From positions 1 to 64,000 of the IMG/VR virus record IMGVR_UViG_3300020156_000025: a DNA stretch of 64,000 nt. The stretch is one strand, 5' to 3'. The notes under the pieces were generated by a model. The model made no database searches, was not told the origin of the DNA, and worked only from the letters and a program-made list of their open reading frames with translations. Positions 1 through 64,000 of the stretch are shown one piece after another; position 1 is the first letter of the stretch; the number at the start of each line of letters is the position of its first letter. Made by a program: the position numbers and the translations under genes. The DNA comes from a virus.

Positions 1-32
1 ACGGGGAGAAGACTGTTCCGAAGGAATAACCG

Positions 33-272
33 ATGAAGGTCGAACGGAAATATGTCAGCGCCTACCTGTTTTCTCGTGCCCGGGAGACGAACCGGGAACT
101 GAGGAGGCGTCTGCGGAGGGGAGAACGGATCGCGGGCGAGTTGCTGGACGCGCTCGACCGGGTGATCGAGGACCCGGGTAACGAGACGTGGAAGAAGATG
201 ATGGCGGTGCGCAAGAAGGCACATGCCGAGATGACGGGGAGAACGAAGAAGCAACAGACACGGAAACGATGA
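33..272 (+). CDS. Small basic protein, unknown
   Basis: A 79-residue, highly charged protein rich in Arg and Lys, predicted mostly helical, with no signal peptide or membrane segment and no recognised family. The ATG at 33 follows AAGGAATAACCG, which combines a weak Shine-Dalgarno with the AACCG leader seen before many genes here. Its TGA stop overlaps the ATG of the next gene by 4 bp (ATGA), so it is probably translationally coupled to the sulfotransferase-like gene. Function unknown. Confidence 0.6.
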   Translation: MKVERKYVSAYLFSRARETNRELRRRLRRGERIAGELLDALDRVIEDPGNETWKKMMAVRKKAHAEMTGRTKKQQTRKR

Positions 273-952
273 TCGCGTTCAACAGGCAATGGATACTGGC
301 CCTGCCGCCGCGCACGGGATCGACCGCCCTTGTGACCGACTTGCGGGAGGAGGGCGGACCGCATGCCGTGGACGGGTTCCACCATACGCCGCTGTCCCGC
401 TACCTTTCCTCGTTCAATGCGTGGCCGGAGGGGTTCACGGGGGTGGTGCTTTACCGGGACCCTGCGGAGAGGCTGGCGTCCGCGTGGTTCCACTCCGTGA
501 CCCAGCACGAGAATGTCCAGCAGGGGATGGGGGTGTTCCGGGTGGACCGGCAGGACTGGAAGATATTCCGGGACTGGGCCAGACAGACGCTCGTGAACAC
601 GTTGGTCCAGAGGGACCGCTACAAGTGGCCGCAGGACATGATCGCCACGGGAAAGGGGCCGCATTACCGGAGGCACGTGTTGACGTGGTCGCTGCCGTGC
701 GCGTGGTGGGCCGGAGGGCTCAGGCACGTGCCGGGTATCATGACATCGCTGGACGGGTTGAAATTGTTCCACCCCGACATGGTGCAGCGCACGGGGCTGG
801 GAGCCAGAGGCGGCACGAGCAACCGCACCAAGAACCACGCGCCGCCCTTGTTCGATGCCGTGACGCTGCTGCGCGACGAATTCGGTAAACGGCTGGAGCG
901 TATTTATGCGGATGACTTCAAGGTTCTTGCAAACTGTGCAAAGCAGGGCTAG
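269..952 (+). CDS. Sulfotransferase-like P-loop protein
   Basis: A 227-residue protein with the two landmarks of PAPS-dependent sulfotransferases: a 5'-phosphosulfate loop, PPRTGST, at about residues 13-19, and a 3'-phosphate site with YRDPAERLASAW at about 62-73. Members move sulfate from PAPS to a hydroxyl, often of a sugar. The acceptor cannot be deduced. The ATG at 269 was chosen over an upstream in-frame start at 188 because it sits in an ATGA overlap with the preceding gene and the P-loop then lies at the usual distance from the N terminus. The last codons contain a copy of the dispersed palindrome. It is one of three sulfotransferase-like domains in the window. Confidence 0.7.
   Translation: MIAFNRQWILALPPRTGSTALVTDLREEGGPHAVDGFHHTPLSRYLSSFNAWPEGFTGVVLYRDPAERLASAWFHSVTQHENVQQGMGVFRVDRQDWKIFRDWARQTLVNTLVQRDRYKWPQDMIATGKGPHYRRHVLTWSLPCAWWAGGLRHVPGIMTSLDGLKLFHPDMVQRTGLGARGGTSNRTKNHAPPLFDAVTLLRDEFGKRLERIYADDFKVLANCAKQG
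926..942. repeat. Palindrome copy 1 (operator-like)
   Basis: CTTGCAAACTGTGCAAA, one base off the TTTGCA-N5-TGCAAA consensus. It lies in the last codons of the sulfotransferase-like gene and ends 22 nt before the methyltransferase start. Confidence 0.75.
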
Positions 953-963
953 ACCGGGGAGGT

Positions 964-1599
964 ATGAACGAGCAACCGACGGGTGACGGGGTAAACCATG
1001 CGAGATTCCTGATCGATGGACCGGAAGGGGAGAGGGTAGCGGTATCGCGCGCGGAACAGGTGTCTTGGTTGAAGGAGCGTCATCCGCTGGCCCGGTTCGG
1101 GCACATGCGGACGTGGGACATCGGGGCGTGCGTGGGGCAGTTCGGAAAGGCGCTGCTCGACGCGGAGTTGATCTTCCGGGAGGACTACTTGGGGTGGGAA
1201 CCGTTCCGCGACCAATACGAGCCGCACGTGACCGGTGCCGATGTAATGTTCCCGCACGTCGTGGTGCAACCGGCGGAGGCGATGGGAGAGTTCGTGTTCC
1301 GGAAGCCGGAGCCGAAGTTCGATCTGATCGCGTTCAACCACGTGCTGGAGCATCTGGACGATCCGCTTGAAGCGTTGGACCTTGCGGAGGTCGCCTTGCG
1401 CAACCGCGACGCGAGGATAATGGTGGCGGTGCCGCATTCGGACGACCAATGGGCGTGGGCGGAGGAGGGGCACCTGTGGATGTTCAACGACGTGACGCTG
1501 GCGCGGGTGGCGGACAGGGCAGGACTGTCGGTGAAGGACTCGCGCGTGGTGTCGTTCGCGCCGGGACGGAAGGAACTCTGGATGATGCTGGGGAGATGA
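964..1599 (+). CDS. SAM-dependent methyltransferase, class I
   Basis: A 211-residue protein resembling type-11/type-12 class I methyltransferases. WDIGACVGQFGKAL at about residues 50-63 fits the SAM-binding glycine-rich motif I. FDLIAFNHVLEHLDDPLEAL at about 120-139 is the characteristic motif IV with HVLEH. A late MVAVPHSDD strand is followed by an HLWMF segment, typical of family members acting on sugars or small molecules. The substrate is unknown. Location beside the sulfotransferase and tailspike suggests carbohydrate modification. The stop overlaps the next start (ATGA). Confidence 0.75.
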   Translation: MNEQPTGDGVNHARFLIDGPEGERVAVSRAEQVSWLKERHPLARFGHMRTWDIGACVGQFGKALLDAELIFREDYLGWEPFRDQYEPHVTGADVMFPHVVVQPAEAMGEFVFRKPEPKFDLIAFNHVLEHLDDPLEALDLAEVALRNRDARIMVAVPHSDDQWAWAEEGHLWMFNDVTLARVADRAGLSVKDSRVVSFAPGRKELWMMLGR

Positions 1600-1868
1600 G
1601 CAACGGGCACAAGGACATACCCGTGACGGGAGACGGTGGCGGGCAGGGGGGTAGGATAGTCTACCGTTCGTGGCCGCTGTCGATTCCGGTGGGGAGCATG
1701 CTGTCGTGCCGGAAGGAATCGCCCGTCCTTGCCGCGGCCATAGTCGTGATCGAGAAGACGATGGCGAAGAAAGGCATCGAGACTTTCAAGCGATACGGGA
1801 ACCTGATCGTGACGGAACGGGAATGGGTGGGGGCGTTCCACGAGGGGGACGTGCCGGGGGAGCCTTGA
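1596..1868 (+). CDS. Hypothetical protein, 90 aa
   Basis: A 90-residue protein with a Gly-rich N terminus, then a segment with SMLSCRKESPVLAAAIVVIEK, which is amphipathic to hydrophobic, and an acidic C terminus. No family is recognised. The start was chosen because its ATG overlaps the methyltransferase stop in an ATGA arrangement. Position upstream of the tailspike suggests a late-gene accessory role. Confidence 0.5.
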   Translation: MSNGHKDIPVTGDGGGQGGRIVYRSWPLSIPVGSMLSCRKESPVLAAAIVVIEKTMAKKGIETFKRYGNLIVTEREWVGAFHEGDVPGEP

Positions 1869-1889
1869 CGGGAGGGGGACATCGGTGGC

Positions 1890-2237
1890 ATGTTCCCTCC
1901 CGAGATGCAAAATCTGGTCATAAAACGCGGGGCGATCATCGATTTGACGATCAAGGGTAAGAACGCGGAGGGGGAGGACTTCCCGTTTCCCGCGGAATGG
2001 CCCGTGGCCGGGGAGGTCCGGGATTATGCCGAAGCCACACCCGTGCGGCTCGATCTGGAGCCGGTGATCGAGGACGGGGTGATCCGGGTGAAGATATCCT
2101 CGCAGCCGCTTCCGCCGCAGGAATACGAGCTGGGGATCGTGGTGACGGACACCACCACCGATCCGTCCCTGCCCGCACCGTATTGGACGGAGACCGTGAA
2201 GCTGACCGTGCAGCCCGCCCTTCCGGGGGTGGCCTGA
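1890..2237 (+). CDS. Probable fibre-associated beta-sandwich protein
   Basis: A 115-residue protein with alternating hydrophobic beta-strand-like segments (LVIKRGAIIDLTIKG, RVKISS, YELGIVVTD, TVKLTVQPAL), which looks like a single Ig-like or jelly-roll domain. Similar small beta proteins often sit immediately before tail fibres and act as adaptors or caps. The fold is inferred from pattern only. It ends 33 bp before the tailspike start. Confidence 0.5.
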   Translation: MFPPEMQNLVIKRGAIIDLTIKGKNAEGEDFPFPAEWPVAGEVRDYAEATPVRLDLEPVIEDGVIRVKISSQPLPPQEYELGIVVTDTTTDPSLPAPYWTETVKLTVQPALPGVA

Positions 2238-2270
2238 GTGTGTGCCGGAACCTCATACCGAATAGACAAG

Positions 2271-4931
2271 ATGCCTGAATTAACCACGCTGATTATCCAA
2301 GTGGGGAGTCCGTCGCCCCTGTCCACGCTGTTGATCAACTTCGGCCCGGCGGGAAGGGACGGGGGCTCCGAGGACGACGCGGTGGACGTGGCTTTCGCGA
2401 TCCACAACGCCCCGCCCTTGTCCACGCCCGCCGATAATGACGAATTAGGGAGGGTGGATAGCACGGATGGCTACACGCTCAAGCGGTGGACTTGGGGTGC
2501 GATGAAGACCGCGATGACCGCCCATAGCGAAACCTTGTTCGCGCCGCTCGCGCATGTGAATGACGTGGGCAATCCGCACGAGGTGACCAAGGCGCAGGTG
2601 GGACTGTCGGAAGTGGACAATACCAGCGATGCCGATAAGCCGGTATCGACCGCGACGCTGGCCGCACTCGCGGGGAAGGCCAGCAGCGTGCACGTGCATG
2701 ACATGTCGGACGTGACGGGGCTGGCGGCTGCGCTGGCGCTGGCCGCACCGTTCTATTCGTGCGAGAGTTTCGGGGCATTGCCTACGGCCAACGCGTCGCA
2801 GAACGTGGCGGCGGTCCAAGCCGCCCTTGACGCCGCCCATGCCGCGGGAGGGGGGACGGTGAAACTGGACCAACCCGGAACCTACGAGGTTGACTCGACC
2901 TTGCGGATCTACTCCTACACGGATTTCCTGCTTGGCCCGGGGGTGGTATTCAAGAAGGTCGCGGAATACGGGGAGTTCCTCGCCAATGACGGGGCATGGA
3001 CGCTGATCAACGACGACCGCATCCGCGTGGTGGGGCTGGTATTGGACGCGAACAACACCTCGGACATCGAGGCGATCCAGCCGGGGCTGAGGGGTCACGT
3101 GTCGTGGTATAATATTACCAACGTCCGCATGGAGCGGTGCAGGATCTATAACGGTGGCACGGCCCAATTCTCGGTCCATTGCTGTGCGTTCTACAATGCA
3201 TTTTTCGATGACATGGATTTCCCCGACGGGAAGGCAGGTATCCAGACAGGATCGGGGCAGAACCTCTACGTGCGGAATATCCGCGGGGATACGTTCGATG
3301 ACCTTCTCGCCTTGAACGCGCACGACTGGCCGGTGTCGTCGCCCAAGACCGGGGACCTGTCCAACGTGGTGATCGAGAACATGATCACCCGGTCGCAGCA
3401 CCGGATCATGGCGGGTTCGTGGACGACGTGGGCCGCTACCACCTACAGCGCGGGAGACCGCGTGGTCAGCTCCGGGAACGTCTATATCGCCTGCTTGCCC
3501 GTGAACACGTCGGCGGCTTCCACAGTGGCTCCGACCCATACCGCGGGGATCGTGACCGGAGCGGACGGCATCCCGTGGCGCTGGGAATATGCGGGCACGA
3601 ACACGGAGACCAACGTGCACAATATCACCTACCGGGATTGTAGGTTCTATTCGCAGGGTGTGCTGATGGATTCCAACAACGACATGGGCGGCTACTACCG
3701 GATGGTGGTGCCGGGGACCGAGGGCAATTCGTGCGTCGATGGCGTCACCTTTGAAAACTGCATCTTCGATCCCGACACCCCGGGGGCCGTGCTGTTGTCG
3801 GGACAGTCGCGCTACACGCGGGCCGTGTTCCGCAATTGCACGTTCAAGGGCGCGAATATCGGGGCGATCATCTCGCATACCCCCTACACGGTCCCGACCA
3901 GCTATGTCTCCGCCCATACCGCGGTGGTGGATTTCACGGACTGCCTTTTCCACAACACGGCATGGATCGCGGGGATCATCAGTAATTTGAAAGGGAACTT
4001 CACGACGATCCTGACCGGCCAAGGGAACCGGATGTCCGCCCTTGCGTTTATCAGCGGGTCGATCAACCGGGTGGATGGATTCGATCTGCCGGTGCGCGTG
4101 GACCATATCACCGCGCCGGTTTCGGGTGACCGGGCAAGGCTCAGGCTCACGTCGGGGGCCATCCTGCCGGGACTGGCCACGTATCGCAGGGGACGCTGGG
4201 TGCCGGTGGACGCGGACCAGCTCGGACCCGCGAACCGGCGGTTGATGATGTGCAACGCCACCACGTTCACGAGCGGTTCCGCGGCTGCCGCGGGCACGAT
4301 CTACCCGGGCGGGGCGTTGCACCTTACCGCTGGCTCCGCCGCCATCGGGTGGGCGATGGGGCGACTGCAACAGGTGGGGACCTACCAGAGTGAGGACGGG
4401 ACCAACTTCAACGCGCCGTTCGTGCTGCCGCTCACCATTACCGGGCAGGCGATTGACGGGGGCGTGATCCGCGTGCTCCACGGCGCTCCCTTGGCACTCA
4501 ATACCGGGTTCACGGCGAACGCGGCGGGTCCGGCCTACACTTCGAGGGGTATCGGTATCGAGATCGGCCGCGAGGGCGGCACCGGGAATCAAAAGGCGAG
4601 GATCATCGCGCACGACGGCACGAGCTACCGGCAATCGGCGTGGCTGGACCTAGGGGTCGCCCCGGGGCGCAACAACGTGTTCTCGTTCGAGTTGCTGAAC
4701 CGCGGGAACGGCACGGTGGAACTCTACTGGGGTCGGCCCACGTCGGGGAACCTGTCCGGTTCGATCATCGGTGAAACGGCGGGGGTGTCCATCTCCAACG
4801 GTCCGACCGGGGTGGGAGCCAACGCGGCGACTTGGGCCGTTGCCACGGCGGACAACTCCACCGTCCCGGTCAATGCGAATTCGATCCGTGCGGTGATCTA
4901 CCCGACATCGCTCGAATATCTGGCGTTCTAG
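2271..4931 (+). CDS. Tailspike, beta-helix receptor-binding protein
   Basis: An 886-residue virion protein. The N-terminal part has the phage-fibre signature NPHEVTKAQVGLSEVDNTSD followed by DKPVSTATLAAL (about residues 100-140). Next comes a pectate-lyase-type entry to a right-handed beta-helix, FGALPTANASQNVAAVQAAL, and GGGTVKLDQPGTYEV, with long repeated beta-strand segments after it. Such proteins bind and often hydrolyse host surface polysaccharide; catalytic residues cannot be assigned here. The C-terminal 150 residues resemble the C terminus of the fibre at 33957-36308 (HDGTSYRQSAW against HNGTTYQTSAW). The ATG at 2271 is preferred over GTG at 2238. Confidence 0.85.
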   Translation: MPELTTLIIQVGSPSPLSTLLINFGPAGRDGGSEDDAVDVAFAIHNAPPLSTPADNDELGRVDSTDGYTLKRWTWGAMKTAMTAHSETLFAPLAHVNDVGNPHEVTKAQVGLSEVDNTSDADKPVSTATLAALAGKASSVHVHDMSDVTGLAAALALAAPFYSCESFGALPTANASQNVAAVQAALDAAHAAGGGTVKLDQPGTYEVDSTLRIYSYTDFLLGPGVVFKKVAEYGEFLANDGAWTLINDDRIRVVGLVLDANNTSDIEAIQPGLRGHVSWYNITNVRMERCRIYNGGTAQFSVHCCAFYNAFFDDMDFPDGKAGIQTGSGQNLYVRNIRGDTFDDLLALNAHDWPVSSPKTGDLSNVVIENMITRSQHRIMAGSWTTWAATTYSAGDRVVSSGNVYIACLPVNTSAASTVAPTHTAGIVTGADGIPWRWEYAGTNTETNVHNITYRDCRFYSQGVLMDSNNDMGGYYRMVVPGTEGNSCVDGVTFENCIFDPDTPGAVLLSGQSRYTRAVFRNCTFKGANIGAIISHTPYTVPTSYVSAHTAVVDFTDCLFHNTAWIAGIISNLKGNFTTILTGQGNRMSALAFISGSINRVDGFDLPVRVDHITAPVSGDRARLRLTSGAILPGLATYRRGRWVPVDADQLGPANRRLMMCNATTFTSGSAAAAGTIYPGGALHLTAGSAAIGWAMGRLQQVGTYQSEDGTNFNAPFVLPLTITGQAIDGGVIRVLHGAPLALNTGFTANAAGPAYTSRGIGIEIGREGGTGNQKARIIAHDGTSYRQSAWLDLGVAPGRNNVFSFELLNRGNGTVELYWGRPTSGNLSGSIIGETAGVSISNGPTGVGANAATWAVATADNSTVPVNANSIRAVIYPTSLEYLAF

Positions 4932-4999
4932 CGGATGAAAGGGAAGGGTGTGGCGGTTTTGATCGGGGAGCTTGACTTTACACGGGGATTAGCCGTTCA

Positions 5000-5530
5000 A
5001 TGTTCCACGCAACCGCCATGCCCGCCCAAACATTCAATCCCGTGACAGGGAAGTCGTGCGTCAAGCGATACGCCGACATTCCGTTCGCCCACAGGCAGCC
5101 GTTCCACGAGGGGCACTGCCATTTCATCCACGGCCATTCGTGGAGCTTCGAGTTCGAGTTCTCGGCGGACGCGCTGGATCACCGGGGCTTCGTGCAGGAC
5201 TTCGGTGATTTGAAGTGGCTGGGGCAGCTCATCACGGAGAACTTTGATCACGCGCTGGTGTTGCAAGAGGACGATCCGGAGCTGGCGTTCCTGATCCAAG
5301 CCCTGCGGGTGAAGGCGGAAGACCCGCAACACGCGCTGGCCAAATTGACCGTCCTTCCGTCATCGTCGAGTGAGGGGATCGCGGACTGGCTGTTCCAATG
5401 GGTGGGGCCTATGGTCTCGGACCGCTCCGGGGGGAGGGTGAAGTTGGACCGGGTGACGGTGTTCGAGGACTCGCGCAATTCCGCGACCGCGTGGGCACCG
5501 CCGGAGTTCACGGGCCTGATGGCGGGGTAG
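5000..5530 (+). CDS. queD: 6-carboxytetrahydropterin synthase QueD
   Basis: A 176-residue 6-pyruvoyl-tetrahydropterin synthase family protein. It makes 6-carboxy-tetrahydropterin from dihydroneopterin triphosphate, the second step of 7-deazaguanine synthesis. Visible motifs: a zinc-binding His in FAHRQPFHEG, then GHCHFIHGHSW containing the catalytic Cys and the HxH zinc ligands, GFVQDFGDLK, the NFDHAL His, and a PTSEN-equivalent SSSEGIADWLF. Length is slightly above the 120-140 usual. It is followed by queE and folE, an unusual order for one pathway. Confidence 0.85.
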   Translation: MFHATAMPAQTFNPVTGKSCVKRYADIPFAHRQPFHEGHCHFIHGHSWSFEFEFSADALDHRGFVQDFGDLKWLGQLITENFDHALVLQEDDPELAFLIQALRVKAEDPQHALAKLTVLPSSSSEGIADWLFQWVGPMVSDRSGGRVKLDRVTVFEDSRNSATAWAPPEFTGLMAG

Positions 5531-5555
5531 TTCCGCCCGTCCTTCCAAAAACGAT

Positions 5556-5572
5556 TATGCAAACCGTGCAAA
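5556..5572. repeat. Palindrome copy 2 (operator-like)
   Basis: TATGCAAACCGTGCAAA. It contains the proposed queE ATG (5557-5559), so a protein bound here would occlude transcription through the gene start. Confidence 0.75.
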
Positions 5573-6291
5573 TAGAGGAGCGCCGGTTGCTGCCGGTGCA
5601 GGAACGTTTCCATGCCTTCCAAGGGGAGGGCGTCCATATGGGGCGTAGTGCGTTTTTCATCCGCACCTACGGGTGTCCGGTGCAATGCCCGTGGTGCGAT
5701 TCCGCGGGGACGTGGCACCATGCCTACCGGCCCGAGGTGGACAAGCTGCGCATGTCGGTCGAGATGCTGGTGGAGGAGGCGCTGTTCTGCAACGCGGAGT
5801 TCGTGGTCGTGACGGGCGGGGAACCGCTGATCCATGACCTTGCGCCGCTCGTGAATGCGTTGCACGGGGAGGGGATTCAGGTGCATCTGGAGACCTGCGG
5901 TGCGTTCCCGATCAAAGGGGGTGCGATCTTCGACTGGATCACGCTGTCGCCGAAGGACAACCGCCCGCCCTTGAAGCACATGCTGCATCTTGCGGACGAG
6001 TTCAAGATCATCGTGGAGAAGCCGGAGGACATTGAACGGTGGTTCGACGTGATCCTTTACGAGACGAACGAATTGAGGGCGGAGACCGTGCAGGTATGGT
6101 TGCACCCGGAGTGGTCGCAACGGGAGAACCCCGCGGTGCTGGGGGCCATCTGCGAGGCGGTAAAGGGGCGGTCGCAGAAGCCGCGCTTCCGTGCCGGGTG
6201 GCAGATGCACAAACCCTACATGGTGGACGCGGGGGATGCACGGACCGCGCCGCGCGTGCCGCTGGGGGGAGACCCGGCGAGGGGGTATTGA
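5557..6291 (+). CDS. queE: 7-carboxy-7-deazaguanine synthase QueE
   Basis: A 244-residue radical-SAM enzyme that converts 6-carboxytetrahydropterin to 7-carboxy-7-deazaguanine. RFHAFQGEGVHMGRSAFFIR is the QueE N-terminal signature. The cluster motif reads CPVQCPWCDS, a CX3CX2C arrangement with an aromatic before the third Cys, and VVVTGGEPLI binds SAM. An upstream extension to 5398 is possible but lacks family sequence, so the ATG at 5557 is used. The first residues, MQTVQ, are encoded by a copy of the dispersed palindrome. The stop lies one base before a possible folE start at 6293. Confidence 0.88.
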   Translation: MQTVQIEERRLLPVQERFHAFQGEGVHMGRSAFFIRTYGCPVQCPWCDSAGTWHHAYRPEVDKLRMSVEMLVEEALFCNAEFVVVTGGEPLIHDLAPLVNALHGEGIQVHLETCGAFPIKGGAIFDWITLSPKDNRPPLKHMLHLADEFKIIVEKPEDIERWFDVILYETNELRAETVQVWLHPEWSQRENPAVLGAICEAVKGRSQKPRFRAGWQMHKPYMVDAGDARTAPRVPLGGDPARGY

Positions 6292-6308
6292 AATGCACGC
6301 TTTGCAAA
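6292..6308. repeat. Palindrome copy 3 (operator-like)
   Basis: AATGCACGCTTTGCAAA at the queE/folE junction, 20 nt before the preferred folE start. It also contains an alternative folE ATG at 6293. Confidence 0.75.
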
Positions 6309-6328
6309 AACCGATTCAACCGAGACAT

Positions 6329-6955
6329 ATGAAACCGAGGATGTCCCCGGAGGGGGAGAACGAGCAGGTGAGGGCCGCGGAAGCAGGGGTGCGATGCCTC
6401 TTGCATCTGATCGGGGAGAACACGGAGAGGGAGGGGTTGAAGGACACGCCCGCCCGCTTCGTGAAGGCGTTCCGGGAGATGACGGCGGGGTTGCATGTCG
6501 ATCCGAAGCGGCATCTGGAGAAACGGTTCGCGCTGGACGATGCGGAGGAGAGCATCCGGTATGACGGGGTGGTGCTGTCGGGGTGGCTGCCCTTCGTGTC
6601 GCTGTGCGAGCATCACCTGCTGCCGTTCACGGGGGAGGCGCATATCGCCTATCTGCCCGCGGGGAAGGAGAGGACCGTGGTGGGGTTGTCGAAACTGGCC
6701 CGCTTGCTGGAGGACTATGCCCGCAGGCCGCAGATACAGGAACGCTTGACGCAGCAGGTGGCCGATGCGATCGAGACGGTGCTGCGACCGGAGGGGGTCG
6801 GGGTGGTGCTGAGGGGGAAACATTCCTGCCAGTGGTGCCGCGGGGTGAAGAAACCGGGGAGCATGCTCACGTCGTCCTTGCACGGGAGTTTCAAGACGCC
6901 CGCGGGGAGGATGGAGCTGTTCGAGCTAATCAAATTGGCGAAAGGGGGAGAGTAA
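6329..6955 (+). CDS. folE: GTP cyclohydrolase I FolE
   Basis: A 208-residue GTP cyclohydrolase I that makes dihydroneopterin triphosphate, the feeder for QueD. Landmarks: CEHHLLPFTGEAHIAYLP with zinc Cys and catalytic His; VVGLSKLARLLEDYARRPQ, then QERLTQQVADAI; and HSCQWCRGVKKPGSMLTSS with the third zinc-ligand Cys. I use the ATG at 6329 because it follows the AACCGAGACAT leader and gives a normal N terminus; ATG at 6293 would add 12 residues (MHALQK...). It completes folE-queD-queE, but queC and a DNA transglycosylase are not in the window. Confidence 0.87.
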   Translation: MKPRMSPEGENEQVRAAEAGVRCLLHLIGENTEREGLKDTPARFVKAFREMTAGLHVDPKRHLEKRFALDDAEESIRYDGVVLSGWLPFVSLCEHHLLPFTGEAHIAYLPAGKERTVVGLSKLARLLEDYARRPQIQERLTQQVADAIETVLRPEGVGVVLRGKHSCQWCRGVKKPGSMLTSSLHGSFKTPAGRMELFELIKLAKGGE

Positions 6956-6959
6956 GACC

Positions 6960-7640
6960 ATGACGAATGATCCCGATGACGAGCTGGAGCTGAACGCGGC
7001 GGGAGAGGGTGTGATGACCGATTACACCGATGACGACGACGATGACGAGGATGAGGACGAGGGGGGCAACGAGGAGGTGCCGGAACCTCAGAACATCCCC
7101 GTGCGCTCGCGCCGCAGGATGGTGGTGCTGGACCCGGTGGTGGCCCAGCAGAAGGTGCTGAACCTGCGCAAGCAGCGCAGGCAGGACAACAAGGAGCGGT
7201 TCCTGAAGCTGCTGGAGGAGAAACACCTCGGGGTGATATGCTATGCCGCGAAGGAAGCCGGGATTTCGGTCGGAACGATCAACCGGTGGATGCGCACGGA
7301 TCAGAACTTTCACGATCGCGTGCGGATGGTGGAGCACCGGCAGGTGGGCTTCGTGGAGCGGCACCTGTTCCGCGCGGTGGCGAACGGGAACGTGCGCGCG
7401 ATGACGTTTTTCCTGAGCACGAAGGGGGCGAAGCACGGATACGTGCAGGGCTTCGAGTTGCGGACGCCGGAACCGTTGCAGGTGGGGGTGGAGGTATCGA
7501 CACCCGATGTGCGGAAGGAGATGAACGACGAGGTGCTGTCGAAGACGCTGGCCAAGTTGATCGGGATGAGTCCCGAGATGGCCGCGGCCCTGCAATCGAC
7601 GCTGGTGGACAAGATCTCGGACCTTTCGCCGGAGGACTAG
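6960..7640 (+). CDS. terS: Terminase small subunit (probable)
   Basis: A 226-residue protein directly before the large terminase. After an acidic N terminus with a run of Asp residues comes IPVRSRRRM (the PVRSRR motif shared with replication proteins). A helix-turn-helix-like segment, VICYAAKEAGISVGTINRWM, lies around residue 85-105 and fits the DNA-recognition domain of small terminases. The rest is helical, consistent with oligomerisation. It would bind pac/cos DNA and load TerL. Assignment rests on position, HTH and size. Confidence 0.75.
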   Translation: MTNDPDDELELNAAGEGVMTDYTDDDDDDEDEDEGGNEEVPEPQNIPVRSRRRMVVLDPVVAQQKVLNLRKQRRQDNKERFLKLLEEKHLGVICYAAKEAGISVGTINRWMRTDQNFHDRVRMVEHRQVGFVERHLFRAVANGNVRAMTFFLSTKGAKHGYVQGFELRTPEPLQVGVEVSTPDVRKEMNDEVLSKTLAKLIGMSPEMAAALQSTLVDKISDLSPED

Positions 7641-7647
7641 GACGGCC

Positions 7648-9114
7648 ATGAATCCGATGCTTACGGACAAGCAATACGCGGAGGTCTATAACCGGATGGT
7701 GCTGGCCGCGCGGCAATGTTTCATCACGTTCCTGTATCTCATGTTCCCGCAGGGGATGCCGGAGACGACATACAAGCTCGCGCCCTTGCACCTGTTCCTC
7801 GCGCAGAAGGTGATGCAGGCGTTCAGGCGTGAGGGGGCGAAGAACCGCGCGGTGTCGGTGCCGCCCCAGCACGGGAAAAGCCGGATGCTGGTGGTGAGGA
7901 CCGTGGCGTGGTTGATCGGGGCAAGGCCGGGAATCTCGATCGCCATTACCGGGTTCTCGCACTCGCTGCTGGTGGATTTCCTCAAGGAGGTGGAGGACCT
8001 GATGCAGACGCCCGCCTACCAGAGGATATTCCCGGGGGTGGTGCCGCGCTATGGACGGAACCGCGACGCGTCGAAATATTTCACGAACGGGGCATCGGTG
8101 GTGGCGAAGGCCGCGGGGTCTAAGCTGACGGGACGCCGGGTGGACTGGCTGATCATCGACGACGCGCACGCGGGACGGGCGGAGGCGGAGTCGGAGGTGC
8201 TGCGGAGCAAGGTGATCCAGTGGTTTTTCGCCGACTGCAAAACCCGCCTTTCGCAGGGGGCGCAGGTGTTCATCATCGGAACGAGATGGCATCCGGCGGA
8301 CCTGATCGGGTTCCTGACTTCGGACGAATACACGAAGCAGTTGAAGGACGCGGGACACGAGGAGGAGTTGTTCGAGGTGACGAACCTGCGCGCGATTTCG
8401 GAGGAGGGGGAGGAGGACCCGCTGGGGCGCGCGCCCGGGGAAGCGTTGTTCCCGGAGGAGCGACCGTTGCGGATGATGCAGGCACTCAAGGCCGCTCTTC
8501 CCGGATACGAGTGGGATTCGCAATACCGGGGGTCGCCGCGCTCGACGATGGGCGGGCAGGTGGACATATCCAAGCTGCGCTATCTGGACGCGGGGGCGGT
8601 GCCGTGGGACTACCTCGACGTGGCGCGGGGATGGGACTTGGCCATCTCGGAAAAGCAGGGGGCGGACTATACGGCGGGGGCGCTGGTGGGGAGGCACCGG
8701 CATACGGGGGACTACTATATCATCGACATGTTCCGGCGGAGGATGGCGTGGTCGAAACTGCGGGCGAACATGGTCAACGTGTCGCTGGAGGACCGCAGGG
8801 TGCGGAACGTGATGCGGGTGGGAATCGAAGGGGTGGCGGGATTCGACGTGGTATTTTCCGAGGTCCGGGACCTGCTGCTGGGAGAGGTGCAGGTGCTCAA
8901 GAAGAATCCGCCGAAGGGCGGGAAGTTGATCCGCGCGCAACCGTGGCTGAACCGGATCGAGGGTGGCAAGGTGTGGGTGGTGAACGGGCCGTGGAAAAAG
9001 GACTTTCTGGAGGAGCTGTTGCAGTTCCCGGAAGGCTCGCACGATGACCAGGTAGACGCGGTGTCGATCGGGTTCGAGATGCTGGAGCATCGCGAGAAAC
9101 TGCTGATCGCATAA
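7648..9114 (+). CDS. terL: Terminase large subunit
   Basis: A 488-residue packaging motor. Walker A is VPPQHGKSRM at about residue 70-79, Walker B WLIIDDAH at about 167-174, coupling motif IIGTRWHP at about 210. The C-terminal RNase H-like nuclease has RGWDLAISEK at about 327 with the first metal-binding Asp and HDDQVDAVSIGFE near 465 with the last acidic residues. It translocates DNA into the prohead and cuts concatemers. GGAGGA lies just upstream of the ATG, one of the few good Shine-Dalgarno sequences here. Confidence 0.93.
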   Translation: MNPMLTDKQYAEVYNRMVLAARQCFITFLYLMFPQGMPETTYKLAPLHLFLAQKVMQAFRREGAKNRAVSVPPQHGKSRMLVVRTVAWLIGARPGISIAITGFSHSLLVDFLKEVEDLMQTPAYQRIFPGVVPRYGRNRDASKYFTNGASVVAKAAGSKLTGRRVDWLIIDDAHAGRAEAESEVLRSKVIQWFFADCKTRLSQGAQVFIIGTRWHPADLIGFLTSDEYTKQLKDAGHEEELFEVTNLRAISEEGEEDPLGRAPGEALFPEERPLRMMQALKAALPGYEWDSQYRGSPRSTMGGQVDISKLRYLDAGAVPWDYLDVARGWDLAISEKQGADYTAGALVGRHRHTGDYYIIDMFRRRMAWSKLRANMVNVSLEDRRVRNVMRVGIEGVAGFDVVFSEVRDLLLGEVQVLKKNPPKGGKLIRAQPWLNRIEGGKVWVVNGPWKKDFLEELLQFPEGSHDDQVDAVSIGFEMLEHREKLLIA

Positions 9115-9119
9115 TCCCC

Positions 9120-9148
9120 TTGCTTGTTCGTTTCACCCCATGTTACGA
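9120..9148 (+). promoter_or_regulatory. Candidate sigma-70-type promoter
   Basis: TTGCTT, a 17-bp spacer and TTACGA lie just before the GroES-like gene, whose ATG begins 10 nt after the -10. The resulting 5' leader would be almost absent. The -35 matches the early-promoter family; the -10 is weak. Confidence 0.4.
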
Positions 9149-9158
9149 CCGGCTTGTC

Positions 9159-9485
9159 ATGACTGAACGAACAACCGACAATACCGCCGTATTCCAAGCA
9201 CTGGGTATCCGCGAGATCATCCCGATGGCCGACCACGTGATGGTCGCCCTTCACGGGCGCAAGGCCGAGAGTGAGGGGGGGATCGCGATTCCGGAGATTT
9301 CCCGCAGGGCGGAAGAATGGGGGGTGGTGATTGCCGCCGGGGACAAGGTGGAATTCCTGAGCCCCGGGCACGAGGTGTATGTCTCGCGCTTGCAGGGGAC
9401 GCACTATATCGAGAACGGGGTGGAGATCATCCTGATCCGTGAACCCGAGGTGAAGTGCACGCGCTTGCCGGAACAAGCCGTGTGA
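9159..9485 (+). CDS. GroES-like co-chaperonin
   Basis: A 108-residue protein matching the Cpn10 layout: an N-terminal strand IREIIPMADHVMVALHGRK, then the mobile-loop region ESEGGIAIPE (GGI is the GroEL-contacting tripeptide), then WGVVIAAGDKVEF and a late EIILIRE strand. Phage co-chaperonins (T4 gp31, RB49 CocO) replace host GroES so that GroEL can fold the capsid protein. Here it sits between terminase and the head genes, which suits that role. The ATG at 9159 is chosen; upstream in-frame TTG at 9120 is part of the promoter. Confidence 0.72.
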   Translation: MTERTTDNTAVFQALGIREIIPMADHVMVALHGRKAESEGGIAIPEISRRAEEWGVVIAAGDKVEFLSPGHEVYVSRLQGTHYIENGVEIILIREPEVKCTRLPEQAV

Positions 9486-9526
9486 GGCCCTCCCTCTCTC
9501 CTTGCAAACCCTCGCCATCCACGATC

Positions 9527-9931
9527 ATGCCACAACAGCCACAACAATTCATCGCTCCGCCGCCGGAGAAAAACGGGGTAATCCAAGTCGGGCTTCCGCT
9601 GGTGTTCGGTATTCCGGGCCATATCGCGCCGCTGACCGGGTTGCCGCTCTTGCTGCGGGGAATGAATCTGTTGTTCTGGCAGGAGGACTTCGCCGTGCTG
9701 GAACTGGAATGGTTCGAAACCGACGAGCACGGGGGTCCGGTGCGGATCGGTGACAAGGGGGAGGAATTGTCGATCCGCAGGGGGAGATTCGCGATCGTGG
9801 AGGAGGCCGACGGATCGTGGACGAAGGGTTTCGAGTTGGAAGACTCGCAGCCCGCGGCCCCGGATGCCGGGGTGGCTTTGCAAACCGTGCAAAACAACGA
9901 ATCGACCGAAGATGAACAACACGACCAATGA
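9527..9931 (+). CDS. Hypothetical protein, 134 aa
   Basis: The N terminus is Pro/Gln-rich (MPQQPQQFIAPPPEKNG), followed by a compact beta-rich domain (IQVGLPLVFGIPG, LFWQEDFAVLELEWFE, GRFAIVEE) and a flexible tail that includes LQTVQ, encoded by the palindrome. No family is recognised. It overlaps the next gene by 20 bp. Confidence 0.55.
   Translation: MPQQPQQFIAPPPEKNGVIQVGLPLVFGIPGHIAPLTGLPLLLRGMNLLFWQEDFAVLELEWFETDEHGGPVRIGDKGEELSIRRGRFAIVEEADGSWTKGFELEDSQPAAPDAGVALQTVQNNESTEDEQHDQ
9877..9893. repeat. Palindrome copy 4 (operator-like)
   Basis: TTTGCAAACCGTGCAAA, a perfect consensus copy, in the 3' end of the 9527 gene and ending 18 nt before the 9912 start. Confidence 0.8.
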
Positions 9932-10283
9932 CGAGGGGGAGGCCGAGCAAATCGACTTGGTGCCTGCGGAAGAGAAACCGGCCTCGCCTAAAGCGGTGAC
10001 ACCGCTGTGGAAGTGGGGGGCCATCGGATTGCTCACGTTGCTGGGCGGGGACAAGGGATTGGACCTGCACCGGTTCCTGAGCCATAACGAGACCAACCGG
10101 GATTGGCGGGAACCCTCGGGACTGGAAATCCATCTGGACTACCGGACGGGGGTTTACTACCTGTCGGGTCCCGACGGGGGACTGACGCCGCGCCTTGGCA
10201 CCGACGGGAAGCCGATGGTCAAGGAGGCGCACGCGATCGTTGAAAAGGTGCTAAAGAACGCCGCCGCCGGGTCCGAATTCTAA
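9912..10283 (+). CDS. Small membrane-associated hypothetical protein
   Basis: A 123-residue protein. One short hydrophobic stretch, WKWGAIGLLTLLGG, near residue 35-48 could be a membrane or amphipathic segment. The rest is polar and contains a duplicated YYLSGPDGGLTP/GTDGKP pattern. The ATG at 9912 is chosen because the longer upstream frame is a shadow of the preceding gene. The stop overlaps the next ATG (TAATG). Unknown function. Confidence 0.5.
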   Translation: MNNTTNDEGEAEQIDLVPAEEKPASPKAVTPLWKWGAIGLLTLLGGDKGLDLHRFLSHNETNRDWREPSGLEIHLDYRTGVYYLSGPDGGLTPRLGTDGKPMVKEAHAIVEKVLKNAAAGSEF

Positions 10284-10714
10284 TGCCTGTTAATACCGTG
10301 GAGGAAAACCGTCTGGTGTCTTTTGACAAACTCATGCTCCGTTTCCGCGAAGGGGGGAGTCTGGTGCTTTTGGCGGAGCTGCCGCCGGAGGACCAAGAAT
10401 TGGCGCTCGGTGCGGGGTGCGTCGCCCGCTTCCAAGGGGTGAGCTTCGTGTGGTTGCCGCCCTTGTCGGAAATCGACGCCGGGGAGGAGTTGCCGGAAGG
10501 AGGCGGAGGGCTTGATCCGGCGCTGTTCTTGCCGTTGCTGGAGATCTTGGACATGTCGATTGCCGAGGTGATCGCCGAGTCTCCGTCGGAGACACCGCGA
10601 TGGTGGCAGTTCAGGCGGAAACGCGCCCTGAGCGATCTGCGCAAGGGAATGGAAATCGCGAGGATGCTGGTGAAGGGGATTGCGGAGCGGAGCAAGGGGC
10701 TGGAGGGGGAATAG
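10283..10714 (+). CDS. Hypothetical protein, 143 aa
   Basis: A 143-residue protein with an N-terminal beta-rich half (LVSFDKLMLRF, SLVLLAEL, VARFQGVSFVWLPPL), a Gly-rich linker, and a basic helical C terminus after PRWWQFRRKRAL. It overlaps the upstream stop. No family is recognised; probably co-expressed with its neighbours. Confidence 0.5.
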   Translation: MPVNTVEENRLVSFDKLMLRFREGGSLVLLAELPPEDQELALGAGCVARFQGVSFVWLPPLSEIDAGEELPEGGGGLDPALFLPLLEILDMSIAEVIAESPSETPRWWQFRRKRALSDLRKGMEIARMLVKGIAERSKGLEGE

Positions 10715-10727
10715 AAGAAAACATTGC

Positions 10728-11267
10728 ATGCACAGGACCACGCCGGAGAGGATACTTGAAGCCTTGGGTGCACGGGGGGAGGCAACGTGCGCGGAATTGA
10801 TCGAAGCCATGCCGGATTTGAAACCGGGAAACATCCGGCGCGCCGTGTCGGTCATGTTCCTGAACCGGCGCATCGGAAGGATGCCGCACAAGGTTTGGAC
10901 CCCGGAGGGAAGGCAAGCGACGCAATGGACGCGCCCGGAACATCCGAGGTGCACGCTGTGCAGGGGGAAACGGAAGACGGGAAAGGGAGAGCGACATGAC
11001 CCGGCCAGACCGCCGAAGGGGCTGTGGACGAAGCCGGGACCGGGGAGGGAGGCCAGCCTGTGTCGTGCGCTGGAGGAGGAGCCCGCGGGCTTGACCCGGC
11101 AGGAACTGTCCGTCCGGACGGGATATTCGCCGATGCTGGTGTCGTGCGCGCTGGTGGCGCTGACATCGAAGGGGCTGGTGAAGAGGGGGACGGTGGACGT
11201 GATCACGGGCGGGCGCAAGGCAGCCCGGTGGTCGATTACCGCGAAGGGCCGGGAGGAGATGACGTGA
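10728..11267 (+). CDS. Tandem winged-helix DNA-binding protein
   Basis: A 179-residue protein with two winged-helix-like modules. The first is TTPERILEALGARGEATCAE, then GNIRRAVSVMFLNRRIGRM with a V-W wing. The second is LTRQELSVRTGYSPMLVSCA, then LVALTSKGLVKRGTV and a wing ending RWSITAKG. Between them is a CTLCRGKRKTG segment that may bind zinc. This is a candidate transcription regulator and one of the few proteins here that could recognise the dispersed palindrome (inference). The stop overlaps the next GTG start (GTGA). Confidence 0.65.
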   Translation: MHRTTPERILEALGARGEATCAELIEAMPDLKPGNIRRAVSVMFLNRRIGRMPHKVWTPEGRQATQWTRPEHPRCTLCRGKRKTGKGERHDPARPPKGLWTKPGPGREASLCRALEEEPAGLTRQELSVRTGYSPMLVSCALVALTSKGLVKRGTVDVITGGRKAARWSITAKGREEMT

Positions 11268-11815
11268 AGGGGACACGGCTGGTGGTGGCTAGCTGCGGGG
11301 AGGACGTGGCGTGGACGGAGGGGATGCCGGTGGACTCGGTGACGATCTATAACGCCGACCAGAAAAGGGAACTGCCCGGAAGTATCAGGGTGCCGAACGT
11401 GGCCCGCGAGGCGGGGATGTATGCCCGGCACATCCTGCGGAACTGGGACGATCTGGCGGAGGTGGAGGCGTTCGTGCAGGGGGACCCGTTCGACCATGTG
11501 AGTCCGACCGCCCTTGTTTCGCGCTTGCAGGCACCGATGAGGGCGGGGTTGACACCGCTGGGATACGTGCATCCGTTCCCGCACGGGTCGGGGCATCCGC
11601 ATATCGGATGGGCGAAGGGGTTGGCCTCGCGCACCCGCCTGCCCTTGCCGCCGCATTTCAACTGGGTGAGGGGGGCTCAGTTCAAGGTGACGAGGGAGGC
11701 CATAACGCGGAGGGGCAAGGGGTGGTGGCAGGGATGGTATTACGCCGTGATCGACGGGCACGAGTGGACGCCGTGGGGAGCGGAGAGGTTGTGGTGGTTG
11801 GTATTCGATCCTTGA
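11264..11815 (+). CDS. DUF3431-like protein (GTG start)
   Basis: A 183-residue protein with the DUF3431 pattern: an initial strand LVVASCGEDVAWTEG, VTIYNADQ, then VPNVAREAGMYARHILRNWD, LAEVEAFVQGDPFDH and a C-terminal FKVTREAITRRGKGWWQGW. DUF3431 proteins are thought to be glycosyltransferase-like, but the reaction is not established. The GTG at 11264 is preferred because it makes the 4-bp GTGA overlap with the upstream gene and the domain begins immediately. It sits beside a sulfotransferase-like gene, consistent with a glycan-modifying set. Confidence 0.65.
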   Translation: MKGTRLVVASCGEDVAWTEGMPVDSVTIYNADQKRELPGSIRVPNVAREAGMYARHILRNWDDLAEVEAFVQGDPFDHVSPTALVSRLQAPMRAGLTPLGYVHPFPHGSGHPHIGWAKGLASRTRLPLPPHFNWVRGAQFKVTREAITRRGKGWWQGWYYAVIDGHEWTPWGAERLWWLVFDP

Positions 11816-11846
11816 CCGTCAAGCCCCCGGAAGGGTATTGGCGGGC

Positions 11847-12428
11847 ATGCAAGTGAACCGCGATAAAGGGGTGATCGTGTTGAACAATCCCCGGACGGGG
11901 GGGCCTTCGGTTGCTCGCCTGATGGGGTGCGCCCCGATCGATCCGGGGGCGGTGCATCTCACGTCGAAGGAGGCCCGGGCCTCGGTGTCCGCGGAGGAGT
12001 GGCGGGAGTGGACGAAGATCGTCACCGTGCGTGATCCGGTGGAGCGGTTCAGGTCAACGTGCGCGGCCCTCGGGGTGGAGCCGGGGCAGGCGCTGGAAAC
12101 TCTGGAAGCAACCCCGGTGGATGAATGGGACCGGGTGTGGGGGCATCAAGTGCGCTGGCTCGCGGGCAAGCTGGACGTGGTGCTGCTGACCCGGCATATC
12201 GCGAACTTCGCGAACCACGGGCAGTTCGGACGGGGCACGGTGCGCAGTAACGAGACCGGGGCTGGGAGAGCGGGAGGAACGACCCCGGGACTGGAGGAGA
12301 GGGTAAGGGCGCTGTATGCGGTGGACTATGCCAAGTTCGAGAAGCTCCGGCTGTGGCACCCCGACCCGGAGGTGGTCATGTTCGTGGGCGGGGAATGCGT
12401 GGCGTGCCGCGCGCAACGGAAGCGCTAA
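11847..12428 (+). CDS. Sulfotransferase-like protein (second)
   Basis: A 193-residue protein with a degenerate PAPS-binding loop NNPRTGGPSVARLM near residues 13-26 and a 3'-phosphate-like motif TVRDPVERFRSTCAAL near 60. The second loop residue pattern (GGPS instead of GSTA) is a departure that could weaken cofactor binding. GGAAGGG sits 12 nt upstream of the ATG; an in-frame TTG at 11838 is less likely. The C terminus has a C-V-A-C pair. Acceptor unknown. Confidence 0.6.
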   Translation: MQVNRDKGVIVLNNPRTGGPSVARLMGCAPIDPGAVHLTSKEARASVSAEEWREWTKIVTVRDPVERFRSTCAALGVEPGQALETLEATPVDEWDRVWGHQVRWLAGKLDVVLLTRHIANFANHGQFGRGTVRSNETGAGRAGGTTPGLEERVRALYAVDYAKFEKLRLWHPDPEVVMFVGGECVACRAQRKR

Positions 12429-12527
12429 AAGGGGCGGAGGTAACAGCCCGCCCTTGCCCGCGCTGGACACGATCCGCGGGGTGTGGCACAAAGGATTCGC
12501 AGCACACGTTCACGACATACCCACGCA
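12429..12527. other. Short non-coding gap before portal
   Basis: About 100 bp without a convincing gene, hairpin or promoter. It contains one CGCCCTTG octamer at 12450, showing that the octamer also occurs outside genes. Confidence 0.6.
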
Positions 12528-13961
12528 ATGGCAATCTTCCCGTTCAAATCATTCCGCAAGCAGGCGTTGACCCTTGCCGACTTAAGCGATGCGGACAAGC
12601 GGGAGCTGTTCGGGCAGGCCGAACGCTCGCTGGCCGAACGCATGCCGGGGATCAAGGAGAGGCCCTTCATCGAAGCTCGTAACGGGGTGCCGATTTCCCG
12701 TCTCAAGGACTTCAACTCGTATCTTGAGGTCGGCTCGAAAAAGGTATGGGCTTCGTTCCGCGCCTGCCACCTGACCGCCAATATCCTAGTATCCGCGGAG
12801 ATGCAGGTGCTGAAGGTGAACAAGGACGGGGAGGCCGACGGTGATCCGCTGCCTACGAACGAATACCCGGGGTCGCTGCTGGTGTCGCCCAATCCTTACG
12901 ATTCGTGGGAGGAGATGGTCTACATGTGGACCTTCCACATGAAGCTGACCGGGAAGGCGTATTGGATGAAGGACGAATCGAACGCGCTGGGGCAGCCGAA
13001 GCACCTGTTCCCGTTGCTGCCGCAGTTCGTGGAGCTGGTGCCGGACCGGAAAACCAAGGTCAGGCATTACCAATACAAGGTCTCGGGGGAGACCCTGACC
13101 TTGAAGCCGGAGGAGGTGATCGAGTTCCGCAGGCCGCACCCTTCGTCGCTGATCCAAGGGCTCGGGGACGTGGAAGCGGGGACGGACCTGTTCCAGCTCT
13201 ACATGACCCGCAACACGCTGGAGGAGAGGTTCCTTGAAAACGGCGCGCAACCGTCGGGCATCCTGACCAAGAAGGATGTGGTCGAGGACGAGGACATGTG
13301 GACCATGCTCAAGAAGAAGTTCGACTCGGCGTATGCGGGGAAGAAGAACGCTGGCAAGACGGCGTTCCTGAACGGCGACTGGACCTATACCAAGATGGGC
13401 CTGTCGATGCAGGAAATGCAGGCTATCGAGCGGGAACGGTGGACGATCGAGCAGATTTTCCTGTGCCACGGCGTGCCCTTGTCGGTGGCCGGGCTGGAGT
13501 CGTCGGCCAACTATGCGACCGCCAAGCAGGACGAGATCAACTTCCGCAAATACGAATGCGTGCCGCTCTTGAACCTGCTGGTCGGGAAGCTGAACGGGGG
13601 ACGGACTCCGGACGGCAGCCCTCCGGTGAATCCGGGCTTGGCGTCCGTGTTCGGGGAAGACATCCGGTTCGATTACCGCTTGTCGGGACTGGTGGACGTG
13701 GAACAGGTGATGAAGGACTGGGCACCGCTGGTGCGCTTGGGCGGATTGACTCCGAACGAACTCCGCCGTCATGCGGGGATGGAGCCCGTGCAACAGCCGT
13801 TCCTCGACCAGTATTTCATCGAACAGGGGCTGGTGCCGATCGAGATGGCTGGTGCCTCGCAACCCGCGCCGGAGGAGGAGGCGAAGGGGATCGTGACGGG
13901 GACCGACCTCGGTGCCCGCGCCAAGATGCTCCGCAACCGCGCCAAGGGGTGCTGCCGGTGA
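12528..13961 (+). CDS. Portal protein, HK97 type
   Basis: A 477-residue portal protein that forms the dodecameric DNA-entry ring at the capsid vertex. Family-typical segments: VWASFRACHLTANILVSAEM near residue 70, LLVSPNPYDSWEEMVYMWTF, then LTGKAYW near 145, VIEFRRPHP, LEERFLENGAQPSGIL with the clip/stem region, and ERWTIEQIFLCHGVPLSVAG with AKQDEINFRK, then a C-terminal GGLTPNELRRHAGMEP. Length fits the HK97 family. The ATG at 12528 starts just before the first helix; an upstream in-frame start at 12483 is not family-like. Confidence 0.9.
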   Translation: MAIFPFKSFRKQALTLADLSDADKRELFGQAERSLAERMPGIKERPFIEARNGVPISRLKDFNSYLEVGSKKVWASFRACHLTANILVSAEMQVLKVNKDGEADGDPLPTNEYPGSLLVSPNPYDSWEEMVYMWTFHMKLTGKAYWMKDESNALGQPKHLFPLLPQFVELVPDRKTKVRHYQYKVSGETLTLKPEEVIEFRRPHPSSLIQGLGDVEAGTDLFQLYMTRNTLEERFLENGAQPSGILTKKDVVEDEDMWTMLKKKFDSAYAGKKNAGKTAFLNGDWTYTKMGLSMQEMQAIERERWTIEQIFLCHGVPLSVAGLESSANYATAKQDEINFRKYECVPLLNLLVGKLNGGRTPDGSPPVNPGLASVFGEDIRFDYRLSGLVDVEQVMKDWAPLVRLGGLTPNELRRHAGMEPVQQPFLDQYFIEQGLVPIEMAGASQPAPEEEAKGIVTGTDLGARAKMLRNRAKGCCR

Positions 13962-13966
13962 TCCGT

Positions 13967-13983
13967 TTTGCACGCTTTGCAAA
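13967..13983. repeat. Palindrome copy 5 (operator-like)
   Basis: TTTGCACGCTTTGCAAA in the portal/14013 intergenic gap, ending 29 nt before the next ATG. Confidence 0.8.
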
Positions 13984-14012
13984 AACCTACCCTTACCCTG
14001 AGACGAAACGCC

Positions 14013-14717
14013 ATGATGGGTTCATTTTTCGATTGGTTGGCAGGATGGAACACCCGCCTTGAATCCATCGCGGGGGTGGGGGGTGCGCTGGGGGTGATCG
14101 CGCTGTGCTTTGCCAAGGTGCGGAGGGGGGTGATGGCGTTCTTCCGTTCGATCAAAACCAAGTGGGTCGCGCCGGACAAGGTGTTGCAGGAGATACGGCT
14201 CATGTCGGAGTATCAACGGGAGGCACGGAATGCAACCGTGTCCATATCCGATCGTTTGGCCTCGGTGGAACAGGAACTCCGCCCGTCGGGGAAACGTAGC
14301 ATGTCGCAGAACATTGCCGTGCTGATGGGGCAGCACAGGCATTCGTTCACGACACAGAACCGTCCGGCGTTCCAGTGCGACGTGAGCGGGAACAACCTGA
14401 TGGTGAGCGAAGCCTATTGCGTGCTGGTGGAAGCGACTTCGGAGGAGGACCTCGTGTCGCTGGGGTGGATGCAGTTCGTGTTCACCGAGGACGGGCCGGG
14501 GTTGCTGCAATCGTTCGTGGTGGCCGCGGCCAGCCGCTCGCCTTGGCGCGGGGTCGCGAGGCTGGTATCCAAGACGGGGACCAATCTCGGGAAGTGGGAG
14601 CTGCGGGCGGTGCCGATAGGCAAGAGGGACGACGGGGAGGCTCTGTATTCGGGGCACCTGTCGCCGCTGGATGAGATTGCCAAGACGGTCGCGGGAGAGT
14701 ATCGGTGGGCATGCTGA
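14013..14717 (+). CDS. Head-region protein with one membrane segment
   Basis: A 234-residue protein. It begins MMGSFFDWLAGW and has a hydrophobic segment GVGGALGVIALCFA near residue 25-38, then a basic patch, a helical region, and a C-terminal beta-rich domain (FQCDVSGNNLMVSEAYCVLVE, LGWMQFVFTEDGPGLLQSF) that looks like a PAS- or sensor-like fold by pattern only. The gene is between portal and the MuF protein but no known head family is recognised. It overlaps the next gene start by 7 bp. Confidence 0.5.
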   Translation: MMGSFFDWLAGWNTRLESIAGVGGALGVIALCFAKVRRGVMAFFRSIKTKWVAPDKVLQEIRLMSEYQREARNATVSISDRLASVEQELRPSGKRSMSQNIAVLMGQHRHSFTTQNRPAFQCDVSGNNLMVSEAYCVLVEATSEEDLVSLGWMQFVFTEDGPGLLQSFVVAAASRSPWRGVARLVSKTGTNLGKWELRAVPIGKRDDGEALYSGHLSPLDEIAKTVAGEYRWAC

Positions 14718-16621
14718 TCCGTCGCAAGCGCCGCGTGGCGCACCGCTCTCCGGGACAACTCTTCGAGGCAATGCGGAAATCGCACGTGCCGGAGGGGGGG
14801 TGGACGATGCAGGAGTTCCGCTCGCGCAACGGGCTGTCGCTGGTGCGGGACATGGAACGGGTGCAGAAGGTGGCGCGTGCGAAGGGTGCGCGCATGACCG
14901 CCTCGAAGCTGCACGAGCTGATGCGCGGGCAGGTGTTGGGGGTGGTGAAGGAGTTCGAGCGGCTGCTGGCACGATCCTACGGGGGGGACGTGATTTACCG
15001 GAGGGGTATGTCGGTGCCGCACATGAAGGTGGTGGTGACGGTGGAACAACACGAGGGTCTATGGGCTCAGGCCATTGAAGCGGTGATGGCGGAACAGGAC
15101 CGTGCCGTGACCGCCCTTATGCGCCCGGCGATGCAGTCGGTGGCGGACGACGTGCTGGAGAAAACCGGGTTGCTGCTGACCGCGGAAAGGCCGAAGCCCG
15201 GGGCTCGGCGCGTGATGACCCACCGCGTGGACGACATGGCCCGGCAGGTGACGGGGATCAACGATACCACCCGCACGCGCCTTGCGCGCACGATCGCCCG
15301 GGGAATCGACGACGGGAAACACCCGTTCGAGGTGATGGCGCTGGTGCGGGACCGCGTGCCGGAGATCGCGACCAACCGGGTGCCCACGATCGTGCGGACC
15401 GAGATGGGGCGAGTGACCGATGCCGCGACGATCAGGGCGATGAAGGACAGCGAGGTGGTGACGCACGTTTCGGTGATGGGGTGCGAGGCGGTGGAGCCGG
15501 GAATCCCGACGTTCCGGGGGGTGCCGACGTGCAATATCAAAAATGTCCCGATCGAGTTTTCGGGGGACCTGCAATTCCACATAAACCATACGGGGAGTAT
15601 CGTGGCGTCGGGGTTCAAGGAGCAGACGGGACAGACGCCCCAGTTGCCGCTCAGGCCGGGGGGAGGGGTGGGGACATGGGAGGAAAACGGCTCGCCGGTT
15701 CCGGCGGTGATCGAGCAACCGGTGCCGGGTGCCCCGCCCGCGCCCCCGCGACCGCCCGCCCTTGACGATGACATCGCCATTCCCGTGCGCCGCCCGAGGG
15801 GGCACCTCGGTAGAAGAACCGCGCCGCTCACGGAGGAGGACGTGGACGTGGTGCTCGGGGCGATGACAGCCCAAGGAGGGAGGGTCGGGACGACGGGTAT
15901 TCCCGCGCAAGTGAGGCGTCAGCAGGTGCGTGACCTGACGGAAGCATTCGGGGTAACACCCGACGTGGTGATGGAGCGGGTGACGAGGACCGCCCGGACG
16001 ATCGCGGAAGGACTGGGAGCGAACGTCACCAGTTCGATCGTGCGCGTGACGCCTACGAGTTCGGCGTGGAACGTGAACGTGTATATGCGCGATCCCGAAA
16101 CCGGGAACACGTTGATGGAGATGACGCGCAAGGTGGACCCGGTGCTAAAGACCGCGGAGCATTCGTTTTTTCAGCTTAGGCGGCAGATGCAGGGGGGCGG
16201 TGCCGCGAAAGGCATGCTGTCCGACTTTCTGGACCTGTATGATCATGCCGGAATCGAGACGATCGAACTGGACGCGAATATCGACGTGGGCGGATACGCG
16301 TGGGCTCGCTACGGGTTCGTGCCGCGCTCGCAACGCGAGTGGGAGGCGCTGAGAGGTATCCTGCAAGAGCGGTTCGCGGGGATGGCCGACGACGGGTTGC
16401 TGAACACGTGGACGGACGAGCAGATCGACGTGGTTTCGATCGTCCTTGAGGCGGATGCCCCGGAGGCGATCCGTGCCGTGGCCGCGCTGCGCTTTCCGAC
16501 CGATGACGGGAACAATACCCCCGTGGGGAAAAAATTGCTGCTAGGGCGCTTCTGGAAGGGAAAACTTGAGCTTACCCATCCGGACACGTATGCTGTGTTC
16601 GCGTCCTACCTCGGGCGCTGA
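14711..16621 (+). CDS. MuF-type head morphogenesis protein with C-terminal extra domain
   Basis: A 636-residue minor head protein. The central region, TGINDTTRTRLARTIARGID, then FEVMALVRDRVPEIATNRVPTIVRTEMGRVTDAAT, is the phage Mu F / SPP1 gp7 head-morphogenesis domain, which is packaged in the capsid near the portal. A Pro-rich linker (about 320-345) leads to a distinct C-terminal region of 250 residues containing IELDANIDVGGYAWARYGF. Polymorphic C-terminal domains on MuF proteins are often enzymes or toxins delivered with DNA; the identity here is unproven. A GTG at 14705 is an alternative start. Confidence 0.82.
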   Translation: MLIRRKRRVAHRSPGQLFEAMRKSHVPEGGWTMQEFRSRNGLSLVRDMERVQKVARAKGARMTASKLHELMRGQVLGVVKEFERLLARSYGGDVIYRRGMSVPHMKVVVTVEQHEGLWAQAIEAVMAEQDRAVTALMRPAMQSVADDVLEKTGLLLTAERPKPGARRVMTHRVDDMARQVTGINDTTRTRLARTIARGIDDGKHPFEVMALVRDRVPEIATNRVPTIVRTEMGRVTDAATIRAMKDSEVVTHVSVMGCEAVEPGIPTFRGVPTCNIKNVPIEFSGDLQFHINHTGSIVASGFKEQTGQTPQLPLRPGGGVGTWEENGSPVPAVIEQPVPGAPPAPPRPPALDDDIAIPVRRPRGHLGRRTAPLTEEDVDVVLGAMTAQGGRVGTTGIPAQVRRQQVRDLTEAFGVTPDVVMERVTRTARTIAEGLGANVTSSIVRVTPTSSAWNVNVYMRDPETGNTLMEMTRKVDPVLKTAEHSFFQLRRQMQGGGAAKGMLSDFLDLYDHAGIETIELDANIDVGGYAWARYGFVPRSQREWEALRGILQERFAGMADDGLLNTWTDEQIDVVSIVLEADAPEAIRAVAALRFPTDDGNNTPVGKKLLLGRFWKGKLELTHPDTYAVFASYLGR

Positions 16622-16628
16622 AACGATC

Positions 16629-16847
16629 ATGCCTGCGAAGCCCAAGGAAAGCCGCGAACTGTTCTCGACCAAACCGGAAACGGGAGGGAAGGAGGATGCA
16701 CACCTGCATGCGCCGTTGCTGGAAGAGGAGAACGGATCGTTGCTGGCGGACTCGCTGGCGATCGCCGCCGCCGTGCGGATGGGGGTGCCGGAAGCTGTCG
16801 CGATTGCCGCTATGGCTTCGCCGGAACACCTCGACCCGTCGGCGTAG
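16629..16847 (+). CDS. Small hypothetical protein, 72 aa
   Basis: A 72-residue acidic protein between the MuF and protease genes, with a charged N terminus and a helical Ala/Met-rich C terminus (LADSLAIAAAVRMGVPEAVA). It may be a small head accessory or chaperone, but there is no sequence support for a specific role. The ATG at 16629 follows AAACGATC. Confidence 0.45.
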   Translation: MPAKPKESRELFSTKPETGGKEDAHLHAPLLEEENGSLLADSLAIAAAVRMGVPEAVAIAAMASPEHLDPSA

Positions 16848-16877
16848 TTGACAGGAGAGGGGGAGTGGTGGCACTCT
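16848..16877 (+). promoter_or_regulatory. Candidate promoter before prohead protease
   Basis: A perfect TTGACA -35 at 16848-16853, an 18-bp spacer and CACTCT as -10. The protease ATG at 16885 begins 7 nt after the -10, so the transcript would be leaderless or nearly so. Confidence 0.4.
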
Positions 16878-16884
16878 CCGCCGC

Positions 16885-17730
16885 ATGCCATTCCAAATTT
16901 TCAAGGGAGCCGTGCCGTCGGCCATCAAAGGGGTGCCGACGCAAGCCGAATTAGTGTCGCCCTTGAAAGGGAAGACGGTGTTTTTCCGCAATGCCGCCGG
17001 GGTGCTGATCGCGGGGCTGGTGGCGTCGCACGAGAAGGGTGCCAAGTATGCCGACGTGCGGCTTGCCGTGCCGTCTCCGGAAGGGGTGTTGATGGTGGGC
17101 AAGGACGCGGTGCCCGTGGAAGCCGGGCAATTGACCGTGAAGGACGCCGTGTTCGAGGAGCGCAAGCTGGCGGCGTGGACAAGCAACCGCGAGGTGGAAC
17201 TGGACGGGAAGGCACTCGCCGTGAAAGACAAGGAGACCGGGGTAATCACCGATTACAAACAGGTCATGTTCGCGGGTTACGGGTCCACGTTCGTCAATGT
17301 CACGGAGTCCGACCGGGTGGGGGACTACGTGCTGCCCGGAGCGTTCAAGGAGACGATCCGCGAATTCAAGAAGAACCCGGTAATGCTGGTCGATCACCGC
17401 AATTCCGTGCGCGAGATCGCGGGAAGTTACTCGGACATCCGCGAGGACGATGCCGGGTTGCGGCTCGTGGGGAAGGTGTCGGATGCGCCGGGGCTTACCG
17501 ATGTCCGTTTCTTGCTGATGGAAAGACACCTGCGCACCCTTAGCATGGGAGGTATATTCATCTACCTGCCCGACGGGCGGGGGATCGAGAAGGTGTATCT
17601 TTTCGAGGTGTCGCTGGTGGCGATTCCCGCCAATCCGGATGCGCTGATCGAGGCGCGCGGACTGGACGTGGAGACCGCCGGTAAGGCGTTCGAGTGGCAC
17701 GCCGCCGCGTTCAAGGGAGCCAAGGCATAG
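16885..17730 (+). CDS. Prohead maturation protease (S78, HK97 type)
   Basis: A 281-residue protein. The S78 core starts near residue 130: FAGYGSTFVNVTESDRVGDY, then LPGAFKETIREF, MLVDHRNSVREIAG with the catalytic His, and LRTLSMGGIFIY with the probable catalytic Ser. It ends with LFEVSLVAIPANPDALIEAR, the family hallmark. It cleaves the N-terminal delta/scaffold part of capsid protein after prohead assembly. The first 120 residues are an extra N-terminal domain, longer than in HK97 gp4. Its 3' end overlaps the convergent GT11 gene by 20 bp. Confidence 0.88.
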   Translation: MPFQIFKGAVPSAIKGVPTQAELVSPLKGKTVFFRNAAGVLIAGLVASHEKGAKYADVRLAVPSPEGVLMVGKDAVPVEAGQLTVKDAVFEERKLAAWTSNREVELDGKALAVKDKETGVITDYKQVMFAGYGSTFVNVTESDRVGDYVLPGAFKETIREFKKNPVMLVDHRNSVREIAGSYSDIREDDAGLRLVGKVSDAPGLTDVRFLLMERHLRTLSMGGIFIYLPDGRGIEKVYLFEVSLVAIPANPDALIEARGLDVETAGKAFEWHAAAFKGAKA

Positions 17731-18367
17731 GAGCGTTGGCCGTCCACACGGGGGGCGGAAGCACGCAGGGAATTTCACCCAAAAACGCGGCCCACCACGA
17801 ATAGGTGGAGTTCGCCATGACAAGGGAACGGGCGTTCGCCATCTCGACAAAGGCGTCGCCCGTTTCCATTTCCATCTCGGGAAGGATCGTGCGGGCGTAA
17901 GCGGTATCGTCGGTGAAGACCTTCACCCACTCGCCCGGGGCGTTCAGCATCTGGCGGCGATACCACTCGCCTAGGATCTCGGGGTATAGGTGGCGCTGAT
18001 TCTCGTAGTCGCCGCCGCGAATGTGGATCGCGCAAAGGTCGGGGTGGCGCTCGGGGGTCCAGAAACGGAACAGTTCGCGAATCTCGGCGGGATTGCTCCA
18101 GTAGGAGGGGTCCTGCCAGTAGCCGCGCAGGACCACGGAATGATTGCCGGGAACCTGCCCCTTGTGAATGCGCCGGTAGAAGGTGTCCGCGTAGGTGGCA
18201 GGGGGAAGTCCCTGCCCGGCGAACCACGGGAGGGAAAAATCCAGCATCAGTTGCGCGCCCATCCGCTGTGCGGTCTCGTAGGCGTGCGCGATCTGGAACA
18301 GTTGATTGCCGAGTCCGCCTTGCAGATGGGGGATCACGACGCCGCGGGAATGTGTCTGAGGTAGCAT
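17711..18367 (-). CDS. GT11-family fucosyltransferase-like protein
   Basis: The only clear reverse-strand gene. From ATG at 18367 it encodes 218 residues with GT11 (alpha-1,2-fucosyltransferase) motifs: GGLGNQLFQIAHAYETA near the N terminus for nucleotide-sugar binding, HIRGGDY in the middle (the HxRxxD donor motif), FTDD, and ANSTYSWWAAFLGE near the C terminus. Such enzymes add fucose or a related deoxy-sugar to galactose. A longer start at 18397 is possible, but a candidate promoter overlaps it. Insertion between protease and capsid, with its own promoter on the other strand, is typical of a moron gene. The target could be host surface glycan or a virion glycan. Confidence 0.82.
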   Translation of the reverse strand: MLPQTHSRGVVIPHLQGGLGNQLFQIAHAYETAQRMGAQLMLDFSLPWFAGQGLPPATYADTFYRRIHKGQVPGNHSVVLRGYWQDPSYWSNPAEIRELFRFWTPERHPDLCAIHIRGGDYENQRHLYPEILGEWYRRQMLNAPGEWVKVFTDDTAYARTILPEMEMETGDAFVEMANARSLVMANSTYSWWAAFLGEIPCVLPPPVWTANAPMPWLP

Positions 18368-18376
18368 GCGGGGGAG

Positions 18377-18405
18377 AGAATGACCCGAAGCGAACATTGA
18401 CTCAA
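18377..18405 (-). promoter_or_regulatory. Candidate reverse promoter for GT11 gene
   Basis: Read on the minus strand: TTGAGT, a 17-bp spacer, CATTCT, then 9 nt to the ATG at 18367. It is the leftward half of a divergent control region containing palindrome copy 6. Confidence 0.35.
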
Positions 18406-18410
18406 TCTAT

Positions 18411-18427
18411 TTTGCAAACTGTGCATT
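18411..18427. repeat. Palindrome copy 6 (operator-like)
   Basis: TTTGCAAACTGTGCATT in the divergent gap between the GT11 gene and the capsid gene, between the two candidate promoters. Confidence 0.75.
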
Positions 18428-18430
18428 TGG

Positions 18431-18459
18431 TTGACGAAGGTTGACGATTTGGGCAGAGT
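18431..18459 (+). promoter_or_regulatory. Candidate capsid promoter with tandem repeat
   Basis: TTGACG, a 17-bp spacer and CAGAGT. The -35 lies in a 10-bp-spaced tandem repeat of GGTTGACGA (starting at 18429 and 18439). The predicted transcript has a leader of about 95 nt before the capsid ATG. Confidence 0.45.
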
Positions 18460-18462
18460 CCG

Positions 18463-18481
18463 CGCCAAGTTCACCTTGGCG
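18463..18481 (+). promoter_or_regulatory. 5'-leader hairpin of capsid mRNA
   Basis: A perfect 7-bp stem, CGCCAAG / CTTGGCG, with loop TTCAC, at the predicted 5' end of the capsid mRNA. A stem at the extreme 5' end could stabilise an abundant mRNA; this role is inferred. Confidence 0.5.
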
Positions 18482-18561
18482 AGACTTGAACCCGGTAGTG
18501 GAAGTAGGGTCGGAAGGCAGGGCGGGGCGACGCAAACCAAACCAACAATCCATCTAAAAAG

Positions 18562-20277
18562 ATGCCACTTACCGAAGCAGAAAAGAAGCGGCTCGCGTTG
18601 CTACTGAGCAAGGCCACCCGCACCGCCGCGGAAGAAACCGAGTTCAAGGCCCTCGAAGCACGCGCTTTGGCCGAGAACCTCGTGCTGGACGACGCGTTCA
18701 AGAAAGCCTTCGGCGAATCCGCCGAGGAAGCCACCCAGCTCTCGGACGAGCAGATCAAGACCCTGATTGCCGGTGCCCTGAGCGCCGAGCTGGAGGGCAA
18801 GGGTCTGACCGCCGACAAGCTCGTCACCGCGATCAAGACCGCGCTCACCCCTGCCGAAGGCAAGGTGGTGACGAAGGAGGATGTCGAAGCCGCCGTGAAA
18901 GGTCTGGTCAAGGACACCGCCATCGACACCGCGGCCATCGTGGACGCCGTGATCAAAGCCCTGCCCAAGCCGGGTGCGGGACTCAACCGCGCGGACCTCG
19001 ACGCCGCCCTTGAAAACTTCGTCAAGGTGCACGCCCGCGACGGGTCCAAGCATCTCTTCCCCGAGAACGGCCCGGGTGCGAACCATTACCCGATCGAACA
19101 CCGCAAGGGCAACCTGTCGGTGGGGCAGAAGCAGATGCTGAACCTCATCATGGGCAAGTGCGGCTCGGACGAGCATTTCATCCAGACCAATACCAAGCGT
19201 CCGGTCGGGATGAACGACGGCATCAGCGAGAAGCTGCTGGAAACCACCCGCCGCGCGGGTGAGCAGCGGGTCAAGTCGCTCCGGGATTCCATCCTCTACG
19301 GCGGCAAGGCGCTGACCTCCACCGGAGTAGGCACGGGTGACGAGCTGGTCCCGACGGACCTTGCCTCGGACCTCCAGATGCGGATGTATCTGGAGTCGCA
19401 GCTCGCCGCCGCGCTGATCGCGTCGGAAATCGACATGCCGACGAACCCGTTCAAGCTGCCCCTCAAGACGACCCGCACGGCGTTCTACAAGGGCTCCGAG
19501 AACCCGGGTGCGAACCCGACCGCTTCCCAGCCGGGAACCGCGGACATCACGCTCGATGCGAAGAAGCTCATCGGTGTGGCGGAGTTCTCCTACGAGATCG
19601 ACGAGGATTCGATCATCGCGATCCTGCCGATGCTCCAAGAGGACATGGCACAGGGCGCGGCGTTCTCCTTCGAGAACGCGGTGATCAACGGTGACACCAC
19701 CGCGACGCACCAAGACTCGGACATTCACGCGGTGACGAACCACCACGCGAAGCTGTTCAAGGGTCTGCGCAAGCTGGCCATCGCCGGTGCGATGAACACC
19801 TCGCTGGCTACCGGCGGGATTTCCACCGCGAACATCGCCGCCCTTCGCAAGAAGATGGGCAAGTGGTCGATCAAACCGTCCGATCTCATGATCGTGGCGG
19901 GTCCGATGGGCTACAACAAACTGGTGATGCTCGACGAGACGCTGACCGTGGAGAAGGTAGGGGGCCAAGCCCGCATCCTCTCCGGTGTCGCCGCTTCGCT
20001 GCTCGGTATGCCGATCATCGTATCGGAAGCGGTCCGCGAGGACTTGAACGCTTCCGGGGTGTTCGACAACACCACCACAACCAAGGGGTCCATTTTCATC
20101 GTTCACCGCCCGTCGTGGTTGGTGGGTGTGAAGCGGGGCTTCATGGTCGAGGTGGACCGCGACATCCGCCAGCAGATCAACTTCATCACCGCGTCCTTCC
20201 GCCGGGACTTCGTTCCGAAGGAAACCGTGTCTGCCACGATGCCGCTGGTCAGCCTCGGTTACAACTACGACGCGTAA
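18562..20277 (+). CDS. Major capsid protein, HK97 fold
   Basis: A 571-residue protein. Residues 1-150 are a charged helical and coiled-coil-like delta/scaffold region expected to be removed by the S78 protease. The mature part resembles HK97 capsid proteins: GGKALTSTGVGTGDELVPTD, MYLESQLAAALIAS, IGVAEFSYEIDEDSIIAILP, SFENAVINGD, LMIVAGPMGYNKLVML, GMPIIVSEAV and IFIVHRPSWLVGVKRGFMVE, ending with QQINFITASFRRDF. Codon use differs from its neighbours: fewer G-runs and more C-ending codons, as expected for a highly expressed gene. A strong terminator follows 50 bp downstream. Confidence 0.9.
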   Translation: MPLTEAEKKRLALLLSKATRTAAEETEFKALEARALAENLVLDDAFKKAFGESAEEATQLSDEQIKTLIAGALSAELEGKGLTADKLVTAIKTALTPAEGKVVTKEDVEAAVKGLVKDTAIDTAAIVDAVIKALPKPGAGLNRADLDAALENFVKVHARDGSKHLFPENGPGANHYPIEHRKGNLSVGQKQMLNLIMGKCGSDEHFIQTNTKRPVGMNDGISEKLLETTRRAGEQRVKSLRDSILYGGKALTSTGVGTGDELVPTDLASDLQMRMYLESQLAAALIASEIDMPTNPFKLPLKTTRTAFYKGSENPGANPTASQPGTADITLDAKKLIGVAEFSYEIDEDSIIAILPMLQEDMAQGAAFSFENAVINGDTTATHQDSDIHAVTNHHAKLFKGLRKLAIAGAMNTSLATGGISTANIAALRKKMGKWSIKPSDLMIVAGPMGYNKLVMLDETLTVEKVGGQARILSGVAASLLGMPIIVSEAVREDLNASGVFDNTTTTKGSIFIVHRPSWLVGVKRGFMVEVDRDIRQQINFITASFRRDFVPKETVSATMPLVSLGYNYDA

Positions 20278-20326
20278 CGTAGGTTTTCCGGTCCACCTTC
20301 CTTGGTATAGATCGGTTGCACAAGCT

Positions 20327-20363
20327 CCCTGCCCGCTAGTCCGGGCAGGGGGTTTGTTGTTTT
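20327..20363 (+). terminator. Rho-independent terminator after capsid gene
   Basis: A 9-bp perfect stem CCCTGCCCG / CGGGCAGGG with loop CTAGTC, followed by GGTTTGTTGTTTT. It lies 50 bp after the capsid stop and runs directly into palindrome copy 7. Confidence 0.85.
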
Positions 20364-20377
20364 GCACGCTGTGCAAA
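20361..20377. repeat. Palindrome copy 7 (operator-like)
   Basis: TTTGCACGCTGTGCAAA, perfect arms, touching the T-tract of the capsid terminator. Confidence 0.8.
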
Positions 20378-20410
20378 ATAGGTGGAATCCCTATCGCGCA
20401 AAAGGAAGGG

Positions 20411-20439
20411 TTGCGGGTAAAAAACGGACATGGTAGCGT
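20411..20439 (+). promoter_or_regulatory. Candidate promoter downstream of capsid terminator
   Basis: TTGCGG, a 17-bp spacer, TAGCGT. The next ATG is at 20449, 9 nt after the -10. It would restart transcription after the terminator. Confidence 0.5.
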
Positions 20440-20448
20440 CCGCGCACC

Positions 20449-21510
20449 ATGAAGGTGTTCACATACAAGGGGGAGCCTCGGTCCGAGGGGCGCTTTGGTC
20501 TGATCCAGACCAATCAGAAGTTGGAACTGACCGAGGCGGAAGCCTTGTCGGTGGCAGGGAATCCGGAGTTTGTTCCGGTCACGAAACGGGGAGCCGCGGG
20601 GTCCGCGCGCGAGAAGGTGGCGCTGGCCGGGACGCCGTTCTACGACCTGCGAACCATCCCGTGGGATAGCCCGAAACTGGGCAAGTGGCTGTTGGAGCGG
20701 CGCAAGCAGACGCTCATGAATATCGCCGAGGCGATGGTGCACGTGGGGTGCGACATTTTCATCTCCGAACACGACAATGCTTCGGACATCGCCGACACGG
20801 TGCATGCGGAAGCCACCGCGAACGGCTGGCATCTGCTGGACGAGAAGGAGCGCGCCGCGCTGGGTAGCGTGGAGAGTGCCACCGCCCTTGTGCCGCCGGG
20901 TATCCGGGTCGGTGACACGGTGCGGCTCGCCGCCGCTGGTGCCGACGGACAGTGCATGAACGTGGCCATGCTGGAGCACGGGGTCGCTTACGTGCAGTGG
21001 GGGCCGCAGGACGACTTGAACGATGCGACCTACCCGGTCGATGCGCTGGTGAAGGCGGAGGAATCCGGGGAGCAGGAGGAGGGGGAAGAGACTCCGCCGC
21101 AGAACGTCACGCCGTTTACCGGTAACGCCGACGGGAGAACGGCCTCCGAGCCGACCGTCACGTTCCGCTCGCTGGGGGAGTTGGCCGATGAGTCGCCGAA
21201 ATCCAAGGCCGGGAAAAAGGCCATCGCCGTGATCGAAGCCGAGTGCACGCGCGTGGGGGTCGATCCGAACGTGGTCGAGCTGTGGGCAGACCTTGGAGGC
21301 ATCCTTGACGGGGAGGAATTCGAGGAACCCGCACCGGACGGGGAACCCGACGGGGAGGATGCCGCGACCGGAACCGGGGAAGAGACGACTTCCGAAGAGG
21401 CGGAGGGGGGCGAGACAGGAACGGAAGAAACCGAAACCGGGGGAGACGAAGGGAATGTTTCCGACGACGACGCTTCCGGGGAATCCACCCAATCCGACGA
21501 ACAATCCTAA
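20449..21510 (+). CDS. Head-region protein with acidic tail
   Basis: A 353-residue protein. The first 200 residues are globular-looking with NAEA-like helices (SPKLGKWLLERRKQTLMNIAEA) and a short beta domain (VGDTVRLAAAGADGQCMNVAM, then VAYVQWGP). The last 70 residues are almost entirely Glu, Asp, Gly, Thr and Ser, thus disordered and acidic. No family is recognised. Placement after the capsid suggests a head accessory protein. Confidence 0.55.
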   Translation: MKVFTYKGEPRSEGRFGLIQTNQKLELTEAEALSVAGNPEFVPVTKRGAAGSAREKVALAGTPFYDLRTIPWDSPKLGKWLLERRKQTLMNIAEAMVHVGCDIFISEHDNASDIADTVHAEATANGWHLLDEKERAALGSVESATALVPPGIRVGDTVRLAAAGADGQCMNVAMLEHGVAYVQWGPQDDLNDATYPVDALVKAEESGEQEEGEETPPQNVTPFTGNADGRTASEPTVTFRSLGELADESPKSKAGKKAIAVIEAECTRVGVDPNVVELWADLGGILDGEEFEEPAPDGEPDGEDAATGTGEETTSEEAEGGETGTEETETGGDEGNVSDDDASGESTQSDEQS

Positions 21511-21539
21511 CCGTCCGGGCTTCACCGGATATATTGCTC

Positions 21540-21746
21540 ATGTGCCAAGTGCATTTGACCGAGGCCACCGTCCGCCGCGCCGCCCTTGACAAGGGGTTGA
21601 GCGCCGCGGAGGTGGAAGAGAAGGTGAAGGCGTTCAAGGACGCTTCCACCGATGCCGCCCGCCTTGCGGTGTGGCGGTCGCTCCAGTCCGACAAAAACGG
21701 CATGGGGTATTCGACGAAGATCGGGAACGCTCCCGATCATGGCTGA
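21540..21746 (+). CDS. Small helical protein, 68 aa
   Basis: A 68-residue helical protein beginning MCQVHLTEATVRRAALDKGL, with a charged middle helix (SAAEVEEKVKAFKDAS). No recognised family. The ATG at 21540 is taken, as upstream TTG would add two residues only. Possibly a small head-tail joining or regulatory protein. Confidence 0.45.
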   Translation: MCQVHLTEATVRRAALDKGLSAAEVEEKVKAFKDASTDAARLAVWRSLQSDKNGMGYSTKIGNAPDHG

Positions 21747-21775
21747 TGGAAACGCGCATATACTAGAACCCTGTC

Positions 21776-22378
21776 ATGGCTTCGACCCTTTCACGCCCGT
21801 ATTGCAGTCTGTCCCAAGTCCAGCGCGAGCTGGGGAACCATACCCCCGAGATCGAGGACAAACTGAAGGATTGCATCAACGCCGCATCGCGGGCGGTGGA
21901 CCGGATCTGTGGCAGGGACTTCTGGTTCCATGATCACACCAGTTCGGGATACGTGGTGCCGAGAGCCCGGGTGATGGGGGAGCTGGTGATGCTGCCCTTC
22001 GAGGTCAGGACCTTGACGGAGGTGGTCTTGGACGATGAGGTCGTGGATGCGGAAGACTACGATTATCAGGTCGGGAAACGCGTGATCGAATTGCTGGAAG
22101 GGACGTGGGGCGCTAGCCCGTTCCGGGGAACCTTGACGGTGTTCGGAACCTTCGGATTCCCGCTGGCCGAGTGTGCGTCGGAGCAGGTGCCGCCCCCGAC
22201 CTTGTTCGCCGAGGTGAGCAGGGCCACGACACTGATTGCCGCCGCGTGGTCGCACGAGGTCCGGAAAGAGCAGGTGGCGATCACGGGGGAACGCATCTCG
22301 TTGCTGGAGTCGAGGATACCACCGGAGGTGAACGGCCTGCTCCGGCCCTTCCATAGCAACCTGATGGCGCACTTCTGA
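21776..22378 (+). CDS. Head-tail connector (gp6/gp15-like)
   Basis: A 200-residue protein with the pattern of HK97 gp6-type adaptors: an N-terminal helical region (LSQVQRELGNHTPEIEDKLK, then DCINAASRAVDRICGRDFW), a central beta insertion (YVVPRARVMGELVMLPFEVR), EDYDYQV and VFGTFGF, and a C-terminal helix (PPTLFAEVSRATTLIAAAW). It would dock onto the portal and form the DNA gate. A TATACT -10-like hexamer (21759-21764) precedes the ATG but no good -35 was found. The stop overlaps the next ATG. Confidence 0.72.
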   Translation: MASTLSRPYCSLSQVQRELGNHTPEIEDKLKDCINAASRAVDRICGRDFWFHDHTSSGYVVPRARVMGELVMLPFEVRTLTEVVLDDEVVDAEDYDYQVGKRVIELLEGTWGASPFRGTLTVFGTFGFPLAECASEQVPPPTLFAEVSRATTLIAAAWSHEVRKEQVAITGERISLLESRIPPEVNGLLRPFHSNLMAHF

Positions 22379-22935
22379 TGGCGGGGAGAATCACCATCCG
22401 GGTGCAGGACGAGGCTACCCGCAGGATGCTGAACCGTATCGCCCGCGCGATGACGCCCGGGGCACAGCGGGCGGTCCTGACACGGGTGGCTTGGATCACG
22501 CATGCACGGCTGGTGAGGCAGACGCCGAAGCGGTGGACGGGGCAGACCCGGCGTGACTGGAAGGTGGTGCCCCGAACCGACGGATCGGTGGCAGTAACCA
22601 ACGAGTCGAAGGTGATGGGGTGGCTGGAACGGGGAACCCGTTCGCATGGACCCACCCGCGCGCAGAAATTGTTCGTGCCGTTGACGCGACGTGCCGCGCA
22701 GGCAGGCCCCCGGGGGGTAATGTATGCCAATCGCCAGCATCAGTTGAACCAAGCGTTCGGGGTGACAGGAACACGCCGCCGTCCGCCCTTCGTGCACGGG
22801 GTGGATTTCGTGTTCACGCGGCGCGTGAGGGGGATACGGGCCTTGCGGATCGCGGAGCGGCAGGCGGTGTTCGCCAAGGTGACGCTGCGCTCGGCGATGA
22901 CTCAATGGTTGCGCTCGGTGGTGAAGGGTGGTTGA
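22378..22935 (+). CDS. HK97 gp10-like head-tail joining protein
   Basis: A 185-residue basic protein with the gp10-like pattern: an N-terminal ITIRVQDEATRRMLNRIARA, followed by VAWITHARLVRQTPKRWTGQ containing the conserved TP-x-x-TG (here TPKRWTG), then RDWKVVPRTD, VTNESKVMGWLERGT and PPFVHGVDFVF. In HK97-like phages this protein completes the neck. Its start overlaps the connector stop (TGATG). Confidence 0.72.
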   Translation: MAGRITIRVQDEATRRMLNRIARAMTPGAQRAVLTRVAWITHARLVRQTPKRWTGQTRRDWKVVPRTDGSVAVTNESKVMGWLERGTRSHGPTRAQKLFVPLTRRAAQAGPRGVMYANRQHQLNQAFGVTGTRRRPPFVHGVDFVFTRRVRGIRALRIAERQAVFAKVTLRSAMTQWLRSVVKGG

Positions 22936-22944
22936 TTCAAGGGC

Positions 22945-23511
22945 ATGGCCATTACCGATGCGATGCACTGGACCGCTGCCGTGTGGGAGCTGGGGGAGCG
23001 ACTGACTCACCACACCAAGAACGGCGAGCTGCTGCAAGGGTTGAAGTGGATTCCGACCAACCGCGCCCGGGCCGAGACGATGGACACGCTGCCGTCCTTG
23101 CAGTTCCGGTCGGTGTCGTTCACGCAAGCAATCTTTCCGGGTGCGCGTAGCACGGAGACATCCGACATGAGCAAACTGAACGTGGTGGTCTCGGACACGC
23201 TGGTGGTGCGGCTTGAACTGACTTCGGACGTGGACGATTTGTGGGTGCGACGCCAGCCGGGAAACTCGCAGCAGAAGAAGGGGCATATGGAGTGGATGGC
23301 GCTGGTGCGCGATGCGATCGAAACCGACACGGAGGGGGTGGTGGATTGTTCGCTGGGTGGCTCGCTGTGCCGTCCGATCATGTTCGCGGGAATGGAGCCG
23401 GAAGGGGGGTCGCTGGGGATGACGACGGTGATCGAGGTGACGCTGCCGCTGATGCCGAATTGCCGGGGAGCGTTGCGCAAGCTGTTCGCGCCGCACGTGG
23501 TGGGCGGTTGA
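22945..23511 (+). CDS. Tail terminator or tail completion protein (probable)
   Basis: A 188-residue protein in the position normally held by the tail terminator: after gp10-like, before tail tube. It has an N-terminal helix, then alternating beta strands (LQFRSVSFTQAIFPG, LNVVVSDTLVVRLEL), consistent with a terminator fold, but no diagnostic motif. Assignment is from synteny. Confidence 0.55.
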   Translation: MAITDAMHWTAAVWELGERLTHHTKNGELLQGLKWIPTNRARAETMDTLPSLQFRSVSFTQAIFPGARSTETSDMSKLNVVVSDTLVVRLELTSDVDDLWVRRQPGNSQQKKGHMEWMALVRDAIETDTEGVVDCSLGGSLCRPIMFAGMEPEGGSLGMTTVIEVTLPLMPNCRGALRKLFAPHVVGG

Positions 23512-23517
23512 ATGTGG

Positions 23518-23545
23518 TTGACAATCGGGGCTCCGGTAGCAAGAT
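23518..23545 (+). promoter_or_regulatory. Candidate tail-tube promoter
   Basis: Perfect TTGACA -35, a 16-bp spacer, CAAGAT -10 and a leader of about 30 nt before the tail-tube ATG. With the terminator at 24022, this would make the tail-tube gene its own transcription unit. Confidence 0.4.
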
Positions 23546-23582
23546 GCCGCCTGAGTAATCCACCACCCAAAAATTCACGATC

Positions 23583-23936
23583 ATGGCATGCGGAACCGTA
23601 GTTGGACAGGCACTCGTGTTCGGGGTCGATGATGACGAAGCCACGCTCGTCACGCAGTCGGTCCAGCACACGAAGAAGTCGGACAAGAAAGAGGCCCGGG
23701 ACAACTGCGGTAACGTGGTTGCGGTGGCCTACTACAACGTCACTTCCGAGGTGACGGTCGAGGGTATCGGCACGTCCACCCTCGCGGTGGGAGCTGCGCT
23801 GACGCTCGCCGGAACCGGACTCGGCACCGTATCGGGTGCGCTTTACGTGGATGAGGTCACCGTTGAGAAAAACAACGAGGAGTTCATCAAATCCACGGTC
23901 AAAGCGACCGCCTACACGGGCATCCCCGTGGTCTGA
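23583..23936 (+). CDS. Probable major tail tube protein
   Basis: A 117-residue protein, mostly beta strand (NVVAVAYYNVTSEVTVEGIG, LYVDEVTVEKNNEEFIKSTV, KATAYTGIPVV). It occupies the tail-tube slot between terminator and chaperones, has codon use like the capsid gene, and is followed by a strong intrinsic terminator, all expected for the most abundant tail protein. The length is small for a tail tube, so the call relies on synteny and expression features. Confidence 0.6.
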   Translation: MACGTVVGQALVFGVDDDEATLVTQSVQHTKKSDKKEARDNCGNVVAVAYYNVTSEVTVEGIGTSTLAVGAALTLAGTGLGTVSGALYVDEVTVEKNNEEFIKSTVKATAYTGIPVV

Positions 23937-24002
23937 TAGATTGCCTTGGCTAGGGTGTCGAAAACAAGGAGGGCCTTCTGGCTGGTTGGTTAATACCTCC
24001 TT

Positions 24003-24019
24003 TTTGCACACCTTGCAAA
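24003..24019. repeat. Palindrome copy 8 (operator-like)
   Basis: TTTGCACACCTTGCAAA, perfect arms, two bases before the tail-tube terminator stem. Confidence 0.8.
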
Positions 24020-24021
24020 AC

Positions 24022-24064
24022 CCCGCACGGGTTCTCGGGACAGGCCCGTGCGGGATTGCTTTTC
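24022..24064 (+). terminator. Rho-independent terminator after tail tube gene
   Basis: A 10-bp perfect stem, CCCGCACGGG / CCCGTGCGGG, with a 13-nt loop, then ATTGCTTTT. It lies 86 bp after the probable tail tube gene and next to palindrome copy 8. Confidence 0.8.
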
Positions 24065-24109
24065 AAGTCCCCTGATGACCCCGCGACCCGCGGCCAATGG
24101 GTAAAGCAC

Positions 24110-24562
24110 ATGACCGGAGAGCAGAACCCCCAACAGGGAGGAAAACCGTTGCGCAAGGTGGATGAGCACACGCTCGTGGTGCGCGTTACGGATGCGGACT
24201 TCGCCGCCGCCCTTGCCTCGGTAGGGGTGCCGTTCATGGACCCGCCGGTAATGGTCAGGGAGGACGCTCAGGGGATACGGCACGCGACATGGAATTTCGA
24301 GCCGTATGACCCGGAGAGGGAGCTGGACGTGCAGAAGCTCGTGGGTGCTCAGCGCGACCCGCTGAAATTCTGCATGGATCATCCCCAGCACGTGCTCACG
24401 TATGCGCTTGCCGCGATCCTGAACGCGAAGTTGTTCGCGAGGGTGATGGCGGAGCGGCGCGCGTTCATTTCGTTCGACCTCGGGAATGGCCAGATCATGC
24501 ATGTCATGGAAGGCTCGCGGAAGGCGCGACGCCTGACGGCCCGGGGGTTCAAACGGATCTAG
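24110..24562 (+). CDS. Tail-region hypothetical protein, 150 aa
   Basis: A 150-residue protein with a small beta-rich N-terminal domain (HTLVVRVTDADFAAALASVG) and a C-terminal half with helices and FISFDLGNGQIMHVMEGSRK. It is between tail tube and chaperones; no family is recognised. The ATG at 24110 is used, since an earlier in-frame TTG lies inside the terminator. Confidence 0.5.
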   Translation: MTGEQNPQQGGKPLRKVDEHTLVVRVTDADFAAALASVGVPFMDPPVMVREDAQGIRHATWNFEPYDPERELDVQKLVGAQRDPLKFCMDHPQHVLTYALAAILNAKLFARVMAERRAFISFDLGNGQIMHVMEGSRKARRLTARGFKRI

Positions 24563-24594
24563 CCCCGATCATTCAACCGAGAACCGAGGACACC

Positions 24595-25113
24595 ATGACC
24601 GACGAAACTACATTGACTCCGGAGGAGCAAGAAGAGGCCGACCGCGAATTGCGCGAACTGGGGGTGCCCGCCCTTGCGGCGGCGGACAATCAACGGGAGG
24701 TGGACGAGCGGGTGTTTCCCGCGTTGCTGAAACCCGGTGGAGCGATCGCCGGGATTCAGGTGAGTCCGTTGACGATCCAGACGCTGATCGTGTTCCAGAA
24801 GTTGAATAACCCGATCATGCTGGGCAAGCCTCTCGGCCAGATCGAGAACGCACTGGAGAAGGCTGTCGAGGTGCTGACGGTGCTGCGCCTGCCGATCATG
24901 GAGGTGTCCCGCATGGTGGCCGCGAACGATCCCGTGTTCGAGGACTACGTGATGGCCACGGCTGAAAGTCTGCCGCTCGACAGGGTGGACCCGCTGGGGC
25001 TGATGCAGGAGATCATCGACTATGTGAACGCGGCCAGCTCGCCGCGCGTGGAAGGTAAGGTTCCGCCCGAGATCGAGAAGGCATCGAAAGGGCGCAGGTC
25101 GGGAAACAAGTAG
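24595..25113 (+). CDS. Tail assembly chaperone, short form (gpG-like)
   Basis: A 172-residue, mostly helical protein directly upstream of the tape-measure gene, the position of lambda gpG. LTIQTLIVFQKLNNPIMLG and ALEKAVEVLTVLRLPIMEVS are its core helices. It would coat the tape measure during tail assembly. The gene ends two codons after a -1 slippery heptamer, so a fraction of ribosomes should make the extended form (24595-25313). Confidence 0.75.
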   Translation: MTDETTLTPEEQEEADRELRELGVPALAAADNQREVDERVFPALLKPGGAIAGIQVSPLTIQTLIVFQKLNNPIMLGKPLGQIENALEKAVEVLTVLRLPIMEVSRMVAANDPVFEDYVMATAESLPLDRVDPLGLMQEIIDYVNAASSPRVEGKVPPEIEKASKGRRSGNK

Positions 25114-25313
25114 GCCCGCCTTGGCCGCTCCGGCTGGCGGCTAAGGTAGCGGGCGTGACCAACCACGATGTCGGCTATGTCATCCGGGAAATGCCGCTGG
25201 AGCTGGTGTTCGGATACGAGCATCACGCGATGGTGGAGGACGGGCTCATATGCACGCCGATTGTTCCATCCGCGAATCAATTGGCGATTGAAGACCTGAT
25301 GCGCTCCTTGTAG
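24595..25313 (+). CDS. Tail assembly chaperone, -1 frameshift product (gpGT-like)
   Basis: The predicted 239-residue fusion is made by reading 24595-25107, slipping one base back at G GGA AAC (25101-25107), then continuing in the -1 frame 25107-25313. The 68 extra residues include GYVIREMPLELVFGYEHHAM. The -1 frame is open from 25059, so it overlaps the first gene, and it has only a poor GTG start of its own (25155). A stem-loop downstream supports the shift. This is the classic G-GT organisation before tape measure genes. Confidence 0.78.
25101..25147 (+). promoter_or_regulatory. -1 programmed frameshift signal
   Basis: Slippery heptamer GGGAAAC in the correct zero-frame phasing (G GGA AAC), a 10-nt spacer, and an 11-bp stem (25118-25128 with 25137-25147, two G-U wobbles) with an 8-nt loop. 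The heptamer differs from lambda's GGGAAAG in only the last base. Confidence 0.8.
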
Positions 25314-25338
25314 GGTCCGCGACAGATAGCCTGAACCT

Positions 25339-28300
25339 ATGGCCAACAACGACCAGTCAGTAACCATCGCATTCAACGCCACGGGGGACGCCGTGGTCAC
25401 GCTGGTAAGCCGGTTGACCGGGGGGCTGGACACGCTCGCCCGGTCTTCCGCGTTGGCGGAAAGGGGGCTGAACCGGTTGTCGCAATCGTTCACCGGGATG
25501 GGGCAGGTGAGTGCGGCTGCCGCGGGTAAAATCGCCAACGGTTACAGTGCGTCGCAACGGGCGATGGAAGCGACGACGCTGACGGCGAACCAGTTCGCGA
25601 CGACGCTGAACCGGGTGCGGAGTTCGACATCCGCCGCAACGAATGCGTTGGCGGGGATGAGAACGCAGACCGCGGCGGTAGTGAAGGTGAAGCAGCAGGC
25701 CACGCGGGAAGCCAACAACCTCGGTCTGTCGCTAAAGACGGTGGCCCAGCAGGGTGCCGCGATGGCCGGGGTAACGGTCGGAATCGCGACGATCGGGAAC
25801 GAACTCCGGATGATCGTCTCGACCGCGGCGGATTTCGAGGAGGCTATGGCCGCGGTGGGTGCCGTGGGCGGGGTCGAGGCAGGGTCGTCCACGTTCCGTA
25901 GCCTTGAAGCGGCGGCGGAGCGGGTGGGGGACACCACGAAGTTCTCCGGGACGCAGGCCGCGCAAGGATTGCGGGAGCTGGTCGCCGCGGGTATGAGTGC
26001 CAAGGAGTCCACGACCGCCCTTGCCGACGTGGTGGATCTGAGCATTGCAGGGGAAATGGACATGGCGCGGGCGTCCGAGATCGTGGTCGCCTCGCTTACC
26101 GCGTTCAAGCTGGAGGCGGAAAGCACGGCACGGGTCACGGACGTGCTCGCGCGAGCCGCCAACGCGTCGCCAGCATCCGTCAACGATCTCGGGGAGTCGC
26201 TGAAATTCGTGGCCCCCATCGCGCAGGCGCTCAAGGCCCCGATCGAAGACATCGGAGCCGCCCTTGCGATCCTCGCCAACAGTGGGATCAAGGGAGGGAA
26301 CGCGGGCCGCGGTCTGTCTTCCGTGATGGCGAAGCTGGTCGCACCGACCGCGGAGGCTAAGTCGATGCTGGACTCGCTGGGAATCTCTCTGGAGTCGATC
26401 AACCCGTCCATCGTCGGAATGGAGCGGGCGATGGCACAGCTTTCCAAAATGAACCAGCAGACGCTGGTGCGGATGTTCGGGGTAGAAAACCTCGACATTG
26501 CCAACGTGCTCGCATCGAACGCGGACCGGATGGGCGAGTTCAGGCAGGCCATGTCGGACAGCACCATCACGGCGAGGGGGATGGCGAAAGCCATGTCGGA
26601 CACGCTGAAAGGGGACATGCAGGAGGCGAGCAGCGCGATCGAAGCGGTCCGCAAGGCAATCGGGAATCTGTTCAAGGGGGATCTGCGTTCCCGGGTGCAG
26701 GGGTTCACGGAGTGGTTGCGGGAAAACCAGCAGGCCATCGTCGGGGTGGCGGACACGATGCGCGACCTTGCCCCTGTCGTGGTCACGGTGCTGGGGCACT
26801 ACGTCGCGTTCAAGGGTTTGGCGATGGGGCTGACGCTCGGGAGGCAGGCCGTGGCGTGGGCTCTGGAAACCGCCGCGGTGGTGCGGAACACGGCGTCGAT
26901 CATGGCGAACGCCAATGCCCGCCGATACATGATGCAGGTCGGAATGTTCAACGCGGGTATTCCGATGGGGGTGGCCACGGCGCTCACGTCGAACGTGAGT
27001 TCGTTGTTCGCCGCCGCGTTCGGGGGAGGAGCCACCATTGCCGCGGTCAAGGCGGGATTGACGTTGGTGGGCAGTTCGGCCATCGCCGCCATCATCGGGT
27101 GGGGGCTGGGGAGTTACATCGAGTCTCAATTCAAGATCGGGGACCGGGTAGCCGCCGCGGTGTTCAAAACCTTCGATTCGCTGAATGCCGCCGCGGACGA
27201 TTCGATCAAGACGGTGCAAGGGATGATCGATGCGGCCAAGACGGAGGAACAGCTCGGTGAGGCCCGGGTGCGCGGGGAAAGGGAGCTTGCCAAATGGAAG
27301 GAGATTTCCAACCGGGCGGAGGACGAGTCGAAGACGCTGGCGGAGACCGTCGTGCAAACTTTGCAAAGACGGATGGAGCTGGCCGACCGGACGTTTGCGC
27401 GCAATCAGGCGAACCTCGCGCAGCAGCGGGAAGGTGCCGCCCTTGCCGAGGAGGAACTCAAGAGCAAGCAGGTCGCGCTCTACCACGAGGAGAAGGCGAT
27501 CGCGTTGCGCAAGTCTCAGCTCGACATGGAGAAGAGCACCCGGAGGAACGCCGTGGGCGTCAACCGGAATCTTCTGGAGCGGTCCGACGCCGGAACGAAG
27601 GAGGCGGCATACGATGCCGAGGAGCGTAGGATCACGTCGCTGGCCAATCACTACCGGACCCGATTCAACGCGGTGGCCGCGGCGGCGGGAGTGACAGTCA
27701 TCAACGGGGACCGTGAGATCCGGACCGTGGACGGGGTGATCGCTTACTTCCGTGCCGCGATGCGCGCCGCGGGTGAGACGGGGAGCGCGGCGGTCCGCGG
27801 GGACGCCAGCCTGCATATCCTGACCAGATTCGCGCAGAGTGCGGACGCGATCATCCAAGCCCGGACGAAGCTGAACGAGACCGTCGCGAAGGACGAGAAG
27901 GCGGAGGAGAACGCGCTGCTCAAGAAGCGGGACCTGATGCTGGAGATCCAGATCGCGGAAGCGAAGGCAGCGGGGAACAACACCGGGGCGGAGAGGCTTG
28001 AGAGGGAGCTTCGCGTCTTGCAAGAGAAGCGCCGGATCATGGACGAGTTGAAGGTGTCGGAACGCGAAGCGACCGCCCTTGCGACACGGAAGGTGGATGC
28101 GGAGATAGCGGCCAACCGACCGCCATCGGAGAGACCGGTGGACGTGGTGGCATCGTCGCTCCAGCAGGTAGGAGGCGGCGGGGGCTTCTTCATCGCGGGA
28201 ACACAGAGCATCGGGGAGCGGCAGGTCCGGCTTGCGGAACAAGCCAACGCGCACCTTGCTGGAATCGCGGCCCGGTTGGGGGTGGGACTCTCTCCGGGAA

Positions 28301-28455
28301 TCCTTCCGGGCGGGCCGCAGGTGACTGGATTGAACGGGCTCGGACGCACGCGGGAAACCGAATTGCTTGGACGGATCGCGGAGTTGCTGAACAGCATCGA
28401 CGAACGCGGTAGGCGCAATCCCGGGAGCACGGCGCTCACGGTGGAAACACTCTAA
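25339..28455 (+). CDS. Tail tape measure protein
   Basis: A 1038-residue protein that sets tail length and carries DNA-injection functions. The N-terminal 100 residues are helical and Ser/Ala-rich. The central TP901-like core has ADFEEAMAAVGAVGGVEAGS, FSGTQAAQGLRELVAAGMSA, ASIVVASLTAFKLE-like helices and GRGLSSVMAKLVAPTAEAKS. Hydrophobic segments (WGLGSYIESQF and preceding TLVGSSAIAAIIGWGLG) lie near residue 570-600, followed by long coiled coils to about 930. At about 1.5 Angstrom per residue the tail would be near 150 nm. Palindrome copy 9 lies within it. Confidence 0.9.
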   Translation: MANNDQSVTIAFNATGDAVVTLVSRLTGGLDTLARSSALAERGLNRLSQSFTGMGQVSAAAAGKIANGYSASQRAMEATTLTANQFATTLNRVRSSTSAATNALAGMRTQTAAVVKVKQQATREANNLGLSLKTVAQQGAAMAGVTVGIATIGNELRMIVSTAADFEEAMAAVGAVGGVEAGSSTFRSLEAAAERVGDTTKFSGTQAAQGLRELVAAGMSAKESTTALADVVDLSIAGEMDMARASEIVVASLTAFKLEAESTARVTDVLARAANASPASVNDLGESLKFVAPIAQALKAPIEDIGAALAILANSGIKGGNAGRGLSSVMAKLVAPTAEAKSMLDSLGISLESINPSIVGMERAMAQLSKMNQQTLVRMFGVENLDIANVLASNADRMGEFRQAMSDSTITARGMAKAMSDTLKGDMQEASSAIEAVRKAIGNLFKGDLRSRVQGFTEWLRENQQAIVGVADTMRDLAPVVVTVLGHYVAFKGLAMGLTLGRQAVAWALETAAVVRNTASIMANANARRYMMQVGMFNAGIPMGVATALTSNVSSLFAAAFGGGATIAAVKAGLTLVGSSAIAAIIGWGLGSYIESQFKIGDRVAAAVFKTFDSLNAAADDSIKTVQGMIDAAKTEEQLGEARVRGERELAKWKEISNRAEDESKTLAETVVQTLQRRMELADRTFARNQANLAQQREGAALAEEELKSKQVALYHEEKAIALRKSQLDMEKSTRRNAVGVNRNLLERSDAGTKEAAYDAEERRITSLANHYRTRFNAVAAAAGVTVINGDREIRTVDGVIAYFRAAMRAAGETGSAAVRGDASLHILTRFAQSADAIIQARTKLNETVAKDEKAEENALLKKRDLMLEIQIAEAKAAGNNTGAERLERELRVLQEKRRIMDELKVSEREATALATRKVDAEIAANRPPSERPVDVVASSLQQVGGGGGFFIAGTQSIGERQVRLAEQANAHLAGIAARLGVGLSPGILPGGPQVTGLNGLGRTRETELLGRIAELLNSIDERGRRNPGSTALTVETL
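27351..27367. repeat. Palindrome copy 9, inside tape measure gene
   Basis: CGTGCAAACTTTGCAAA, left arm degenerate, encoding VQTLQ within the tape-measure coiled coil. It is one of only three copies deep inside a gene. Confidence 0.65.
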
Positions 28456-28466
28456 CCTAGACACTC

Positions 28467-29234
28467 ATGCCCATAGACTATGATACGACGCTCCCGGGGG
28501 TGGTATGGCGGAATGGCCAGAAGCTCGCGACCTTGCTTGAGACCACGGGGGGTGAGGTGGTGTTCGACGACGTTGGGGTCGCTTCGGGCACGCTGGTCTA
28601 TCAATGCATGTATGCGAACTCGGTCGCCCTTGTGGCTAGCTTCACCCGGCATCCCAGCTTCGCGTTCCTGAAACGGAAGAATGCCCGGATCGTGCGCGAG
28701 GAGGCCGGGATGGCGAGGGTGACGATCAATTTCGAGGGTATTCCGACGGGGGAAGAAAACGAGAACCGCAAGACCTATACGCTCCACGGGGGGACGGGAA
28801 CGGAGCCGATCGAATCGCACACCCAGTTCGGGACTTTTGCAGGGAAGTGGAACGATCCCGCGACGTGGGTAAACGGTGCCCGGTTCGCCACGCAAGGGGA
28901 GGACAGGGGCAAGTTCTTGGGCTTCGTGGCCGCGCAGGGGGACGATGACCCGAATCCGAAAGCGGGGGTGCAGTCCTACTATGCGCCCACGCTGGTGTAT
29001 TCGGAGGTGGAGCTGCGGTCCAAGGCGAACTCGTCGAGCATCGCGGTGAACATGAACAACCTAGGCAAGATCGACACGCCCCCCAATTCCGACGTGCTGC
29101 CGCAGGTGTCGTCGGGGAGGGACTGGCTGCTGACGGATTGCACGGTGGAGGAGGTGGGGGACGGGGTTCGGATCACCCGCCGCTGGAGATTGTCGGGACG
29201 GAACGGGTGGGACCCGGACATTTACGGAGATTGA
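28467..29234 (+). CDS. Distal tail protein candidate
   Basis: A 255-residue protein immediately after the tape measure. It is beta-rich (GEVVFDDVGVASGTLVYQCM, ARVTINFEGIPT), with a C-terminal strand pair (WLLTDCTVEEVGDGVRITRR, WRLSGRNGWDPDIY). Distal tail (Dit-like) or hub proteins usually follow the tape measure, but no motif confirms this. Confidence 0.5.
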   Translation: MPIDYDTTLPGVVWRNGQKLATLLETTGGEVVFDDVGVASGTLVYQCMYANSVALVASFTRHPSFAFLKRKNARIVREEAGMARVTINFEGIPTGEENENRKTYTLHGGTGTEPIESHTQFGTFAGKWNDPATWVNGARFATQGEDRGKFLGFVAAQGDDDPNPKAGVQSYYAPTLVYSEVELRSKANSSSIAVNMNNLGKIDTPPNSDVLPQVSSGRDWLLTDCTVEEVGDGVRITRRWRLSGRNGWDPDIYGD

Positions 29235-29237
29235 CCT

Positions 29238-30905
29238 ATGGCCGCATCTGCAAACGTGACGCTCGGGGGGAGGACCCGGTTGAAGGGATTCAAGGTGCCG
29301 GGACAACCCGCCCTTGAAGCCGCGTTGAACCGCTTGGCTACCGAGATCAATTCGATCCCGGACGTTCAGTTCGAGGGAGGACAGGGACTGGACGTGACGG
29401 AGCACAACGGTAAGATCGTTGTAGCATTGCGCAACGGTGCGCGGGGATGGCGTCCCCGTTACGAGCCGACGTTCGTGGACGGGAAGCTGCGCATCGGGCT
29501 AGGGACGGTGGGGTTGCACGCGGACGGGAACGGGGCGGGCGGGGTGGTCGAGCCGTATTTCCCTAGGTTCGAGGGGAAGGTGCTGAACCATGCGATCCCG
29601 CCCGAGCTGCCGGTGGAGCAGATAGACGACGGGGACAACAAGATCATCCTGCGCTGCTGTCTCTACGATTCTCGGATCGAGGTGGTGTCCGCGGAGGAGG
29701 ACATGGACAAGGACGTGGGGGAGTGGATTATCACGCTCGCGACCTTTACCAAGGAGGGTGCGAAGATCTCGGACCTCCGGCACCTGTTCACTTCGGACGT
29801 GCTGATTCTGGACGCGTCGGAGTCGTGCGACATCGAAGGCTCGGACGATCCGGACCCGAGCGACGATTCCGACGGCGACGATAGCGACGATAGCGACGAG
29901 CCGCCGCCGTCCGATTCGGACGAGAGCGATGATTCCGACGATAGCTCGGGGAGCGGGGACGGGTGCTGCCCGGAAATCGCGCTCGACGCTACGGTGGTGA
30001 GTCCGGCGTCGCCGTTCTGTTTCTCCAGCGGGGATTCGCCGTATCCCTACTGGGTGGCGGGGTCGGTGAGTATTTCCAAGGCGTCCACCTGCGACGGATG
30101 CGAGGAAAAGCCCGTGTCGGTGCACGTGCAGGTGGGGGACGCGAGCACCAGTGCCAACCTGTTCCCGGGCGGTCCGCCCTTCACGTTCCTGCTTCATCCG
30201 TCGTTCGGTTCGCCGTGCGCCACGGTCCCGGTGACGGCCACCATCGCTTCCCTTACCAGTGTGGCGGGGACCTGCCCGTGCTTCGCCACTAAGTCGGTGG
30301 ACATCACCCTGCCCGGTCTGGAGCCGGACTGCGAATGCTCGGACGACTCCAGCGGAAGCTCCGACGATAGCGACGGAGGGGAGCTTCTGATGATGGCCCC
30401 GCCCGGGGAGATGATGCTGATGACGGAGGGTAGCGACGACTCCGCGCTCGATGACAAGGAGGCGGTGGTCGAGTCGTCCTTGTTCCCGACGGGGTATGCG
30501 GCGATGCGTTGCGTGGAGTCGCCGGAGACGTGGTTCACCGACACGTTCCGGGTGGAAATCACGGGGCGCGTCACGTTGCACCGGATCGATGCAATGTTCG
30601 CCGACGTGTGCGATCCCGGGACGATCCGCGTTGTTTCCGCCGTGCCCGACTTGCCGCGACCTGTGGGATGTGTTGCACGCGAATTCCCGCCGATGCACTG
30701 GAGTGTCTTGCTGAACCGCATGGTGCCGTCCTCGGAGGAGGGGGCGCATGTCGTGGTGCGCTGCGGATGGTTCTTGCGCCCGCGCAGCGTCATGGTCACG
30801 GTGGCCGGAATCCGCAAGGGCCGTTCGGGGCAGCGATTCGTGCCGAGGTCCAAGGAGGAATTCGACCGGAGCCAGGCGTTCTGGTCACAGCTCAAGGACC
30901 GATGA
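29238..30905 (+). CDS. Tail-tip protein with Asp/Ser-repeat linker
   Basis: A 555-residue protein. Residues 1-195 form a beta-rich structural domain (FEGGQGLDVTEHNGKIVVAL, GARGWRPRYEPTFVDGKLRI) as in tail-tip proteins. Around 198-240 is a low-complexity Asp/Ser/Pro tract; a second Asp/Ser tract lies near 365-380. Between them is a Cys-rich small domain (GDGCCPE, STCDGCEEKP, SPCATVP, GTCPCF, PDCECS). The DNA of the repeat is GACGATAGC-like units, suggesting expansion. The stop overlaps the next start. Confidence 0.6.
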   Translation: MAASANVTLGGRTRLKGFKVPGQPALEAALNRLATEINSIPDVQFEGGQGLDVTEHNGKIVVALRNGARGWRPRYEPTFVDGKLRIGLGTVGLHADGNGAGGVVEPYFPRFEGKVLNHAIPPELPVEQIDDGDNKIILRCCLYDSRIEVVSAEEDMDKDVGEWIITLATFTKEGAKISDLRHLFTSDVLILDASESCDIEGSDDPDPSDDSDGDDSDDSDEPPPSDSDESDDSDDSSGSGDGCCPEIALDATVVSPASPFCFSSGDSPYPYWVAGSVSISKASTCDGCEEKPVSVHVQVGDASTSANLFPGGPPFTFLLHPSFGSPCATVPVTATIASLTSVAGTCPCFATKSVDITLPGLEPDCECSDDSSGSSDDSDGGELLMMAPPGEMMLMTEGSDDSALDDKEAVVESSLFPTGYAAMRCVESPETWFTDTFRVEITGRVTLHRIDAMFADVCDPGTIRVVSAVPDLPRPVGCVAREFPPMHWSVLLNRMVPSSEEGAHVVVRCGWFLRPRSVMVTVAGIRKGRSGQRFVPRSKEEFDRSQAFWSQLKDR

Positions 30906-32632
30906 TCTTCGATGAATATTTCGACAAGGTGGTGCTGATCGCGATGGACCCTGCGGGGGAACGCGCGGCAAGGGCCGCGGGGGAGATGGTGCGGCTGGGT
31001 CTGTCGGACAAGACGGAGATCGTGCGCGGGATGCCCGGTAACGAGATGGGCAAGCCGGGATGGTGGCCGAACGGACGGGGTGCGTGGGGGTGCTACCTGT
31101 CGCACTTGGCGCTGCTGATGCGGATGAAGCAAGAGGGCTGGGAGACGTTGCTGCTGCTGGAGGAAGACGTGGTGTTCCAAGAGGACACGGCAACGCTGCT
31201 GCCCGAGGTGATGGCGTCGCTGCCCTCGGACTGGACGCAGTTGTATCTCGGGGGCCAGCACAGGGTGCCGCCGCACCGGCTGCCCGGAACGCCCGCCCTT
31301 GTGAGGGGGAGTAGCATCCACCGCACTCATGCATACGCGGTGCACCGGAAGGGGTTGAACCATTTGATCGCGCACCTGATGGAACTGCCCGCGTTCCAAC
31401 AGGCGAAGAAAGGCGGGACGAAGCTGCACATAGACCACCATTACGAGATGGCTCACCGGGCCAACCGGTGGAAGGTCTATGCGCCGTCGTTCTGGCTGGC
31501 CGGGCAGGGTGCGGGGTGGTCGGAGATACGGGCCAAGCAAGTGACCGCCGCGTGGTGGCACCGGAAGGAGACGCACCGCGAATACCGCGGCTTGCCGGTG
31601 CTGCTGGGGGAGGCTGCCGCGGCCAACTACGGGAACGACGAAACGGAGAAGACCTTGCAGGCGATGGCGGAGGAGGACCCGAGGGAATTCGAGCGCATCC
31701 TTGTGGTTCTCGCGCAACAGGCGTTCCTGCATCAAACCTTGCCCGCGATCCGAAAGGTTCGACCGTGGCAACGGGCATGGCTAGAGGCCAATTGGCCCGC
31801 CGGGGTGGCGCAGCCCGATGATTTCGACCGACTGAGGGATTACCCGAGGGCCAAGCTGTTCGAGCATTCTTGGCTGAATCCCGTGCGCCGGAAAACCAGA
31901 ATCGCAACCGAGAACGATAACATGACACCTGATATTTCGACAGCCGGAGGGGGCAGCCCGTTGTTCGTGTTCAGCTCGCCGCGCAGCGGAAGCACGCTGC
32001 TGGTATCCATACTGGACGGGCACGGGGACATCACGATGAACGGGGAACGCCGGGATTTCCTGTGGAGTCTCCGCAATCTGTGGGACCACCGGGGGGCTTT
32101 GCAGAAAAACTCCCCGCGGGCGTTCCTTCCGATCGACGAGCAGGTGCAACAGGGGAACTTCCCTTCGCACGTGAACCATTCGACGGAAGAGTCGTGGGCG
32201 GAGGGGGTGCGGGCGCTGTTGCGCGGGTGGGTCAATCCGGGGGAAGGGGACCGTTGGTGGGGGATGAAGGACGTGCATGTCGCCAAGCTAGGGATGGGTA
32301 TGGGGGTCGAGATGTGGAGCTGGCTCCAGACCGTGATGCCCGATGCCCGGATCGTGTTTCTGACGCGCGACACGGGAGCGGTGGAGAGGAGCATGGAGCG
32401 GACGCTGGCGTGGTGGGTGCCTAGTTACGGGAACTGCATCGGGAACTGTATGCGCAAGGTGAAGGTGCAGCAGAACGCCTTCCGGGAATATCACGCGCTC
32501 AACCCGTCCACCACGGCACTTGTGGATTACGAGGACCTGACGGATTTCGCCCGCTTGCAGGCGAGCCTAGGGACCATCGGGGTCAAGCTCGATCCGGAGG
32601 TGCACGCGGAAAGAATCGCGGTAAGATTGTGA
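30902..32632 (+). CDS. GT25-like glycosyltransferase fused to sulfotransferase
   Basis: A single 576-residue open frame with two enzyme modules. Residues 1-240 resemble GT25 (LPS-type beta-glycosyltransferases): GAWGCYLSHLALLMRMKQEG, then LLLEEDVVF, the donor motif, and HAYAVHRKGLNHLI. Residues 341-576 form a sulfotransferase: SSPRSGSTLLVSILDGHG near 358-375 (PAPS loop), then RIVFLTRDTGAVERSMERT near 480 (3'-phosphate site). An ATG at 31922 is preceded by the AACCGAGAACGATAAC leader, so the sulfotransferase may also be made alone. The fusion suggests sequential addition of a sugar and sulfate to one product, or two genes recently joined. It starts in an ATGA overlap. Confidence 0.75.
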   Translation: MIFDEYFDKVVLIAMDPAGERAARAAGEMVRLGLSDKTEIVRGMPGNEMGKPGWWPNGRGAWGCYLSHLALLMRMKQEGWETLLLLEEDVVFQEDTATLLPEVMASLPSDWTQLYLGGQHRVPPHRLPGTPALVRGSSIHRTHAYAVHRKGLNHLIAHLMELPAFQQAKKGGTKLHIDHHYEMAHRANRWKVYAPSFWLAGQGAGWSEIRAKQVTAAWWHRKETHREYRGLPVLLGEAAAANYGNDETEKTLQAMAEEDPREFERILVVLAQQAFLHQTLPAIRKVRPWQRAWLEANWPAGVAQPDDFDRLRDYPRAKLFEHSWLNPVRRKTRIATENDNMTPDISTAGGGSPLFVFSSPRSGSTLLVSILDGHGDITMNGERRDFLWSLRNLWDHRGALQKNSPRAFLPIDEQVQQGNFPSHVNHSTEESWAEGVRALLRGWVNPGEGDRWWGMKDVHVAKLGMGMGVEMWSWLQTVMPDARIVFLTRDTGAVERSMERTLAWWVPSYGNCIGNCMRKVKVQQNAFREYHALNPSTTALVDYEDLTDFARLQASLGTIGVKLDPEVHAERIAVRL

Positions 32633-33192
32633 TGCAGGTGTTCCGGATCAGTGACGCGCCCCGCGAGGGGGAAACCCCGATAAAACCCGTGTGGGGGTTG
32701 GGGAAGGTGCGGGGGAATTGCTCGGCGCAGGCGTCGGCGATGGCCGCGGTGCTGCGGACGGACGTGTATCCGGCGGTGGTGCTGGAGCACGACGCGGAGC
32801 GTCTGCGGGAGGGGTGGCCGGATTTTGCACAATGTGCAAACGCGGGCATGGACTGGTTGTGGTTGGGGGGTTCAACCATCTGGTGCGATGAGCGGGGGGA
32901 GGAAGTCCGGGACAGGCCGATGCCGTGGATGCCGTCTCCGGTGGCGGGGGTGGCGAAGGTGGACGGGCTCTACACGACGCACGCGGTGGCGATCCTGACG
33001 CCGGACGGGGCGATGCGGGCGCTGTGCGCCGCACTGCAAGGAATCCGCAAGGGGTGGCCGGTGGACGTGGCGATCATCATGGAGTGCAGGCATATGGGCT
33101 GGGAACGCTGGTGCGTGACCGAGCCGTGGTTCTGCCAGCGGGGGGTGAACCGCAGGTGGACGGACAAACCGCTGCCGCCGCCCTTGCCATGA
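32632..33192 (+). CDS. GT25-like glycosyltransferase fragment-like protein
   Basis: A 186-residue protein with partial GT25 similarity: YPAVVLEHDAERLREGW (LEDD-equivalent), WLWLGGST, and VDGLYTTHAVAILTPDGAMR in the family order. The donor acidic pair is altered (LEHD), and the N-terminal CxxSH block is missing, so activity is doubtful. It begins TGATG with the previous gene and ends in an ATGA overlap with the next. Palindrome copy 10 lies inside. Confidence 0.55.
   Translation: MQVFRISDAPREGETPIKPVWGLGKVRGNCSAQASAMAAVLRTDVYPAVVLEHDAERLREGWPDFAQCANAGMDWLWLGGSTIWCDERGEEVRDRPMPWMPSPVAGVAKVDGLYTTHAVAILTPDGAMRALCAALQGIRKGWPVDVAIIMECRHMGWERWCVTEPWFCQRGVNRRWTDKPLPPPLP
32824..32840. repeat. Palindrome copy 10, inside GT25-like gene
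   Basis: TTTGCACAATGTGCAAA, perfect arms and a unique CAATG core, encoding AQCAN. Confidence 0.75.
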
Positions 33193-33929
33193 GGACTCTG
33201 GTGCTGTCCTGCGACACGCTGGGAATGGAGGTGATTCCGACCGTGATCCGCTCGGTCGAACGGCACACGGAGGGGGCGCTGCGGGTGGTGGTGTATTCAC
33301 GGGGAATGCATGCGGAGGGGTTCAGGAGGGGTAGGCTGGAGGTGGAGTTCCGCAGACCGAGGGAAGAATTCGGGCAAGCCAAGGGGCGGATCGCCGCGGA
33401 AATGTTCGACCGCTTGTGGTGCATTGCGGATTTGCAGGACACGGAACGGGTGATGATTCTGGACTGGGACCAACTGGCGGTCGGATGTCTGGAGGAGCTG
33501 TGGGACGTGGAGATGACGGGGCAATTCGGGGCGTTCGTGCGCTCGCCCTTCGGCAAGACGTTCAAGTCGTCCCGGTGGATAGGGGAAGGTTACTGGGCGC
33601 AGGACATGCCGGGGGTGGAGCAACCGTTTTTCCGTTTCGGGGGGATGTTGAATCTGGAGGAGTGCCGGAAGGCGGGGATTTTGCAAACCGTGCAAGGGTT
33701 GGCGGGGAATGGATCGACCGAGCAGGCGTTGCTGGCCCACGCAATGGGAGGGAACTACGCGGGGTTGGACCGGAAATGGAACAATCTTGTCAAATACGAG
33801 GGCTTGGTTCCGGATGCCCGCATCCTGCATTGGCACGGGGGGAAGAAGCCTTGGAGCCACGACGGGCTGGACCATGCGGAGTTGTGGCACGCGGCCCGGT
33901 GCTCGTGGAGGGAAATCCGGTTGACTTGA
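33189..33929 (+). CDS. GT8-like glycosyltransferase
   Basis: A 246-residue protein of the GT-A fold type: MRTLVLSCDTLGMEVIPTVI at the N terminus, MILDWDQLAVGCLEELWDV with a DxD-like metal site (DWDQ), FFRFGGMLNLE in mid, and LVPDARILHWHGGKKPWSHD near the C terminus, which matches the HxxGxxKPW donor-binding motif. It transfers a hexose or hexosamine to an acceptor that cannot be told from sequence. Palindrome copy 11 lies within the gene. Confidence 0.7.
   Translation: MRTLVLSCDTLGMEVIPTVIRSVERHTEGALRVVVYSRGMHAEGFRRGRLEVEFRRPREEFGQAKGRIAAEMFDRLWCIADLQDTERVMILDWDQLAVGCLEELWDVEMTGQFGAFVRSPFGKTFKSSRWIGEGYWAQDMPGVEQPFFRFGGMLNLEECRKAGILQTVQGLAGNGSTEQALLAHAMGGNYAGLDRKWNNLVKYEGLVPDARILHWHGGKKPWSHDGLDHAELWHAARCSWREIRLT
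33680..33696. repeat. Palindrome copy 11, inside GT8-like gene
   Basis: TTTGCAAACCGTGCAAG, one mismatch, encoding LQTVQ. Confidence 0.7.
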
Positions 33930-33950
33930 AGTGTCGGGGTGGGGCATGGT
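33921..33950 (+). promoter_or_regulatory. Candidate promoter before second fibre gene
   Basis: TTGACT, an 18-bp spacer and CATGGT, with the fibre ATG at 33957 only 6 nt after the -10. The -35 overlaps the stop codon region of the GT8-like gene. Confidence 0.35.
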
Positions 33951-33956
33951 CCGGGC

Positions 33957-36308
33957 ATGGAGCTGGTCCTCAACCTTAACACCGTCACCTTCGTTCAAAA
34001 GGTCGATGTGAGTCTGGAAGTCACGGGGTTTTCTTGCAAGGTGAGGGATACCTTGCAGCTCGACGTGAAATTCTCGAACGGTCTGGCGCTGGTCGCCCCG
34101 GGGGAGGAAGTATCGCTGGTGTTCGGTATCAAGGAGACGCTGGCCGACACGGAATTCCTGGCCTATATCGCGACGTGGACGGAGGTGGAGGCCGGACATT
34201 ACCGGGGTCAGTTGTCGCTCAACACGGCGAATCTGGTGGGGGCCATCGGGAGTGCCGAATCGCTGGCCGCGCTCGGGGAGTTGACGTGGAGCACGGACGG
34301 AGGGGAGCAATGGCAGTCCAGTCCGACGCTGAACGTGACGATCCGGGGGGACGTGGTGACGGGGCTGGAATCCGCGCCCTTGAACATGCCCACGGCGAAC
34401 GGGGTGCCGTCGCCCATCGACATTTCGGGGGAGCCGTTGAACGAGACGCTGGCAATGGCGTCGATCAACTCCACGCTGGTCGATGCGGTGGACGGGGAGA
34501 CCCTGACTTTGAACGGGGTGGTGTTCACGTTCCGGGATTACCCCGCGAGCGAGCCGCTCGACGTGCTGATCGCCATAGGGGACCCGGGTGCCACGCGGGC
34601 CAACCTTGCCGCGAAGCTGGTCACGTATGAGGCCAACACGCGCGTGATCGCGACGAACGGGTCCGGGATCTCGCTCACGTCCCGGGACCGCGGGGTGGAC
34701 GGGAATGCCATGACTCTTTCGACGGACTCCGCGGGGTTTGAGGTCACGCCTTTCGCGGGCGGGGTGGACGGGACGCCGGGAGGACGGGGGCAGTTGGCGT
34801 ATTCGGACAACGGACTGACCTACGAATGCTCGGACGATTTTCCTTACACGTGGGTGGGGCATGCGACCGGGAACTCGTCGCAAGGGGCGCAGGGGGAGGC
34901 CGATGCCGGGAAGCTGGCGGAATTCGCGGCGGACGGGGCACTGGCCGCATCGGAGAAGTTCACGGTCCGGGACAACACGCCGCCCGCCGGAACGTGGGAT
35001 GTCCGGTTGCGGTCATCGTCCGGGGTGCAGCGTGTCGAGTTCCAGCAGAACGCTCATGAGCTTCTGGTCGCCGCCCCGACGTTGACGGGAGACCTGACGC
35101 AGACGCACCAGAACCGGAGTGGAACGATTCCGGCGGCGCGCTCCTACGCGACCGAGGCAGCCGCCCTTGCGGCCAATTCCTCGGGCAATACCAAATTGCT
35201 CAAGAACGGGGAGATCTACGAGGACGTGGCGAGCGGGGTGGTGCGGGCCGTGCCCGGATACCCCACGGTGACGACATCCAGTCCGGCAAGCGGAGGGTCC
35301 GTCACCTTGACCGATCTGGTGGATTCGCTGTATATCGTCAATTCTTCAGGGGTGTTGGCCGCGCTCACGGTGAACTTTCCGGGGGTGTCGGCGTGCCGGA
35401 ACGGGCAGACCATCAGCATCCGGTTCGACTGCAACGTGACCGCACTGACGTGGGCGGCGGGATTAGCCACGATCCTTAACGCGCCGGTGTCGGCGGGGGC
35501 GAACCAGACATACACCTTCGTCTGCTACGGTGTGTCGGGACTGGGCAGCCCCGTGTGGCAGTGCGTTTCGCGCACCTTCCCCCAGTCGGAGGCGATCGAA
35601 TCCTTGTGGGACATGCACCGCGTGGTGCAGTTGCCGTATTTCACTTCCGTGGTATCGGGGACGGCCTCAAGCTCGGCGGCTTTGCAGGTCCTCGGAATCG
35701 GGGTGCACTGCGGAACGTCGAACGGGAGTTACGCCCGCGGGATCGTGGGTGCATCGACGAATTTCGATCCGCAGACCACGGGAGGAAACATGCGCGCGGG
35801 GCAGCGCATGCGCTTCTGCGCCGTGGGGGAGTTCGTCGCTCTGGCGGTGGCCAACGGCGGGGTGCTCCGCATGCTGGTCGGGGCCACGGTCGCCGCTCCG
35901 CCCCTTGCCGACGCGAACGCGCTTTCCGCCGCGGGCTTCGGGGTCGAGTGGGCCTACGACGGTGCGAACTCCCGCATGCAGGTCAGGTTGGTGAGCCACA
36001 ACGGCACGACCTACCAGACTTCCGCGTGGGCTCCGTTCCGTGCGGAACACAACCGCAGATGCGCGATCATTCTGGACCACGTGGGGGACGGGACGCTGAA
36101 CCTTTACGCGGCGGAAAACGGACCGACGGACCGCGGGTGTCCGAGGCCCAATCCGGTCGCGGTGGCGACGTTGTTCGGGGTGCCCACGGGGACACTCGGC
36201 GGGGGCTATGTCGCGTTCGACGCCGTATCCGCATCCGCCGCATCCGCACCGTCCTTCGGATCGTCGCTGAGGTTCAAGCTCAGGGAGGTCAGGCTGGTGC
36301 TGGATTGA
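33957..36308 (+). CDS. Tail fibre / receptor-binding protein
   Basis: A 783-residue, Ser/Thr/Gly/Ala-rich beta protein. An N-terminal Ig-like attachment part (residues 1-130: VDVSLEVTGFSCKVRDTLQL) is followed by repeated beta units, a segment like other fibre C termini (VTLTDLVDSLYIVNSSGVLA), and a final domain with VRLVSHNGTTYQTSAWAPF and GDGTLNLYAAENGPTD that matches the C terminus of the tailspike at 2271-4931. This shared domain is probably a carbohydrate-binding or trimerisation head. It has no enzyme motif. Confidence 0.75.
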   Translation: MELVLNLNTVTFVQKVDVSLEVTGFSCKVRDTLQLDVKFSNGLALVAPGEEVSLVFGIKETLADTEFLAYIATWTEVEAGHYRGQLSLNTANLVGAIGSAESLAALGELTWSTDGGEQWQSSPTLNVTIRGDVVTGLESAPLNMPTANGVPSPIDISGEPLNETLAMASINSTLVDAVDGETLTLNGVVFTFRDYPASEPLDVLIAIGDPGATRANLAAKLVTYEANTRVIATNGSGISLTSRDRGVDGNAMTLSTDSAGFEVTPFAGGVDGTPGGRGQLAYSDNGLTYECSDDFPYTWVGHATGNSSQGAQGEADAGKLAEFAADGALAASEKFTVRDNTPPAGTWDVRLRSSSGVQRVEFQQNAHELLVAAPTLTGDLTQTHQNRSGTIPAARSYATEAAALAANSSGNTKLLKNGEIYEDVASGVVRAVPGYPTVTTSSPASGGSVTLTDLVDSLYIVNSSGVLAALTVNFPGVSACRNGQTISIRFDCNVTALTWAAGLATILNAPVSAGANQTYTFVCYGVSGLGSPVWQCVSRTFPQSEAIESLWDMHRVVQLPYFTSVVSGTASSSAALQVLGIGVHCGTSNGSYARGIVGASTNFDPQTTGGNMRAGQRMRFCAVGEFVALAVANGGVLRMLVGATVAAPPLADANALSAAGFGVEWAYDGANSRMQVRLVSHNGTTYQTSAWAPFRAEHNRRCAIILDHVGDGTLNLYAAENGPTDRGCPRPNPVAVATLFGVPTGTLGGGYVAFDAVSASAASAPSFGSSLRFKLREVRLVLD

Positions 36309-36345
36309 GGATTGACTCGGGCGGGCTGACAGGGGATGAAGGGGC

Positions 36346-36672
36346 ATGCCAAATCCCATTGTCTCCATCAGTCCGGTCGATGATGCCAACGCTTGCTTGC
36401 TGCCGGTGCAGCCGGGACCGGAGAAGACATGTGCCGTGGCCGTGGCGTGCGAGGACGCATCCGATGCCGCGGTGGTGGATTTCACGTGGGAACTCCAGTT
36501 CAAGCCCGCCGGGGCCGCGACGTGGCACGGTATCCCGGAGGAGGAGGGGGGCACGGCAACGCGGACGGGTCCGGGGCTGGTGGAGTTCAGTCCCACGCAC
36601 CTGTGTGAATATCGGGTGGCGGTGACGGCGCTCGGAACCGGCGGTGCGGCGGTGTTCGTGACCACGAACTAG
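36346..36672 (+). CDS. Small Ig-like/fibronectin-like protein
   Basis: A 108-residue protein with strand-like segments (VVDFTWELQFKPAGAATWHG, LVEFSPTHLCEYRVAVTALG), looking like one fibronectin-III or Ig-like domain. It follows the fibre gene and may decorate the fibre or capsid. Assignment is by pattern only. Confidence 0.5.
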   Translation: MPNPIVSISPVDDANACLLPVQPGPEKTCAVAVACEDASDAAVVDFTWELQFKPAGAATWHGIPEEEGGTATRTGPGLVEFSPTHLCEYRVAVTALGTGGAAVFVTTN

Positions 36673-36691
36673 AGGGGGGTGGAATCGGGGC

Positions 36692-36720
36692 TTGGCATGA
36701 TGGTCGGGATAGTCTAGGTA
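36692..36720 (+). promoter_or_regulatory. Weak candidate lysis promoter
   Basis: TTGGCA, a 17-bp spacer and TAGGTA, 17 nt before the spanin ATG. The -10 does not end in T, so support is weak. Confidence 0.25.
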
Positions 36721-36737
36721 TCCTGACCATTCAAGCC

Positions 36738-37409
36738 ATGAGACCTAACCGATGGATCGCGCTGGCCGCGTGCATGCTCGCCCTTGCGGGATGCGCGGGA
36801 ACACAGAAGGTAGCCCCGCGGGTAGTGCAGGCCGAGGTGCCCAAGGCACGGGCCGTCGCGCCGGTCGCCGGAAAGGTGCGGGACAACGCTCATGCCGTGG
36901 AGGTGTCCGCGGCCAAGGTGGAGGTGACGGCGGCGAACGTGTCGCGGGAGGCGAAGGACTTGCGCCGCATCGTGGGCTCGCTGACGACGGAAGCGGAACG
37001 CCTGCGGAAGGTGGAGGCGATGACGGCGCAGGAGAAGGCCGACCTGTGGGCCAAGCTCACGGAAGTGTCCCGGTCCTCGGCGCTGCTGGAGTCCTACGTG
37101 GAGGAACAGAACAAGGCACTGTCGGTCCATCACGAGCAACGCAGGCAACTGACGGTGGCGATCGCCGAGCTGGAGGGGGCGGTGCGGGAAAAGGACACGG
37201 AGGTGGCGGGTCTGAGGTTGCAGCTCAAGGACGAGGAGGAGAGCGCGAAGACGCAGGCCGAGTTCGCCCGCACGGAATCGCAGCGGGCCGACCGGGAAGC
37301 GGCGAAGGCGGCGACCTCGAAAGGGACCGCGAAAGCCTTGGGCTGGGGGCTGGTAGCGGTGTCGCTGCTGCTGGCAGGGGCATGCGTGGTGATCTATCTC
37401 CGCAGGTAA
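36738..37409 (+). CDS. Unimolecular spanin (u-spanin) candidate
   Basis: A 223-residue protein with a lipoprotein signal, MRPNRWIALAACMLALAGC (lipobox LAGC, Cys 19), a periplasmic Ala/Glu-rich coiled coil (about 50-190), and a C-terminal membrane segment, LGWGLVAVSLLLAGACVVIYL, ending in RR. This is the T1 gp11-type architecture: the lipid anchors it in the outer membrane and the transmembrane domain in the inner membrane. It would fuse the membranes after wall digestion. Gene order spanin-holin-endolysin supports the call and implies an outer membrane. Confidence 0.8.
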   Translation: MRPNRWIALAACMLALAGCAGTQKVAPRVVQAEVPKARAVAPVAGKVRDNAHAVEVSAAKVEVTAANVSREAKDLRRIVGSLTTEAERLRKVEAMTAQEKADLWAKLTEVSRSSALLESYVEEQNKALSVHHEQRRQLTVAIAELEGAVREKDTEVAGLRLQLKDEEESAKTQAEFARTESQRADREAAKAATSKGTAKALGWGLVAVSLLLAGACVVIYLRR

Positions 37410-37440
37410 ACGGCTGGAGGAAACAAAACGAACCGACATT

Positions 37441-37839
37441 ATGAAATTCGACACGCTGAAATCGAACTGGCGGGAGTTGCTGGGAATCCTGCTGACGCTA
37501 GGGTTGCTGGTCGTGCTCGCCCTTGCGCTGGGATCGAGGGAGGTGGCGGGGGGTGCGCCCCCGGAACCGCTGCCGGAGGGATACGGGGAAGGACGGCCTT
37601 ACTTGGCTCTGATCCTGACGTTCCTCTTGGGGATGGTGGGGAACATGCTCCAGTTCTGCCTGTGCCTCGGGATGGCATGGTTCGGGTTGCGGGTGACGCT
37701 GCCGGAATCGGCCAAGGTGATTTTCTCCCGCACGTTCGACACGTGGTGGAAGGGGGGGACGACGCAGGAGCATATCCGGATCGGGCTGGTGGCCGCGGCG
37801 GTGCTCGCCCTTGTCGCCGGGTTGGTGTCGATCAACTGA
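37441..37839 (+). CDS. Holin candidate
   Basis: A 132-residue membrane protein with three predicted membrane segments: WRELLGILLTLGLLVVLALA (N-terminal), LALILTFLLGMVGNMLQFCL and GMAWFGLRV (middle), and IGLVAAAVLALVAGLVSI (C-terminal). Charges are mostly between segments. It lies between the spanin and endolysin genes, as holins do. No family motif is recognised. AACGAACCGACATT precedes the ATG. Confidence 0.65.
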   Translation: MKFDTLKSNWRELLGILLTLGLLVVLALALGSREVAGGAPPEPLPEGYGEGRPYLALILTFLLGMVGNMLQFCLCLGMAWFGLRVTLPESAKVIFSRTFDTWWKGGTTQEHIRIGLVAAAVLALVAGLVSIN

Positions 37840-37845
37840 CAACCT

Positions 37846-37862
37846 TTTGCAAACCGTGCAAA
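37846..37862. repeat. Palindrome copy 12 (operator-like)
   Basis: TTTGCAAACCGTGCAAA, perfect consensus, 7 nt after the holin stop and containing both possible endolysin start codons (TTG 37847, GTG 37856). Confidence 0.8.
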
Positions 37863-38584
37863 AACGCCTGCGACCGAATGGACTGGAGTGGTCATTGACG
37901 GTGCTCACCGCGTTGGCGTGGGGCACCTTGCTGTTGTTCCTGATGCAGACGTGCAAGGGGGCCACGGGGAACATTGCAGCGGGACCGCTGGAAATCTCCC
38001 CGCAGGCGCATGCGCTGATCGTCAAGCATGAGACGGGAGGGGAAGCGTATTACCGGCGCTACCTGTCGAAGCCGTCTTGGCCGGGGGGTCAGAGCGGGGT
38101 CACGGTGGGCATCGGCTACGATGTGGGGTATAACACGAAGGCGCAGGTGCTGGCCGATTGGAAGCGGCTGCCGGAGGTGCAGCGGAACGCGCTCGCCACG
38201 GCTGCCGGGGTGAAGGGGGCGCTGGCCAAGCAACGTGCCCGGGGGTTGCGATGGTTCGGGGTGCCGTGGCCGCAGGCCAAGGAGGTGTTCGAGGCGCGGA
38301 GCATGCCCCGGTTCGGGGTGCTCGTGGCCAAGGCGTTCCCGGGAGTGACCACGATGCACCCGCACGTTCAGGGGGTGATGCTGTCGCTGGGGTTCAACCG
38401 GGGGACCGCGATGGCGGGGGCGTCCCGGCTGGAGATGCGGCAGTGCCGGGAGGCAATCCCGGAGAACCCGCGCGCCTTGCCGGGGTATATCCGCAGGATG
38501 AAAAGGCTGTGGGTCGGGAAGGGACTGGACGGATTGTTGCAACGGAGGGAAGAAGAAGCTTGCCTGATCGAGCGGGCCTTGTAG
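37856..38584 (+). CDS. Signal-anchored endolysin (lysozyme-like)
   Basis: A 242-residue protein from GTG 37856 (TTG at 37847 would add three residues; no ATG lies before the membrane segment). The N-terminal WSLTVLTALAWGTLLLFLM is a signal anchor, possibly of SAR type. The catalytic part, AHALIVKHETGGEAYYRRYL, then GVTVGIGYDVGYN, has a Glu in HETGG, a GIGYD core like lysozyme-type hydrolases, and a later LSLGFNRGT segment. It would degrade peptidoglycan after holin triggering. The start codons lie within a copy of the dispersed palindrome. Confidence 0.72.
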   Translation: MQKRLRPNGLEWSLTVLTALAWGTLLLFLMQTCKGATGNIAAGPLEISPQAHALIVKHETGGEAYYRRYLSKPSWPGGQSGVTVGIGYDVGYNTKAQVLADWKRLPEVQRNALATAAGVKGALAKQRARGLRWFGVPWPQAKEVFEARSMPRFGVLVAKAFPGVTTMHPHVQGVMLSLGFNRGTAMAGASRLEMRQCREAIPENPRALPGYIRRMKRLWVGKGLDGLLQRREEEACLIERAL

Positions 38585-38648
38585 GGTGGGCGTCGGTTTC
38601 CCGCGCCGGGGGGTGCACAAGGGGAGCCGTCCATAAGAGACTAAAGTC

Positions 38649-38695
38649 ACACCCCGCGCGCATGATCCAAGGGGAGGCATGCCGCGGGGTGTTTC
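38649..38695 (+). terminator. Terminator after lysis genes
   Basis: ACACCCCGCG, a one-base bulge and GCATG pair with CATGC plus CGCGGGGTGT (15 bp) around a 13-nt loop, then TTTCGTG. The T-tract is short, so it may be partly Rho-dependent. Confidence 0.65.
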
Positions 38696-38822
38696 GTGCC
38701 CGCGTGTCACACTCTATAATACGGCGTGCCGTGTAACCGCTGCTAACCCCCCGGAACCGAAAATAATCGGATTTCGCCGTCAAGTAATACTCAATGAGTT
38801 ACGACGATTTATACCCCTCGTT

Positions 38823-38839
38823 AATGCAAACTTTGCAAA
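38823..38839. repeat. Palindrome copy 13 (operator-like)
   Basis: AATGCAAACTTTGCAAA, ending 6 bp before the -35 of the early promoter at 38846. Steric control of that promoter is likely if a protein binds. Confidence 0.8.
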
Positions 38840-38845
38840 ATCGAC

Positions 38846-38873
38846 TTGCTAAACGAAACCCGGACTGTATCCT
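38846..38873 (+). promoter_or_regulatory. Early promoter 1
   Basis: TTGCTA, a 16-bp spacer, TATCCT. It belongs to a six-member family sharing TTGCTAAACGAAACCCG. It immediately follows palindrome copy 13 and would drive the 38901 gene with a short leader. Confidence 0.75.
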
Positions 38874-38900
38874 GTGGACACATTCGATCTGCTTCCGCCC

Positions 38901-39236
38901 ATGACTCTCGCCACTAAAATCCGCCGCCGCTTGTCCGCCCTTGAACGGGTGCTGAATCGCCGCAACCCTTACAGCCATCCTAGCTATGGACGTGCGTATG
39001 ATACGTCGCTGAAAATTGGAGGAAAATTCGTTTCCCTGACTCGGCTAGGTGTTACCACTGAACTGTTCGAGGTGGGGTTCGATTACACGGAACTCTCCGT
39101 CTATTCGGTATACGTGAAGCCCTCCGATGAGCCTCTGGCCACCAGCCAATTCATGGTGTTCGGCGCAAACACGCCATCCGAGGTTCTTTCAATCCTGAAC
39201 CAATACTGGCCTTCCGCGCTCTGCCGCCCCGCCTGA
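38901..39236 (+). CDS. Early hypothetical protein, 111 aa
   Basis: A 111-residue protein, first gene of the early region. Mixed alpha/beta; basic N terminus (KIRRRLSALERVLNRRNP) and a beta-rich middle (GKFVSLTRLGVTTELFEVGF). No family is recognised. The ATG at 38901 is used since an upstream GTG lies inside the predicted -10 region. Codon use is less G-rich than in late genes. Confidence 0.55.
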   Translation: MTLATKIRRRLSALERVLNRRNPYSHPSYGRAYDTSLKIGGKFVSLTRLGVTTELFEVGFDYTELSVYSVYVKPSDEPLATSQFMVFGANTPSEVLSILNQYWPSALCRPA

Positions 39237-39238
39237 TT

Positions 39239-39255
39239 TTTGCACACTGTTCAAA
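39239..39255. repeat. Palindrome copy 14 (operator-like)
   Basis: TTTGCACACTGTTCAAA, one mismatch in the right arm, in the 50-bp gap before the 39287 gene. Confidence 0.65.
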
Positions 39256-39286
39256 ACCGCCTGAAACCCTCCACCCTCACACGACC

Positions 39287-39559
39287 ATGCAAACGATTTC
39301 CGGATACTACGAATTGAAAGGTTCCACGTGGAACATCGAGGCCGAGGTGGAGACCTCGGAGGTGGCATGCGGGGTGGAAGCCCGCCGGGGCCGCGAAGGT
39401 GCGGAAACCCGCGACCTGACCCGCACCGCACCGACCGCCCTTGCCGACGTGACCGTCCGCCGCGTGCTGCCCGACGGGCGCACCGGGGAGATTGTCCGGG
39501 GAGAGGAAAAACAGGAACTCGCCGCCGCGCTGCTGGAGCAGCTTGCGGAAATGTGGTGA
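39287..39559 (+). CDS. Early hypothetical protein, 90 aa
   Basis: A 90-residue protein with beta-rich N terminus (ISGYYELKGSTWNIEAEVET), a charged middle and a helical end (QELAAALLEQLAEMW). No family is recognised. It lies between palindrome copy 14 and promoter 2. Confidence 0.5.
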   Translation: MQTISGYYELKGSTWNIEAEVETSEVACGVEARRGREGAETRDLTRTAPTALADVTVRRVLPDGRTGEIVRGEEKQELAAALLEQLAEMW

Positions 39560-39587
39560 CGCAAAATCTTGCTAAACGAAACCCGGT
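39555..39587 (+). repeat. 33-bp repeat carrying early promoter, copy A
   Basis: GGTGACGCAAAATC followed by the conserved promoter core. It is repeated at 51576-51608 with one base difference, showing duplication of a promoter cassette, not just of the -35 and -10 boxes. Confidence 0.8.
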
Positions 39588-39597
39588 GCCGCATGCT
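39569..39597 (+). promoter_or_regulatory. Early promoter 2
   Basis: TTGCTA, a 17-bp spacer, CATGCT; family spacer AACGAAACCCGG. Drives the Ycf46-like ATPase gene, with a leader rich in ACCGACCGA. Confidence 0.75.
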
Positions 39598-39641
39598 GCG
39601 CACCGTTCGCAAATCGAAACCGACCGACCAAATACCGACCG

Positions 39642-41291
39642 ATGAGTGCAAAGAGTGATTATACCGATACGATGGACGTGCATAACCTAGCCGGGGTGGG
39701 GGTGTTCCTGACCCGGACAAGGGAACCTAACCGCACGATCGACGCCTTGCGGGAACTGGCGCAGAAGGACGGGCAGCCGTTCGAGAAGTGGGACCTCGCG
39801 ATGGGGTGGCAGAAGTGGGTGATGCGCAATAACGTCATCGTGCACGAGAAGGACGGGTTGACGGAGCCGCTGGCCGCGCTCAAGAGCGTCGGGGGGATGC
39901 CGACGGGGACGCCCAAGACCGGGTGGAGCGTGATGGAGTGCATGCACCCGTTCCTAGGGGGGTATTCGGGACCGCCGAATCCGACGATGGTGCAGGTGCT
40001 TCGGCACTATGCGTTCACTTTCGCGGAAACGGGGCAGCGGCTGGTGATCGTGGCCCCGGAGGGTTTCACGCTGCCGCAGGAACTCCAGCACGATCTGGTG
40101 GTGGTGGATTATGACCTGCCCGACAAGGAGGAGCTTGACGGAATGCTGGACGCCGCCCTTGCGTTCGCGTTCAAGGACCCCCGGCAGAGGGCGAGCGTGT
40201 TCACCGCGGAGCAGCGTGAAACGCTGGTCGGGAACGCGTCGGGAATGACCCGTCTTGAGGCGGAGGGGGCGTTCGCGGAAGCCGTGGTGCGGAACCGGAA
40301 ACATTTGTCCGACCCGATCCCGAACCTGCCCTTCGAGCAGATGAACCGGGTGGTGATGAGCGCCAAGACGCAGGTGGTGAAACGCTCGGAGGTGCTGGAA
40401 CTGATGCCGGTCGGGAACATGGCCGAGGTGGCGGGACTGGAGAATCTCAAGAGCTGGGTGCGCCGCCGCAAAACCTGCTTCACGAAGGCGGCGGAGGCCG
40501 CGGGGGTTGACCGCCCGAGGGGGTGCGCGCTGATCGGACCGCCGGGAACGGGAAAGAGTCTCTCGGCCAAGGCGATCGCGCACGAGCTGGGAATCCAGTT
40601 GATCCGCTTCGACGTGGGGCGGGTGTTCGGTTCGCTGATCGGGCAATCGGAACAGCGGGTGCGCGCCGCGTTGAAACACTTGGAGGCGATGGCCCCGTGC
40701 GTGGCCTTCATCGACGAGGTGGACAAGGCGGGGTTCGATCCGCGCCAAGGAGGCGGGGATTCGGGGGTGGGGAAAAGGGTGATGGGGTCGATCCTGACGT
40801 TCATGCAGGAGACCACGCAGCCGGTGTTCTGGCTGTTCACCGCGAACCGGGTATCCGGGATGCCGCCGGAGATGCTCCGCAAGGGGCGTCTGGACGAGGT
40901 GTTCGCCGTGATGCCGCCCACGTCGGCGGAACGCATGCAGGTGCTGCGCTTGCACCTTGCCAAGCGGAAACAGGACCCCGACAAGATCAAAGGACTGGAA
41001 CGGGTGGTGGCCATCAGCGAAGGCTACGTCCCGGCGGAAATCGAGGCCGCGGTGAAGGAGGCCGTGGTGCGCGTGTTCGCCGACGGGATCGAACTGACGG
41101 CGGACATCCTGTGCGAGGAATTGCAGAACATGAAACCGATGAAGGATGCCTTCCCGGAGGATTTCGCGGAGATGAACGCGTGGGCGGAGAACAACGCCCG
41201 GCACGCGTCGGAGCCGGAAACGGAACTCGCCGTGGTGATGGTGAACCCGACGCAAGGGGGAGTCCGCCGCCGCAGGGGGGGCAACCTGTAG
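39642..41291 (+). CDS. ycf46: Ycf46-like AAA+ ATPase
   Basis: A 549-residue AAA+ ATPase of the Ycf46 type. Residues 1-240 are the family-specific helical domain (RLVIVAPEGFTLPQELQHDL). The AAA module has Walker A IGPPGTGKSLSA at about 297-308, Walker B CVAFIDEVDKAGF at about 350, sensor 1 FTANRVSGMP, and arginine-finger-like GRLDE near 415. Ycf46 occurs in cyanobacteria and plastids; its biochemical function is unknown. It heads a cassette with a DUF1257 (Ycf35) and DUF2997 protein, a set known to cluster. A remodeller or maturation role is inference. Confidence 0.85.
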   Translation: MSAKSDYTDTMDVHNLAGVGVFLTRTREPNRTIDALRELAQKDGQPFEKWDLAMGWQKWVMRNNVIVHEKDGLTEPLAALKSVGGMPTGTPKTGWSVMECMHPFLGGYSGPPNPTMVQVLRHYAFTFAETGQRLVIVAPEGFTLPQELQHDLVVVDYDLPDKEELDGMLDAALAFAFKDPRQRASVFTAEQRETLVGNASGMTRLEAEGAFAEAVVRNRKHLSDPIPNLPFEQMNRVVMSAKTQVVKRSEVLELMPVGNMAEVAGLENLKSWVRRRKTCFTKAAEAAGVDRPRGCALIGPPGTGKSLSAKAIAHELGIQLIRFDVGRVFGSLIGQSEQRVRAALKHLEAMAPCVAFIDEVDKAGFDPRQGGGDSGVGKRVMGSILTFMQETTQPVFWLFTANRVSGMPPEMLRKGRLDEVFAVMPPTSAERMQVLRLHLAKRKQDPDKIKGLERVVAISEGYVPAEIEAAVKEAVVRVFADGIELTADILCEELQNMKPMKDAFPEDFAEMNAWAENNARHASEPETELAVVMVNPTQGGVRRRRGGNL

Positions 41292-41342
41292 GAGGATTTC
41301 AACCGGGGGACGCGGGGCGGCGGTTTTCTGTAAGGGAACGTC

Positions 41343-41359
41343 TTTGCAAACTTTGCAGA
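41343..41359. repeat. Palindrome copy 15 (operator-like)
   Basis: TTTGCAAACTTTGCAGA, one mismatch, 26 bp upstream of the -35 of early promoter 3. Confidence 0.75.
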
Positions 41360-41385
41360 ATCCGCCCCGTCTCCCCCGTATTTTA

Positions 41386-41414
41386 TTGCTAAACGAAACC
41401 CGATACCCTAACCT
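41386..41414 (+). promoter_or_regulatory. Early promoter 3
   Basis: TTGCTA, a 17-bp spacer, TAACCT, after an AT-rich TATTTTA. It restarts transcription for the second half of the Ycf46/Ycf35 cassette. Confidence 0.75.
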
Positions 41415-41466
41415 GTCCTTGTCGCCCGCCAAACCGCGACTTTCCACTCCAAACCGCCAAACCGCC

Positions 41467-42096
41467 ATGCCTGCGATCCAGACCCTCACGGGGGATGTCA
41501 ATCTCCGCGCCGCTTCCGCCAAATGCCACGTGTGGCATGCGTCCGCTCCGGGAACCGCCACGTTCGGATTCGCGGAAGCGTTGCTCTTCGTCAACGCCCG
41601 CAACGGGAGGGGGGCGAGCACGCTGTCGATGCCCGATCCGCAGGGTTCGGTGCTTGGATTCTCCCCGGACATCGGGGGGAAGATGACCGCCGCCGCGTAT
41701 GACGTTTGCGAAGGGGAAATCCTGAAACTCATATCATCCGTGCGTTCGGGGCCGATGGCGGTGCACCAGTGCGCGACCATGTTCCTGCGGGTGCGGGCCA
41801 ACGCCGCGGTGCAGCGGGTGGACATGCCGCTCTTGAACGATCCGTCGTGCAGGTTTACCGGGGGCTTCATCCAAGGACCTTTCGACGTGCTGACGCCCGA
41901 GCAGGTGGACGCGCTGGAAGTCAAGGTGCCCGAGGCGTTCCGCCGCCTGATGATGCCGGGGCCGATGACGGAGCGGCTGTTCCGTGTCACTGTCCTGCAA
42001 GAGGCGAAGGCGGAGGTGGTGGCCGTGACCATGCGCGACGGGAAACAGGTGCAGGTGGAGACCGCCGTGCGCCGCCGCAAGCTCCGTCTCGACTGA
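41467..42096 (+). CDS. Unknown protein inside Ycf46/Ycf35 cassette
   Basis: A 209-residue protein between the Ycf46-like ATPase and the Ycf35-like gene. Mixed beta/alpha, with a long central beta region (AVHQCATMFLRVRANAAVQR) and EQVDALEVKVPEAFRRLMMP. No family is recognised. The ATG at 41467 follows an ACCGCC leader and lies 50 nt downstream of promoter 3. By location it is a candidate additional component of the cassette. Confidence 0.6.
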   Translation: MPAIQTLTGDVNLRAASAKCHVWHASAPGTATFGFAEALLFVNARNGRGASTLSMPDPQGSVLGFSPDIGGKMTAAAYDVCEGEILKLISSVRSGPMAVHQCATMFLRVRANAAVQRVDMPLLNDPSCRFTGGFIQGPFDVLTPEQVDALEVKVPEAFRRLMMPGPMTERLFRVTVLQEAKAEVVAVTMRDGKQVQVETAVRRRKLRLD

Positions 42097-42142
42097 GGAC
42101 CGATTTTCAACCGTAACCAAACAATAACCAGAGCCGACACTT

Positions 42143-42634
42143 ATGAGCCATACCACATCGATCAAAACCGTGGCGATCAAAAGCATCACCGCCGTGCGCG
42201 CCGCGGTGGAGGAGCTGAACCGCAAGGGCATCCGCTGCGAATTGCGGGAAAACTCCGTGCCGCGCATGTATTACCCGAACCAGCTACAGATGCACAAGGG
42301 GCGCAAGAACGAGATCGCGGATGCCGTGATCCATCTTCCGGGTTCGCGGTATGACGTGGCGCTGCTCAAGCAGGAGGACGGCAGCTACGAATGCGTGTTC
42401 GACGATTGGCAGAAGGAGGTGGCGAAGGTGCTGGGGCAGCCGTTCAAGGGCACCACGGAGCACTGGAGCGGAAACCGCCCGGACACCGAGCAGACGTTGC
42501 ATTCGGTGGGGAAATTCTTGCAGGAATACTCGGTGTGCGCCGCGGTGGAAGCGGCGACGATGGCCGGGTATTCGGTGCTCGGGCATTCGACCGATGCCAA
42601 CGGGTGCGTGCAACTGCAAATCTCCGTGGACTGA
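42143..42634 (+). CDS. ycf35: Ycf35-like (DUF1257) protein
   Basis: A 163-residue protein with the DUF1257 layout: MSHTTSIKTVAIKSITAVRA at the start (family consensus begins MSHxTxIKTxI), EELNRKGIRCELREN, ADAVIHLPGSRYDVALLKQE, DDWQKEVAK and a C-terminal HSVGKFLQEYSVCAAVEAAT, then MAGYSVLG with D-x-NGCVQLQI. The family is found in cyanobacteria, plastids and some phages next to Ycf46 and DUF2997. Function not known. It probably acts with the ATPase as substrate or adaptor (inference). Confidence 0.85.
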   Translation: MSHTTSIKTVAIKSITAVRAAVEELNRKGIRCELRENSVPRMYYPNQLQMHKGRKNEIADAVIHLPGSRYDVALLKQEDGSYECVFDDWQKEVAKVLGQPFKGTTEHWSGNRPDTEQTLHSVGKFLQEYSVCAAVEAATMAGYSVLGHSTDANGCVQLQISVD

Positions 42635-42684
42635 AACCCGCCCGCCCTTGACTCCCGCCCTCTCATCTTCCGATCCGAATTCTC

Positions 42685-42882
42685 ATGAAGACCATAACCG
42701 TTACCATTGATCAGGTAGGCCGCCCGAAAATCGAAGCAAACGGCTTCGCGGGTTGCGGATGCACGGACGCTACCCGTCCGATTGAAAACGCATTCTCCAC
42801 CAATCCCGCCGACAAGGTGGTGGACGTGAAGCCCGAGATGCACCAAGGCGGGGAGATGGAACACCATCTCTACCAGCAGTAA
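42685..42882 (+). CDS. DUF2997-like protein
   Basis: A 65-residue protein starting MKTITVTIDQVGRPKIEANG, then FAGCGCTDATRPIE, the DUF2997 pattern of an N-terminal hairpin with a G-F-x-G-x-x-C motif. The family clusters with Ycf35 (DUF1257) and Ycf46. The CGC cysteine pair could bind metal. Function unknown. A strong hairpin and pyrimidine tract follow. Confidence 0.8.
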   Translation: MKTITVTIDQVGRPKIEANGFAGCGCTDATRPIENAFSTNPADKVVDVKPEMHQGGEMEHHLYQQ

Positions 42883-42915
42883 CCCTTTCTCGCCCGGCCC
42901 CCCGGAGACAACACA

Positions 42916-42997
42916 GTGAACGCGGGGAGGGGTAACACCCTCCAGAACCCCCCGGAATCCCCCTCCCCGCTTCACCCTTCCCTTTCCCTTTTCCTTT
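42916..42997 (+). terminator. Long hairpin with pyrimidine tract
   Basis: GTGAA, one-base bulge and GCGGGGAGGGG pair with CCCCTCCCCGC plus TTCAC (16 bp), then a 20-nt C/T tract. It resembles a terminator or mRNA-stability stem after the DUF2997 gene. The tract is not a pure T-run. Confidence 0.55.
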
Positions 42998-43019
42998 CCA
43001 CACCAACCGCCAAACCACC

Positions 43020-43391
43020 ATGAACACACAGCTTATCACGATCGCCCCGGACGGATCGATTTCCGGACTCGACTTCAAACGCAAGGGTCTCGACCTGCGA
43101 CAATTCGGACACGCCGCGACGCGCCGCATCTCGGAGGTGGAGTGGGATGAGGAGCGCCAGAAATGGCGGGTGGTGTTCCTGATGGGGGGATGGGCCGGTG
43201 ACGTGGCCACCGCGGAACATTGCGTGCGGGTGGGGTTGCCGCTGCCGGGGTCCGCAACGCTGGCGGACGGGGCGGTCAAGCCAAAGAACATGCTCATGTT
43301 CACCGATTATGAAGACGCGGTGGCATTTGAAATCACGATTGTGCAGGCCGCGCGCCTGTCCGGGAATGCCGCCCTTGTAGGGAACGCCTGA
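43020..43391 (+). CDS. Cassette-associated protein, 123 aa
   Basis: A 123-residue protein with ITIAPDGSISGLDFKRKGLD and RRISEVEWDEERQKWRVVF, a pattern seen in small proteins encoded near DUF2997 genes (a short beta hairpin followed by RxSxVE...W.V). No function is known. It follows an AACCGCCAAACCACC leader. Confidence 0.6.
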   Translation: MNTQLITIAPDGSISGLDFKRKGLDLRQFGHAATRRISEVEWDEERQKWRVVFLMGGWAGDVATAEHCVRVGLPLPGSATLADGAVKPKNMLMFTDYEDAVAFEITIVQAARLSGNAALVGNA

Positions 43392-43417
43392 ACTTCACCC
43401 TGAACCACATTAATCCG

Positions 43418-43606
43418 ATGAGTCCTGAACGATTTCTTACCTGCCTGAACCTGCTTATCTTCGCCGCTGCGGGGGCTACCTTGGTCTTTTTTATCCGTGA
43501 TGCGAACGCGCTCGCGAGGGTGAGTCCGGAAGCGGGAAAAGCCGTGTGGTCCTTGTTCTGGTTCATGATTGCGGTTGCCAATCTTCCCTCCTACCCGCGC
43601 CGATGA
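43418..43606 (+). CDS. Small double-membrane-span protein
   Basis: A 62-residue protein with two membrane segments (FLTCLNLLIFAAAGATLVFF and AVWSLFWFMIAVANL) joined by a short charged loop. It is an early gene, so it might modify the host membrane or act as a superinfection-exclusion factor (inference). The stop overlaps the next ATG. Confidence 0.55.
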   Translation: MSPERFLTCLNLLIFAAAGATLVFFIRDANALARVSPEAGKAVWSLFWFMIAVANLPSYPRR

Positions 43607-43977
43607 AAACGCACCTGATTCATTTCGTTCCGGAAATCGACCTGTCCTTGACCCATGCCGAAATGGCCCTGCTGTGGGCGTCGGCAAACGTTCATCCCGC
43701 CGCAAGGGAACACGCCGGGTTCTTCGGGCACATGCTGATCCGGCAGAAGGACGGGGGTGAGGCGTGCGAGCACCGGCTGACACAGGCTCAGGTGACGCTG
43801 TTGATCGAGGTGCTGGAAGGGCCTAAACTGCATGCCGACGAGGAAACCCTGAATGATCTGCACCGGCTTAAAATCGACCTTTACGGGGCGCTGGAGGCGA
43901 TGGCCGCAATGGAGGGGACGATTCCCGCCGTGGAGGCTGCACCGCCTGCGACCGACTCCTCCACCCGGAAGGGGTAA
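43603..43977 (+). CDS. Early hypothetical protein, 124 aa
   Basis: A 124-residue protein, mixed alpha/beta, with a central LTQAQVTLLIEVLEGPKLHA and a helical region followed by a Pro/Ala-rich tail (VEAAPPATDSSTRKG). It starts in an ATGA overlap with the small membrane protein. No family is recognised. Confidence 0.55.
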   Translation: MKTHLIHFVPEIDLSLTHAEMALLWASANVHPAAREHAGFFGHMLIRQKDGGEACEHRLTQAQVTLLIEVLEGPKLHADEETLNDLHRLKIDLYGALEAMAAMEGTIPAVEAAPPATDSSTRKG

Positions 43978-44039
43978 GAACAACCGTTCCGGGAAACATT
44001 GCACTGACAACCGACCGAATATCAACCGACCGAACCACC

Positions 44040-44531
44040 ATGAAAATTCAACTCGACTCATCCGCACTCACGACCCTGATGGAGGCCGCGGGGCCGGAAT
44101 TCATCGTCGAAATCACGCAGGCCGTGGCCGATAACTTTTCCCGCCGCTACCTGCATTCGCTGGCGTCCGCGCCCGAAATCAAACAATCTCTGGAGAGAGC
44201 CCGGACGGCGGTGAACGATGCCGTGAGGGAGGAATTCATGAAAATGTTCGGGAGTCTAGACACCCGGACCTACCTCGGGAACGTGCGGGTGAACCTGCGA
44301 CCGGAGGTCAAGGAGGCGATCCGGGGACACGCGCTCGAATGCTACCAGACCGACCTGCGCGAGGCGGTGAAGGAGGAGGTGGGGAGACTTTCCCGGGAAG
44401 TGATCGAGGACCGGGTGAACAGGCGGCTGGAGCGGCTGATGGACGAGGAGATCAACGAACGCGCGCAGAAATTGTTCAACGCGAAGCTCGCGGAATTCCG
44501 CCGGGCTGCGGATGCCGCAACCGCGACGTGA
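44040..44531 (+). CDS. Coiled-coil early protein, 163 aa
   Basis: A 163-residue protein that is almost all helical; residues 65-155 are charged with heptad-like spacing (EVIEDRVNRRLERLMDEEIN). No family is recognised. The ATG follows a 30-nt leader with two AACCGACCGA copies (44005-44030). Confidence 0.55.
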   Translation: MKIQLDSSALTTLMEAAGPEFIVEITQAVADNFSRRYLHSLASAPEIKQSLERARTAVNDAVREEFMKMFGSLDTRTYLGNVRVNLRPEVKEAIRGHALECYQTDLREAVKEEVGRLSREVIEDRVNRRLERLMDEEINERAQKLFNAKLAEFRRAADAATAT

Positions 44532-44793
44532 GGATTTCCCGCCGGGTGCTTGGCGGTGCCCGGAGGGGGTTGACAGTGGAAAGACAAAACGCCCGGTTCC
44601 CTTTGGCGGGGAACCGGGCGAATTGCTCTCTGACTAACACGACTCGTGAAGGTTTGCCGGGGCGGCTCGCTGCCTGCGACACCCCGGGACCTGCAAGCGC
44701 GGCCACTCTCGGACGGGAGGGGCGGGGGAGGCAAGGCAAAATTTCCTTGAGTCGTCCGGACGGGAACATACCGTAAGGATTCCTGAATAACCG
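44532..44793. other. 262-bp non-coding region with hairpin
   Basis: No convincing gene, tRNA or terminator is visible. It has TTGACA at 44574-44579, a perfect 12-bp hairpin at 44590-44620, and GC-rich inverted segments further on. It precedes the replication gene block and could encode a small RNA (inference). Confidence 0.5.
44590..44620 (+). ncRNA. Hairpin, candidate regulatory RNA element
   Basis: CGCCCGGTTCCC and GGGAACCGGGCG form a perfect 12-bp stem around a 7-nt loop. There is no T-tract after it, so it is not a standard terminator. Confidence 0.4.
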
Positions 44794-45249
44794 ATGAGAA
44801 AAACCGATTCTCGGGGAAAGCTGCCCTCCCCGGCGCAATTGCGGGCACGCGCGTGGAGAAAGAAGGCGGAGGGGTGGGCGGAGTGGCTCGATCCGGACGA
44901 GCATGCCGTGGCGATGCACGTGCACAATTGCACGGCGGGGATGACGTGCGACGCGTCGGGAATCCTCTGTCCGCACCATTTCACGGAGGGGTTGTTTTAC
45001 CATGACACGCTGATCGTGCATCCGCCGCGGATCGCGGGGTTGTGCTGGGAACGGGTGAGGGGGTTGCTGGAGACGCTGGTGCGGAGGGGGGCGCTGCACA
45101 TGGAGGAGGCGGGGGACAGGGACGGGACGCATTTCTGGTTCACGCTGCGATACGGATGGAAGCCGGGGAAACGGGAACAGAAGAGGATCGCCCTTGCACG
45201 TGCGCTGGAGCGCGAAGCTTACGGGGAGAAAGGAGAAGGGGAGCGATGA
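44794..45249 (+). CDS. Hypothetical protein upstream of initiator
   Basis: A 151-residue protein with a charged N terminus, a Cys/His cluster (AMHVHNCTAGMTCDASGILC, then PHHF) that may bind zinc, and a C-terminal winged-helix-like end (LLETLVRRGALHMEEAGDRD, HFWFTLRYGWKPG). It overlaps the initiator start (ATGA), so a replication-linked role is likely. Confidence 0.55.
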   Translation: MRKTDSRGKLPSPAQLRARAWRKKAEGWAEWLDPDEHAVAMHVHNCTAGMTCDASGILCPHHFTEGLFYHDTLIVHPPRIAGLCWERVRGLLETLVRRGALHMEEAGDRDGTHFWFTLRYGWKPGKREQKRIALARALEREAYGEKGEGER

Positions 45250-46619
45250 TCGCGGAATTCGAGACCAAGGAGGAGGAGCAGGCGTATTTCGGATCGTTCT
45301 ACAGATACAAGCTGTGGAGCATGCGGATGATCCGCGACTGGTGGCCGCTGCTGACGAACTCGCAGAGGATCGTGCTGACCTTCGTGTTCGACCGCACGAT
45401 CGGGTGGCGGAAGAGATGGGAGCAGGTGACGTTGCACCACCTGACCCACGGGGTGGAGTCGGAGGACGGGAAGGAATGGATCGGGGGAACGGGGTTGTCG
45501 AAACCGACCCTGATCGAGGCGATGCGGGGGTTGCGGGACATGGGGTTGATACTGGACCGGTGGAACCCGCAGAGGCAGCGCAACGAAATCTGCATCGAAC
45601 TGGAATGGAACCTCGTGGAAGGGGAAACGATCGAAACGAGCCGACATATGGGAGGATTACCGGAACCGAAGAGAGGGCACCGCGGGGGGCGCGGGGCGGG
45701 GAATTTTGCAAACCGTGCAAAGCCCGGAAGGGGGGAAGGGGAGGTCCCGGAAGGGGGGGAGGGTGTAAAGAAACCTTACCCTGCGGGTGTAAAGAAACTT
45801 TACCCTAATAATAAGAAAGGGAAAAACCATAGGTTGAATGCTACGCATTCAACGGGTTCCCCGGGGGAAGGGGAGGCTCCGGGGACGGAGGGGGAGACCC
45901 CTGCCGATGCCGATGCAGCACCCGCTGCCGCCCTTGCCGATGTCGCCGCATCCGCTCTTGCCCGCACGCGGGAACGCCGGGAGGCGAAAAAGGGGAAGGG
46001 AGGAGCCGCGGGGATCGCGGCGGTGTGGGACGACGCGGTGCGTGCCGCCTTGCCCGATGCGCCGCGGGTGGCGGTGACGAAGGCGGACGTGGCAATCCTC
46101 GGGAAATATGCCCGCCGTTTCGCTGCCGCGAATCCCGCGACGCCGTTCGCGGAATACGTGGGGTGGTGCGTAGGGTGGTGGGCGGTGATCCGCGCGCAGG
46201 AGTTCGGGTGGATGCGGGACGGGGGGCCGGAGTTGCCGTCGATCCGCTTTCTCGTGAAGTTCTCGGACCGGTTCGAGCAATGCCACGCGCACCGCGCCGC
46301 CCTTGAGCAGAGGGCCGCGATGACGGCGAGGGAACTGGAGATCGACCGCAGGGTGCGGAGGGGGCAGACGCGGGACGCCGCGGAGCTGGAGGTGGACAAG
46401 GTGGACGCGCTGCGCCGGGAGCAGCGGAAGTTGGAGGATGCGCGGAGGGCGCTGGCGCAGGAGCGCAGGATGGGGGAGGCGGCGTCGGCCCGGAGAGCGG
46501 AGGCGGAACGGCGGAAGGCGGAACTGCGGGAACGCCGGGAACGCATCGACGTTGCCCGCCGCCGCGCCGCGGAATCGCCCGATCCGTCCGGGGCCGGGGG
46601 CTTCGGAACGTGGGATTAG
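45246..46619 (+). CDS. O-like replication initiator with internal origin
   Basis: A 457-residue protein. Residues 1-135 resemble phage replication protein O N-terminal winged helix: WWPLLTNSQRIVLTFVFDRT, HHLTHGVES, GTGLSKPTLIEAMRGLRDMG. A low-complexity linker (about 140-240) contains the origin-like repeats (peptide GVKKPYPAGVKKLYP). The C-terminal half is charged coiled coil, likely for helicase recruitment. The arrangement, with origin in the middle of the initiator, matches lambda O. Palindrome copy 16 lies just upstream of the repeats. Confidence 0.75.
   Translation: MIAEFETKEEEQAYFGSFYRYKLWSMRMIRDWWPLLTNSQRIVLTFVFDRTIGWRKRWEQVTLHHLTHGVESEDGKEWIGGTGLSKPTLIEAMRGLRDMGLILDRWNPQRQRNEICIELEWNLVEGETIETSRHMGGLPEPKRGHRGGRGAGNFANRAKPGRGEGEVPEGGEGVKKPYPAGVKKLYPNNKKGKNHRLNATHSTGSPGEGEAPGTEGETPADADAAPAAALADVAASALARTRERREAKKGKGGAAGIAAVWDDAVRAALPDAPRVAVTKADVAILGKYARRFAAANPATPFAEYVGWCVGWWAVIRAQEFGWMRDGGPELPSIRFLVKFSDRFEQCHAHRAALEQRAAMTARELEIDRRVRRGQTRDAAELEVDKVDALRREQRKLEDARRALAQERRMGEAASARRAEAERRKAELRERRERIDVARRRAAESPDPSGAGGFGTWD
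45705..45721. repeat. Palindrome copy 16, beside origin
   Basis: TTTGCAAACCGTGCAAA, perfect, inside the O-like gene and 39 bp before the iteron-like repeats, a possible coupling of the palindrome system to replication. Confidence 0.8.
45761..45853. other. Putative replication origin
   Basis: Two 22-bp direct repeats (45761-45782 and 45785-45806, 21 of 22 identical), each with the inverted core GTAAAG-AAA-CTTTAC, spaced 24 bp apart, then an AT-rich stretch (45807-45832) and a perfect 9-bp hairpin GTTGAATGC-TAC-GCATTCAAC (45833-45853). Iterons plus an AT-rich segment in an O-like gene resemble lambdoid origins. Confidence 0.7.
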
Positions 46620-46704
46620 ACGGAAACATTGCAAGGCTGCCGGGGTGTGACCATGATTGGCACATGCCCGTTGAACGGAACACCCGACCGAACCCGACTC
46701 ACCG

Positions 46705-47361
46705 ATGATCGAACCGACCGAACCGAACGAAACGACGAAGCCATTGGCCGGACCGCGCAACCTGCTGCCGGATTCGGACGTGGAGAAGATGCTGGAGAAC
46801 GCGGGAATCCCGCGCCGCTGGAGGGGGAAGGAGTGCACGCTGGCGGGGCTCGGGACGGAGCCCGCGAAACTGCTGCGCCAGTGGCTGGAGGGAGGGGAGC
46901 ACCGGGAGGTGACGGGGAGGGTGCTGGACGTGGGGCAGGACTCGCGCGAATCGCTGGACCTGTGCATGCGGCTGGCACGGGGGATGGTGCTGACCGGGTG
47001 CGGGGTGCGGGTAATGTCCATCGTCGCCTTGCTCGACCTGATACAGGGAGGGGAGGACGAGAGGGGGAGGACGATGGCGGAGCTGCTGAACGTGTCGTGG
47101 TTGATGGTGCTGGGGGTGATCGACGCGTGGTCGCCGGAGAACGCGCCGTTCAAGGGGGAGGACAAGTTGCGGCTGGACTGGTTCATGCGCCGCTGGCTGA
47201 TCGACGGGAGGAACCTGATCTTGCAGGGGGACAGGGCGATGGCGGAGGACCGGTTCTGGTCGCAGGGGCTGCGCTCGCTGGCGAACGGGGCGCTGGTGCT
47301 GCCGCCCGTCTTTCCCCCTCGGAACGACTCCCGCACCTTTCACGATACCGCACCTAGATGA
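46705..47361 (+). CDS. Helicase-loader-like protein without P-loop (putative)
   Basis: A 218-residue protein between the O-like and DnaB-like genes, where DnaC/P-type loaders are expected. ESLDLCMRLARGMVLTGCGV, VMSIVALLDLIQGG and WLMVLGVIDAW resemble the second half of DnaC-like AAA+ domains, but no Walker A motif is present. It may be a degenerate loader or a different adaptor. The stop overlaps the helicase ATG (ATGA). Confidence 0.45.
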   Translation: MIEPTEPNETTKPLAGPRNLLPDSDVEKMLENAGIPRRWRGKECTLAGLGTEPAKLLRQWLEGGEHREVTGRVLDVGQDSRESLDLCMRLARGMVLTGCGVRVMSIVALLDLIQGGEDERGRTMAELLNVSWLMVLGVIDAWSPENAPFKGEDKLRLDWFMRRWLIDGRNLILQGDRAMAEDRFWSQGLRSLANGALVLPPVFPPRNDSRTFHDTAPR

Positions 47362-48641
47362 GCACGCTCGGGAATCAATTCCTGCGCGCGGTGGTGGATG
47401 CGCAGGACACGGCGGCTTTCCGGCGGACGCAACGGCGTCTGTTCGTGGAGGCGGAGGTGCCGGTGTATGACGCGGTGATGGCGCACGTGATGGCGCACGG
47501 AAGGGTGCCGTCGCTGTCGGCGCTGTCGGTGGCGGGGGTGACGCTGCCGGAGGCGAGGCACGACGAGCCGGTGTCGTGGTTCGCGGAACGTCTCAGGAAC
47601 CGGGCGGCGTGGGGGGCGATGAACGAGAGGCACCCGGCGTTCGTGCAGGCGATGCGCGACAAGGACGTGGTGCAGGCGGAGGCCGTCGCCGCGGAGATGC
47701 TGGCGGAGGCGCGCGCGATGCTCGGGGCCGGGGGGTCGTATTCGTCGTTCGCGGCGGAGGCGGAGGCGATCGGGGCGCTCTACCATTCGGCCAAGATGCA
47801 CACGGGGTTGATGGGGGTGACGATGCGCTGGCCGACGCTGAACGCGCTGACCGACGGGGCGCAAGGGGGGGACGTGATCGCGCTGGTCGGGAGGCCGGGG
47901 GAGGGGAAGTCGTGGAACTTGCAGGAACTCGCCCTTGCCGCGCATGAGGACGGGTTGGAGACGGCGGTGGTTTCGATGGAGATGGGCGTGCGGCAGTTGT
48001 GCCGACGCATGATCGCGCGCAAGATCGGGGCGAATCCGCGGGACATCAAACGGGGAACGCTGCCGCACTGGGCGGAGGGGGATTTGTTCGGGGCCATCGC
48101 GGAGTTGACCGATGCCGCCCCGATGCACGTGCTGGCGGGGGACATGCAGAAGGAGGTGGGGGGAATCGAGAGCATGCTGGACGACCGCAACGTGTCCGCC
48201 CTCTACGTGGACGCGGCTTACCTGCTGTCGCCGTCGGCGAGGATGTCGAACGGGGTGTCGAAGTGGGAGACCATCGGGCAGGTGATCAAGGAATTGAAGC
48301 AGCTTGCGGTGAGGAGGGACATCCCGGTGTTCATCACGGTGCAGTTCAACCGGAACCAGAAACGCAAGGCGTCCCGGGAAATGGACCTCGGGGACATCGC
48401 GGGTTCGGACTCGATCCCGCAGGACTGCTCGATAGTGGTGGGTATCAGGCGGGGACCGGCACCGTTCGACGAGGTGATCCGGGAGCATCACGTGCTCAAG
48501 AACCGGGAGGGGGATGCGGGGAAATACAACGTCAATTTCCGCTTCCAGCCGGTGAATTTCGACGAGGTGGAACTGGAGGTGACGGAGAACGGGAACGCTT
48601 CGGCGGGAGCGCCGTCGGCATCGACCGACTGGATGGTGTAG
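47358..48641 (+). CDS. Replicative helicase, DnaB-like
   Basis: A 427-residue protein. Residues 1-120 resemble a reduced N-terminal domain. The C-terminal RecA-fold has Walker A LVGRPGEGKSWNL near 170-182, TAVVSMEMGVRQLCRRMIAR, Walker B SALYVDAAYLL near 285, VFITVQFNRNQ, DIAGSDSIPQDCSIVVGI and HHVLKNREG, in DnaB order. It unwinds DNA at the fork with the primase at 53158. The normal DnaB Walker B acidic pair is VD-A here. Confidence 0.82.
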   Translation: MSTLGNQFLRAVVDAQDTAAFRRTQRRLFVEAEVPVYDAVMAHVMAHGRVPSLSALSVAGVTLPEARHDEPVSWFAERLRNRAAWGAMNERHPAFVQAMRDKDVVQAEAVAAEMLAEARAMLGAGGSYSSFAAEAEAIGALYHSAKMHTGLMGVTMRWPTLNALTDGAQGGDVIALVGRPGEGKSWNLQELALAAHEDGLETAVVSMEMGVRQLCRRMIARKIGANPRDIKRGTLPHWAEGDLFGAIAELTDAAPMHVLAGDMQKEVGGIESMLDDRNVSALYVDAAYLLSPSARMSNGVSKWETIGQVIKELKQLAVRRDIPVFITVQFNRNQKRKASREMDLGDIAGSDSIPQDCSIVVGIRRGPAPFDEVIREHHVLKNREGDAGKYNVNFRFQPVNFDEVELEVTENGNASAGAPSASTDWMV

Positions 48642-48648
48642 GCAGGAA

Positions 48649-48665
48649 TATGCACACTTTGCAAA
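48649..48665. repeat. Palindrome copy 17 (operator-like)
   Basis: TATGCACACTTTGCAAA, 7 nt after the helicase stop and 23 nt before the preferred PolA ATG; it contains an alternative ATG at 48650. Confidence 0.8.
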
Positions 48666-48688
48666 AAGGCACGAAACGGAACGACACG

Positions 48689-51580
48689 ATGAAAAGAAGA
48701 GCAAGCAAGCACATCAATAGCGTGGGTAATCTGGACGATCCGGACGTGGTGTTCGTGTGCGATTCGCCGTGGCAACAGGTGTGGGACGAAGGGGGGGTGA
48801 TGACCGGACCGCAAATGGACATCGTGCGGGAGGCGTGCGCGGGGGCCGGGTTGAAGGGGAACCGCTGCGCGTTCATCACCTGTTCCCCGCCGATTCCGCC
48901 GGAGGCGGCGGCGACGGACGCGAGGACGAGGGATTTCCTCGCCTTGCACGCGGAGGAGTTCGCGGAGGAGTTGGGGCGCTTGCTGCCGACGGCGAAGCTG
49001 GTGGTGCCGTTCGGGAAAACCGCGCTGCGGATGGTGGCGGGGAAGTCGGTGGAGATTTCCAAGTGCCGGGGCACCGTGGGGAGGTTCGCGAACGCGGGGG
49101 AGGTGCCGGTGCTGCCGTTGTTCTCGCCCGCGCACGTGTTGCGCAAGCCCGAGGTGAGGGGGGTGTTCGAGTCGGACTTCGGGCAGATACGGGCGTTGCG
49201 GGAATCGGGCTGGGACGGGACGATCTTCGAGCGTTCGATCGCGGGGGCGCACTACGAGTGGGTGACGGACCTGTCGCCCTTGCTCGCGGAGAGGCCGAAG
49301 CGGCTGGCCTTGGACACCGAGACGCTGGGTTACGAGTGGCGGCACGGGAGGCGCATCCTGACGGTGCAATTGACGTGGAAGAAAGGGCACGCGTGGGTGG
49401 TGCCGTTGCAGCGGGGTTACTTCAACAATCCGGAGTTGCGGGGGGAATCGACCCGGCACCTGCCCTTGTTGTCGAAGGTGGACGTGCGGAGACTGGAAGG
49501 GCAGTTGCGGGAGCTGCTGGGGGACCCCCGGACCAAGGTGGTGGGGCACAACCTGAAATACGACCTCCACCACCTGCGCAACCACGGGATCGAGGTGGCG
49601 AACTGGTATGCGGACACGATGCAGTTGGCGTTCCTCGCGGACGAGAACATGCTGTCGAAGTCGTTGGACGATTGCGCCCGGCGCTGGGTGCCGGAGCTGG
49701 GGGGGTATGCGGACGCGTTCAACACCGATCCGGTGCATCAAGGGAAGAGCAGGATGGATCTGGTGCCGCACGACAAGATGATCCGTTACGGGGGCGGGGA
49801 CACGGATGCGTGCTTCCGCCTGTGCGAACGGTTGGTGGAGCTGGGGATGCAGGACGAGCGGCAATGGACCACGTTCCGGCGGGTTCAGATGCCGGGGTTG
49901 AGGACTTTTTTCGAGATGGAACGGAAGGGCATCCGGATCGACCGCGACGCGCTGCGCGAACTCGGGACGGTGCTGGCGAGGCAGGAGCAGGAGATGTATC
50001 AGTCGCTGATGCGGCAGGCCGCGGCCAAGGCTCCCGCCGTGCTGCGCAGGCACGAGGCGGCGGGGTTGTCGTTCACTCGGTCGGCGTTCACGGCGGACCT
50101 GTTGTTCTCGACCGACGGGTTCAAGTTGAAGCCGATCGTGTTCACGGACGGGACCAAGAACCTGCCGGACGAGGAGAAGATACCGAGCACGAGCACGAAA
50201 ACGCACCTGCCCTTTTTCGACCATATCCCGTTCGTGGCGGAGTTGATCGAATACCAGCAGGTGCAGAAGATGCGCAGCACCTACGTGGGATTGCCGGGAG
50301 GGGAGGAATCCGTGCTGCTCAAGCGGACGGCGAAAGGGAAGGTCAACGCGGCGGTGGTGCGGTTGTTCCGGGAGGCGGGAAGGGAGGATGAACTGCCCCC
50401 GGCCAAGACCGTGCCGGTGCGGTCGCGCAACCGGATGATGAAGATAGAGCCGGTGAAGGCGGAGGTGGTGGCCTCGGTGACATCGCCGAAGGGGGGGTTC
50501 CGGATCGACGTGGACACGGCGGGGGATTGCTGGAAGGTCGGGCAACGCGAACCGACCGGGTTCTGGCAGTATCTCGGGGAGGGTCTGGAGGGGGACATCA
50601 TCCATCCTTCGTTCCGTCTGGACAATACGGTGACGGGCCGCTCGTCGTCGCAGAATCCGAACGCGCAGAATTTCCCGAAGCGGGGGAAGCTGGCGAAGGC
50701 ATACCGGAAAATCTTCAAGCCCCGGCCCGGGTTCGTGTTCATCGAGTGCGACCTTTCGCAGGCTGAACTCCGGATCGCGGCGTGGATGGCGAACGATCCG
50801 GTGATGCTCCGCATTTACCGCGAGGGCGGGGACATCCATACGATGATCGCGGCCCGGTCGATGGGACTCACGGACGGGGCGTTCGCGGAACTTCCCGCGG
50901 AGGAACGCAAGGCGGCGCGGCAGAAGGCGAAGGCGGTGAACTTCGGGTTCCTCTACGGGATGTGGTGGAAGAAATTCAAGAATTACGCCAAGACGCAATA
51001 CGGGGTGTCGCTGACGGACCGGGAGTCGGAGAAGATGCGGGAAATGTTCTTCCGCACGTTCCCGGCGCTGGAGGGGTGGCACACGGACATGAAGGCGTTC
51101 GTGAACCGGCACGGGTTCGTGCGTTCGTTGCACGGGGCGTTGCGGCGGTTGCCGGACATCAACTCCAACGACAAGGGGGTGCAGCAGGAGGCGGAGCGGC
51201 AGTCGGTGAACTCGCCCGTGCAACGCTTCGCGTCGGACGTGGGGATCATGGCGATGGCCAGGTTCGGGAGGGATTGCCCGTGGGACGACATGTTCCCGGT
51301 GGCGTTCATCCATGACGCGCTCGTGGTGGAGGCGAGGGAGGAACGCGCGGAGGAGTGCGCGGCGGCAATGAAATATTGCATGGAGACGGTGCCGTTGGAG
51401 GCGTGGTTCGGAATCGTGCCGCCCTTGCCTATCGTGGCGGACGTGAGTATCGGAACCTCGCTGGGGGAGATGGAGGAGAGGCCGGACATCGTGGCCGCGA
51501 TGCCCGCGTGGTTCCGTCCGGAACTCGACCTTGCGCCCCCGGCGGGGAGTGTTTTGCAAACCGTGCAAAATCGCGGGTGA
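48689..51580 (+). CDS. polA: UDG-like domain fused to family A DNA polymerase
   Basis: A 963-residue protein. Residues 1-165 resemble a uracil-DNA glycosylase (family 4/5): VVFVCDSPWQQVWDEGGVMT, ITCSPPIPPEA, LVVPFGKTALRM, LFSPAHVLRKPEV. Next is a DEDDy 3'-5' exonuclease: LALDTETLGYEW, VVGHNLKYDLHHL, IRYGGGDTDACFRL. The polymerase has motif A FIECDLSQAELRIA, motif B RQKAKAVNFGFLYGM and motif C FIHDALVVE. A PVRSRNRMM motif lies in the linker before motif A. SPO1-type phages have similar UDG-Pol fusions. The C terminus encodes LQTVQ (palindrome copy 18). Confidence 0.9.
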   Translation: MKRRASKHINSVGNLDDPDVVFVCDSPWQQVWDEGGVMTGPQMDIVREACAGAGLKGNRCAFITCSPPIPPEAAATDARTRDFLALHAEEFAEELGRLLPTAKLVVPFGKTALRMVAGKSVEISKCRGTVGRFANAGEVPVLPLFSPAHVLRKPEVRGVFESDFGQIRALRESGWDGTIFERSIAGAHYEWVTDLSPLLAERPKRLALDTETLGYEWRHGRRILTVQLTWKKGHAWVVPLQRGYFNNPELRGESTRHLPLLSKVDVRRLEGQLRELLGDPRTKVVGHNLKYDLHHLRNHGIEVANWYADTMQLAFLADENMLSKSLDDCARRWVPELGGYADAFNTDPVHQGKSRMDLVPHDKMIRYGGGDTDACFRLCERLVELGMQDERQWTTFRRVQMPGLRTFFEMERKGIRIDRDALRELGTVLARQEQEMYQSLMRQAAAKAPAVLRRHEAAGLSFTRSAFTADLLFSTDGFKLKPIVFTDGTKNLPDEEKIPSTSTKTHLPFFDHIPFVAELIEYQQVQKMRSTYVGLPGGEESVLLKRTAKGKVNAAVVRLFREAGREDELPPAKTVPVRSRNRMMKIEPVKAEVVASVTSPKGGFRIDVDTAGDCWKVGQREPTGFWQYLGEGLEGDIIHPSFRLDNTVTGRSSSQNPNAQNFPKRGKLAKAYRKIFKPRPGFVFIECDLSQAELRIAAWMANDPVMLRIYREGGDIHTMIAARSMGLTDGAFAELPAEERKAARQKAKAVNFGFLYGMWWKKFKNYAKTQYGVSLTDRESEKMREMFFRTFPALEGWHTDMKAFVNRHGFVRSLHGALRRLPDINSNDKGVQQEAERQSVNSPVQRFASDVGIMAMARFGRDCPWDDMFPVAFIHDALVVEAREERAEECAAAMKYCMETVPLEAWFGIVPPLPIVADVSIGTSLGEMEERPDIVAAMPAWFRPELDLAPPAGSVLQTVQNRG
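51553..51569. repeat. Palindrome copy 18 (operator-like)
   Basis: TTTGCAAACCGTGCAAA, perfect, in the last codons of PolA, 20 bp upstream of the -35 of early promoter 4. Confidence 0.8.
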
Positions 51581-51608
51581 CGCAAAATCTTGCTAAACGA
51601 AATCCGGT
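51576..51608 (+). repeat. 33-bp repeat carrying early promoter, copy B
   Basis: Same 33-bp unit as 39555-39587, one difference (a T replacing C in ACCCGG). Confidence 0.8.
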
Positions 51609-51618
51609 ATGCTACGCT
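51590..51618 (+). promoter_or_regulatory. Early promoter 4
   Basis: TTGCTA, a 17-bp spacer, TACGCT. Drives the 51654 gene and probably the primase/SSB block. Confidence 0.75.
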
Positions 51619-51653
51619 GCCCTCGTCCTTTGCAGGAAACCAAATAACCGATC

Positions 51654-52079
51654 ATGAGTGCTCAACCTGTCCGCAAACGCCGTGTCCAAGTCGAAGCTCC
51701 CGCCGTGCCGCAGGAAATCCGGGACAAGGCGGTGAAATTCTACACGGAAAACCTCGCCGCGAACGCCGCCCTTGCCTTGGCCGCGAAGAGTCGCAAGGAG
51801 CTGCTGGCCGCGATGAACGCCGCCGGGCTTTCGAGCGCGCAGATCGAGGGACTGGTGAACAACAAGCTCCAGACCCTCGACGTGACGGTCGCCCCGTCCG
51901 TGCGTCAGGTCGTGTCGGTGCCGGTGCTGTCCAAATTGACCAGCGTGGACGTGCTGGTGGAGGTCTGTTCCGCGTCGCAGGAGTCGGTCCGGAACGCGCT
52001 GGGGGAGGCGGTGTTGCAACAATGCCTCGTCACCGTGGAGGGGGAGGTGAATGTCTCCGTGAAGGTGCCGAAGGCGTGA
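51654..52079 (+). CDS. Hypothetical protein, 141 aa
   Basis: A 141-residue helical protein with a basic N terminus and AANAALALAAKSRKELLAAM, then a beta-rich middle and VEGEVNVSVKVPKA at the C terminus. Codon use is C-ending and G-run-poor, suggesting high early expression. No family is recognised. Confidence 0.55.
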   Translation: MSAQPVRKRRVQVEAPAVPQEIRDKAVKFYTENLAANAALALAAKSRKELLAAMNAAGLSSAQIEGLVNNKLQTLDVTVAPSVRQVVSVPVLSKLTSVDVLVEVCSASQESVRNALGEAVLQQCLVTVEGEVNVSVKVPKA

Positions 52080-52133
52080 GCCTTGCCTGTTCCGACGAAA
52101 CATTGCACCCCTTCCGTAGCCATCTATCCGCCC

Positions 52134-52826
52134 ATGCCCGTGAAACCATCGACCAAACCCTCCCGTCCCGATCCCGTTGCATCGTTCGTGTCGGACGTGA
52201 CCCGTCTGCTGCTGCCGGTGACCCCGGGGGAGGTGAGGGACCCGGCGCGGCTGGTCCGCTTCGTGCAGGACGTGATCGCGGACGCTCCCCTTGCCGGACA
52301 TCACGACCACGGAACCGGGCACTGGCACTCGGTGCTGCGGAACGGGTGCAGGCTGTGCCCGGAGACGGGAGAAGGAGAGGGGATGGACGGGGACCGTGCC
52401 AAAATCCGCGCTACGGTGGGGTTGTTCGCGCTGTTCCATGACTGCCGCCGCACGCACCCTTACGCCGATGTGTCGCACGGGGCCTTGGCGCAGGGCTACC
52501 TGCTGTCTCTCCGCAACGTGCTCCGTTCACTCGGGGTTCCGGACCGGGTGGTGCTCGCCGCGGGGTGGGCGTGCGCGTGGCATACCGTGATCGACAAGCC
52601 GCGGGAGAGTGTGTTGTTCGGGGCCGTGGACCTGCGCATCGCGGGACGGAAGATGCTGCCGGGTTGGAAGCCGTGGTGGTTCGATGCCATCGGAACCTGC
52701 CTCGACGCGGACCGGCTGGATTTGCCCCGGGTGGGGATCGCGCCGTCGCCGGAATACCTGTGGACGGACAGGGCGAAAGAAGAGGCAAGGAACAACACCG
52801 CCCTTCGCGGGGCGAAAGCGGAATGA
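52134..52826 (+). CDS. HD-domain phosphohydrolase-like protein
   Basis: A 230-residue protein with an HD-type pattern: H residues in TGHWHSVLRNG, the HD pair in LFALFHDCRRTHPYADVSHG, then VVLAAGWACAWHTVID with a later His and Asp. HD domains usually act on nucleotides or other phosphate esters. A role in nucleotide pools is possible but not shown. The ATG at 52134 is used. Confidence 0.65.
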   Translation: MPVKPSTKPSRPDPVASFVSDVTRLLLPVTPGEVRDPARLVRFVQDVIADAPLAGHHDHGTGHWHSVLRNGCRLCPETGEGEGMDGDRAKIRATVGLFALFHDCRRTHPYADVSHGALAQGYLLSLRNVLRSLGVPDRVVLAAGWACAWHTVIDKPRESVLFGAVDLRIAGRKMLPGWKPWWFDAIGTCLDADRLDLPRVGIAPSPEYLWTDRAKEEARNNTALRGAKAE

Positions 52827-53161
52827 GCTTGCAGGTCTACATGGTCAGGCCGGTGATGGCGTTCCGCTCGGAATTTCCCGTTGTCGCGCACGTGCGGAGG
52901 TGGGTGGACCCGGGGGCCGCGCTGGCGTTCGAGGCGGAATCCTTGGAGGATGCGGAGCGGATCGCGTGGAACCGGTTGCGGGGAAAATTCATACCCAAGA
53001 CCCCGGCGTTGCGGGTAGCGGGGCTGTGCGTGGTCGAAATGGAGGGGGAGGAAGCGGAGATCGCGCGCGCCGCCGTGCGCGGGGCTGCTCCGGCCCCGCC
53101 GGGGCCGGTGGAAGAGGGGAATTCAGGAACGGAGGAAACCGGAACCGGGGACGCGGAATGA
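52823..53161 (+). CDS. Hypothetical protein upstream of primase
   Basis: A 112-residue protein with one small alpha/beta domain (LQVYMVRPVMAFRSEFPVVA, LRVAGLCVVEMEGE) and a Pro/Glu/Gly-rich tail. It is linked by ATGA overlaps to both neighbours, so it should be co-translated with the primase. Unknown function. Confidence 0.55.
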   Translation: MSLQVYMVRPVMAFRSEFPVVAHVRRWVDPGAALAFEAESLEDAERIAWNRLRGKFIPKTPALRVAGLCVVEMEGEEAEIARAAVRGAAPAPPGPVEEGNSGTEETGTGDAE

Positions 53162-54165
53162 ACGAAGGAAAACTGCGCTTCATCATGGGGCAGCTCGGGG
53201 TCGAGATCTTGCACGTGAACGACAAGGGGTGGATGGTGGCGAGGTGTCCGCTGGCCCCCTATACGCATGACCGTGCGATTGACCGCACCCCGTCCTTCAA
53301 TGTCCGCGCGTCGGAAAACAAGCTCTCCGGATTCCATTGTTTCCAGTGCGGTGAGTCGGGCCGGATTTCTAAGCTAATCAACAAGCTGGGGCATTACCGG
53401 GAGGAGGATTATGCGCATTTGGCGTTGTTGGCGGAGATGGCGGAGACGCCGGAACATTTCGGGGAGTTCGAGGAGGACGAGCGGGTGGTGGAGGAGCCGG
53501 AATTGGACAAGCTGGTGTATCTGACCATGTATCCCCTGCCTTATGAGGAGAGGGAGGCGAGGGAGTATCTGGAGCGGCGCGGGATCGGGAGAGATACCGC
53601 CCGCTTGCTGGAGTTGCGGTATGACCCGGAGAAACGACGCATCCTGTTCCCGGTGTTCGATTGGCAGCACGGATTGAAGGGGTTTTCGGGGCGGACGATC
53701 ATCCCGGACGAGCGCAGGCCGAAGCATGTGCCGAAGGTGAAGGACTATGTGGGGATGAAAAAGGAGCGCGTCGTGCTGGGGGAGCACCTGATCCAGACGG
53801 AGCATCCGTTGCTGGTAGTGGAGGGGTTGTTTGCCTATGCGCACGTCGTGGAGGTGGGGGCGAGGGAGTTTTGCAACCCGGTGGCGACGCTGGGGTCGGC
53901 AATGTCTCGGACGCAACGGAATTTGATCGTAGCGTGGGACAGGCCGGTCATCATGTTATACGACGATGACGCGGCGGGGGACAAGGGGTTGTTCGGGAAT
54001 CTGGATCGCGCGGCGGGGAAGCATGAGGGGGGAGGAGCGATTGACTTGTTGAAGATGCATGTGCCGGTGGGGGTGGGAATGTTCCCGAAGCGGACCGGGG
54101 ACCCGGACGATCTCACGACCGGGGAATTGCGACGCATCGTGACGCGGGGGACCGAATGGAAATAG
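53158..54165 (+). CDS. DNA primase, DnaG-like
   Basis: A 335-residue protein with a zinc-binding N terminus (Cys30, His37, Cys61, Cys64: RCPLAPYTHD and FHCFQCGESG), a linker, the toprim-type catalytic part YDPEKRRILFPVFDWQHGLK, then HPLLVVEGLFAYAHVV with the catalytic Glu and VIMLYDDDAAGDKG with the acidic cluster. It makes RNA primers for the DnaB-like helicase. No C-terminal helicase-binding domain of host type. Confidence 0.85.
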   Translation: MNEGKLRFIMGQLGVEILHVNDKGWMVARCPLAPYTHDRAIDRTPSFNVRASENKLSGFHCFQCGESGRISKLINKLGHYREEDYAHLALLAEMAETPEHFGEFEEDERVVEEPELDKLVYLTMYPLPYEEREAREYLERRGIGRDTARLLELRYDPEKRRILFPVFDWQHGLKGFSGRTIIPDERRPKHVPKVKDYVGMKKERVVLGEHLIQTEHPLLVVEGLFAYAHVVEVGAREFCNPVATLGSAMSRTQRNLIVAWDRPVIMLYDDDAAGDKGLFGNLDRAAGKHEGGGAIDLLKMHVPVGVGMFPKRTGDPDDLTTGELRRIVTRGTEWK

Positions 54166-54184
54166 ACGGGGAAGCAAGGAAAAC

Positions 54185-54213
54185 TTGCGTAACAAAACCC
54201 GATCTACTACGTT
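54185..54213 (+). promoter_or_regulatory. Early promoter 5
   Basis: TTGCGT, a 17-bp spacer and TACGTT; the spacer AACAAAACCCG matches the family with one change. The ATG at 54222 is 8 nt after the -10, so leaderless or nearly so. Confidence 0.6.
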
Positions 54214-54221
54214 CGCCCTAC

Positions 54222-54605
54222 ATGTCCGACGAACACCCAACCGAAGCCGTCCGCGCCATGATCCGGGGCGTTTTCGGAAGCTGCGAAGACTTCGAAGACC
54301 GTCCTTGCGCGGTGGCGGTGGTGGAGTTGCCCGGGGGTGCGGTGATGGTGGCGATGGAGGACAACGGGTGCGTGGTGGTGCCCGATTTGCGGGAGTTGTC
54401 GGTGCTGCGGCTGGTCGCGGCTGGATTCGACTACTTCACCGCGGAGAGACTTTCGGTGTGGCTGGCCGGGACAACTTTGCAAACCGTGCAAAGCTCCGGA
54501 CCGGAGACACCGTTGATGGAAAGCAGCGAGGCTGCATCGAACCGCCCCGGAGGGGCATTGAAAGAAGAAACAAACCAAACGACACAGGACAATGGCCAAG
54601 AATAA
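54222..54605 (+). CDS. Hypothetical protein, 127 aa
   Basis: A 127-residue protein with a compact N-terminal domain (VVELPGGAVMVAMEDNGCVV, then LVAAGFDYFTAERLSVWL) and a disordered C terminus after LQTVQSS (palindrome copy 19). It overlaps the SSB gene by 14 bp. An ATG at 54156 lies upstream of the predicted promoter and is less likely. Confidence 0.5.
   Translation: MSDEHPTEAVRAMIRGVFGSCEDFEDRPCAVAVVELPGGAVMVAMEDNGCVVVPDLRELSVLRLVAAGFDYFTAERLSVWLAGTTLQTVQSSGPETPLMESSEAASNRPGGALKEETNQTTQDNGQE
54476..54492. repeat. Palindrome copy 19 (operator-like)
   Basis: TTTGCAAACCGTGCAAA, perfect, 99 nt before the SSB start, inside the 54222 gene. Confidence 0.8.
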
Positions 54606-55764
54606 CAGGGACGACGAAGAGTGGGGGCAGACCGGACAAGCCGCCCTTGAACGCATGAACCGTGCCGACGAGGAACATGCCAAGCGGAAGGCCCGCGGTT
54701 TCATGCCGCTGCGCTTCTGGTTGAGCAACACGCCGGAGGCGATCAAGAAGGGGGACAACGAGTGCGAGCTGGTGATCCTCGACGATTGCGTGGTCTCGGA
54801 CAAGCCGGGGAAGGGAGCCATCCTGATCCGGGAGCACAACCTGCAAGGGCCGGACGGGAAGTGGGGGAATCACGAATCGTGCGCCGCCGATTTCGACGAT
54901 TGCCCGATTTGCGCCAAGACGGGCAAGGAGGGATATCACATCCTGTTCCTGACCGTGCTGGTGTTGAAGCCGTGGGAATCGAAGGACAAGAAGAGATCGT
55001 CGGAGTATTCCAAGATGCTGCTGCCGATTTTCCTCAGCCAACGGGACACGTTCCTCGACCTCCAGAAACATGCGCTCAAGAGCAGGGGCACGATGCGGGG
55101 CATGAAAATCCGCTTGCGCCGCGGGAAGGACTCCAAGCGGTCGATCGGGGAACCGGTGCTTATGGAGGACGGGAACATGTTCAAGGTCATGTCGGAGAAG
55201 TGGCTGGAGAAATGGTTCGGCCACGAGGCGGTGATTTCCCGCGACGGCAAGACCGTGCTCAAGGAGGCGAACGAGGACATCCAGCCGTTCGACTACAAGA
55301 AATTGTTCCCGAAGCCCGACGTGGAGGAGTTGCGCGAGCGATTCGGGGGCAAGACCCGGGCAGGCTCGAAGCGTGAGTTCGAGGAGGAGTTCCCGGACCA
55401 GCAGACGAACCGCGTGGGTGGTCGCCGCCGTTTCGACGATGACGACGATGACCCGGAGGACGACATTCCGGGGAACGCCGGGGCTGCGGCCAAGAAGCAG
55501 GGCGCGAAGGGGCGCTTTGCGGACGACGAGGACGAGCCCGAGGAAACGCCTGCCGCCGGGAGGGCCGGTAAGGCGGACGCGGACGAGGGGGACGATGATC
55601 CGCCCGTGCGCTCGCGCCGCCCGTCAACGGCGAGGGAGGAAACCGGGGATGCGCCGGTCCGTTCCCGCCGGACGGGGGGCACAGCCGCTGCATCCGCTGC
55701 GAAAGAACCGATCGGGGACGATGATCCGGACGACCCGGACGCCGACGATGGCTGGAACGACTGA
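54592..55764 (+). CDS. Single-stranded DNA-binding protein, gp32-like
   Basis: A 390-residue protein. A basic N terminus precedes an OB-type core (about 40-215) with a zinc-like cluster HESCAADFDDCPIC (His94, Cys97, Cys104, Cys107). Residues 260-390 are Asp/Glu-rich and disordered, with two PVRSRR motifs (DPPVRSRRPS and APVRSRRTGG) and an acidic end, DDPDDPDADDGWND, typical of protein-binding SSB tails. It likely coats ssDNA during replication and recombination. Confidence 0.75.
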   Translation: MAKNNRDDEEWGQTGQAALERMNRADEEHAKRKARGFMPLRFWLSNTPEAIKKGDNECELVILDDCVVSDKPGKGAILIREHNLQGPDGKWGNHESCAADFDDCPICAKTGKEGYHILFLTVLVLKPWESKDKKRSSEYSKMLLPIFLSQRDTFLDLQKHALKSRGTMRGMKIRLRRGKDSKRSIGEPVLMEDGNMFKVMSEKWLEKWFGHEAVISRDGKTVLKEANEDIQPFDYKKLFPKPDVEELRERFGGKTRAGSKREFEEEFPDQQTNRVGGRRRFDDDDDDPEDDIPGNAGAAAKKQGAKGRFADDEDEPEETPAAGRAGKADADEGDDDPPVRSRRPSTAREETGDAPVRSRRTGGTAAASAAKEPIGDDDPDDPDADDGWND

Positions 55765-55805
55765 TCCGCCCTTGACCGCTTGAACCGACCACGGGGGAAC
55801 GCACG

Positions 55806-57299
55806 ATGAAACGAGTGAACTGCAAGGCAACGAACGCCACGTCCGGAACCACGCCCGGAACCGCACGGGTGGGGGCGATGGTGGGGTTGCCGCTGGAATG
55901 GTTTTCCCGCGAGGAAGCCATCCGGCTGAGGAAGTCGTTGACGTGCACCCCCGTGGTTTCGTCGGTGGCGCTGTCGTATGGACCGCCGCCTGAACCGATC
56001 GAACAATACCGGGTGGACCGGGATGCCGGGGTGGTTCACGTGCCGCTGTGCACGGGGTTGAGGTGGCTGCGGGAGAACCGGAAGCCGTGGGTGGACGAGC
56101 GGGTAAAGGGGGAGGACCTGACCTATCCGCGCGGACCCCGGGCGAGGGACGAGGGGCAACAGGAATTCTTCAATGCGCTGCTTGCGGGAATGCTGTTGCA
56201 GTGGACGCCGGAGGGGGAGGGAGGGGTGTTCGCGCAGGCTCCGACGGGGAGCGGCAAGACCGTGGCGCTGCTGTGGTGCATTGCACGGGTGGGGAAACCC
56301 GCGCTGGTAATCGTGCCGTCCGTCGAACTCGCCCTTCAATGGAAGCAGGAGGCGATGGACAAGCTCGGGTTGGAGGACGCGCAGGTGGGGATCGTGGGAG
56401 GTGGGTCGAAGACGGGATGGAAGGGGAAGCATCTCGTGGTGGCGGTGATCAACTCGGCGGTGAAACAGGGGGAGGAGTTTTGCAAATCGTTCGGGATCGT
56501 GGGATGGGACGAGGGGCACAGGGTCCCCGCCAACACGTTCTCGCGCTCCTTGACCATGTTCCCGGCGGCAATCCGGGTGGTGTTGTCCGCGACGCCGGAG
56601 CGCAAGGACGGGATGCACGTGATGATCCATAACGCGGTGGGGGAGGTGTCGGTGGCTTCCAAGGTGAGGGTGATGCCGCTGGTTTACATGGAGACGAATT
56701 ACCGGGATACCCGTGCGGTGAAGTGGGGGGATCTCCAACTGTCCCGGATTCTCACGCTGATTTCCAAGGACGAGGTGCGGAACGGATGGATCGGGAGGAA
56801 AGCCGCGGAGCTGGTGCTGCGCGAGGGGCGTTGCGTGCTGGTGCTGTCGGACCGGATCGAACAACTCTACCGGATCGAACAACACGCCTTGCGCGCGGGG
56901 GTGCCCGCGGAGGCGATCGGGACTTTCGCCGGGCAGCAGGTGACGGGCATTTCCAAGCAACGCGGGCGCAAGGTGGTGGAAGGGGGGGAGGTATCGCGGG
57001 AGGCCCGGAAGAGGATCAAAACCGACGAAGGGGTGCGGTTGATATTGGCGACGTTCGGGAGCATGAAGGAGGGGGTGGATATTCCGCGCATAGATGCCGG
57101 GATCGAGGCGATGCCGAAATCCACCGCGGTGCAGGCTTGCGGACGCGCCCGCCGATACATGGAAGGGAAGAGGACTCCCGTGTGGTATTCGATTGTGGAT
57201 ACGGGGGTGCCGATGCTAAAAGGATTCGCTTCGGCCCGGAGGAAAGAACTGACCCGGGCGAAGAATGTCACTTTCAAACTCATACCGGACATCGAATGA
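55806..57299 (+). CDS. SF2 helicase, UvsW/DEAD-like
   Basis: A 497-residue helicase. Motif I is QAPTGSGKTVALL near 145, motif Ia PALVIVPSVELALQWK, motif II FGIVGWDEGHRVPA (DEGH), motif III VVLSATPERKDG, motif V GSMKEGVDIPRIDAGIEA and motif VI AVQACGRARRY near 440. UvsW-like helicases act in fork regression and recombination. Its stop overlaps the next start (ATGA). No PVRSRR motif. Confidence 0.85.
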   Translation: MKRVNCKATNATSGTTPGTARVGAMVGLPLEWFSREEAIRLRKSLTCTPVVSSVALSYGPPPEPIEQYRVDRDAGVVHVPLCTGLRWLRENRKPWVDERVKGEDLTYPRGPRARDEGQQEFFNALLAGMLLQWTPEGEGGVFAQAPTGSGKTVALLWCIARVGKPALVIVPSVELALQWKQEAMDKLGLEDAQVGIVGGGSKTGWKGKHLVVAVINSAVKQGEEFCKSFGIVGWDEGHRVPANTFSRSLTMFPAAIRVVLSATPERKDGMHVMIHNAVGEVSVASKVRVMPLVYMETNYRDTRAVKWGDLQLSRILTLISKDEVRNGWIGRKAAELVLREGRCVLVLSDRIEQLYRIEQHALRAGVPAEAIGTFAGQQVTGISKQRGRKVVEGGEVSREARKRIKTDEGVRLILATFGSMKEGVDIPRIDAGIEAMPKSTAVQACGRARRYMEGKRTPVWYSIVDTGVPMLKGFASARRKELTRAKNVTFKLIPDIE

Positions 57300-57856
57300 G
57301 ATCTAAACTGGAGCAAGCCGCGAGTCGGATCAAAACGGAACAAGCCAAGGTGCCGTATCATCTCGGTCCGGCGTATAAGTCGGCGCGCCGCGCGCGCTAT
57401 CAGGAGGACGAGGAATATCGCCAGAGGTGCATCGAGACCGCGACGGAACACCGCCGGAAGGTGATGCGGGAGTCGCCGTCGGCGAGGGAATACCGCGATA
57501 CCGTGACCGGGAACCTGTCCCGCATGGAAGACTTCGGGACGTGGCACGCGATCCGCGTTCAGGTGGGCCGGAAGCCGTCGCATACCAGCGGGGTGACGTT
57601 CAGCACGAACCAGATCGCGCGCCTGATCGCAAGACGACCGGAGGCGGTGGCCGGGTGGCAGGACAGGGGGCTGTTCCCCGAGCCCAGGCACGCCGTGCTG
57701 GACGAGAACGGGAAGGAGACCGGGCGACGGGTCTATACCGCGGAGGAGGCAAGGAAACTCGCCCTTGCCGCCAAGAAGTGGTTCTACGGGAAGAGCACGC
57801 ACCTTGCGTCGCAGGGGCCGAAGGCGGTGGCGGAATTCCACGCCGCTTGCTGCTGA
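57296..57856 (+). CDS. MerR-like helix-turn-helix protein
   Basis: A 186-residue protein with a basic helical N terminus and a C-terminal MerR/excisionase-like domain: FSTNQIARLIARRPEAVAGW, QDRGLFPEPRHAV, RRVYTAEEARKLALAAKKW. It is a candidate DNA-binding regulator or recombination accessory. It starts in an ATGA overlap with the helicase. Confidence 0.62.
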   Translation: MRSKLEQAASRIKTEQAKVPYHLGPAYKSARRARYQEDEEYRQRCIETATEHRRKVMRESPSAREYRDTVTGNLSRMEDFGTWHAIRVQVGRKPSHTSGVTFSTNQIARLIARRPEAVAGWQDRGLFPEPRHAVLDENGKETGRRVYTAEEARKLALAAKKWFYGKSTHLASQGPKAVAEFHAACC

Positions 57857-57872
57857 TCCCGACGGGAACCGC

Positions 57873-57889
57873 TTTGCATGCTTTGCAAA
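57873..57889. repeat. Palindrome copy 20 (operator-like)
   Basis: TTTGCATGCTTTGCAAA, perfect arms, ending 25 nt before the 57915 gene. Confidence 0.8.
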
Positions 57890-57914
57890 AATCAACCGAC
57901 CAAACAGACAACCG

Positions 57915-58286
57915 ATGAACGAGGATGAACCGAACCAAACCCCGGTGCGCTCGCGCCGTGCGCGTGCCGCGGGGGCAGTGAACCGGCACGAGGGTGCCGC
58001 GACCGTGGAGACGGAATTGAAAACCCCGGACGTGGAGCGCCCGTCCAAGACCCGCGCGCTCGCCCTTCCGGTCGAGGGTCTGCCGCCCGATCCGGCCTAC
58101 GTGACGATAGGCGCGGGGTTCATGGAGAATCTCGGTAACTATGAATCGCTGCGGATTTATGCCTCCGTGACCTTGCCGTGCGACAACACGCGGAGCGCCA
58201 TCGTGAAGGCGAAGGACCGGGCACTCGCCTTGGTCGAGGAGTTCGTGGAAGACGAACGCCGCGCGATGCTCCAGACGAGGAGTTGA
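57915..58286 (+). CDS. Unknown protein carrying PVRSRR motif
   Basis: A 123-residue protein with TPVRSRRARAAGAV at residues 9-22, near the N terminus, a Pro-rich linker, then one folded domain: YVTIGAGFMENLGNYESLRI, YASVTLPCDN and EFVEDERRAML. It has no recognised family. The motif and position next to RecA link it to DNA transactions (inference). Confidence 0.6.
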   Translation: MNEDEPNQTPVRSRRARAAGAVNRHEGAATVETELKTPDVERPSKTRALALPVEGLPPDPAYVTIGAGFMENLGNYESLRIYASVTLPCDNTRSAIVKAKDRALALVEEFVEDERRAMLQTRS

Positions 58287-58361
58287 TGCTCCCCGTTTCT
58301 ACCTGCTGCCCCCCGCCCTGCCCTGTAACCCCCCGAACCACCCTATACCAGCCCAACTAAA

Positions 58362-59657
58362 ATGCCTGCGAAGAAAGCCGCCAAGAAGACCGCGACGAAA
58401 CAAGCCAAGGGGAACGACGCGCCCGTCCGTTCCCGCACCGGAGGGGGAGGGGAGCTAGCCCGACTGAGGACGGAGATCAATGCCAAGAAAGGACCGGACA
58501 CGGTGATGACGGGGAACACCCTGCCGCCCGCGCGACATATCCCGACCGGATCGTTCCTGTTGGACCTTGCCACGATGGGGGGAATTCCGGAGCGGCAGGC
58601 GACGATGCTTTATGGTTACGAATCGTCGGGGAAGACCGCGGTGCTGATGCGGAACATTGCCGAGTTCCAGCGAAAATATCCGAAGCAGGTCGCGGTGCTG
58701 ATCGATGCGGAGCACATGTATGATCCGCTGTGGGCGGCGCAGTTGGGGGTGGACACGTCCCGATTGGAGGTAGCTAGGCCGGAGACCGGGGAGGAGGCGG
58801 TGGACGTGTTCATCGCCATGATGGAGTGTCTGGAGGTGGGGTATATTGCGCTGGATTCCGTGCCTACGTGCGTGCCGCAGGTGGTGGTGGAGAGGTCGGC
58901 GGAAGACGACACGATGGCTTCCCTTGCCCGGTTGATGGGTAAGTTCTGCTCCAAGGTGTTGACGACGTGGGGTAAGGAGCGCAAGCGGGGGCACTATGTC
59001 ACGGTGGCGTATATCAACCAGTTCCGGTCCAAGGTGGGGCTGGTGTTCGGGGACCCGCGAACGCTGCCCGGTGGCAGGCAGATCAATCACTTGCCGACGA
59101 CCAAGATCGAACTCAAGGGGGACGAGGTGATGGGGGAGGACTCGGTGGGAAACAACGTCTCGCTCCACAACAAAATGACATTCAAGGTGACGAAGGCCAA
59201 GAACGGCTGTTCGATCCGCTCCGGGGAGGTGATGATGGTCATGTCGCCCGACAACGAGCACGGGATGCCGACGGGGGCTTACGACGATTACAAGACCGTG
59301 TTGGTGTATGCGCAACGCTTCGGGCTGTTGACGGGGGCGGGGGCGAACTACCGGTTGGACCTGCTGGGATATGCCAAGATGAAGCTGGGGGACATCGAGC
59401 GCGCGCTGCGGCGCGACCAAGGGAAATTCGACCGGCTCAAGGCGTGCATGATCGTCATGCAACGCGTGTCCAAAAACCTGCCGCCCTTGCCGCCCGACAA
59501 TTTTCTCGTGGGACCGGGAGTGACGGTGCCTGCCGAATTCATTGCCGTCGTGGTGAGGGACCACGAGCGTAAGAAAAACGCCGAATCGCCTCCCGCGCCC
59601 GCGGTGGAGGAAGATGACGGCTTCGACGATAGCGACGAAGAGGACGAAGCGGCTTGA
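58362..59657 (+). CDS. recA: RecA-like recombinase
   Basis: A 431-residue RecA/UvsX-type protein. Residues 1-20 are Lys/Ala-rich, followed by APVRSRTGGGG. The core begins near 60 with TGSFLLDLATMGGIPERQ; Walker A is YGYESSGKTAVLM, Walker B YIALDSVPTCVPQ, then loop regions KRGHYVTVAYINQF and MTFKVTKAKNG. The C terminus is acidic (DDGFDDSDEEDEAA), as in RecA. It catalyses strand exchange with the SSB. Confidence 0.88.
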   Translation: MPAKKAAKKTATKQAKGNDAPVRSRTGGGGELARLRTEINAKKGPDTVMTGNTLPPARHIPTGSFLLDLATMGGIPERQATMLYGYESSGKTAVLMRNIAEFQRKYPKQVAVLIDAEHMYDPLWAAQLGVDTSRLEVARPETGEEAVDVFIAMMECLEVGYIALDSVPTCVPQVVVERSAEDDTMASLARLMGKFCSKVLTTWGKERKRGHYVTVAYINQFRSKVGLVFGDPRTLPGGRQINHLPTTKIELKGDEVMGEDSVGNNVSLHNKMTFKVTKAKNGCSIRSGEVMMVMSPDNEHGMPTGAYDDYKTVLVYAQRFGLLTGAGANYRLDLLGYAKMKLGDIERALRRDQGKFDRLKACMIVMQRVSKNLPPLPPDNFLVGPGVTVPAEFIAVVVRDHERKKNAESPPAPAVEEDDGFDDSDEEDEAA

Positions 59658-59680
59658 ACCCCTGACGGGAGGATACTGCC

Positions 59681-60280
59681 GTGCCTGAGAGAGACATTCC
59701 CTTGTCGCAGCTATTCGAGCTGGTGGAGAAGCCCAAGAAGGGTATTTGCGTGGTCAAATACTGCCGGAAGAAGCGTGCGGTCACGAGCACACTGTGCGCG
59801 ATGCACAAGATGCATGCGTTCCGGATGCGCAACCCGTTGCTGGCGACCTACCTCCGGTTGCGGGACGGGGCCAAGCGCCGGGGGCTGGAGTTCGGATTGA
59901 CGCGCGAACAGTTCCGCGAGCTGTGCGAGATCACCGGGTATCTGGAGGGGAAAGGAACGAGCCCGTTGTCCATGACGCTCGACCGGATCGATGCGCGGAG
60001 GGGATATGTGCCGGGAAACTTGCAGGTGATGACGTTGCGGGACAACGTGGCGAAGGGGAACCGGGAGAGGGAAATCACGTTCCGGGACGGGATACGGATT
60101 CCGTGGACGGAGATTTCGGTGCAGGCCGAACTGTTCAATGCCCGGGAAGTCGAACGGAGGAAAAGCTACGTGGTGTATTTCCGGGGGGAGGAGCGAACCG
60201 CCCCGCCCTTGCCTGACATGCAGGGGAGACATTGGCTGGACGATGATGCCGGTGATGATACAGGGAACGAACCGTTTTGA
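59681..60280 (+). CDS. HNH-like endonuclease (GTG start)
   Basis: A 199-residue protein with a GTG start at 59681. It has a zinc-like region (CVVKYCRKKR, TSTLCAMHKMHAFR), LRDGAKRRGLEFGLTREQF, and an HNH-like core SMTLDRIDARRGYVPGN, then LQVMTLRDNVAKGN. It may be a homing-type or DNA-processing nuclease. The N-terminal Cys/His set is larger than in simple HNH proteins. Confidence 0.65.
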   Translation: MPERDIPLSQLFELVEKPKKGICVVKYCRKKRAVTSTLCAMHKMHAFRMRNPLLATYLRLRDGAKRRGLEFGLTREQFRELCEITGYLEGKGTSPLSMTLDRIDARRGYVPGNLQVMTLRDNVAKGNREREITFRDGIRIPWTEISVQAELFNAREVERRKSYVVYFRGEERTAPPLPDMQGRHWLDDDAGDDTGNEPF

Positions 60281-60284
60281 AGCT

Positions 60285-60677
60285 ATGAACGAGGATTACC
60301 GATCGAGACGTGGACTGGCCGTGCCGAAAAGGGAGCGCGGGGTGAAAACGGTGTCGCATGTGCGGGCACCGAAGCAGGAGAGGGCAATGGCCGAGAGGCT
60401 GGGGGGCAGGTGCACGCCCGCCAGCGGATCGCGGGACGTGAAGGGGGACGTGAGGGTGGAGGGGGTGCTGCGTCTGGAATGCAAGAACACGACCAAGCAA
60501 TCGTTCTCGGTGACGCGGGAGATGATCGAGAAGATCGAGCAAGCCGCGATCAACGCCGGGGAATTGCCCGCGGTGCAGATAGACTTCATCGACGCGCGCG
60601 GAAACGTGGAGGCCAGTGTGGCGGTGGTGCCGTGCTGGGTGCTGGACTCGCTGGCACAGGGAAGGGGGGAGGGATGA
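60285..60677 (+). CDS. PD-(D/E)XK nuclease, Hjc/resolvase-like
   Basis: A 130-residue protein with a PD-(D/E)XK core: QERAMAERLGGRCTPASGSR, DVKGDVRVEGVLRLECKNTT with D and ExK (here LECK). An N-terminal DYRSRRGLAV segment resembles the PVRSRR motif. Family enzymes cut branched DNA. It overlaps the next gene (ATGA). Confidence 0.7.
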   Translation: MNEDYRSRRGLAVPKRERGVKTVSHVRAPKQERAMAERLGGRCTPASGSRDVKGDVRVEGVLRLECKNTTKQSFSVTREMIEKIEQAAINAGELPAVQIDFIDARGNVEASVAVVPCWVLDSLAQGRGEG

Positions 60678-61696
60678 GTCTTGCCCGCCGCGTGTTGCAG
60701 ACGATGCGGGAACCCCGGAATCCCGGGCCGCAGAGCGTTCCGGTGCGCTCGCGCCGTCCTGTTTTGCAAACCGTGCAAACCGAGAGTCCCGCCGCCGGAA
60801 CGGAAGAGGAGGAGGAGGACGAGCCGTGCGTGACGGCGGGATGGGACGTGGAGCAGGCGTTCGTGACCCGCGCCGCCCTTGTGATGGACCGACAGGGGGA
60901 GGAGTCCCGGACGGGTAGCGAGCTAATCCACCTGTCTTCCATGCTGGCGAAAGACTGGTGCCCGAGGAGACACGTGTTGGCGGCGCGACACGGGGAACGC
61001 CAACTCAAGAGGGTGATGGCTCAGGACCGGATCGTGTGGGAGATGGGACGGGCGGCGGAAAGGCACCTGCGGAACCAGTTCATCGCGTCGCACGGGAGGA
61101 CTCGGGTGGTGGGCAGATGGCAATGTGCGTGCGAGGCGCTCAAGGTGGACGGAAGGGGGCTGTCTGCCGCCGCCTTGCGTTCGGGCAGGCATCGCTGCGC
61201 ACGTTGCAACGGGAACCCGATACACTACGGGGAGCTTCCGGTGACGGGGGACAACCTGACGGGTTCCCCGGACTTGCAATTCATTGAGGGTGCCTCGGTG
61301 GGGCGGCACGTCACCGAGATCAAATCGATCAACAAGCGGGAATACGACCTGCTGACGGGTCCGCTGCCGGTGCACGTGCTCCAGTTGTCGGGCTATGTGC
61401 TGATGCTGCGGGCGGCGGGGGTGGTGGTCGATACAGCCCGGGTGGCGTATGTCTGCAAGGACTACGTGCCGCCGGGAACCAGTCCCTACAAGGAGTATGT
61501 GGTGATGCGACCGGGGCTGGAGTTGCCCGCCGCGCAACGGGCCGGGATCGGGCTGATCCAAGAGCAGGCGTCCGCGCTGGGAGCCACGCTCAGGAACTCG
61601 GGGCCTTTGCCGCCCCGGCTGACCAAGTGCACGGCTCCGACCGCGACGGCGGCGAAGGGGTGCAGCCAGTGCGCGCTGTGCTTTTCCTTGGACTGA
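60674..61696 (+). CDS. Cas4-like/RecB-type nuclease with Fe-S cysteines
   Basis: A 340-residue protein with a PD-(D/E)XK nuclease core: HLSSMLAKDWCPRRHVLAAR, DNLTGSPDLQF with Asp and VTEIKSINKREYDLL with ExK. One Cys sits in DWCPRR and three at the C terminus (LTKC, GCSQCALC), the Cas4-type 4Fe-4S set. A middle zinc-like insert (WQCACEAL, CARCNG) is extra. VPVRSRRPVL lies at residues 21-30. Palindrome copy 21 is near the 5' end. It would resect DNA. Confidence 0.78.
   Translation: MSLARRVLQTMREPRNPGPQSVPVRSRRPVLQTVQTESPAAGTEEEEEDEPCVTAGWDVEQAFVTRAALVMDRQGEESRTGSELIHLSSMLAKDWCPRRHVLAARHGERQLKRVMAQDRIVWEMGRAAERHLRNQFIASHGRTRVVGRWQCACEALKVDGRGLSAAALRSGRHRCARCNGNPIHYGELPVTGDNLTGSPDLQFIEGASVGRHVTEIKSINKREYDLLTGPLPVHVLQLSGYVLMLRAAGVVVDTARVAYVCKDYVPPGTSPYKEYVVMRPGLELPAAQRAGIGLIQEQASALGATLRNSGPLPPRLTKCTAPTATAAKGCSQCALCFSLD
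60763..60779. repeat. Palindrome copy 21 (operator-like)
   Basis: TTTGCAAACCGTGCAAA, perfect, about 90 nt inside the Cas4-like gene, encoding LQTVQ right after the PVRSRR motif. Confidence 0.8.
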
Positions 61697-61730
61697 GGCC
61701 GGGGACATGCTAGGGCTACCGGAGCAACCG

Positions 61731-62324
61731 ATGAACAGCCAACCAGTGAGGAGCAGGAGATCGCCGCGGGGGATAAAAACGATGGGCATAGACCCGTCCT
61801 TGAACGGCACCGCGGTGGTGGCGTGGCAGAAGGAGCTTGACCCGGAACTCTACGGACCCGCGGGGGCGGTGCTGGAGATGCATCTGACTCCCAAGCTCAC
61901 GGGCATGGAGAGACTGGTGTGGCTGAGGGAGCAAATGCTCGCCATTATCGAGGGGGCGAGACCGGACGTGATCGTGCTTGAGGACTATGCGCTGGGGATA
62001 AGGGGGAAGGGACTGATCGGGTCGCTGGAGTTCGGCGGGGTGCTCAGGTTGCTGTTGCACGAATGGTCCCGGATGAGGAACGTTCCGGTGTGGAAGATAC
62101 CCCCGGCCAACCTTAAACAATTCACGACGGGGAAAGGGAATGCGGATAAGCCGCAGATGGTGATGGCGTGCTATAAGCGATGGAGCTACGATCCGTTGGG
62201 GTCGAGTCACGATTTGGCCGACGCCTATGCGCTGGCGCGGGTGGGACACGCGCTGGTCGATCCCTCCGTGAAAACAACACAGGTGGAACGCTCCGCGCTG
62301 TCAAAGGCGGTGCGTCTCGTGTAA
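61731..62324 (+). CDS. RuvC-like Holliday junction resolvase
   Basis: A 197-residue protein with the RuvC/RNase H fold: MGIDPSLNGTAVVAW with the first catalytic Asp, VIVLEDYALGIRGKG with the Glu, FTTGKGNADKPQMVM and SSHDLADAYALARVG with the last Asp residues. QPVRSRRSPRG is near the N terminus, before the fold. It resolves recombination intermediates before packaging. Confidence 0.82.
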   Translation: MNSQPVRSRRSPRGIKTMGIDPSLNGTAVVAWQKELDPELYGPAGAVLEMHLTPKLTGMERLVWLREQMLAIIEGARPDVIVLEDYALGIRGKGLIGSLEFGGVLRLLLHEWSRMRNVPVWKIPPANLKQFTTGKGNADKPQMVMACYKRWSYDPLGSSHDLADAYALARVGHALVDPSVKTTQVERSALSKAVRLV

Positions 62325-62409
62325 CTGCCCGTATCCCTGAAATTAGGCGATAGGGGGGAATTTTCCTCGGTTAAGAATCAACGAGTTATACCGGTTTCTG
62401 CAAAGATTT

Positions 62410-62426
62410 GCTGCAAACTTTGCAAA
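62410..62426. repeat. Palindrome copy 22 (operator-like)
   Basis: GCTGCAAACTTTGCAAA, ending 6 bp before the -35 of early promoter 6, exactly as copy 13 is placed at promoter 1. Confidence 0.75.
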
Positions 62427-62432
62427 ATCGAC

Positions 62433-62461
62433 TTGCTAAACGATACCCGGTGCCGCATGCT
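62433..62461 (+). promoter_or_regulatory. Early promoter 6
   Basis: TTGCTA, a 17-bp spacer, CATGCT, next to palindrome copy 22; the same module as promoter 1. Confidence 0.75.
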
Positions 62462-62485
62462 GTCCCCCGTCAACCGAAACCGCCA

Positions 62486-62782
62486 ATGAAAACCGATCCT
62501 GATACTTCCACGTTGTCTATCGCTGCCGACAAGTTCCGTTTGTTCGATTTCACCGATCCGGACAACAAAACCCTCCGCACCTACGCAACCCGCGAGCGAC
62601 TGAATACCGCAATCGATCGTCTTGCGTCCGGTTTGTTGCAATCCTTTCGCTCCAGCGTGACGCTGGTGCCGCTGTGCACGCCTGCCGGTCGCCATACCGC
62701 GCTGTTTATCCTTCGTTCTGACACCGCCCACTTGACTACGTTTTTCGTGAATCGCGGATTCGCGGTCTATGTGGGAGGCTGA
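62486..62782 (+). CDS. Early hypothetical protein, 98 aa
   Basis: A 98-residue protein with alternating strands and helices (DKFRLFDFTDPDNKTLRTYA, SFRSSVTLVPLCTPAGRHTA, LFILRSDTAHLTTFFV). No family is recognised. The ATG at 62486 follows the AACCGAAACCGCCA leader. It uses A/T-ending codons more than its neighbours, possibly reflecting recent acquisition. Confidence 0.55.
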   Translation: MKTDPDTSTLSIAADKFRLFDFTDPDNKTLRTYATRERLNTAIDRLASGLLQSFRSSVTLVPLCTPAGRHTALFILRSDTAHLTTFFVNRGFAVYVGG

Positions 62783-62810
62783 TCCTTGTCCCCCGTCCGC
62801 CCCGGAACTT

Positions 62811-62827
62811 TTTGCAAACTGTGCATT
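62811..62827. repeat. Palindrome copy 23 (operator-like)
   Basis: TTTGCAAACTGTGCATT, two mismatches in the right arm, in the gap before the last gene. Confidence 0.7.
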
Positions 62828-62893
62828 GCGTTCCGGGGCGGGAGGGAGCCAAGCTCCGCTCCGCAACAAAAACAACCGACCAAAAACAGAGAA

Positions 62894-63991
62894 ATGAAAG
62901 CAACTGCCAAGCCTAGCCAACAGATCGAAAATGGCACCGAGGTGGAATTCAAGGGGTATTCGGAACCGGTGGACAAGCCGGTGCTGACCGCCGGAGAACG
63001 CGTGTTCATCGTGGGCTTCAACGAGGACGAGGCCACCTATAACGTCGCCAAGACCGCCCGCGGGGCGGGGGTGGAATCCCTGCTCCCGAGCGAATTCGTG
63101 GTGATGGGGGCCAAACCCTCCGTGGTGGCCAAGAAAGCCGCGAAGAAAGCGGCGAAGAAAGCCGCCAAGGTCGCGACCCCGGAAACCGAGACGGAGGAGA
63201 CCGAGGAACATGAACCGCCCGTGGTCGTGGACGGAACCAAGGAATCCGCCGCCCCTTCCGCGAAGCCCGCGGCCAAGAAAGTCGCTGCCAAGAAGGCGGC
63301 GAAGAAAGCCGCGAAAAAGGCGGAAACGGTCCCGGTCGTGTTCCAGCCCGTGAAACTGTCCGCCGCCATGAAGGCGGAGGTGGAAGCGGCCAAGGGGAAT
63401 CTGGTTCAGGCGGCGAAACGCTGCTGCGCCAAGAGCGATGTCATGGACTTCACCCTAGGGGGTTTGCTTGCCAAGATCTATGATGACAAGCTCCACGAGG
63501 AGGTGAAGGATGAGGCAGGGAACCAGATGTATGAGGGTTCCAGCGGCTTCGGGGCGTTCTGCGAGGTGTTCATCGGGTGCGGGGGCCGCAAGGCGTTCTA
63601 CCTGATCGATACGTTCCGCACCTGCCAGCGCCTGAAGATCACGGAGAAAATGGTGGAGGGAATCGGCTGGTCGAAGCTGAAAGAGGCCCTCCGCGCCTTG
63701 ACCGAGGAAAACGTCAACGAAATCCTGACGCTCGCCCGGTCCACCCCGTATGACCAGTTCCGCACGGCCATGCGCCAGCGGATCGTGGACGCGGGGGACA
63801 ATGCACACGGGAACCGCAATACCGTGGTGCTCACGTCGATGCGCTTCGCCTTCCACGCCGACAAGGCCGAGGTCGTGAAGGCCGCACTTGACAAGGCCAA
63901 GGCGTCGCTCGGCCTCAAGGGGGACGACGTGAAGACGAACTCCGATGCATTCGCGCACATTGTCAGCGAATGGTATCAGATCGCAGAGTAA
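62894..63991 (+). CDS. Histone H1-like-linker protein, unknown
   Basis: A 365-residue protein. The first 80 residues are a small beta-rich domain (VEFKGYSEPVDKPVLTAGER, VFIVGFNEDEATYNVA). Residues about 75-155 contain two Lys/Ala tracts (VAKKAAKKAAKKAAK and VAAKKAAKKAAKKAE) separated by an acidic/Pro segment, like bacterial H1-type tails. Residues 170-365 form a helical domain (TLGGLLAKIYDDKLHEEVKD, GFGAFCEVFIGCGGRKAFYL). It probably binds nucleic acid through the tracts; the rest is unknown. The coding region ends 9 bp before the window end. Confidence 0.65.
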   Translation: MKATAKPSQQIENGTEVEFKGYSEPVDKPVLTAGERVFIVGFNEDEATYNVAKTARGAGVESLLPSEFVVMGAKPSVVAKKAAKKAAKKAAKVATPETETEETEEHEPPVVVDGTKESAAPSAKPAAKKVAAKKAAKKAAKKAETVPVVFQPVKLSAAMKAEVEAAKGNLVQAAKRCCAKSDVMDFTLGGLLAKIYDDKLHEEVKDEAGNQMYEGSSGFGAFCEVFIGCGGRKAFYLIDTFRTCQRLKITEKMVEGIGWSKLKEALRALTEENVNEILTLARSTPYDQFRTAMRQRIVDAGDNAHGNRNTVVLTSMRFAFHADKAEVVKAALDKAKASLGLKGDDVKTNSDAFAHIVSEWYQIAE

Positions 63992-64000
63992 ACCTCGACT

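Follow-up and report, generated by a model that had tools for sequence, protein, structure and literature searches.

The 64,000-nucleotide stretch analyzed here (the window) comprises the first 64,000 bases of an 89,984-base virus contig (IMG/VR record IMGVR_UViG_3300020156_000025), 63% GC, with practically all genes on the + strand, as judged from gene calls made with a simple codon-usage script. A terminase, portal, capsid and tape measure are encoded, together with a family A DNA polymerase, a DnaB-type helicase, a primase, a DEAD helicase, RecA and RuvC. No tyrosine recombinase (PF00589), serine recombinase (PF00239), ParA-type ATPase (PF13614, nothing above its cut-off) or CI-like HTH_3 domain was detected by profile searches in this phage, though the contig may be incomplete. 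Distributed along the window are copies of a short palindromic DNA word, which are listed below with the associated promoters and the two genes considered as candidates for encoding the protein that reads them.

926..942 (+), palindrome copy CTTGCAAACTGTGCAAA, near a gene end
5556..5572 (+), palindrome copy TATGCAAACCGTGCAAA, junction
6292..6308 (+), palindrome copy AATGCACGCTTTGCAAA, directly after a stop codon
9877..9893 (+), palindrome copy TTTGCAAACCGTGCAAA, gene end
13967..13983 (+), palindrome copy TTTGCACGCTTTGCAAA, junction
18411..18427 (+), palindrome copy TTTGCAAACTGTGCATT, intergenic
20361..20377 (+), palindrome copy TTTGCACGCTGTGCAAA, directly after a terminator-like hairpin
24003..24019 (+), palindrome copy TTTGCACACCTTGCAAA, directly before a terminator-like hairpin
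27351..27367 (+), palindrome copy CGTGCAAACTTTGCAAA, inside the tape measure gene
32824..32840 (+), palindrome copy TTTGCACAATGTGCAAA, inside a gene; the only copy with A at the center
33680..33696 (+), palindrome copy TTTGCAAACCGTGCAAG, inside a gene
37846..37862 (+), palindrome copy TTTGCAAACCGTGCAAA, junction
38823..38839 (+), palindrome copy AATGCAAACTTTGCAAA, ending 6 nt before the -35 at 38846
38846..38880 (+), sigma70-like promoter TTGCTA-N16-TATCCT
39239..39255 (+), palindrome copy TTTGCACACTGTTCAAA, junction
41343..41359 (+), palindrome copy TTTGCAAACTTTGCAGA, 26 nt before the -35 at 41386
45705..45721 (+), palindrome copy TTTGCAAACCGTGCAAA, inside the lambda-O-like gene
48649..48665 (+), palindrome copy TATGCACACTTTGCAAA, helicase/polymerase junction
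51553..51569 (+), palindrome copy TTTGCAAACCGTGCAAA, polymerase gene end, 20 nt before the -35 at 51590
54476..54492 (+), palindrome copy TTTGCAAACCGTGCAAA, upstream of gene 54592
57296..57856 (+), MerR-like winged-helix protein, second candidate for the binder; several relatives carry an AT-hook-like N terminus
57873..57889 (+), palindrome copy TTTGCATGCTTTGCAAA, after gene 57296
60763..60779 (+), palindrome copy TTTGCAAACCGTGCAAA, junction
62410..62426 (+), palindrome copy GCTGCAAACTTTGCAAA, ending 6 nt before the -35 at 62433
62433..62462 (+), sigma70-like promoter TTGCTA-N17-CATGCT, upstream of a small ORF and of gene 62894
62811..62827 (+), palindrome copy TTTGCAAACTGTGCATT, in the loop of a strong GC hairpin, 66 nt before gene 62894
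62894..63991 (+), best candidate for the binder: 365-aa protein with an N-terminal domain, a Lys/Ala-rich histone-H1-like linker and a conserved helical C-terminal domain (phrog_17202, unknown function)

A dispersed palindrome along the contig

The observation made in the initial annotation, that the 17-mer TTTGCA-N5-TGCAAA is dispersed in 23 copies through the window, is confirmed and proves to be larger than was reported. A search allowing up to two mismatches returned 24 matches against 1.07 expected from shuffled sequences (the largest shuffle giving 5); one of these, at 8225, lacks the spacer pattern and fails the weight matrix, leaving 23 true copies. We count 17 copies with at most one mismatch rather than the 19 initially claimed. 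On the whole contig, the weight matrix finds 34 copies, all scoring at least 24.4, whereas the next-best place scores 8.5. The motif extends to 19 bp, with the consensus TTTTGCA[AC][AG]C[CT][GT]TGCAAAA, and the central base on the + strand is C in 33 copies and A in one, never G, such that no copy points against transcription by its central base. Of the 34 copies, 22 are not fully coding against 4.4 expected, though several lie inside genes, including gene ends. The association with promoters and terminators was also borne out: the copies at 38823, 62410 and 66912 end exactly 6 nt before a TTGCTAAAC -35 element, and copies adjacent to the hairpins at about 20340 and 24030 were confirmed by eye.

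Lineage-specific palindromes in related phages

Terminase and polymerase searches brought related viral contigs (here labeled G001, G011 and so forth) and cultured phages. A search for the exact motif in all viral contigs gave only 8 single chance hits, and none of the other genomes carries this exact motif in dispersed form; however, each close relative examined carries a palindrome of its own. Among the contigs these are TTTGACCGTCGGTCAAA in 24 copies in G001, TTTGCAA-N3-TTGCAAA in 31 copies in G011, a TTTG[CA]AC-type in 19 copies in G012, a TTTGCAC-type in 23 copies in G013, TTTGCAAC-N-GTTGCAAA in 38 copies in G014, TGCAAC-NN-GTTGCA in 37 copies in G015, TGCAAC-N-GTTGCA in 32 copies in G016 and TTTGAAA-N3-TTTCAAA in 45 copies in G017. 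Among the cultured phages, Aeromonas HJ05 has 27 copies, Rhizobium L338C 55, Agrobacterium JP1 46, Rhodobacter RcTiptonus 52 and Pseudomonas SM1 33, while the Vibrio phages vB_VcaS_HC and PJ32 have 26 and 27 of a degenerate form. The Vibrio result was checked, as two different seeds converge on the same word and the sites are intergenic 15 to 2.4, whereas the outgroup G018 and shuffled genomes give at most 10 sites with at most modest non-coding excess. The more distant G018 (terminase 38%) has no such motif, and the smaller contigs G019, G020, G022 and G024 agree with the larger ones. In total, 16 genomes (this phage and 15 relatives) carry 19-55 copies each of a related but lineage-specific palindrome; these motif sets come from symmetric expectation maximization (EM) with fixed thresholds.

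In all 16 genomes the sites, spread every 2-4 kb, are more evenly spaced than random positions of the same coding class (CV 0.41-0.66 against about 1.0-1.3, P<=0.001) and are rarely within 500 bp of each other, though the related genomes share ancestry and the per-genome P values are therefore not independent tests of function. The sites favor gene junctions and are enriched in non-coding DNA in every genome. The initial annotation had named absence of the motif from the same junctions in related phages as grounds for refutation, and on this test the junctions are largely not shared: at most 3 of 24 orthologous junctions carry a site in both genomes (this phage and G001, P=0.09), with 0 or 1 in other pairs. 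As the system nevertheless recurs in every relative with diverged sequence, this argues against gene-specific control rather than against the motif, and the number and spread of sites seem to be kept rather than their attachment to particular genes.

The center or the better arm is significantly biased relative to transcription in this phage, G001, G011, G013, G014, HJ05 and the two Vibrio phages, but not in the others, and as all genes run one way this could equally reflect the direction of replication or packaging. Across 549 sites in the 16 genomes, a sigma70-like -35 hexamer begins 6 or 7 nt after the site in 49 cases (about 9%) against about 3.4 expected, with TANNNT enriched at +28 to +30 as a matching -10 peak, which puts the palindrome center near -51. 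In this phage three copies show this arrangement, at exactly 6 nt. A secondary peak at offset -7 arises because the motif itself resembles a -35 box and was disregarded. Most sites have no recognizable promoter.

Candidate binding proteins

Any protein that reads the palindromes should occur wherever the motif does, and both the 62894 family and the MerR-like 57296 family qualify, as do the replication enzymes. The 62894 family is present in all 16 motif-bearing genomes and was not detected in the motif-negative relative G018 or in the Cluster O mycobacteriophage Catdawg (E=0.32). A site lies within 200 nt upstream of its start in 12 of 16 genomes (P=1.6e-6 against all genes), the best of 40 families; after matching for the length of the intergenic region this falls to 11 of 15 against 4.8 expected (P=0.0013), and is thus suggestive rather than proof. 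Its divergence follows motif divergence best among ten families tested (partial r=0.32, P=0.006 uncorrected), though both the upstream-site and covariation tests become marginal after correction for the number of families. The protein has an Ala/Lys-rich linker like that of histone H1 and a predicted helical C-domain (AF2 pLDDT 83), whose top Foldseek match is the dispersed-palindrome binder Noc with probability 0.95 but E=0.94, such that the fold assignment is not secure. No Pfam or NCBIfam family matches it, its only match is phrog_17202, and it is annotated as hypothetical in RcTiptonus, JP1 and vB_VcaS_HC. A RecA match of the family profile in the PDB has no stretch passing the threshold on its own and was disregarded. 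In this phage the copy immediately upstream of 62894 lies in the hairpin loop, and the nearest promoter with a site is further up at 62410/62433.

The two binders proposed in the initial annotation, the winged-helix protein (10728) and the MerR-like protein (57296), are not favored. The winged-helix gene had no BLAST relative in the first three relatives compared. The MerR-like protein has a predicted DNA-binding domain (AF2 pLDDT 85; Foldseek nearest HiNmlR, BldC and Xis, none significant) and a basic N terminus, and was found in all 16 motif-bearing genomes but not in Catdawg or G018. However, it has no conserved upstream site (0 of 13), its covariation with the motif is not significant (r=0.16, P=0.16), and its homologues vary from full length to the HTH alone. 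Other proteins were considered and rejected. The ParB_N proteins near the terminase have no evident DNA-binding domain and are also present in the motif-negative G018; CI-like HTH_3 repressors are only sporadic, in genomes G015, W03 and W04; and DUF1257-like, GroES-like and other core proteins, considered from alignments, were likewise set aside.

Interpretation and comparison with known systems

Our findings highlight what looks like a genome-wide set of docking sites for one of the virus's own DNA-binding proteins. We consider it very probable that the palindromes are DNA-level binding sites, in our model for a dimeric phage-encoded protein that acts on the whole genome. The unannotated 62894 protein is the most likely binder, though at no better than even confidence, and would probably control its own gene through the site just upstream of it in most relatives. 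At about 9% of sites the dimer would sit centered near -51, directly upstream of a sigma70-like -35 box, and could control initiation there. At the other, evenly spaced sites it would act on RNA polymerase passing along the single transcription direction, in the manner of a stoperator, and perhaps also hold the genome as an architectural protein. As a whole, we hold this model at about even odds. What the analysis establishes is the motif family, its even spacing, its preference for junctions, the orientation bias in about half of the phages, the fixed spacing to promoters and the co-conservation with the candidate; that a protein binds, which protein it is, that it is a dimer, and what binding does, including any stopping of transcription at the sites, are inferred from sequence alone.

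An alternative, which we regard as possible but less likely, is a system of genome architecture in which the binder, with its histone-like tail, uses regularly spaced palindromes to fold, protect, segregate or prepare the phage genome in the manner of Noc, RacA or MatP sites, the promoter-linked sites being secondary. The even spacing in all 16 genomes with few sites closer than 500 bp, the lack of conserved junctions, the majority of sites without promoters, the H1-like linker and the weak similarity to Noc are in accordance with this view, whereas the sharp 6-7 nt spacing to -35 boxes and the orientation bias in about half of the genomes point to transcription, albeit that packaging or replication direction cannot be separated from it. 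That the MerR-like protein is instead the binder is unlikely, given its lack of an operator of its own and of significant covariation with the motif. It is very unlikely that the sites are iterons for the lambda-O-like replication initiator (45246-46619). O-type initiators bind palindromic iterons, and in all four of the first phages compared one site lies inside this gene, but no homologue was detected in the Vibrio phages that carry the motif and the sites are dispersed singly rather than clustered as at an origin. Least likely of all is that the element works as an RNA hairpin in processing, termination or stability. Its orientation is fixed in this phage and some copies can fold weakly; however, 59 of 272 arm pairs in this phage are broken and none is compensated, which is not what an RNA hairpin would show, one copy tested barely folds, and G011 alone shows a small excess of compensation.

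Dispersed repressor sites are already known from a few temperate phages. Here, a similar layout recurs across phages of several proteobacterial genera with no sign of lysogeny genes, with regular spacing and a different word in each. In the literature searched, which did not extend to many subscription papers, we found no report of these palindromes for this group, and the RcTiptonus paper (PMC8601537) holds none of the palindrome terms searched and reports no evidence of lysogeny. One relative of the Vibrio phages, VHS1, is described as temperate (PMC10141217), and thus the description as apparently lytic may not hold for every member. A tentative reading, which we place slightly below even odds, is that a widespread, undescribed group of apparently lytic phages controls or organizes its entire genome through 19-55 evenly spaced palindromes read by a new family of DNA-binding proteins of the 62894 type (H1-like tail plus a possibly Noc-like domain), with site specificity drifting between lineages as for immunity repressors but without lysogeny. 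If a single phage protein reads these sites, it would be a new global regulator or phage chromatin protein, and the cultured hosts (Aeromonas, Rhizobium, Agrobacterium, Rhodobacter, Pseudomonas and Vibrio) make this proposal testable now.

Among known systems, Noc and KorB of the ParB family are proteins that each bind dispersed palindromes, and dispersed palindromic sites are likewise present here, with the weak fold similarity of the 62894 C-domain to Noc noted above; however, no ParB_N (CTPase) domain was detected by Pfam in the 62894 family, and the ParB_N proteins of these phages are other genes. The SPbeta repeated element SPBRE with MrpR (PMC10516654) similarly has one phage master regulator bound to many repeated sites in intergenic regions, but its element is 15 bp, is bound at promoters by a tyrosine-recombinase-like repressor of a prophage, and accounts for about ten peaks. 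The 17-bp repeats of Cluster O mycobacteriophages (Corndog/Catdawg, TGTTCGG-N3-CCGAACA; PMC4351075), to which its authors assigned no function, are 7-3-7 palindromes in at least 34 copies, often in junctions, in phages with no integrase, and an AAA-ATPase is shared at about 27% identity. Their word is different, they are clustered, with 13 gaps under 500 bp and only weak evenness, and no homologue of 62894 or 57296 was found in Catdawg, though our findings could also bear on these unexplained repeats.

The closest functional model is the stoperator system of Cluster A mycobacteriophages (L5, RedRock) with the Rep repressor (PMC6550527, PMC9283540), and the initial interpretation, which invoked L5 stoperators with a symmetric site, is partly supported. 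The analogy is a good one as to how the system may work, but lysogenic immunity is not supported and membership in the Cluster A system fails. Stoperators are asymmetric 13-bp sites bound by a monomeric Rep in temperate phages with integrase or parABS, whereas the site described here is a near-perfect palindrome of 17-19 bp in a phage in which no lysogeny gene was detected. A search of the 16 genomes for a Rep homologue with RedRock gp74, which had no positive control, returned no match at E<=0.1. The spacing is also more even here (CV 0.41-0.66) than in RedRock, which on rescanning has 24 sites with a mean gap of 2.15 kb and a CV of 0.71 (P=0.067). What the Cluster A phages, with 24-30 sites per genome about every 2 kb, have in common with the phages described here is many dispersed sites, a few at promoters and most not, oriented with transcription (here significantly so in about half of the 16 genomes), a conserved site upstream of the regulator gene (here the candidate 62894), and motif sequences that diverge between lineages.

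Promoter-associated sequence elements

We observed that seven promoters, at 38846, 39569, 41386, 51590 and 62433 of the window and at contig 66935 and 84311 (in L005 and L006, our labels for further stretches of DNA), share TTGCTAAACGAAACCCGG-like sequence well beyond the -35 hexamer, which suggests a second regulatory element in the spacer. Three similar cassettes were also found, each comprising an ATCAACGAGTTA-like repeat, a palindrome, a promoter, a small ORF and a second palindrome, though the ORFs differ:

window 38780-39300
window 62370-62830
contig 66880-67440 (L005)

Additional encoded proteins

Queuine tRNA-ribosyltransferase-like and QueC-domain proteins, encoded at L005:14475-15425 and L006:6923-9355, suggest 7-deazaguanine DNA modification. 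ParB_N-domain proteins, at L005:12784-13590 and in relatives, where up to several copies lie near the terminase, are without an evident DNA-binding domain. As judged from the alignment, a GroES-like co-chaperonin (window 9159-9485) is conserved in most relatives. A conserved AAA-ATPase cassette lies at window 39642-43391 with a DUF1257-like protein next to it, and the ATPase is shared with Cluster O mycobacteriophages.

Follow-up and report, generated by a model that had tools for sequence, protein, structure and literature searches.

A predicted 7-deazaguanine DNA modification pathway with a divergent QueC in an uncultured phage

Replacement of guanine by a modified base is a well-known route by which phages escape bacterial restriction enzymes. 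The uncultured virus described here probably encodes its own post-replicative system of this kind, in which CDG is converted to preQ0 (or ADG) and inserted by the transglycosylase DpdA to confer restriction resistance, a reading to which we assign a probability of about 0.7. According to this scheme, FolE, QueD and QueE would convert GTP to CDG, a phage QueC-family enzyme would carry CDG on to preQ0 or stop at the amide ADG, and DpdA would exchange guanines in the phage DNA for preQ0 or ADG. A ParB-like protein encoded near dpdA would probably assist or target DpdA, and the modified DNA would resist host restriction enzymes, a protective effect extrapolated from published phages. The reading is built on gene presence, motifs, synteny and family membership, from which we infer enzymatic activity, the exact base and the role of the ParB-like protein. 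The pathway is ordinary in kind and fuller than the initial annotation saw, and one of its enzymes, QueC, is unusual.

The window analysed, a 64,000-base stretch, comprises bases 1-64000 of an 89,984-base viral record, and the numbering of window and record agrees. Within it queD, queE and folE stand in a row on the plus strand, directly followed by the two terminase genes (Table 1). The initial annotation had placed these three genes beside the terminase and described their products as making CDG en route to preQ0, and both points are borne out by strong family matches in each of three libraries (Pfam, PHROGs and NCBIfam) and by intact motifs: the metal motif of QueD reads CHFIHGH, the Fe-S motif of QueE reads CPVQCPWC, and the metal-site residues of FolE are present in CEHH and SCQWCRG. 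FolE clears its NCBIfam cut-off; QueD and QueE stay under theirs (the E. coli-type QueE match, at 7.2e-29, falls below the curated value), and we take these lower scores to mark divergent phage versions. Translation of queE may in fact begin at a TTG near 5587, preceded by AGAGGAG. The queD-queE-folE-terS-terL block recurs in the IMG/VR viral contigs L014-L019, some of which are near-copies of one another, with identities of 37-56% for queD, 47-55% for queE, 56-59% for folE and 46-58% for terL; because of this recurrence, the arrangement is not due to chance.

Table 1. Positions of the pathway genes, their neighbours and two palindrome copies (window or record numbering)
Feature	Position	Strand	Evidence
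queD, 6-carboxytetrahydropterin synthase	5000..5530	+	Pfam PTPS 3.3e-25; phrog_2389 QueD 4.1e-33; CxxxHGH
Palindrome copy, queD/queE junction	5555..5573		palindrome match
queE, CDG synthase, radical SAM	5557..6291	+	phrog_2076 3.8e-37; NCBIfam models up to 7.2e-29; CxxxCxxC
Palindrome copy, queE/folE junction	6291..6309		palindrome match; copy also there in L017-L019
folE, GTP cyclohydrolase I	6329..6955 (start about)	+	Pfam 3.9e-56; NCBIfam FolE 3.9e-59
Terminase small subunit, terS	6960..7640	+	phrog_4044 2.3e-6; same position in relatives
Terminase large subunit, terL	7648..9114	+	phrog_38 1.7e-81; 46-58% identity in que-block relatives
ParB-like gene	record 76742-77590	+	ParB-like domain; near dpdA
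dpdA, DNA-guanine transglycosylase	record 78475-79425	+	phrog_887 7.3e-14
858-codon frame with QueC domain as C-terminal part	record 86779-89355; domain 88498-89115	+	PF06508 3.6e-15; phrog_1550 2.3e-23

The pathway had been described as partial, with queC and dpdA possibly outside the window. The first statement is true of the 64-kb window only and reflects where that window ends; the second proved correct, in that a search of the rest of the record located a QueC domain, DpdA and a ParB-like gene beyond position 64000. The absence of QueC and DpdA was thus rejected, and their presence in the same record supports the assignment of the three window genes to a phage DNA-modification pathway. 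The record's final ten bases, ACGGGGAGAA, are identical to its first ten, and when the ends are joined, the gene cut short at the record's end continues to a TAA shortly 5' of the first ATG (position 33); from this overlap and the gene continuing across the join, the record probably represents a circularly permuted genome of about 89,974 bases that is essentially complete. On such a circular map, the distance upstream from queD would probably be about 6 kb to queC and about 15-16 kb to dpdA, neither of which adjoins queD-queE-folE in this phage. Between dpdA and queC sits a gene for an AlkB-like 2-oxoglutarate dioxygenase (record 84330-85082, L003:5330-6079; PF13532, 3.3e-15), whose role may be repair or base hypermodification.

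DpdA shows low sequence identity (22-31%) to its nearest relatives and phage homologues, and a single-protein search of IMG/VR returned no close relatives. The family matched, phrog_887, is named queuine tRNA-ribosyltransferase and also takes in DpdA from L014, L016 and L017. Residues D88, H224 and D243 are invariant in an alignment with the CAjan, VpKK5 and Typha homologues, and the family profile retrieves a single solved structure, that of the DNA-guanine transglycosylase 7ui4 (1.2e-4). Structure prediction was run on the L017 relative, which is 31% identical to the phage DpdA: the core of the model has a pLDDT of about 90 or more, and every PDB match at E<=0.001, seven in total, is a tRNA-guanine transglycosylase, with TM-scores that are low (about 0.3-0.4), partly from poorly modelled ends. 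The core of the L017 relative, which is TGT-like, is thus predicted with confidence. A 2023 paper by Cui et al. reportedly defines DpdA3/4 and DpdL/M/N.

The QueC domain keeps the ATP loop SGGxDS (as SGGFDS), the VPxRN loop (as IPMRN) and the zinc cysteines, the latter in a cluster reading C-x9-CGTCLAC, with C-x9 replacing C-x8. Canonical QueC (cluster 1 of PF06508 in PMC13329287) also has two substrate motifs, YxQxHxxE and YPDC; these are absent here, and VGMEHGY and KERDKSEEF stand in their place. Most of the sampled phage QueC proteins carry YGQ and YPDC, and both motifs are gone in the QueC of this phage, of Stenotrophomonas phage Moby, of L014 (first copy), of L034 and of L050. In this "DK type", DK(S/N/D)xxF occupies the PDCxxxF position, and the ATP loop, RN loop and zinc cysteines are retained. 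The five sequences form one clade with support of 96/97, and none of 500 label shuffles was equally clustered, in a tree with long branches for which the motif columns were kept in the alignment. Arthrobacter phage Sonali was considered as a further DK-type relative and rejected, its QueC being canonical. A PDB search with the domain alone returned only a spurious designed protein. A domain of about 75 residues occurs twice in the N-terminal part of the frame (record 86779-88440) and is found in the uncharacterized phage families phrog_16354 and phrog_25460. One palindrome copy, at 88436, lies inside the frame just 5' of the QueC domain, so that internal initiation of this domain is possible. 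In E. coli QueC, Y35A or Y131A abolishes function (PMC13329287). On the simplest reading, the phage QueC is divergent yet still makes preQ0 or ADG.

With QueC present, the lack of any match in the record to QueF (PF14489), GATase_6 (PF13522) and DUF5591 (PF17884; ArcS-type), divergent forms of which could escape such searches, and to the YaaA/DpdC type (PF03883) points to dPreQ0 (or dADG) as the predicted DNA base, by analogy with CAjan and Rosebush. Among candidate products, preQ1 and G+ were rejected on the absence of the first three families, as was a DpdC-type step from dPreQ0 to dADG on the absence of PF03883. Phages that encode DpdA plus FolE, QueD, QueE and QueC and no amidotransferase carry dPreQ0; mass spectrometry places the base at about 28% of G in Rosebush and about 32% in CAjan, and deletion of dpdA in CAjan abolishes it (PMC6884629).

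A rather unlikely alternative is that the chemistry of DK-type QueC has changed, the inserted base being ADG or another CDG amide and the rest of the pathway remaining as proposed. The joint loss of both substrate motifs from proteins that keep SGGxDS, IPMRN and the zinc cysteines favors such a change, as does the single clade that these proteins form. There are also precedents for the chemistry: QatC and Cap9, which are related to QueC, couple CDG to amines of proteins (PMC13329287), and CmoY, an amide ligase from phage, decorates DNA at a carboxyl handle (PMC12783734). However, the DK type is the sole QueC found in L034, L050 and this phage, and Moby has no other QueC nearby, a distribution that also fits a plain preQ0-making replacement; the branches on which the clade rests are, moreover, long. 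That the clade represents a distinct enzyme, converting CDG to a non-preQ0 7-deazaguanine (e.g. an undescribed amide) that DpdA would write into DNA, we hold to be distinctly improbable.

Insertion of CDG itself, with the pathway ending at QueE, had been entertained in the initial annotation and is not supported. FolE, QueD, QueE and DpdA are all intact, the phage QueC is without two motifs that the E. coli enzyme needs, and queC-less phages such as Bipper have been suggested to carry CDG (PMC6884629); Typha, too, matches the gene order apart from lacking queC. It is such queC-less phages, Bipper or Typha, that this explanation fits better, whereas the present phage encodes a member of the QueC family whose ATP and zinc motifs are intact, which makes CDG insertion very unlikely here. 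A role in boosting host tRNA queuosine in place of DNA modification, as proposed for pathway-bearing phages without DpdA (PMC6884629), is extremely unlikely in this case, in view of a DpdA related to phage DNA transglycosylases and of the failure to find QueF. Insertion of preQ0 or ADG into DNA by DpdA remains our preferred reading, although three points speak against it: the loss of both substrate motifs from QueC, the placement of dpdA and queC apart from queD-queE-folE, and the low identity of DpdA to its relatives and homologues.

The ParB-like gene is separated from dpdA by a gene for a 226-aa protein in this phage, and lies immediately 5' of dpdA in 28 of the 46 loci with sufficient upstream sequence; within those loci 28 of the 33 ParB-like matches adjoin dpdA. 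These counts come from loci chosen by folE and queE, some of which nearly duplicate one another, and phages commonly carry ParB-like domains. The proteins of this phage and of L017 match the ParB part and the start of phrog_498, annotated as DNA methyltransferase, and the expected DPPY site reads DPFC or PSPH, for which reason the protein can be interpreted as a ParB-methyltransferase with a decayed catalytic half. A PADLOC search gave no model match to DpdB, the ParB-like ATPase partner in the bacterial Dpd system (PMC12839542). A phage ParB gene was earlier proposed as a DpdB homologue in the CRB2 paper (PMC6392294), and other phage DNA-modifying enzymes are also accompanied by ParB domains (PMC12783734). 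The present loci strengthen the link between ParB-like proteins and such enzymes.

Several other features of the record were observed. With up to 3 mismatches allowed, an imperfect palindrome, TTTTGCA-N5-TGCAAAA, is matched 36 times in the whole record, compared with 0-3 times in first-order random sequence having equal make-up; examples lie at 925, 5555, 6291, 9876, 13966, 20360, 24002, 37845, 51552, 72667, 77789, 79426 and 88436. Many copies stand at gene starts or junctions, the palindrome is also found in L016-L019, and it resembles an operator or promoter of the phage. A short peptide, PVRSR(R/K/T/N), turns up repeatedly in some ten proteins unrelated to one another. Several of these seem to handle DNA, among them the terminase small subunit, a DNA polymerase and RecA-like and RuvC-like proteins; copies lie at 7098, 50417, 55603, 55654, 57942, 58425, 60740 and 61743 and at record positions 64490, 68529, 69225, 69282 and 69360. 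Because codons differ between copies (CGC TCG CGC CGC vs AGG AGC AGG AGA), the peptide and not the DNA seems to be conserved; it was not seen as a recurrent motif in related loci. Similarly, (K/R)xIRLD or a near-form ends several unrelated proteins (42076; record 68565, 72635 and 73368; similar near 84317) with partly different codons. A glycosyltransferase family 11 gene (17711-18397, minus strand; PF01531, 9.7e-6) runs opposite to its neighbours in the structural gene region, and two proteins with PRTGS/PRTGG and RDP motifs, encoded at 188-952 and 11838-12428, look like sulfotransferases, the former having no Pfam match.

Among the relatives, L017 and L019 carry parB, dpdA, queC, queD, queE, folE, terS and terL contiguously in that order, with variants in L014, L016 and L021. 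Judged by this synteny, the arrangement is an established phage cassette that has been loosened in the present phage. L014 has two QueC-like genes and L021 two DpdA-like genes; L016 carries Gat-QueC, and dG+ is therefore predicted there. No QueD was found in the TerL relatives L004 and L005 (the latter close in terL), both possibly fragmentary records, so the pathway seems variable in this TerL group. These findings extend the set of guanine-rewriting phages by an uncultured virus group. They also raise the question of why one phage QueC clade, whose members occur alongside further 7-deazaguanine genes, lost two motifs regarded as necessary for making preQ0, and of which base the phages bearing it carry.

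The pathway can be compared with several known systems. The bacterial Dpd system (PMC12839542) likewise pairs a transglycosylase, DpdA, with a ParB-like partner, the ATPase DpdB, but it is a restriction-modification-like defence, whereas the neighbourhood of dpdA in this phage showed no restriction genes and ATPase activity of the phage ParB-like protein is putative. Menderavirus, represented by the Stenotrophomonas phages Moby and Ps15, shares the DK-type QueC (Moby), whose gene has those for a transglycosylase and QueE next to it and folE not far off, and in Ps15 QueD is encoded at a distance (PMC9025141); unlike this phage, these are T4-like phages of 160 kb with an unfused QueC, a different transglycosylase and no annotated ParB gene closer than 9 kb to queC. 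Mycobacterium phage Typha (NC_054393) shares the order ParB-like gene, dpdA, queD, queE, folE, small gene, terminase and portal; its cluster has no annotated queC, and in the present phage dpdA and queC have moved away and the 226-aa gene intervenes between parB and dpdA. Relative to CAjan and Rosebush, the second, preQ0-DpdA group of Hutinet et al. 2019 (PMC6884629), this phage differs in its DK-type QueC set in an 858-codon frame, in the siting of dpdA and queC away from queD-queE-folE, and in a ParB-like gene near dpdA that is absent from the annotated CAjan dpdA neighbourhood; the likeness lies in the absence of an amidotransferase and in the shared set of FolE, QueD, QueE, a QueC-family protein and DpdA.
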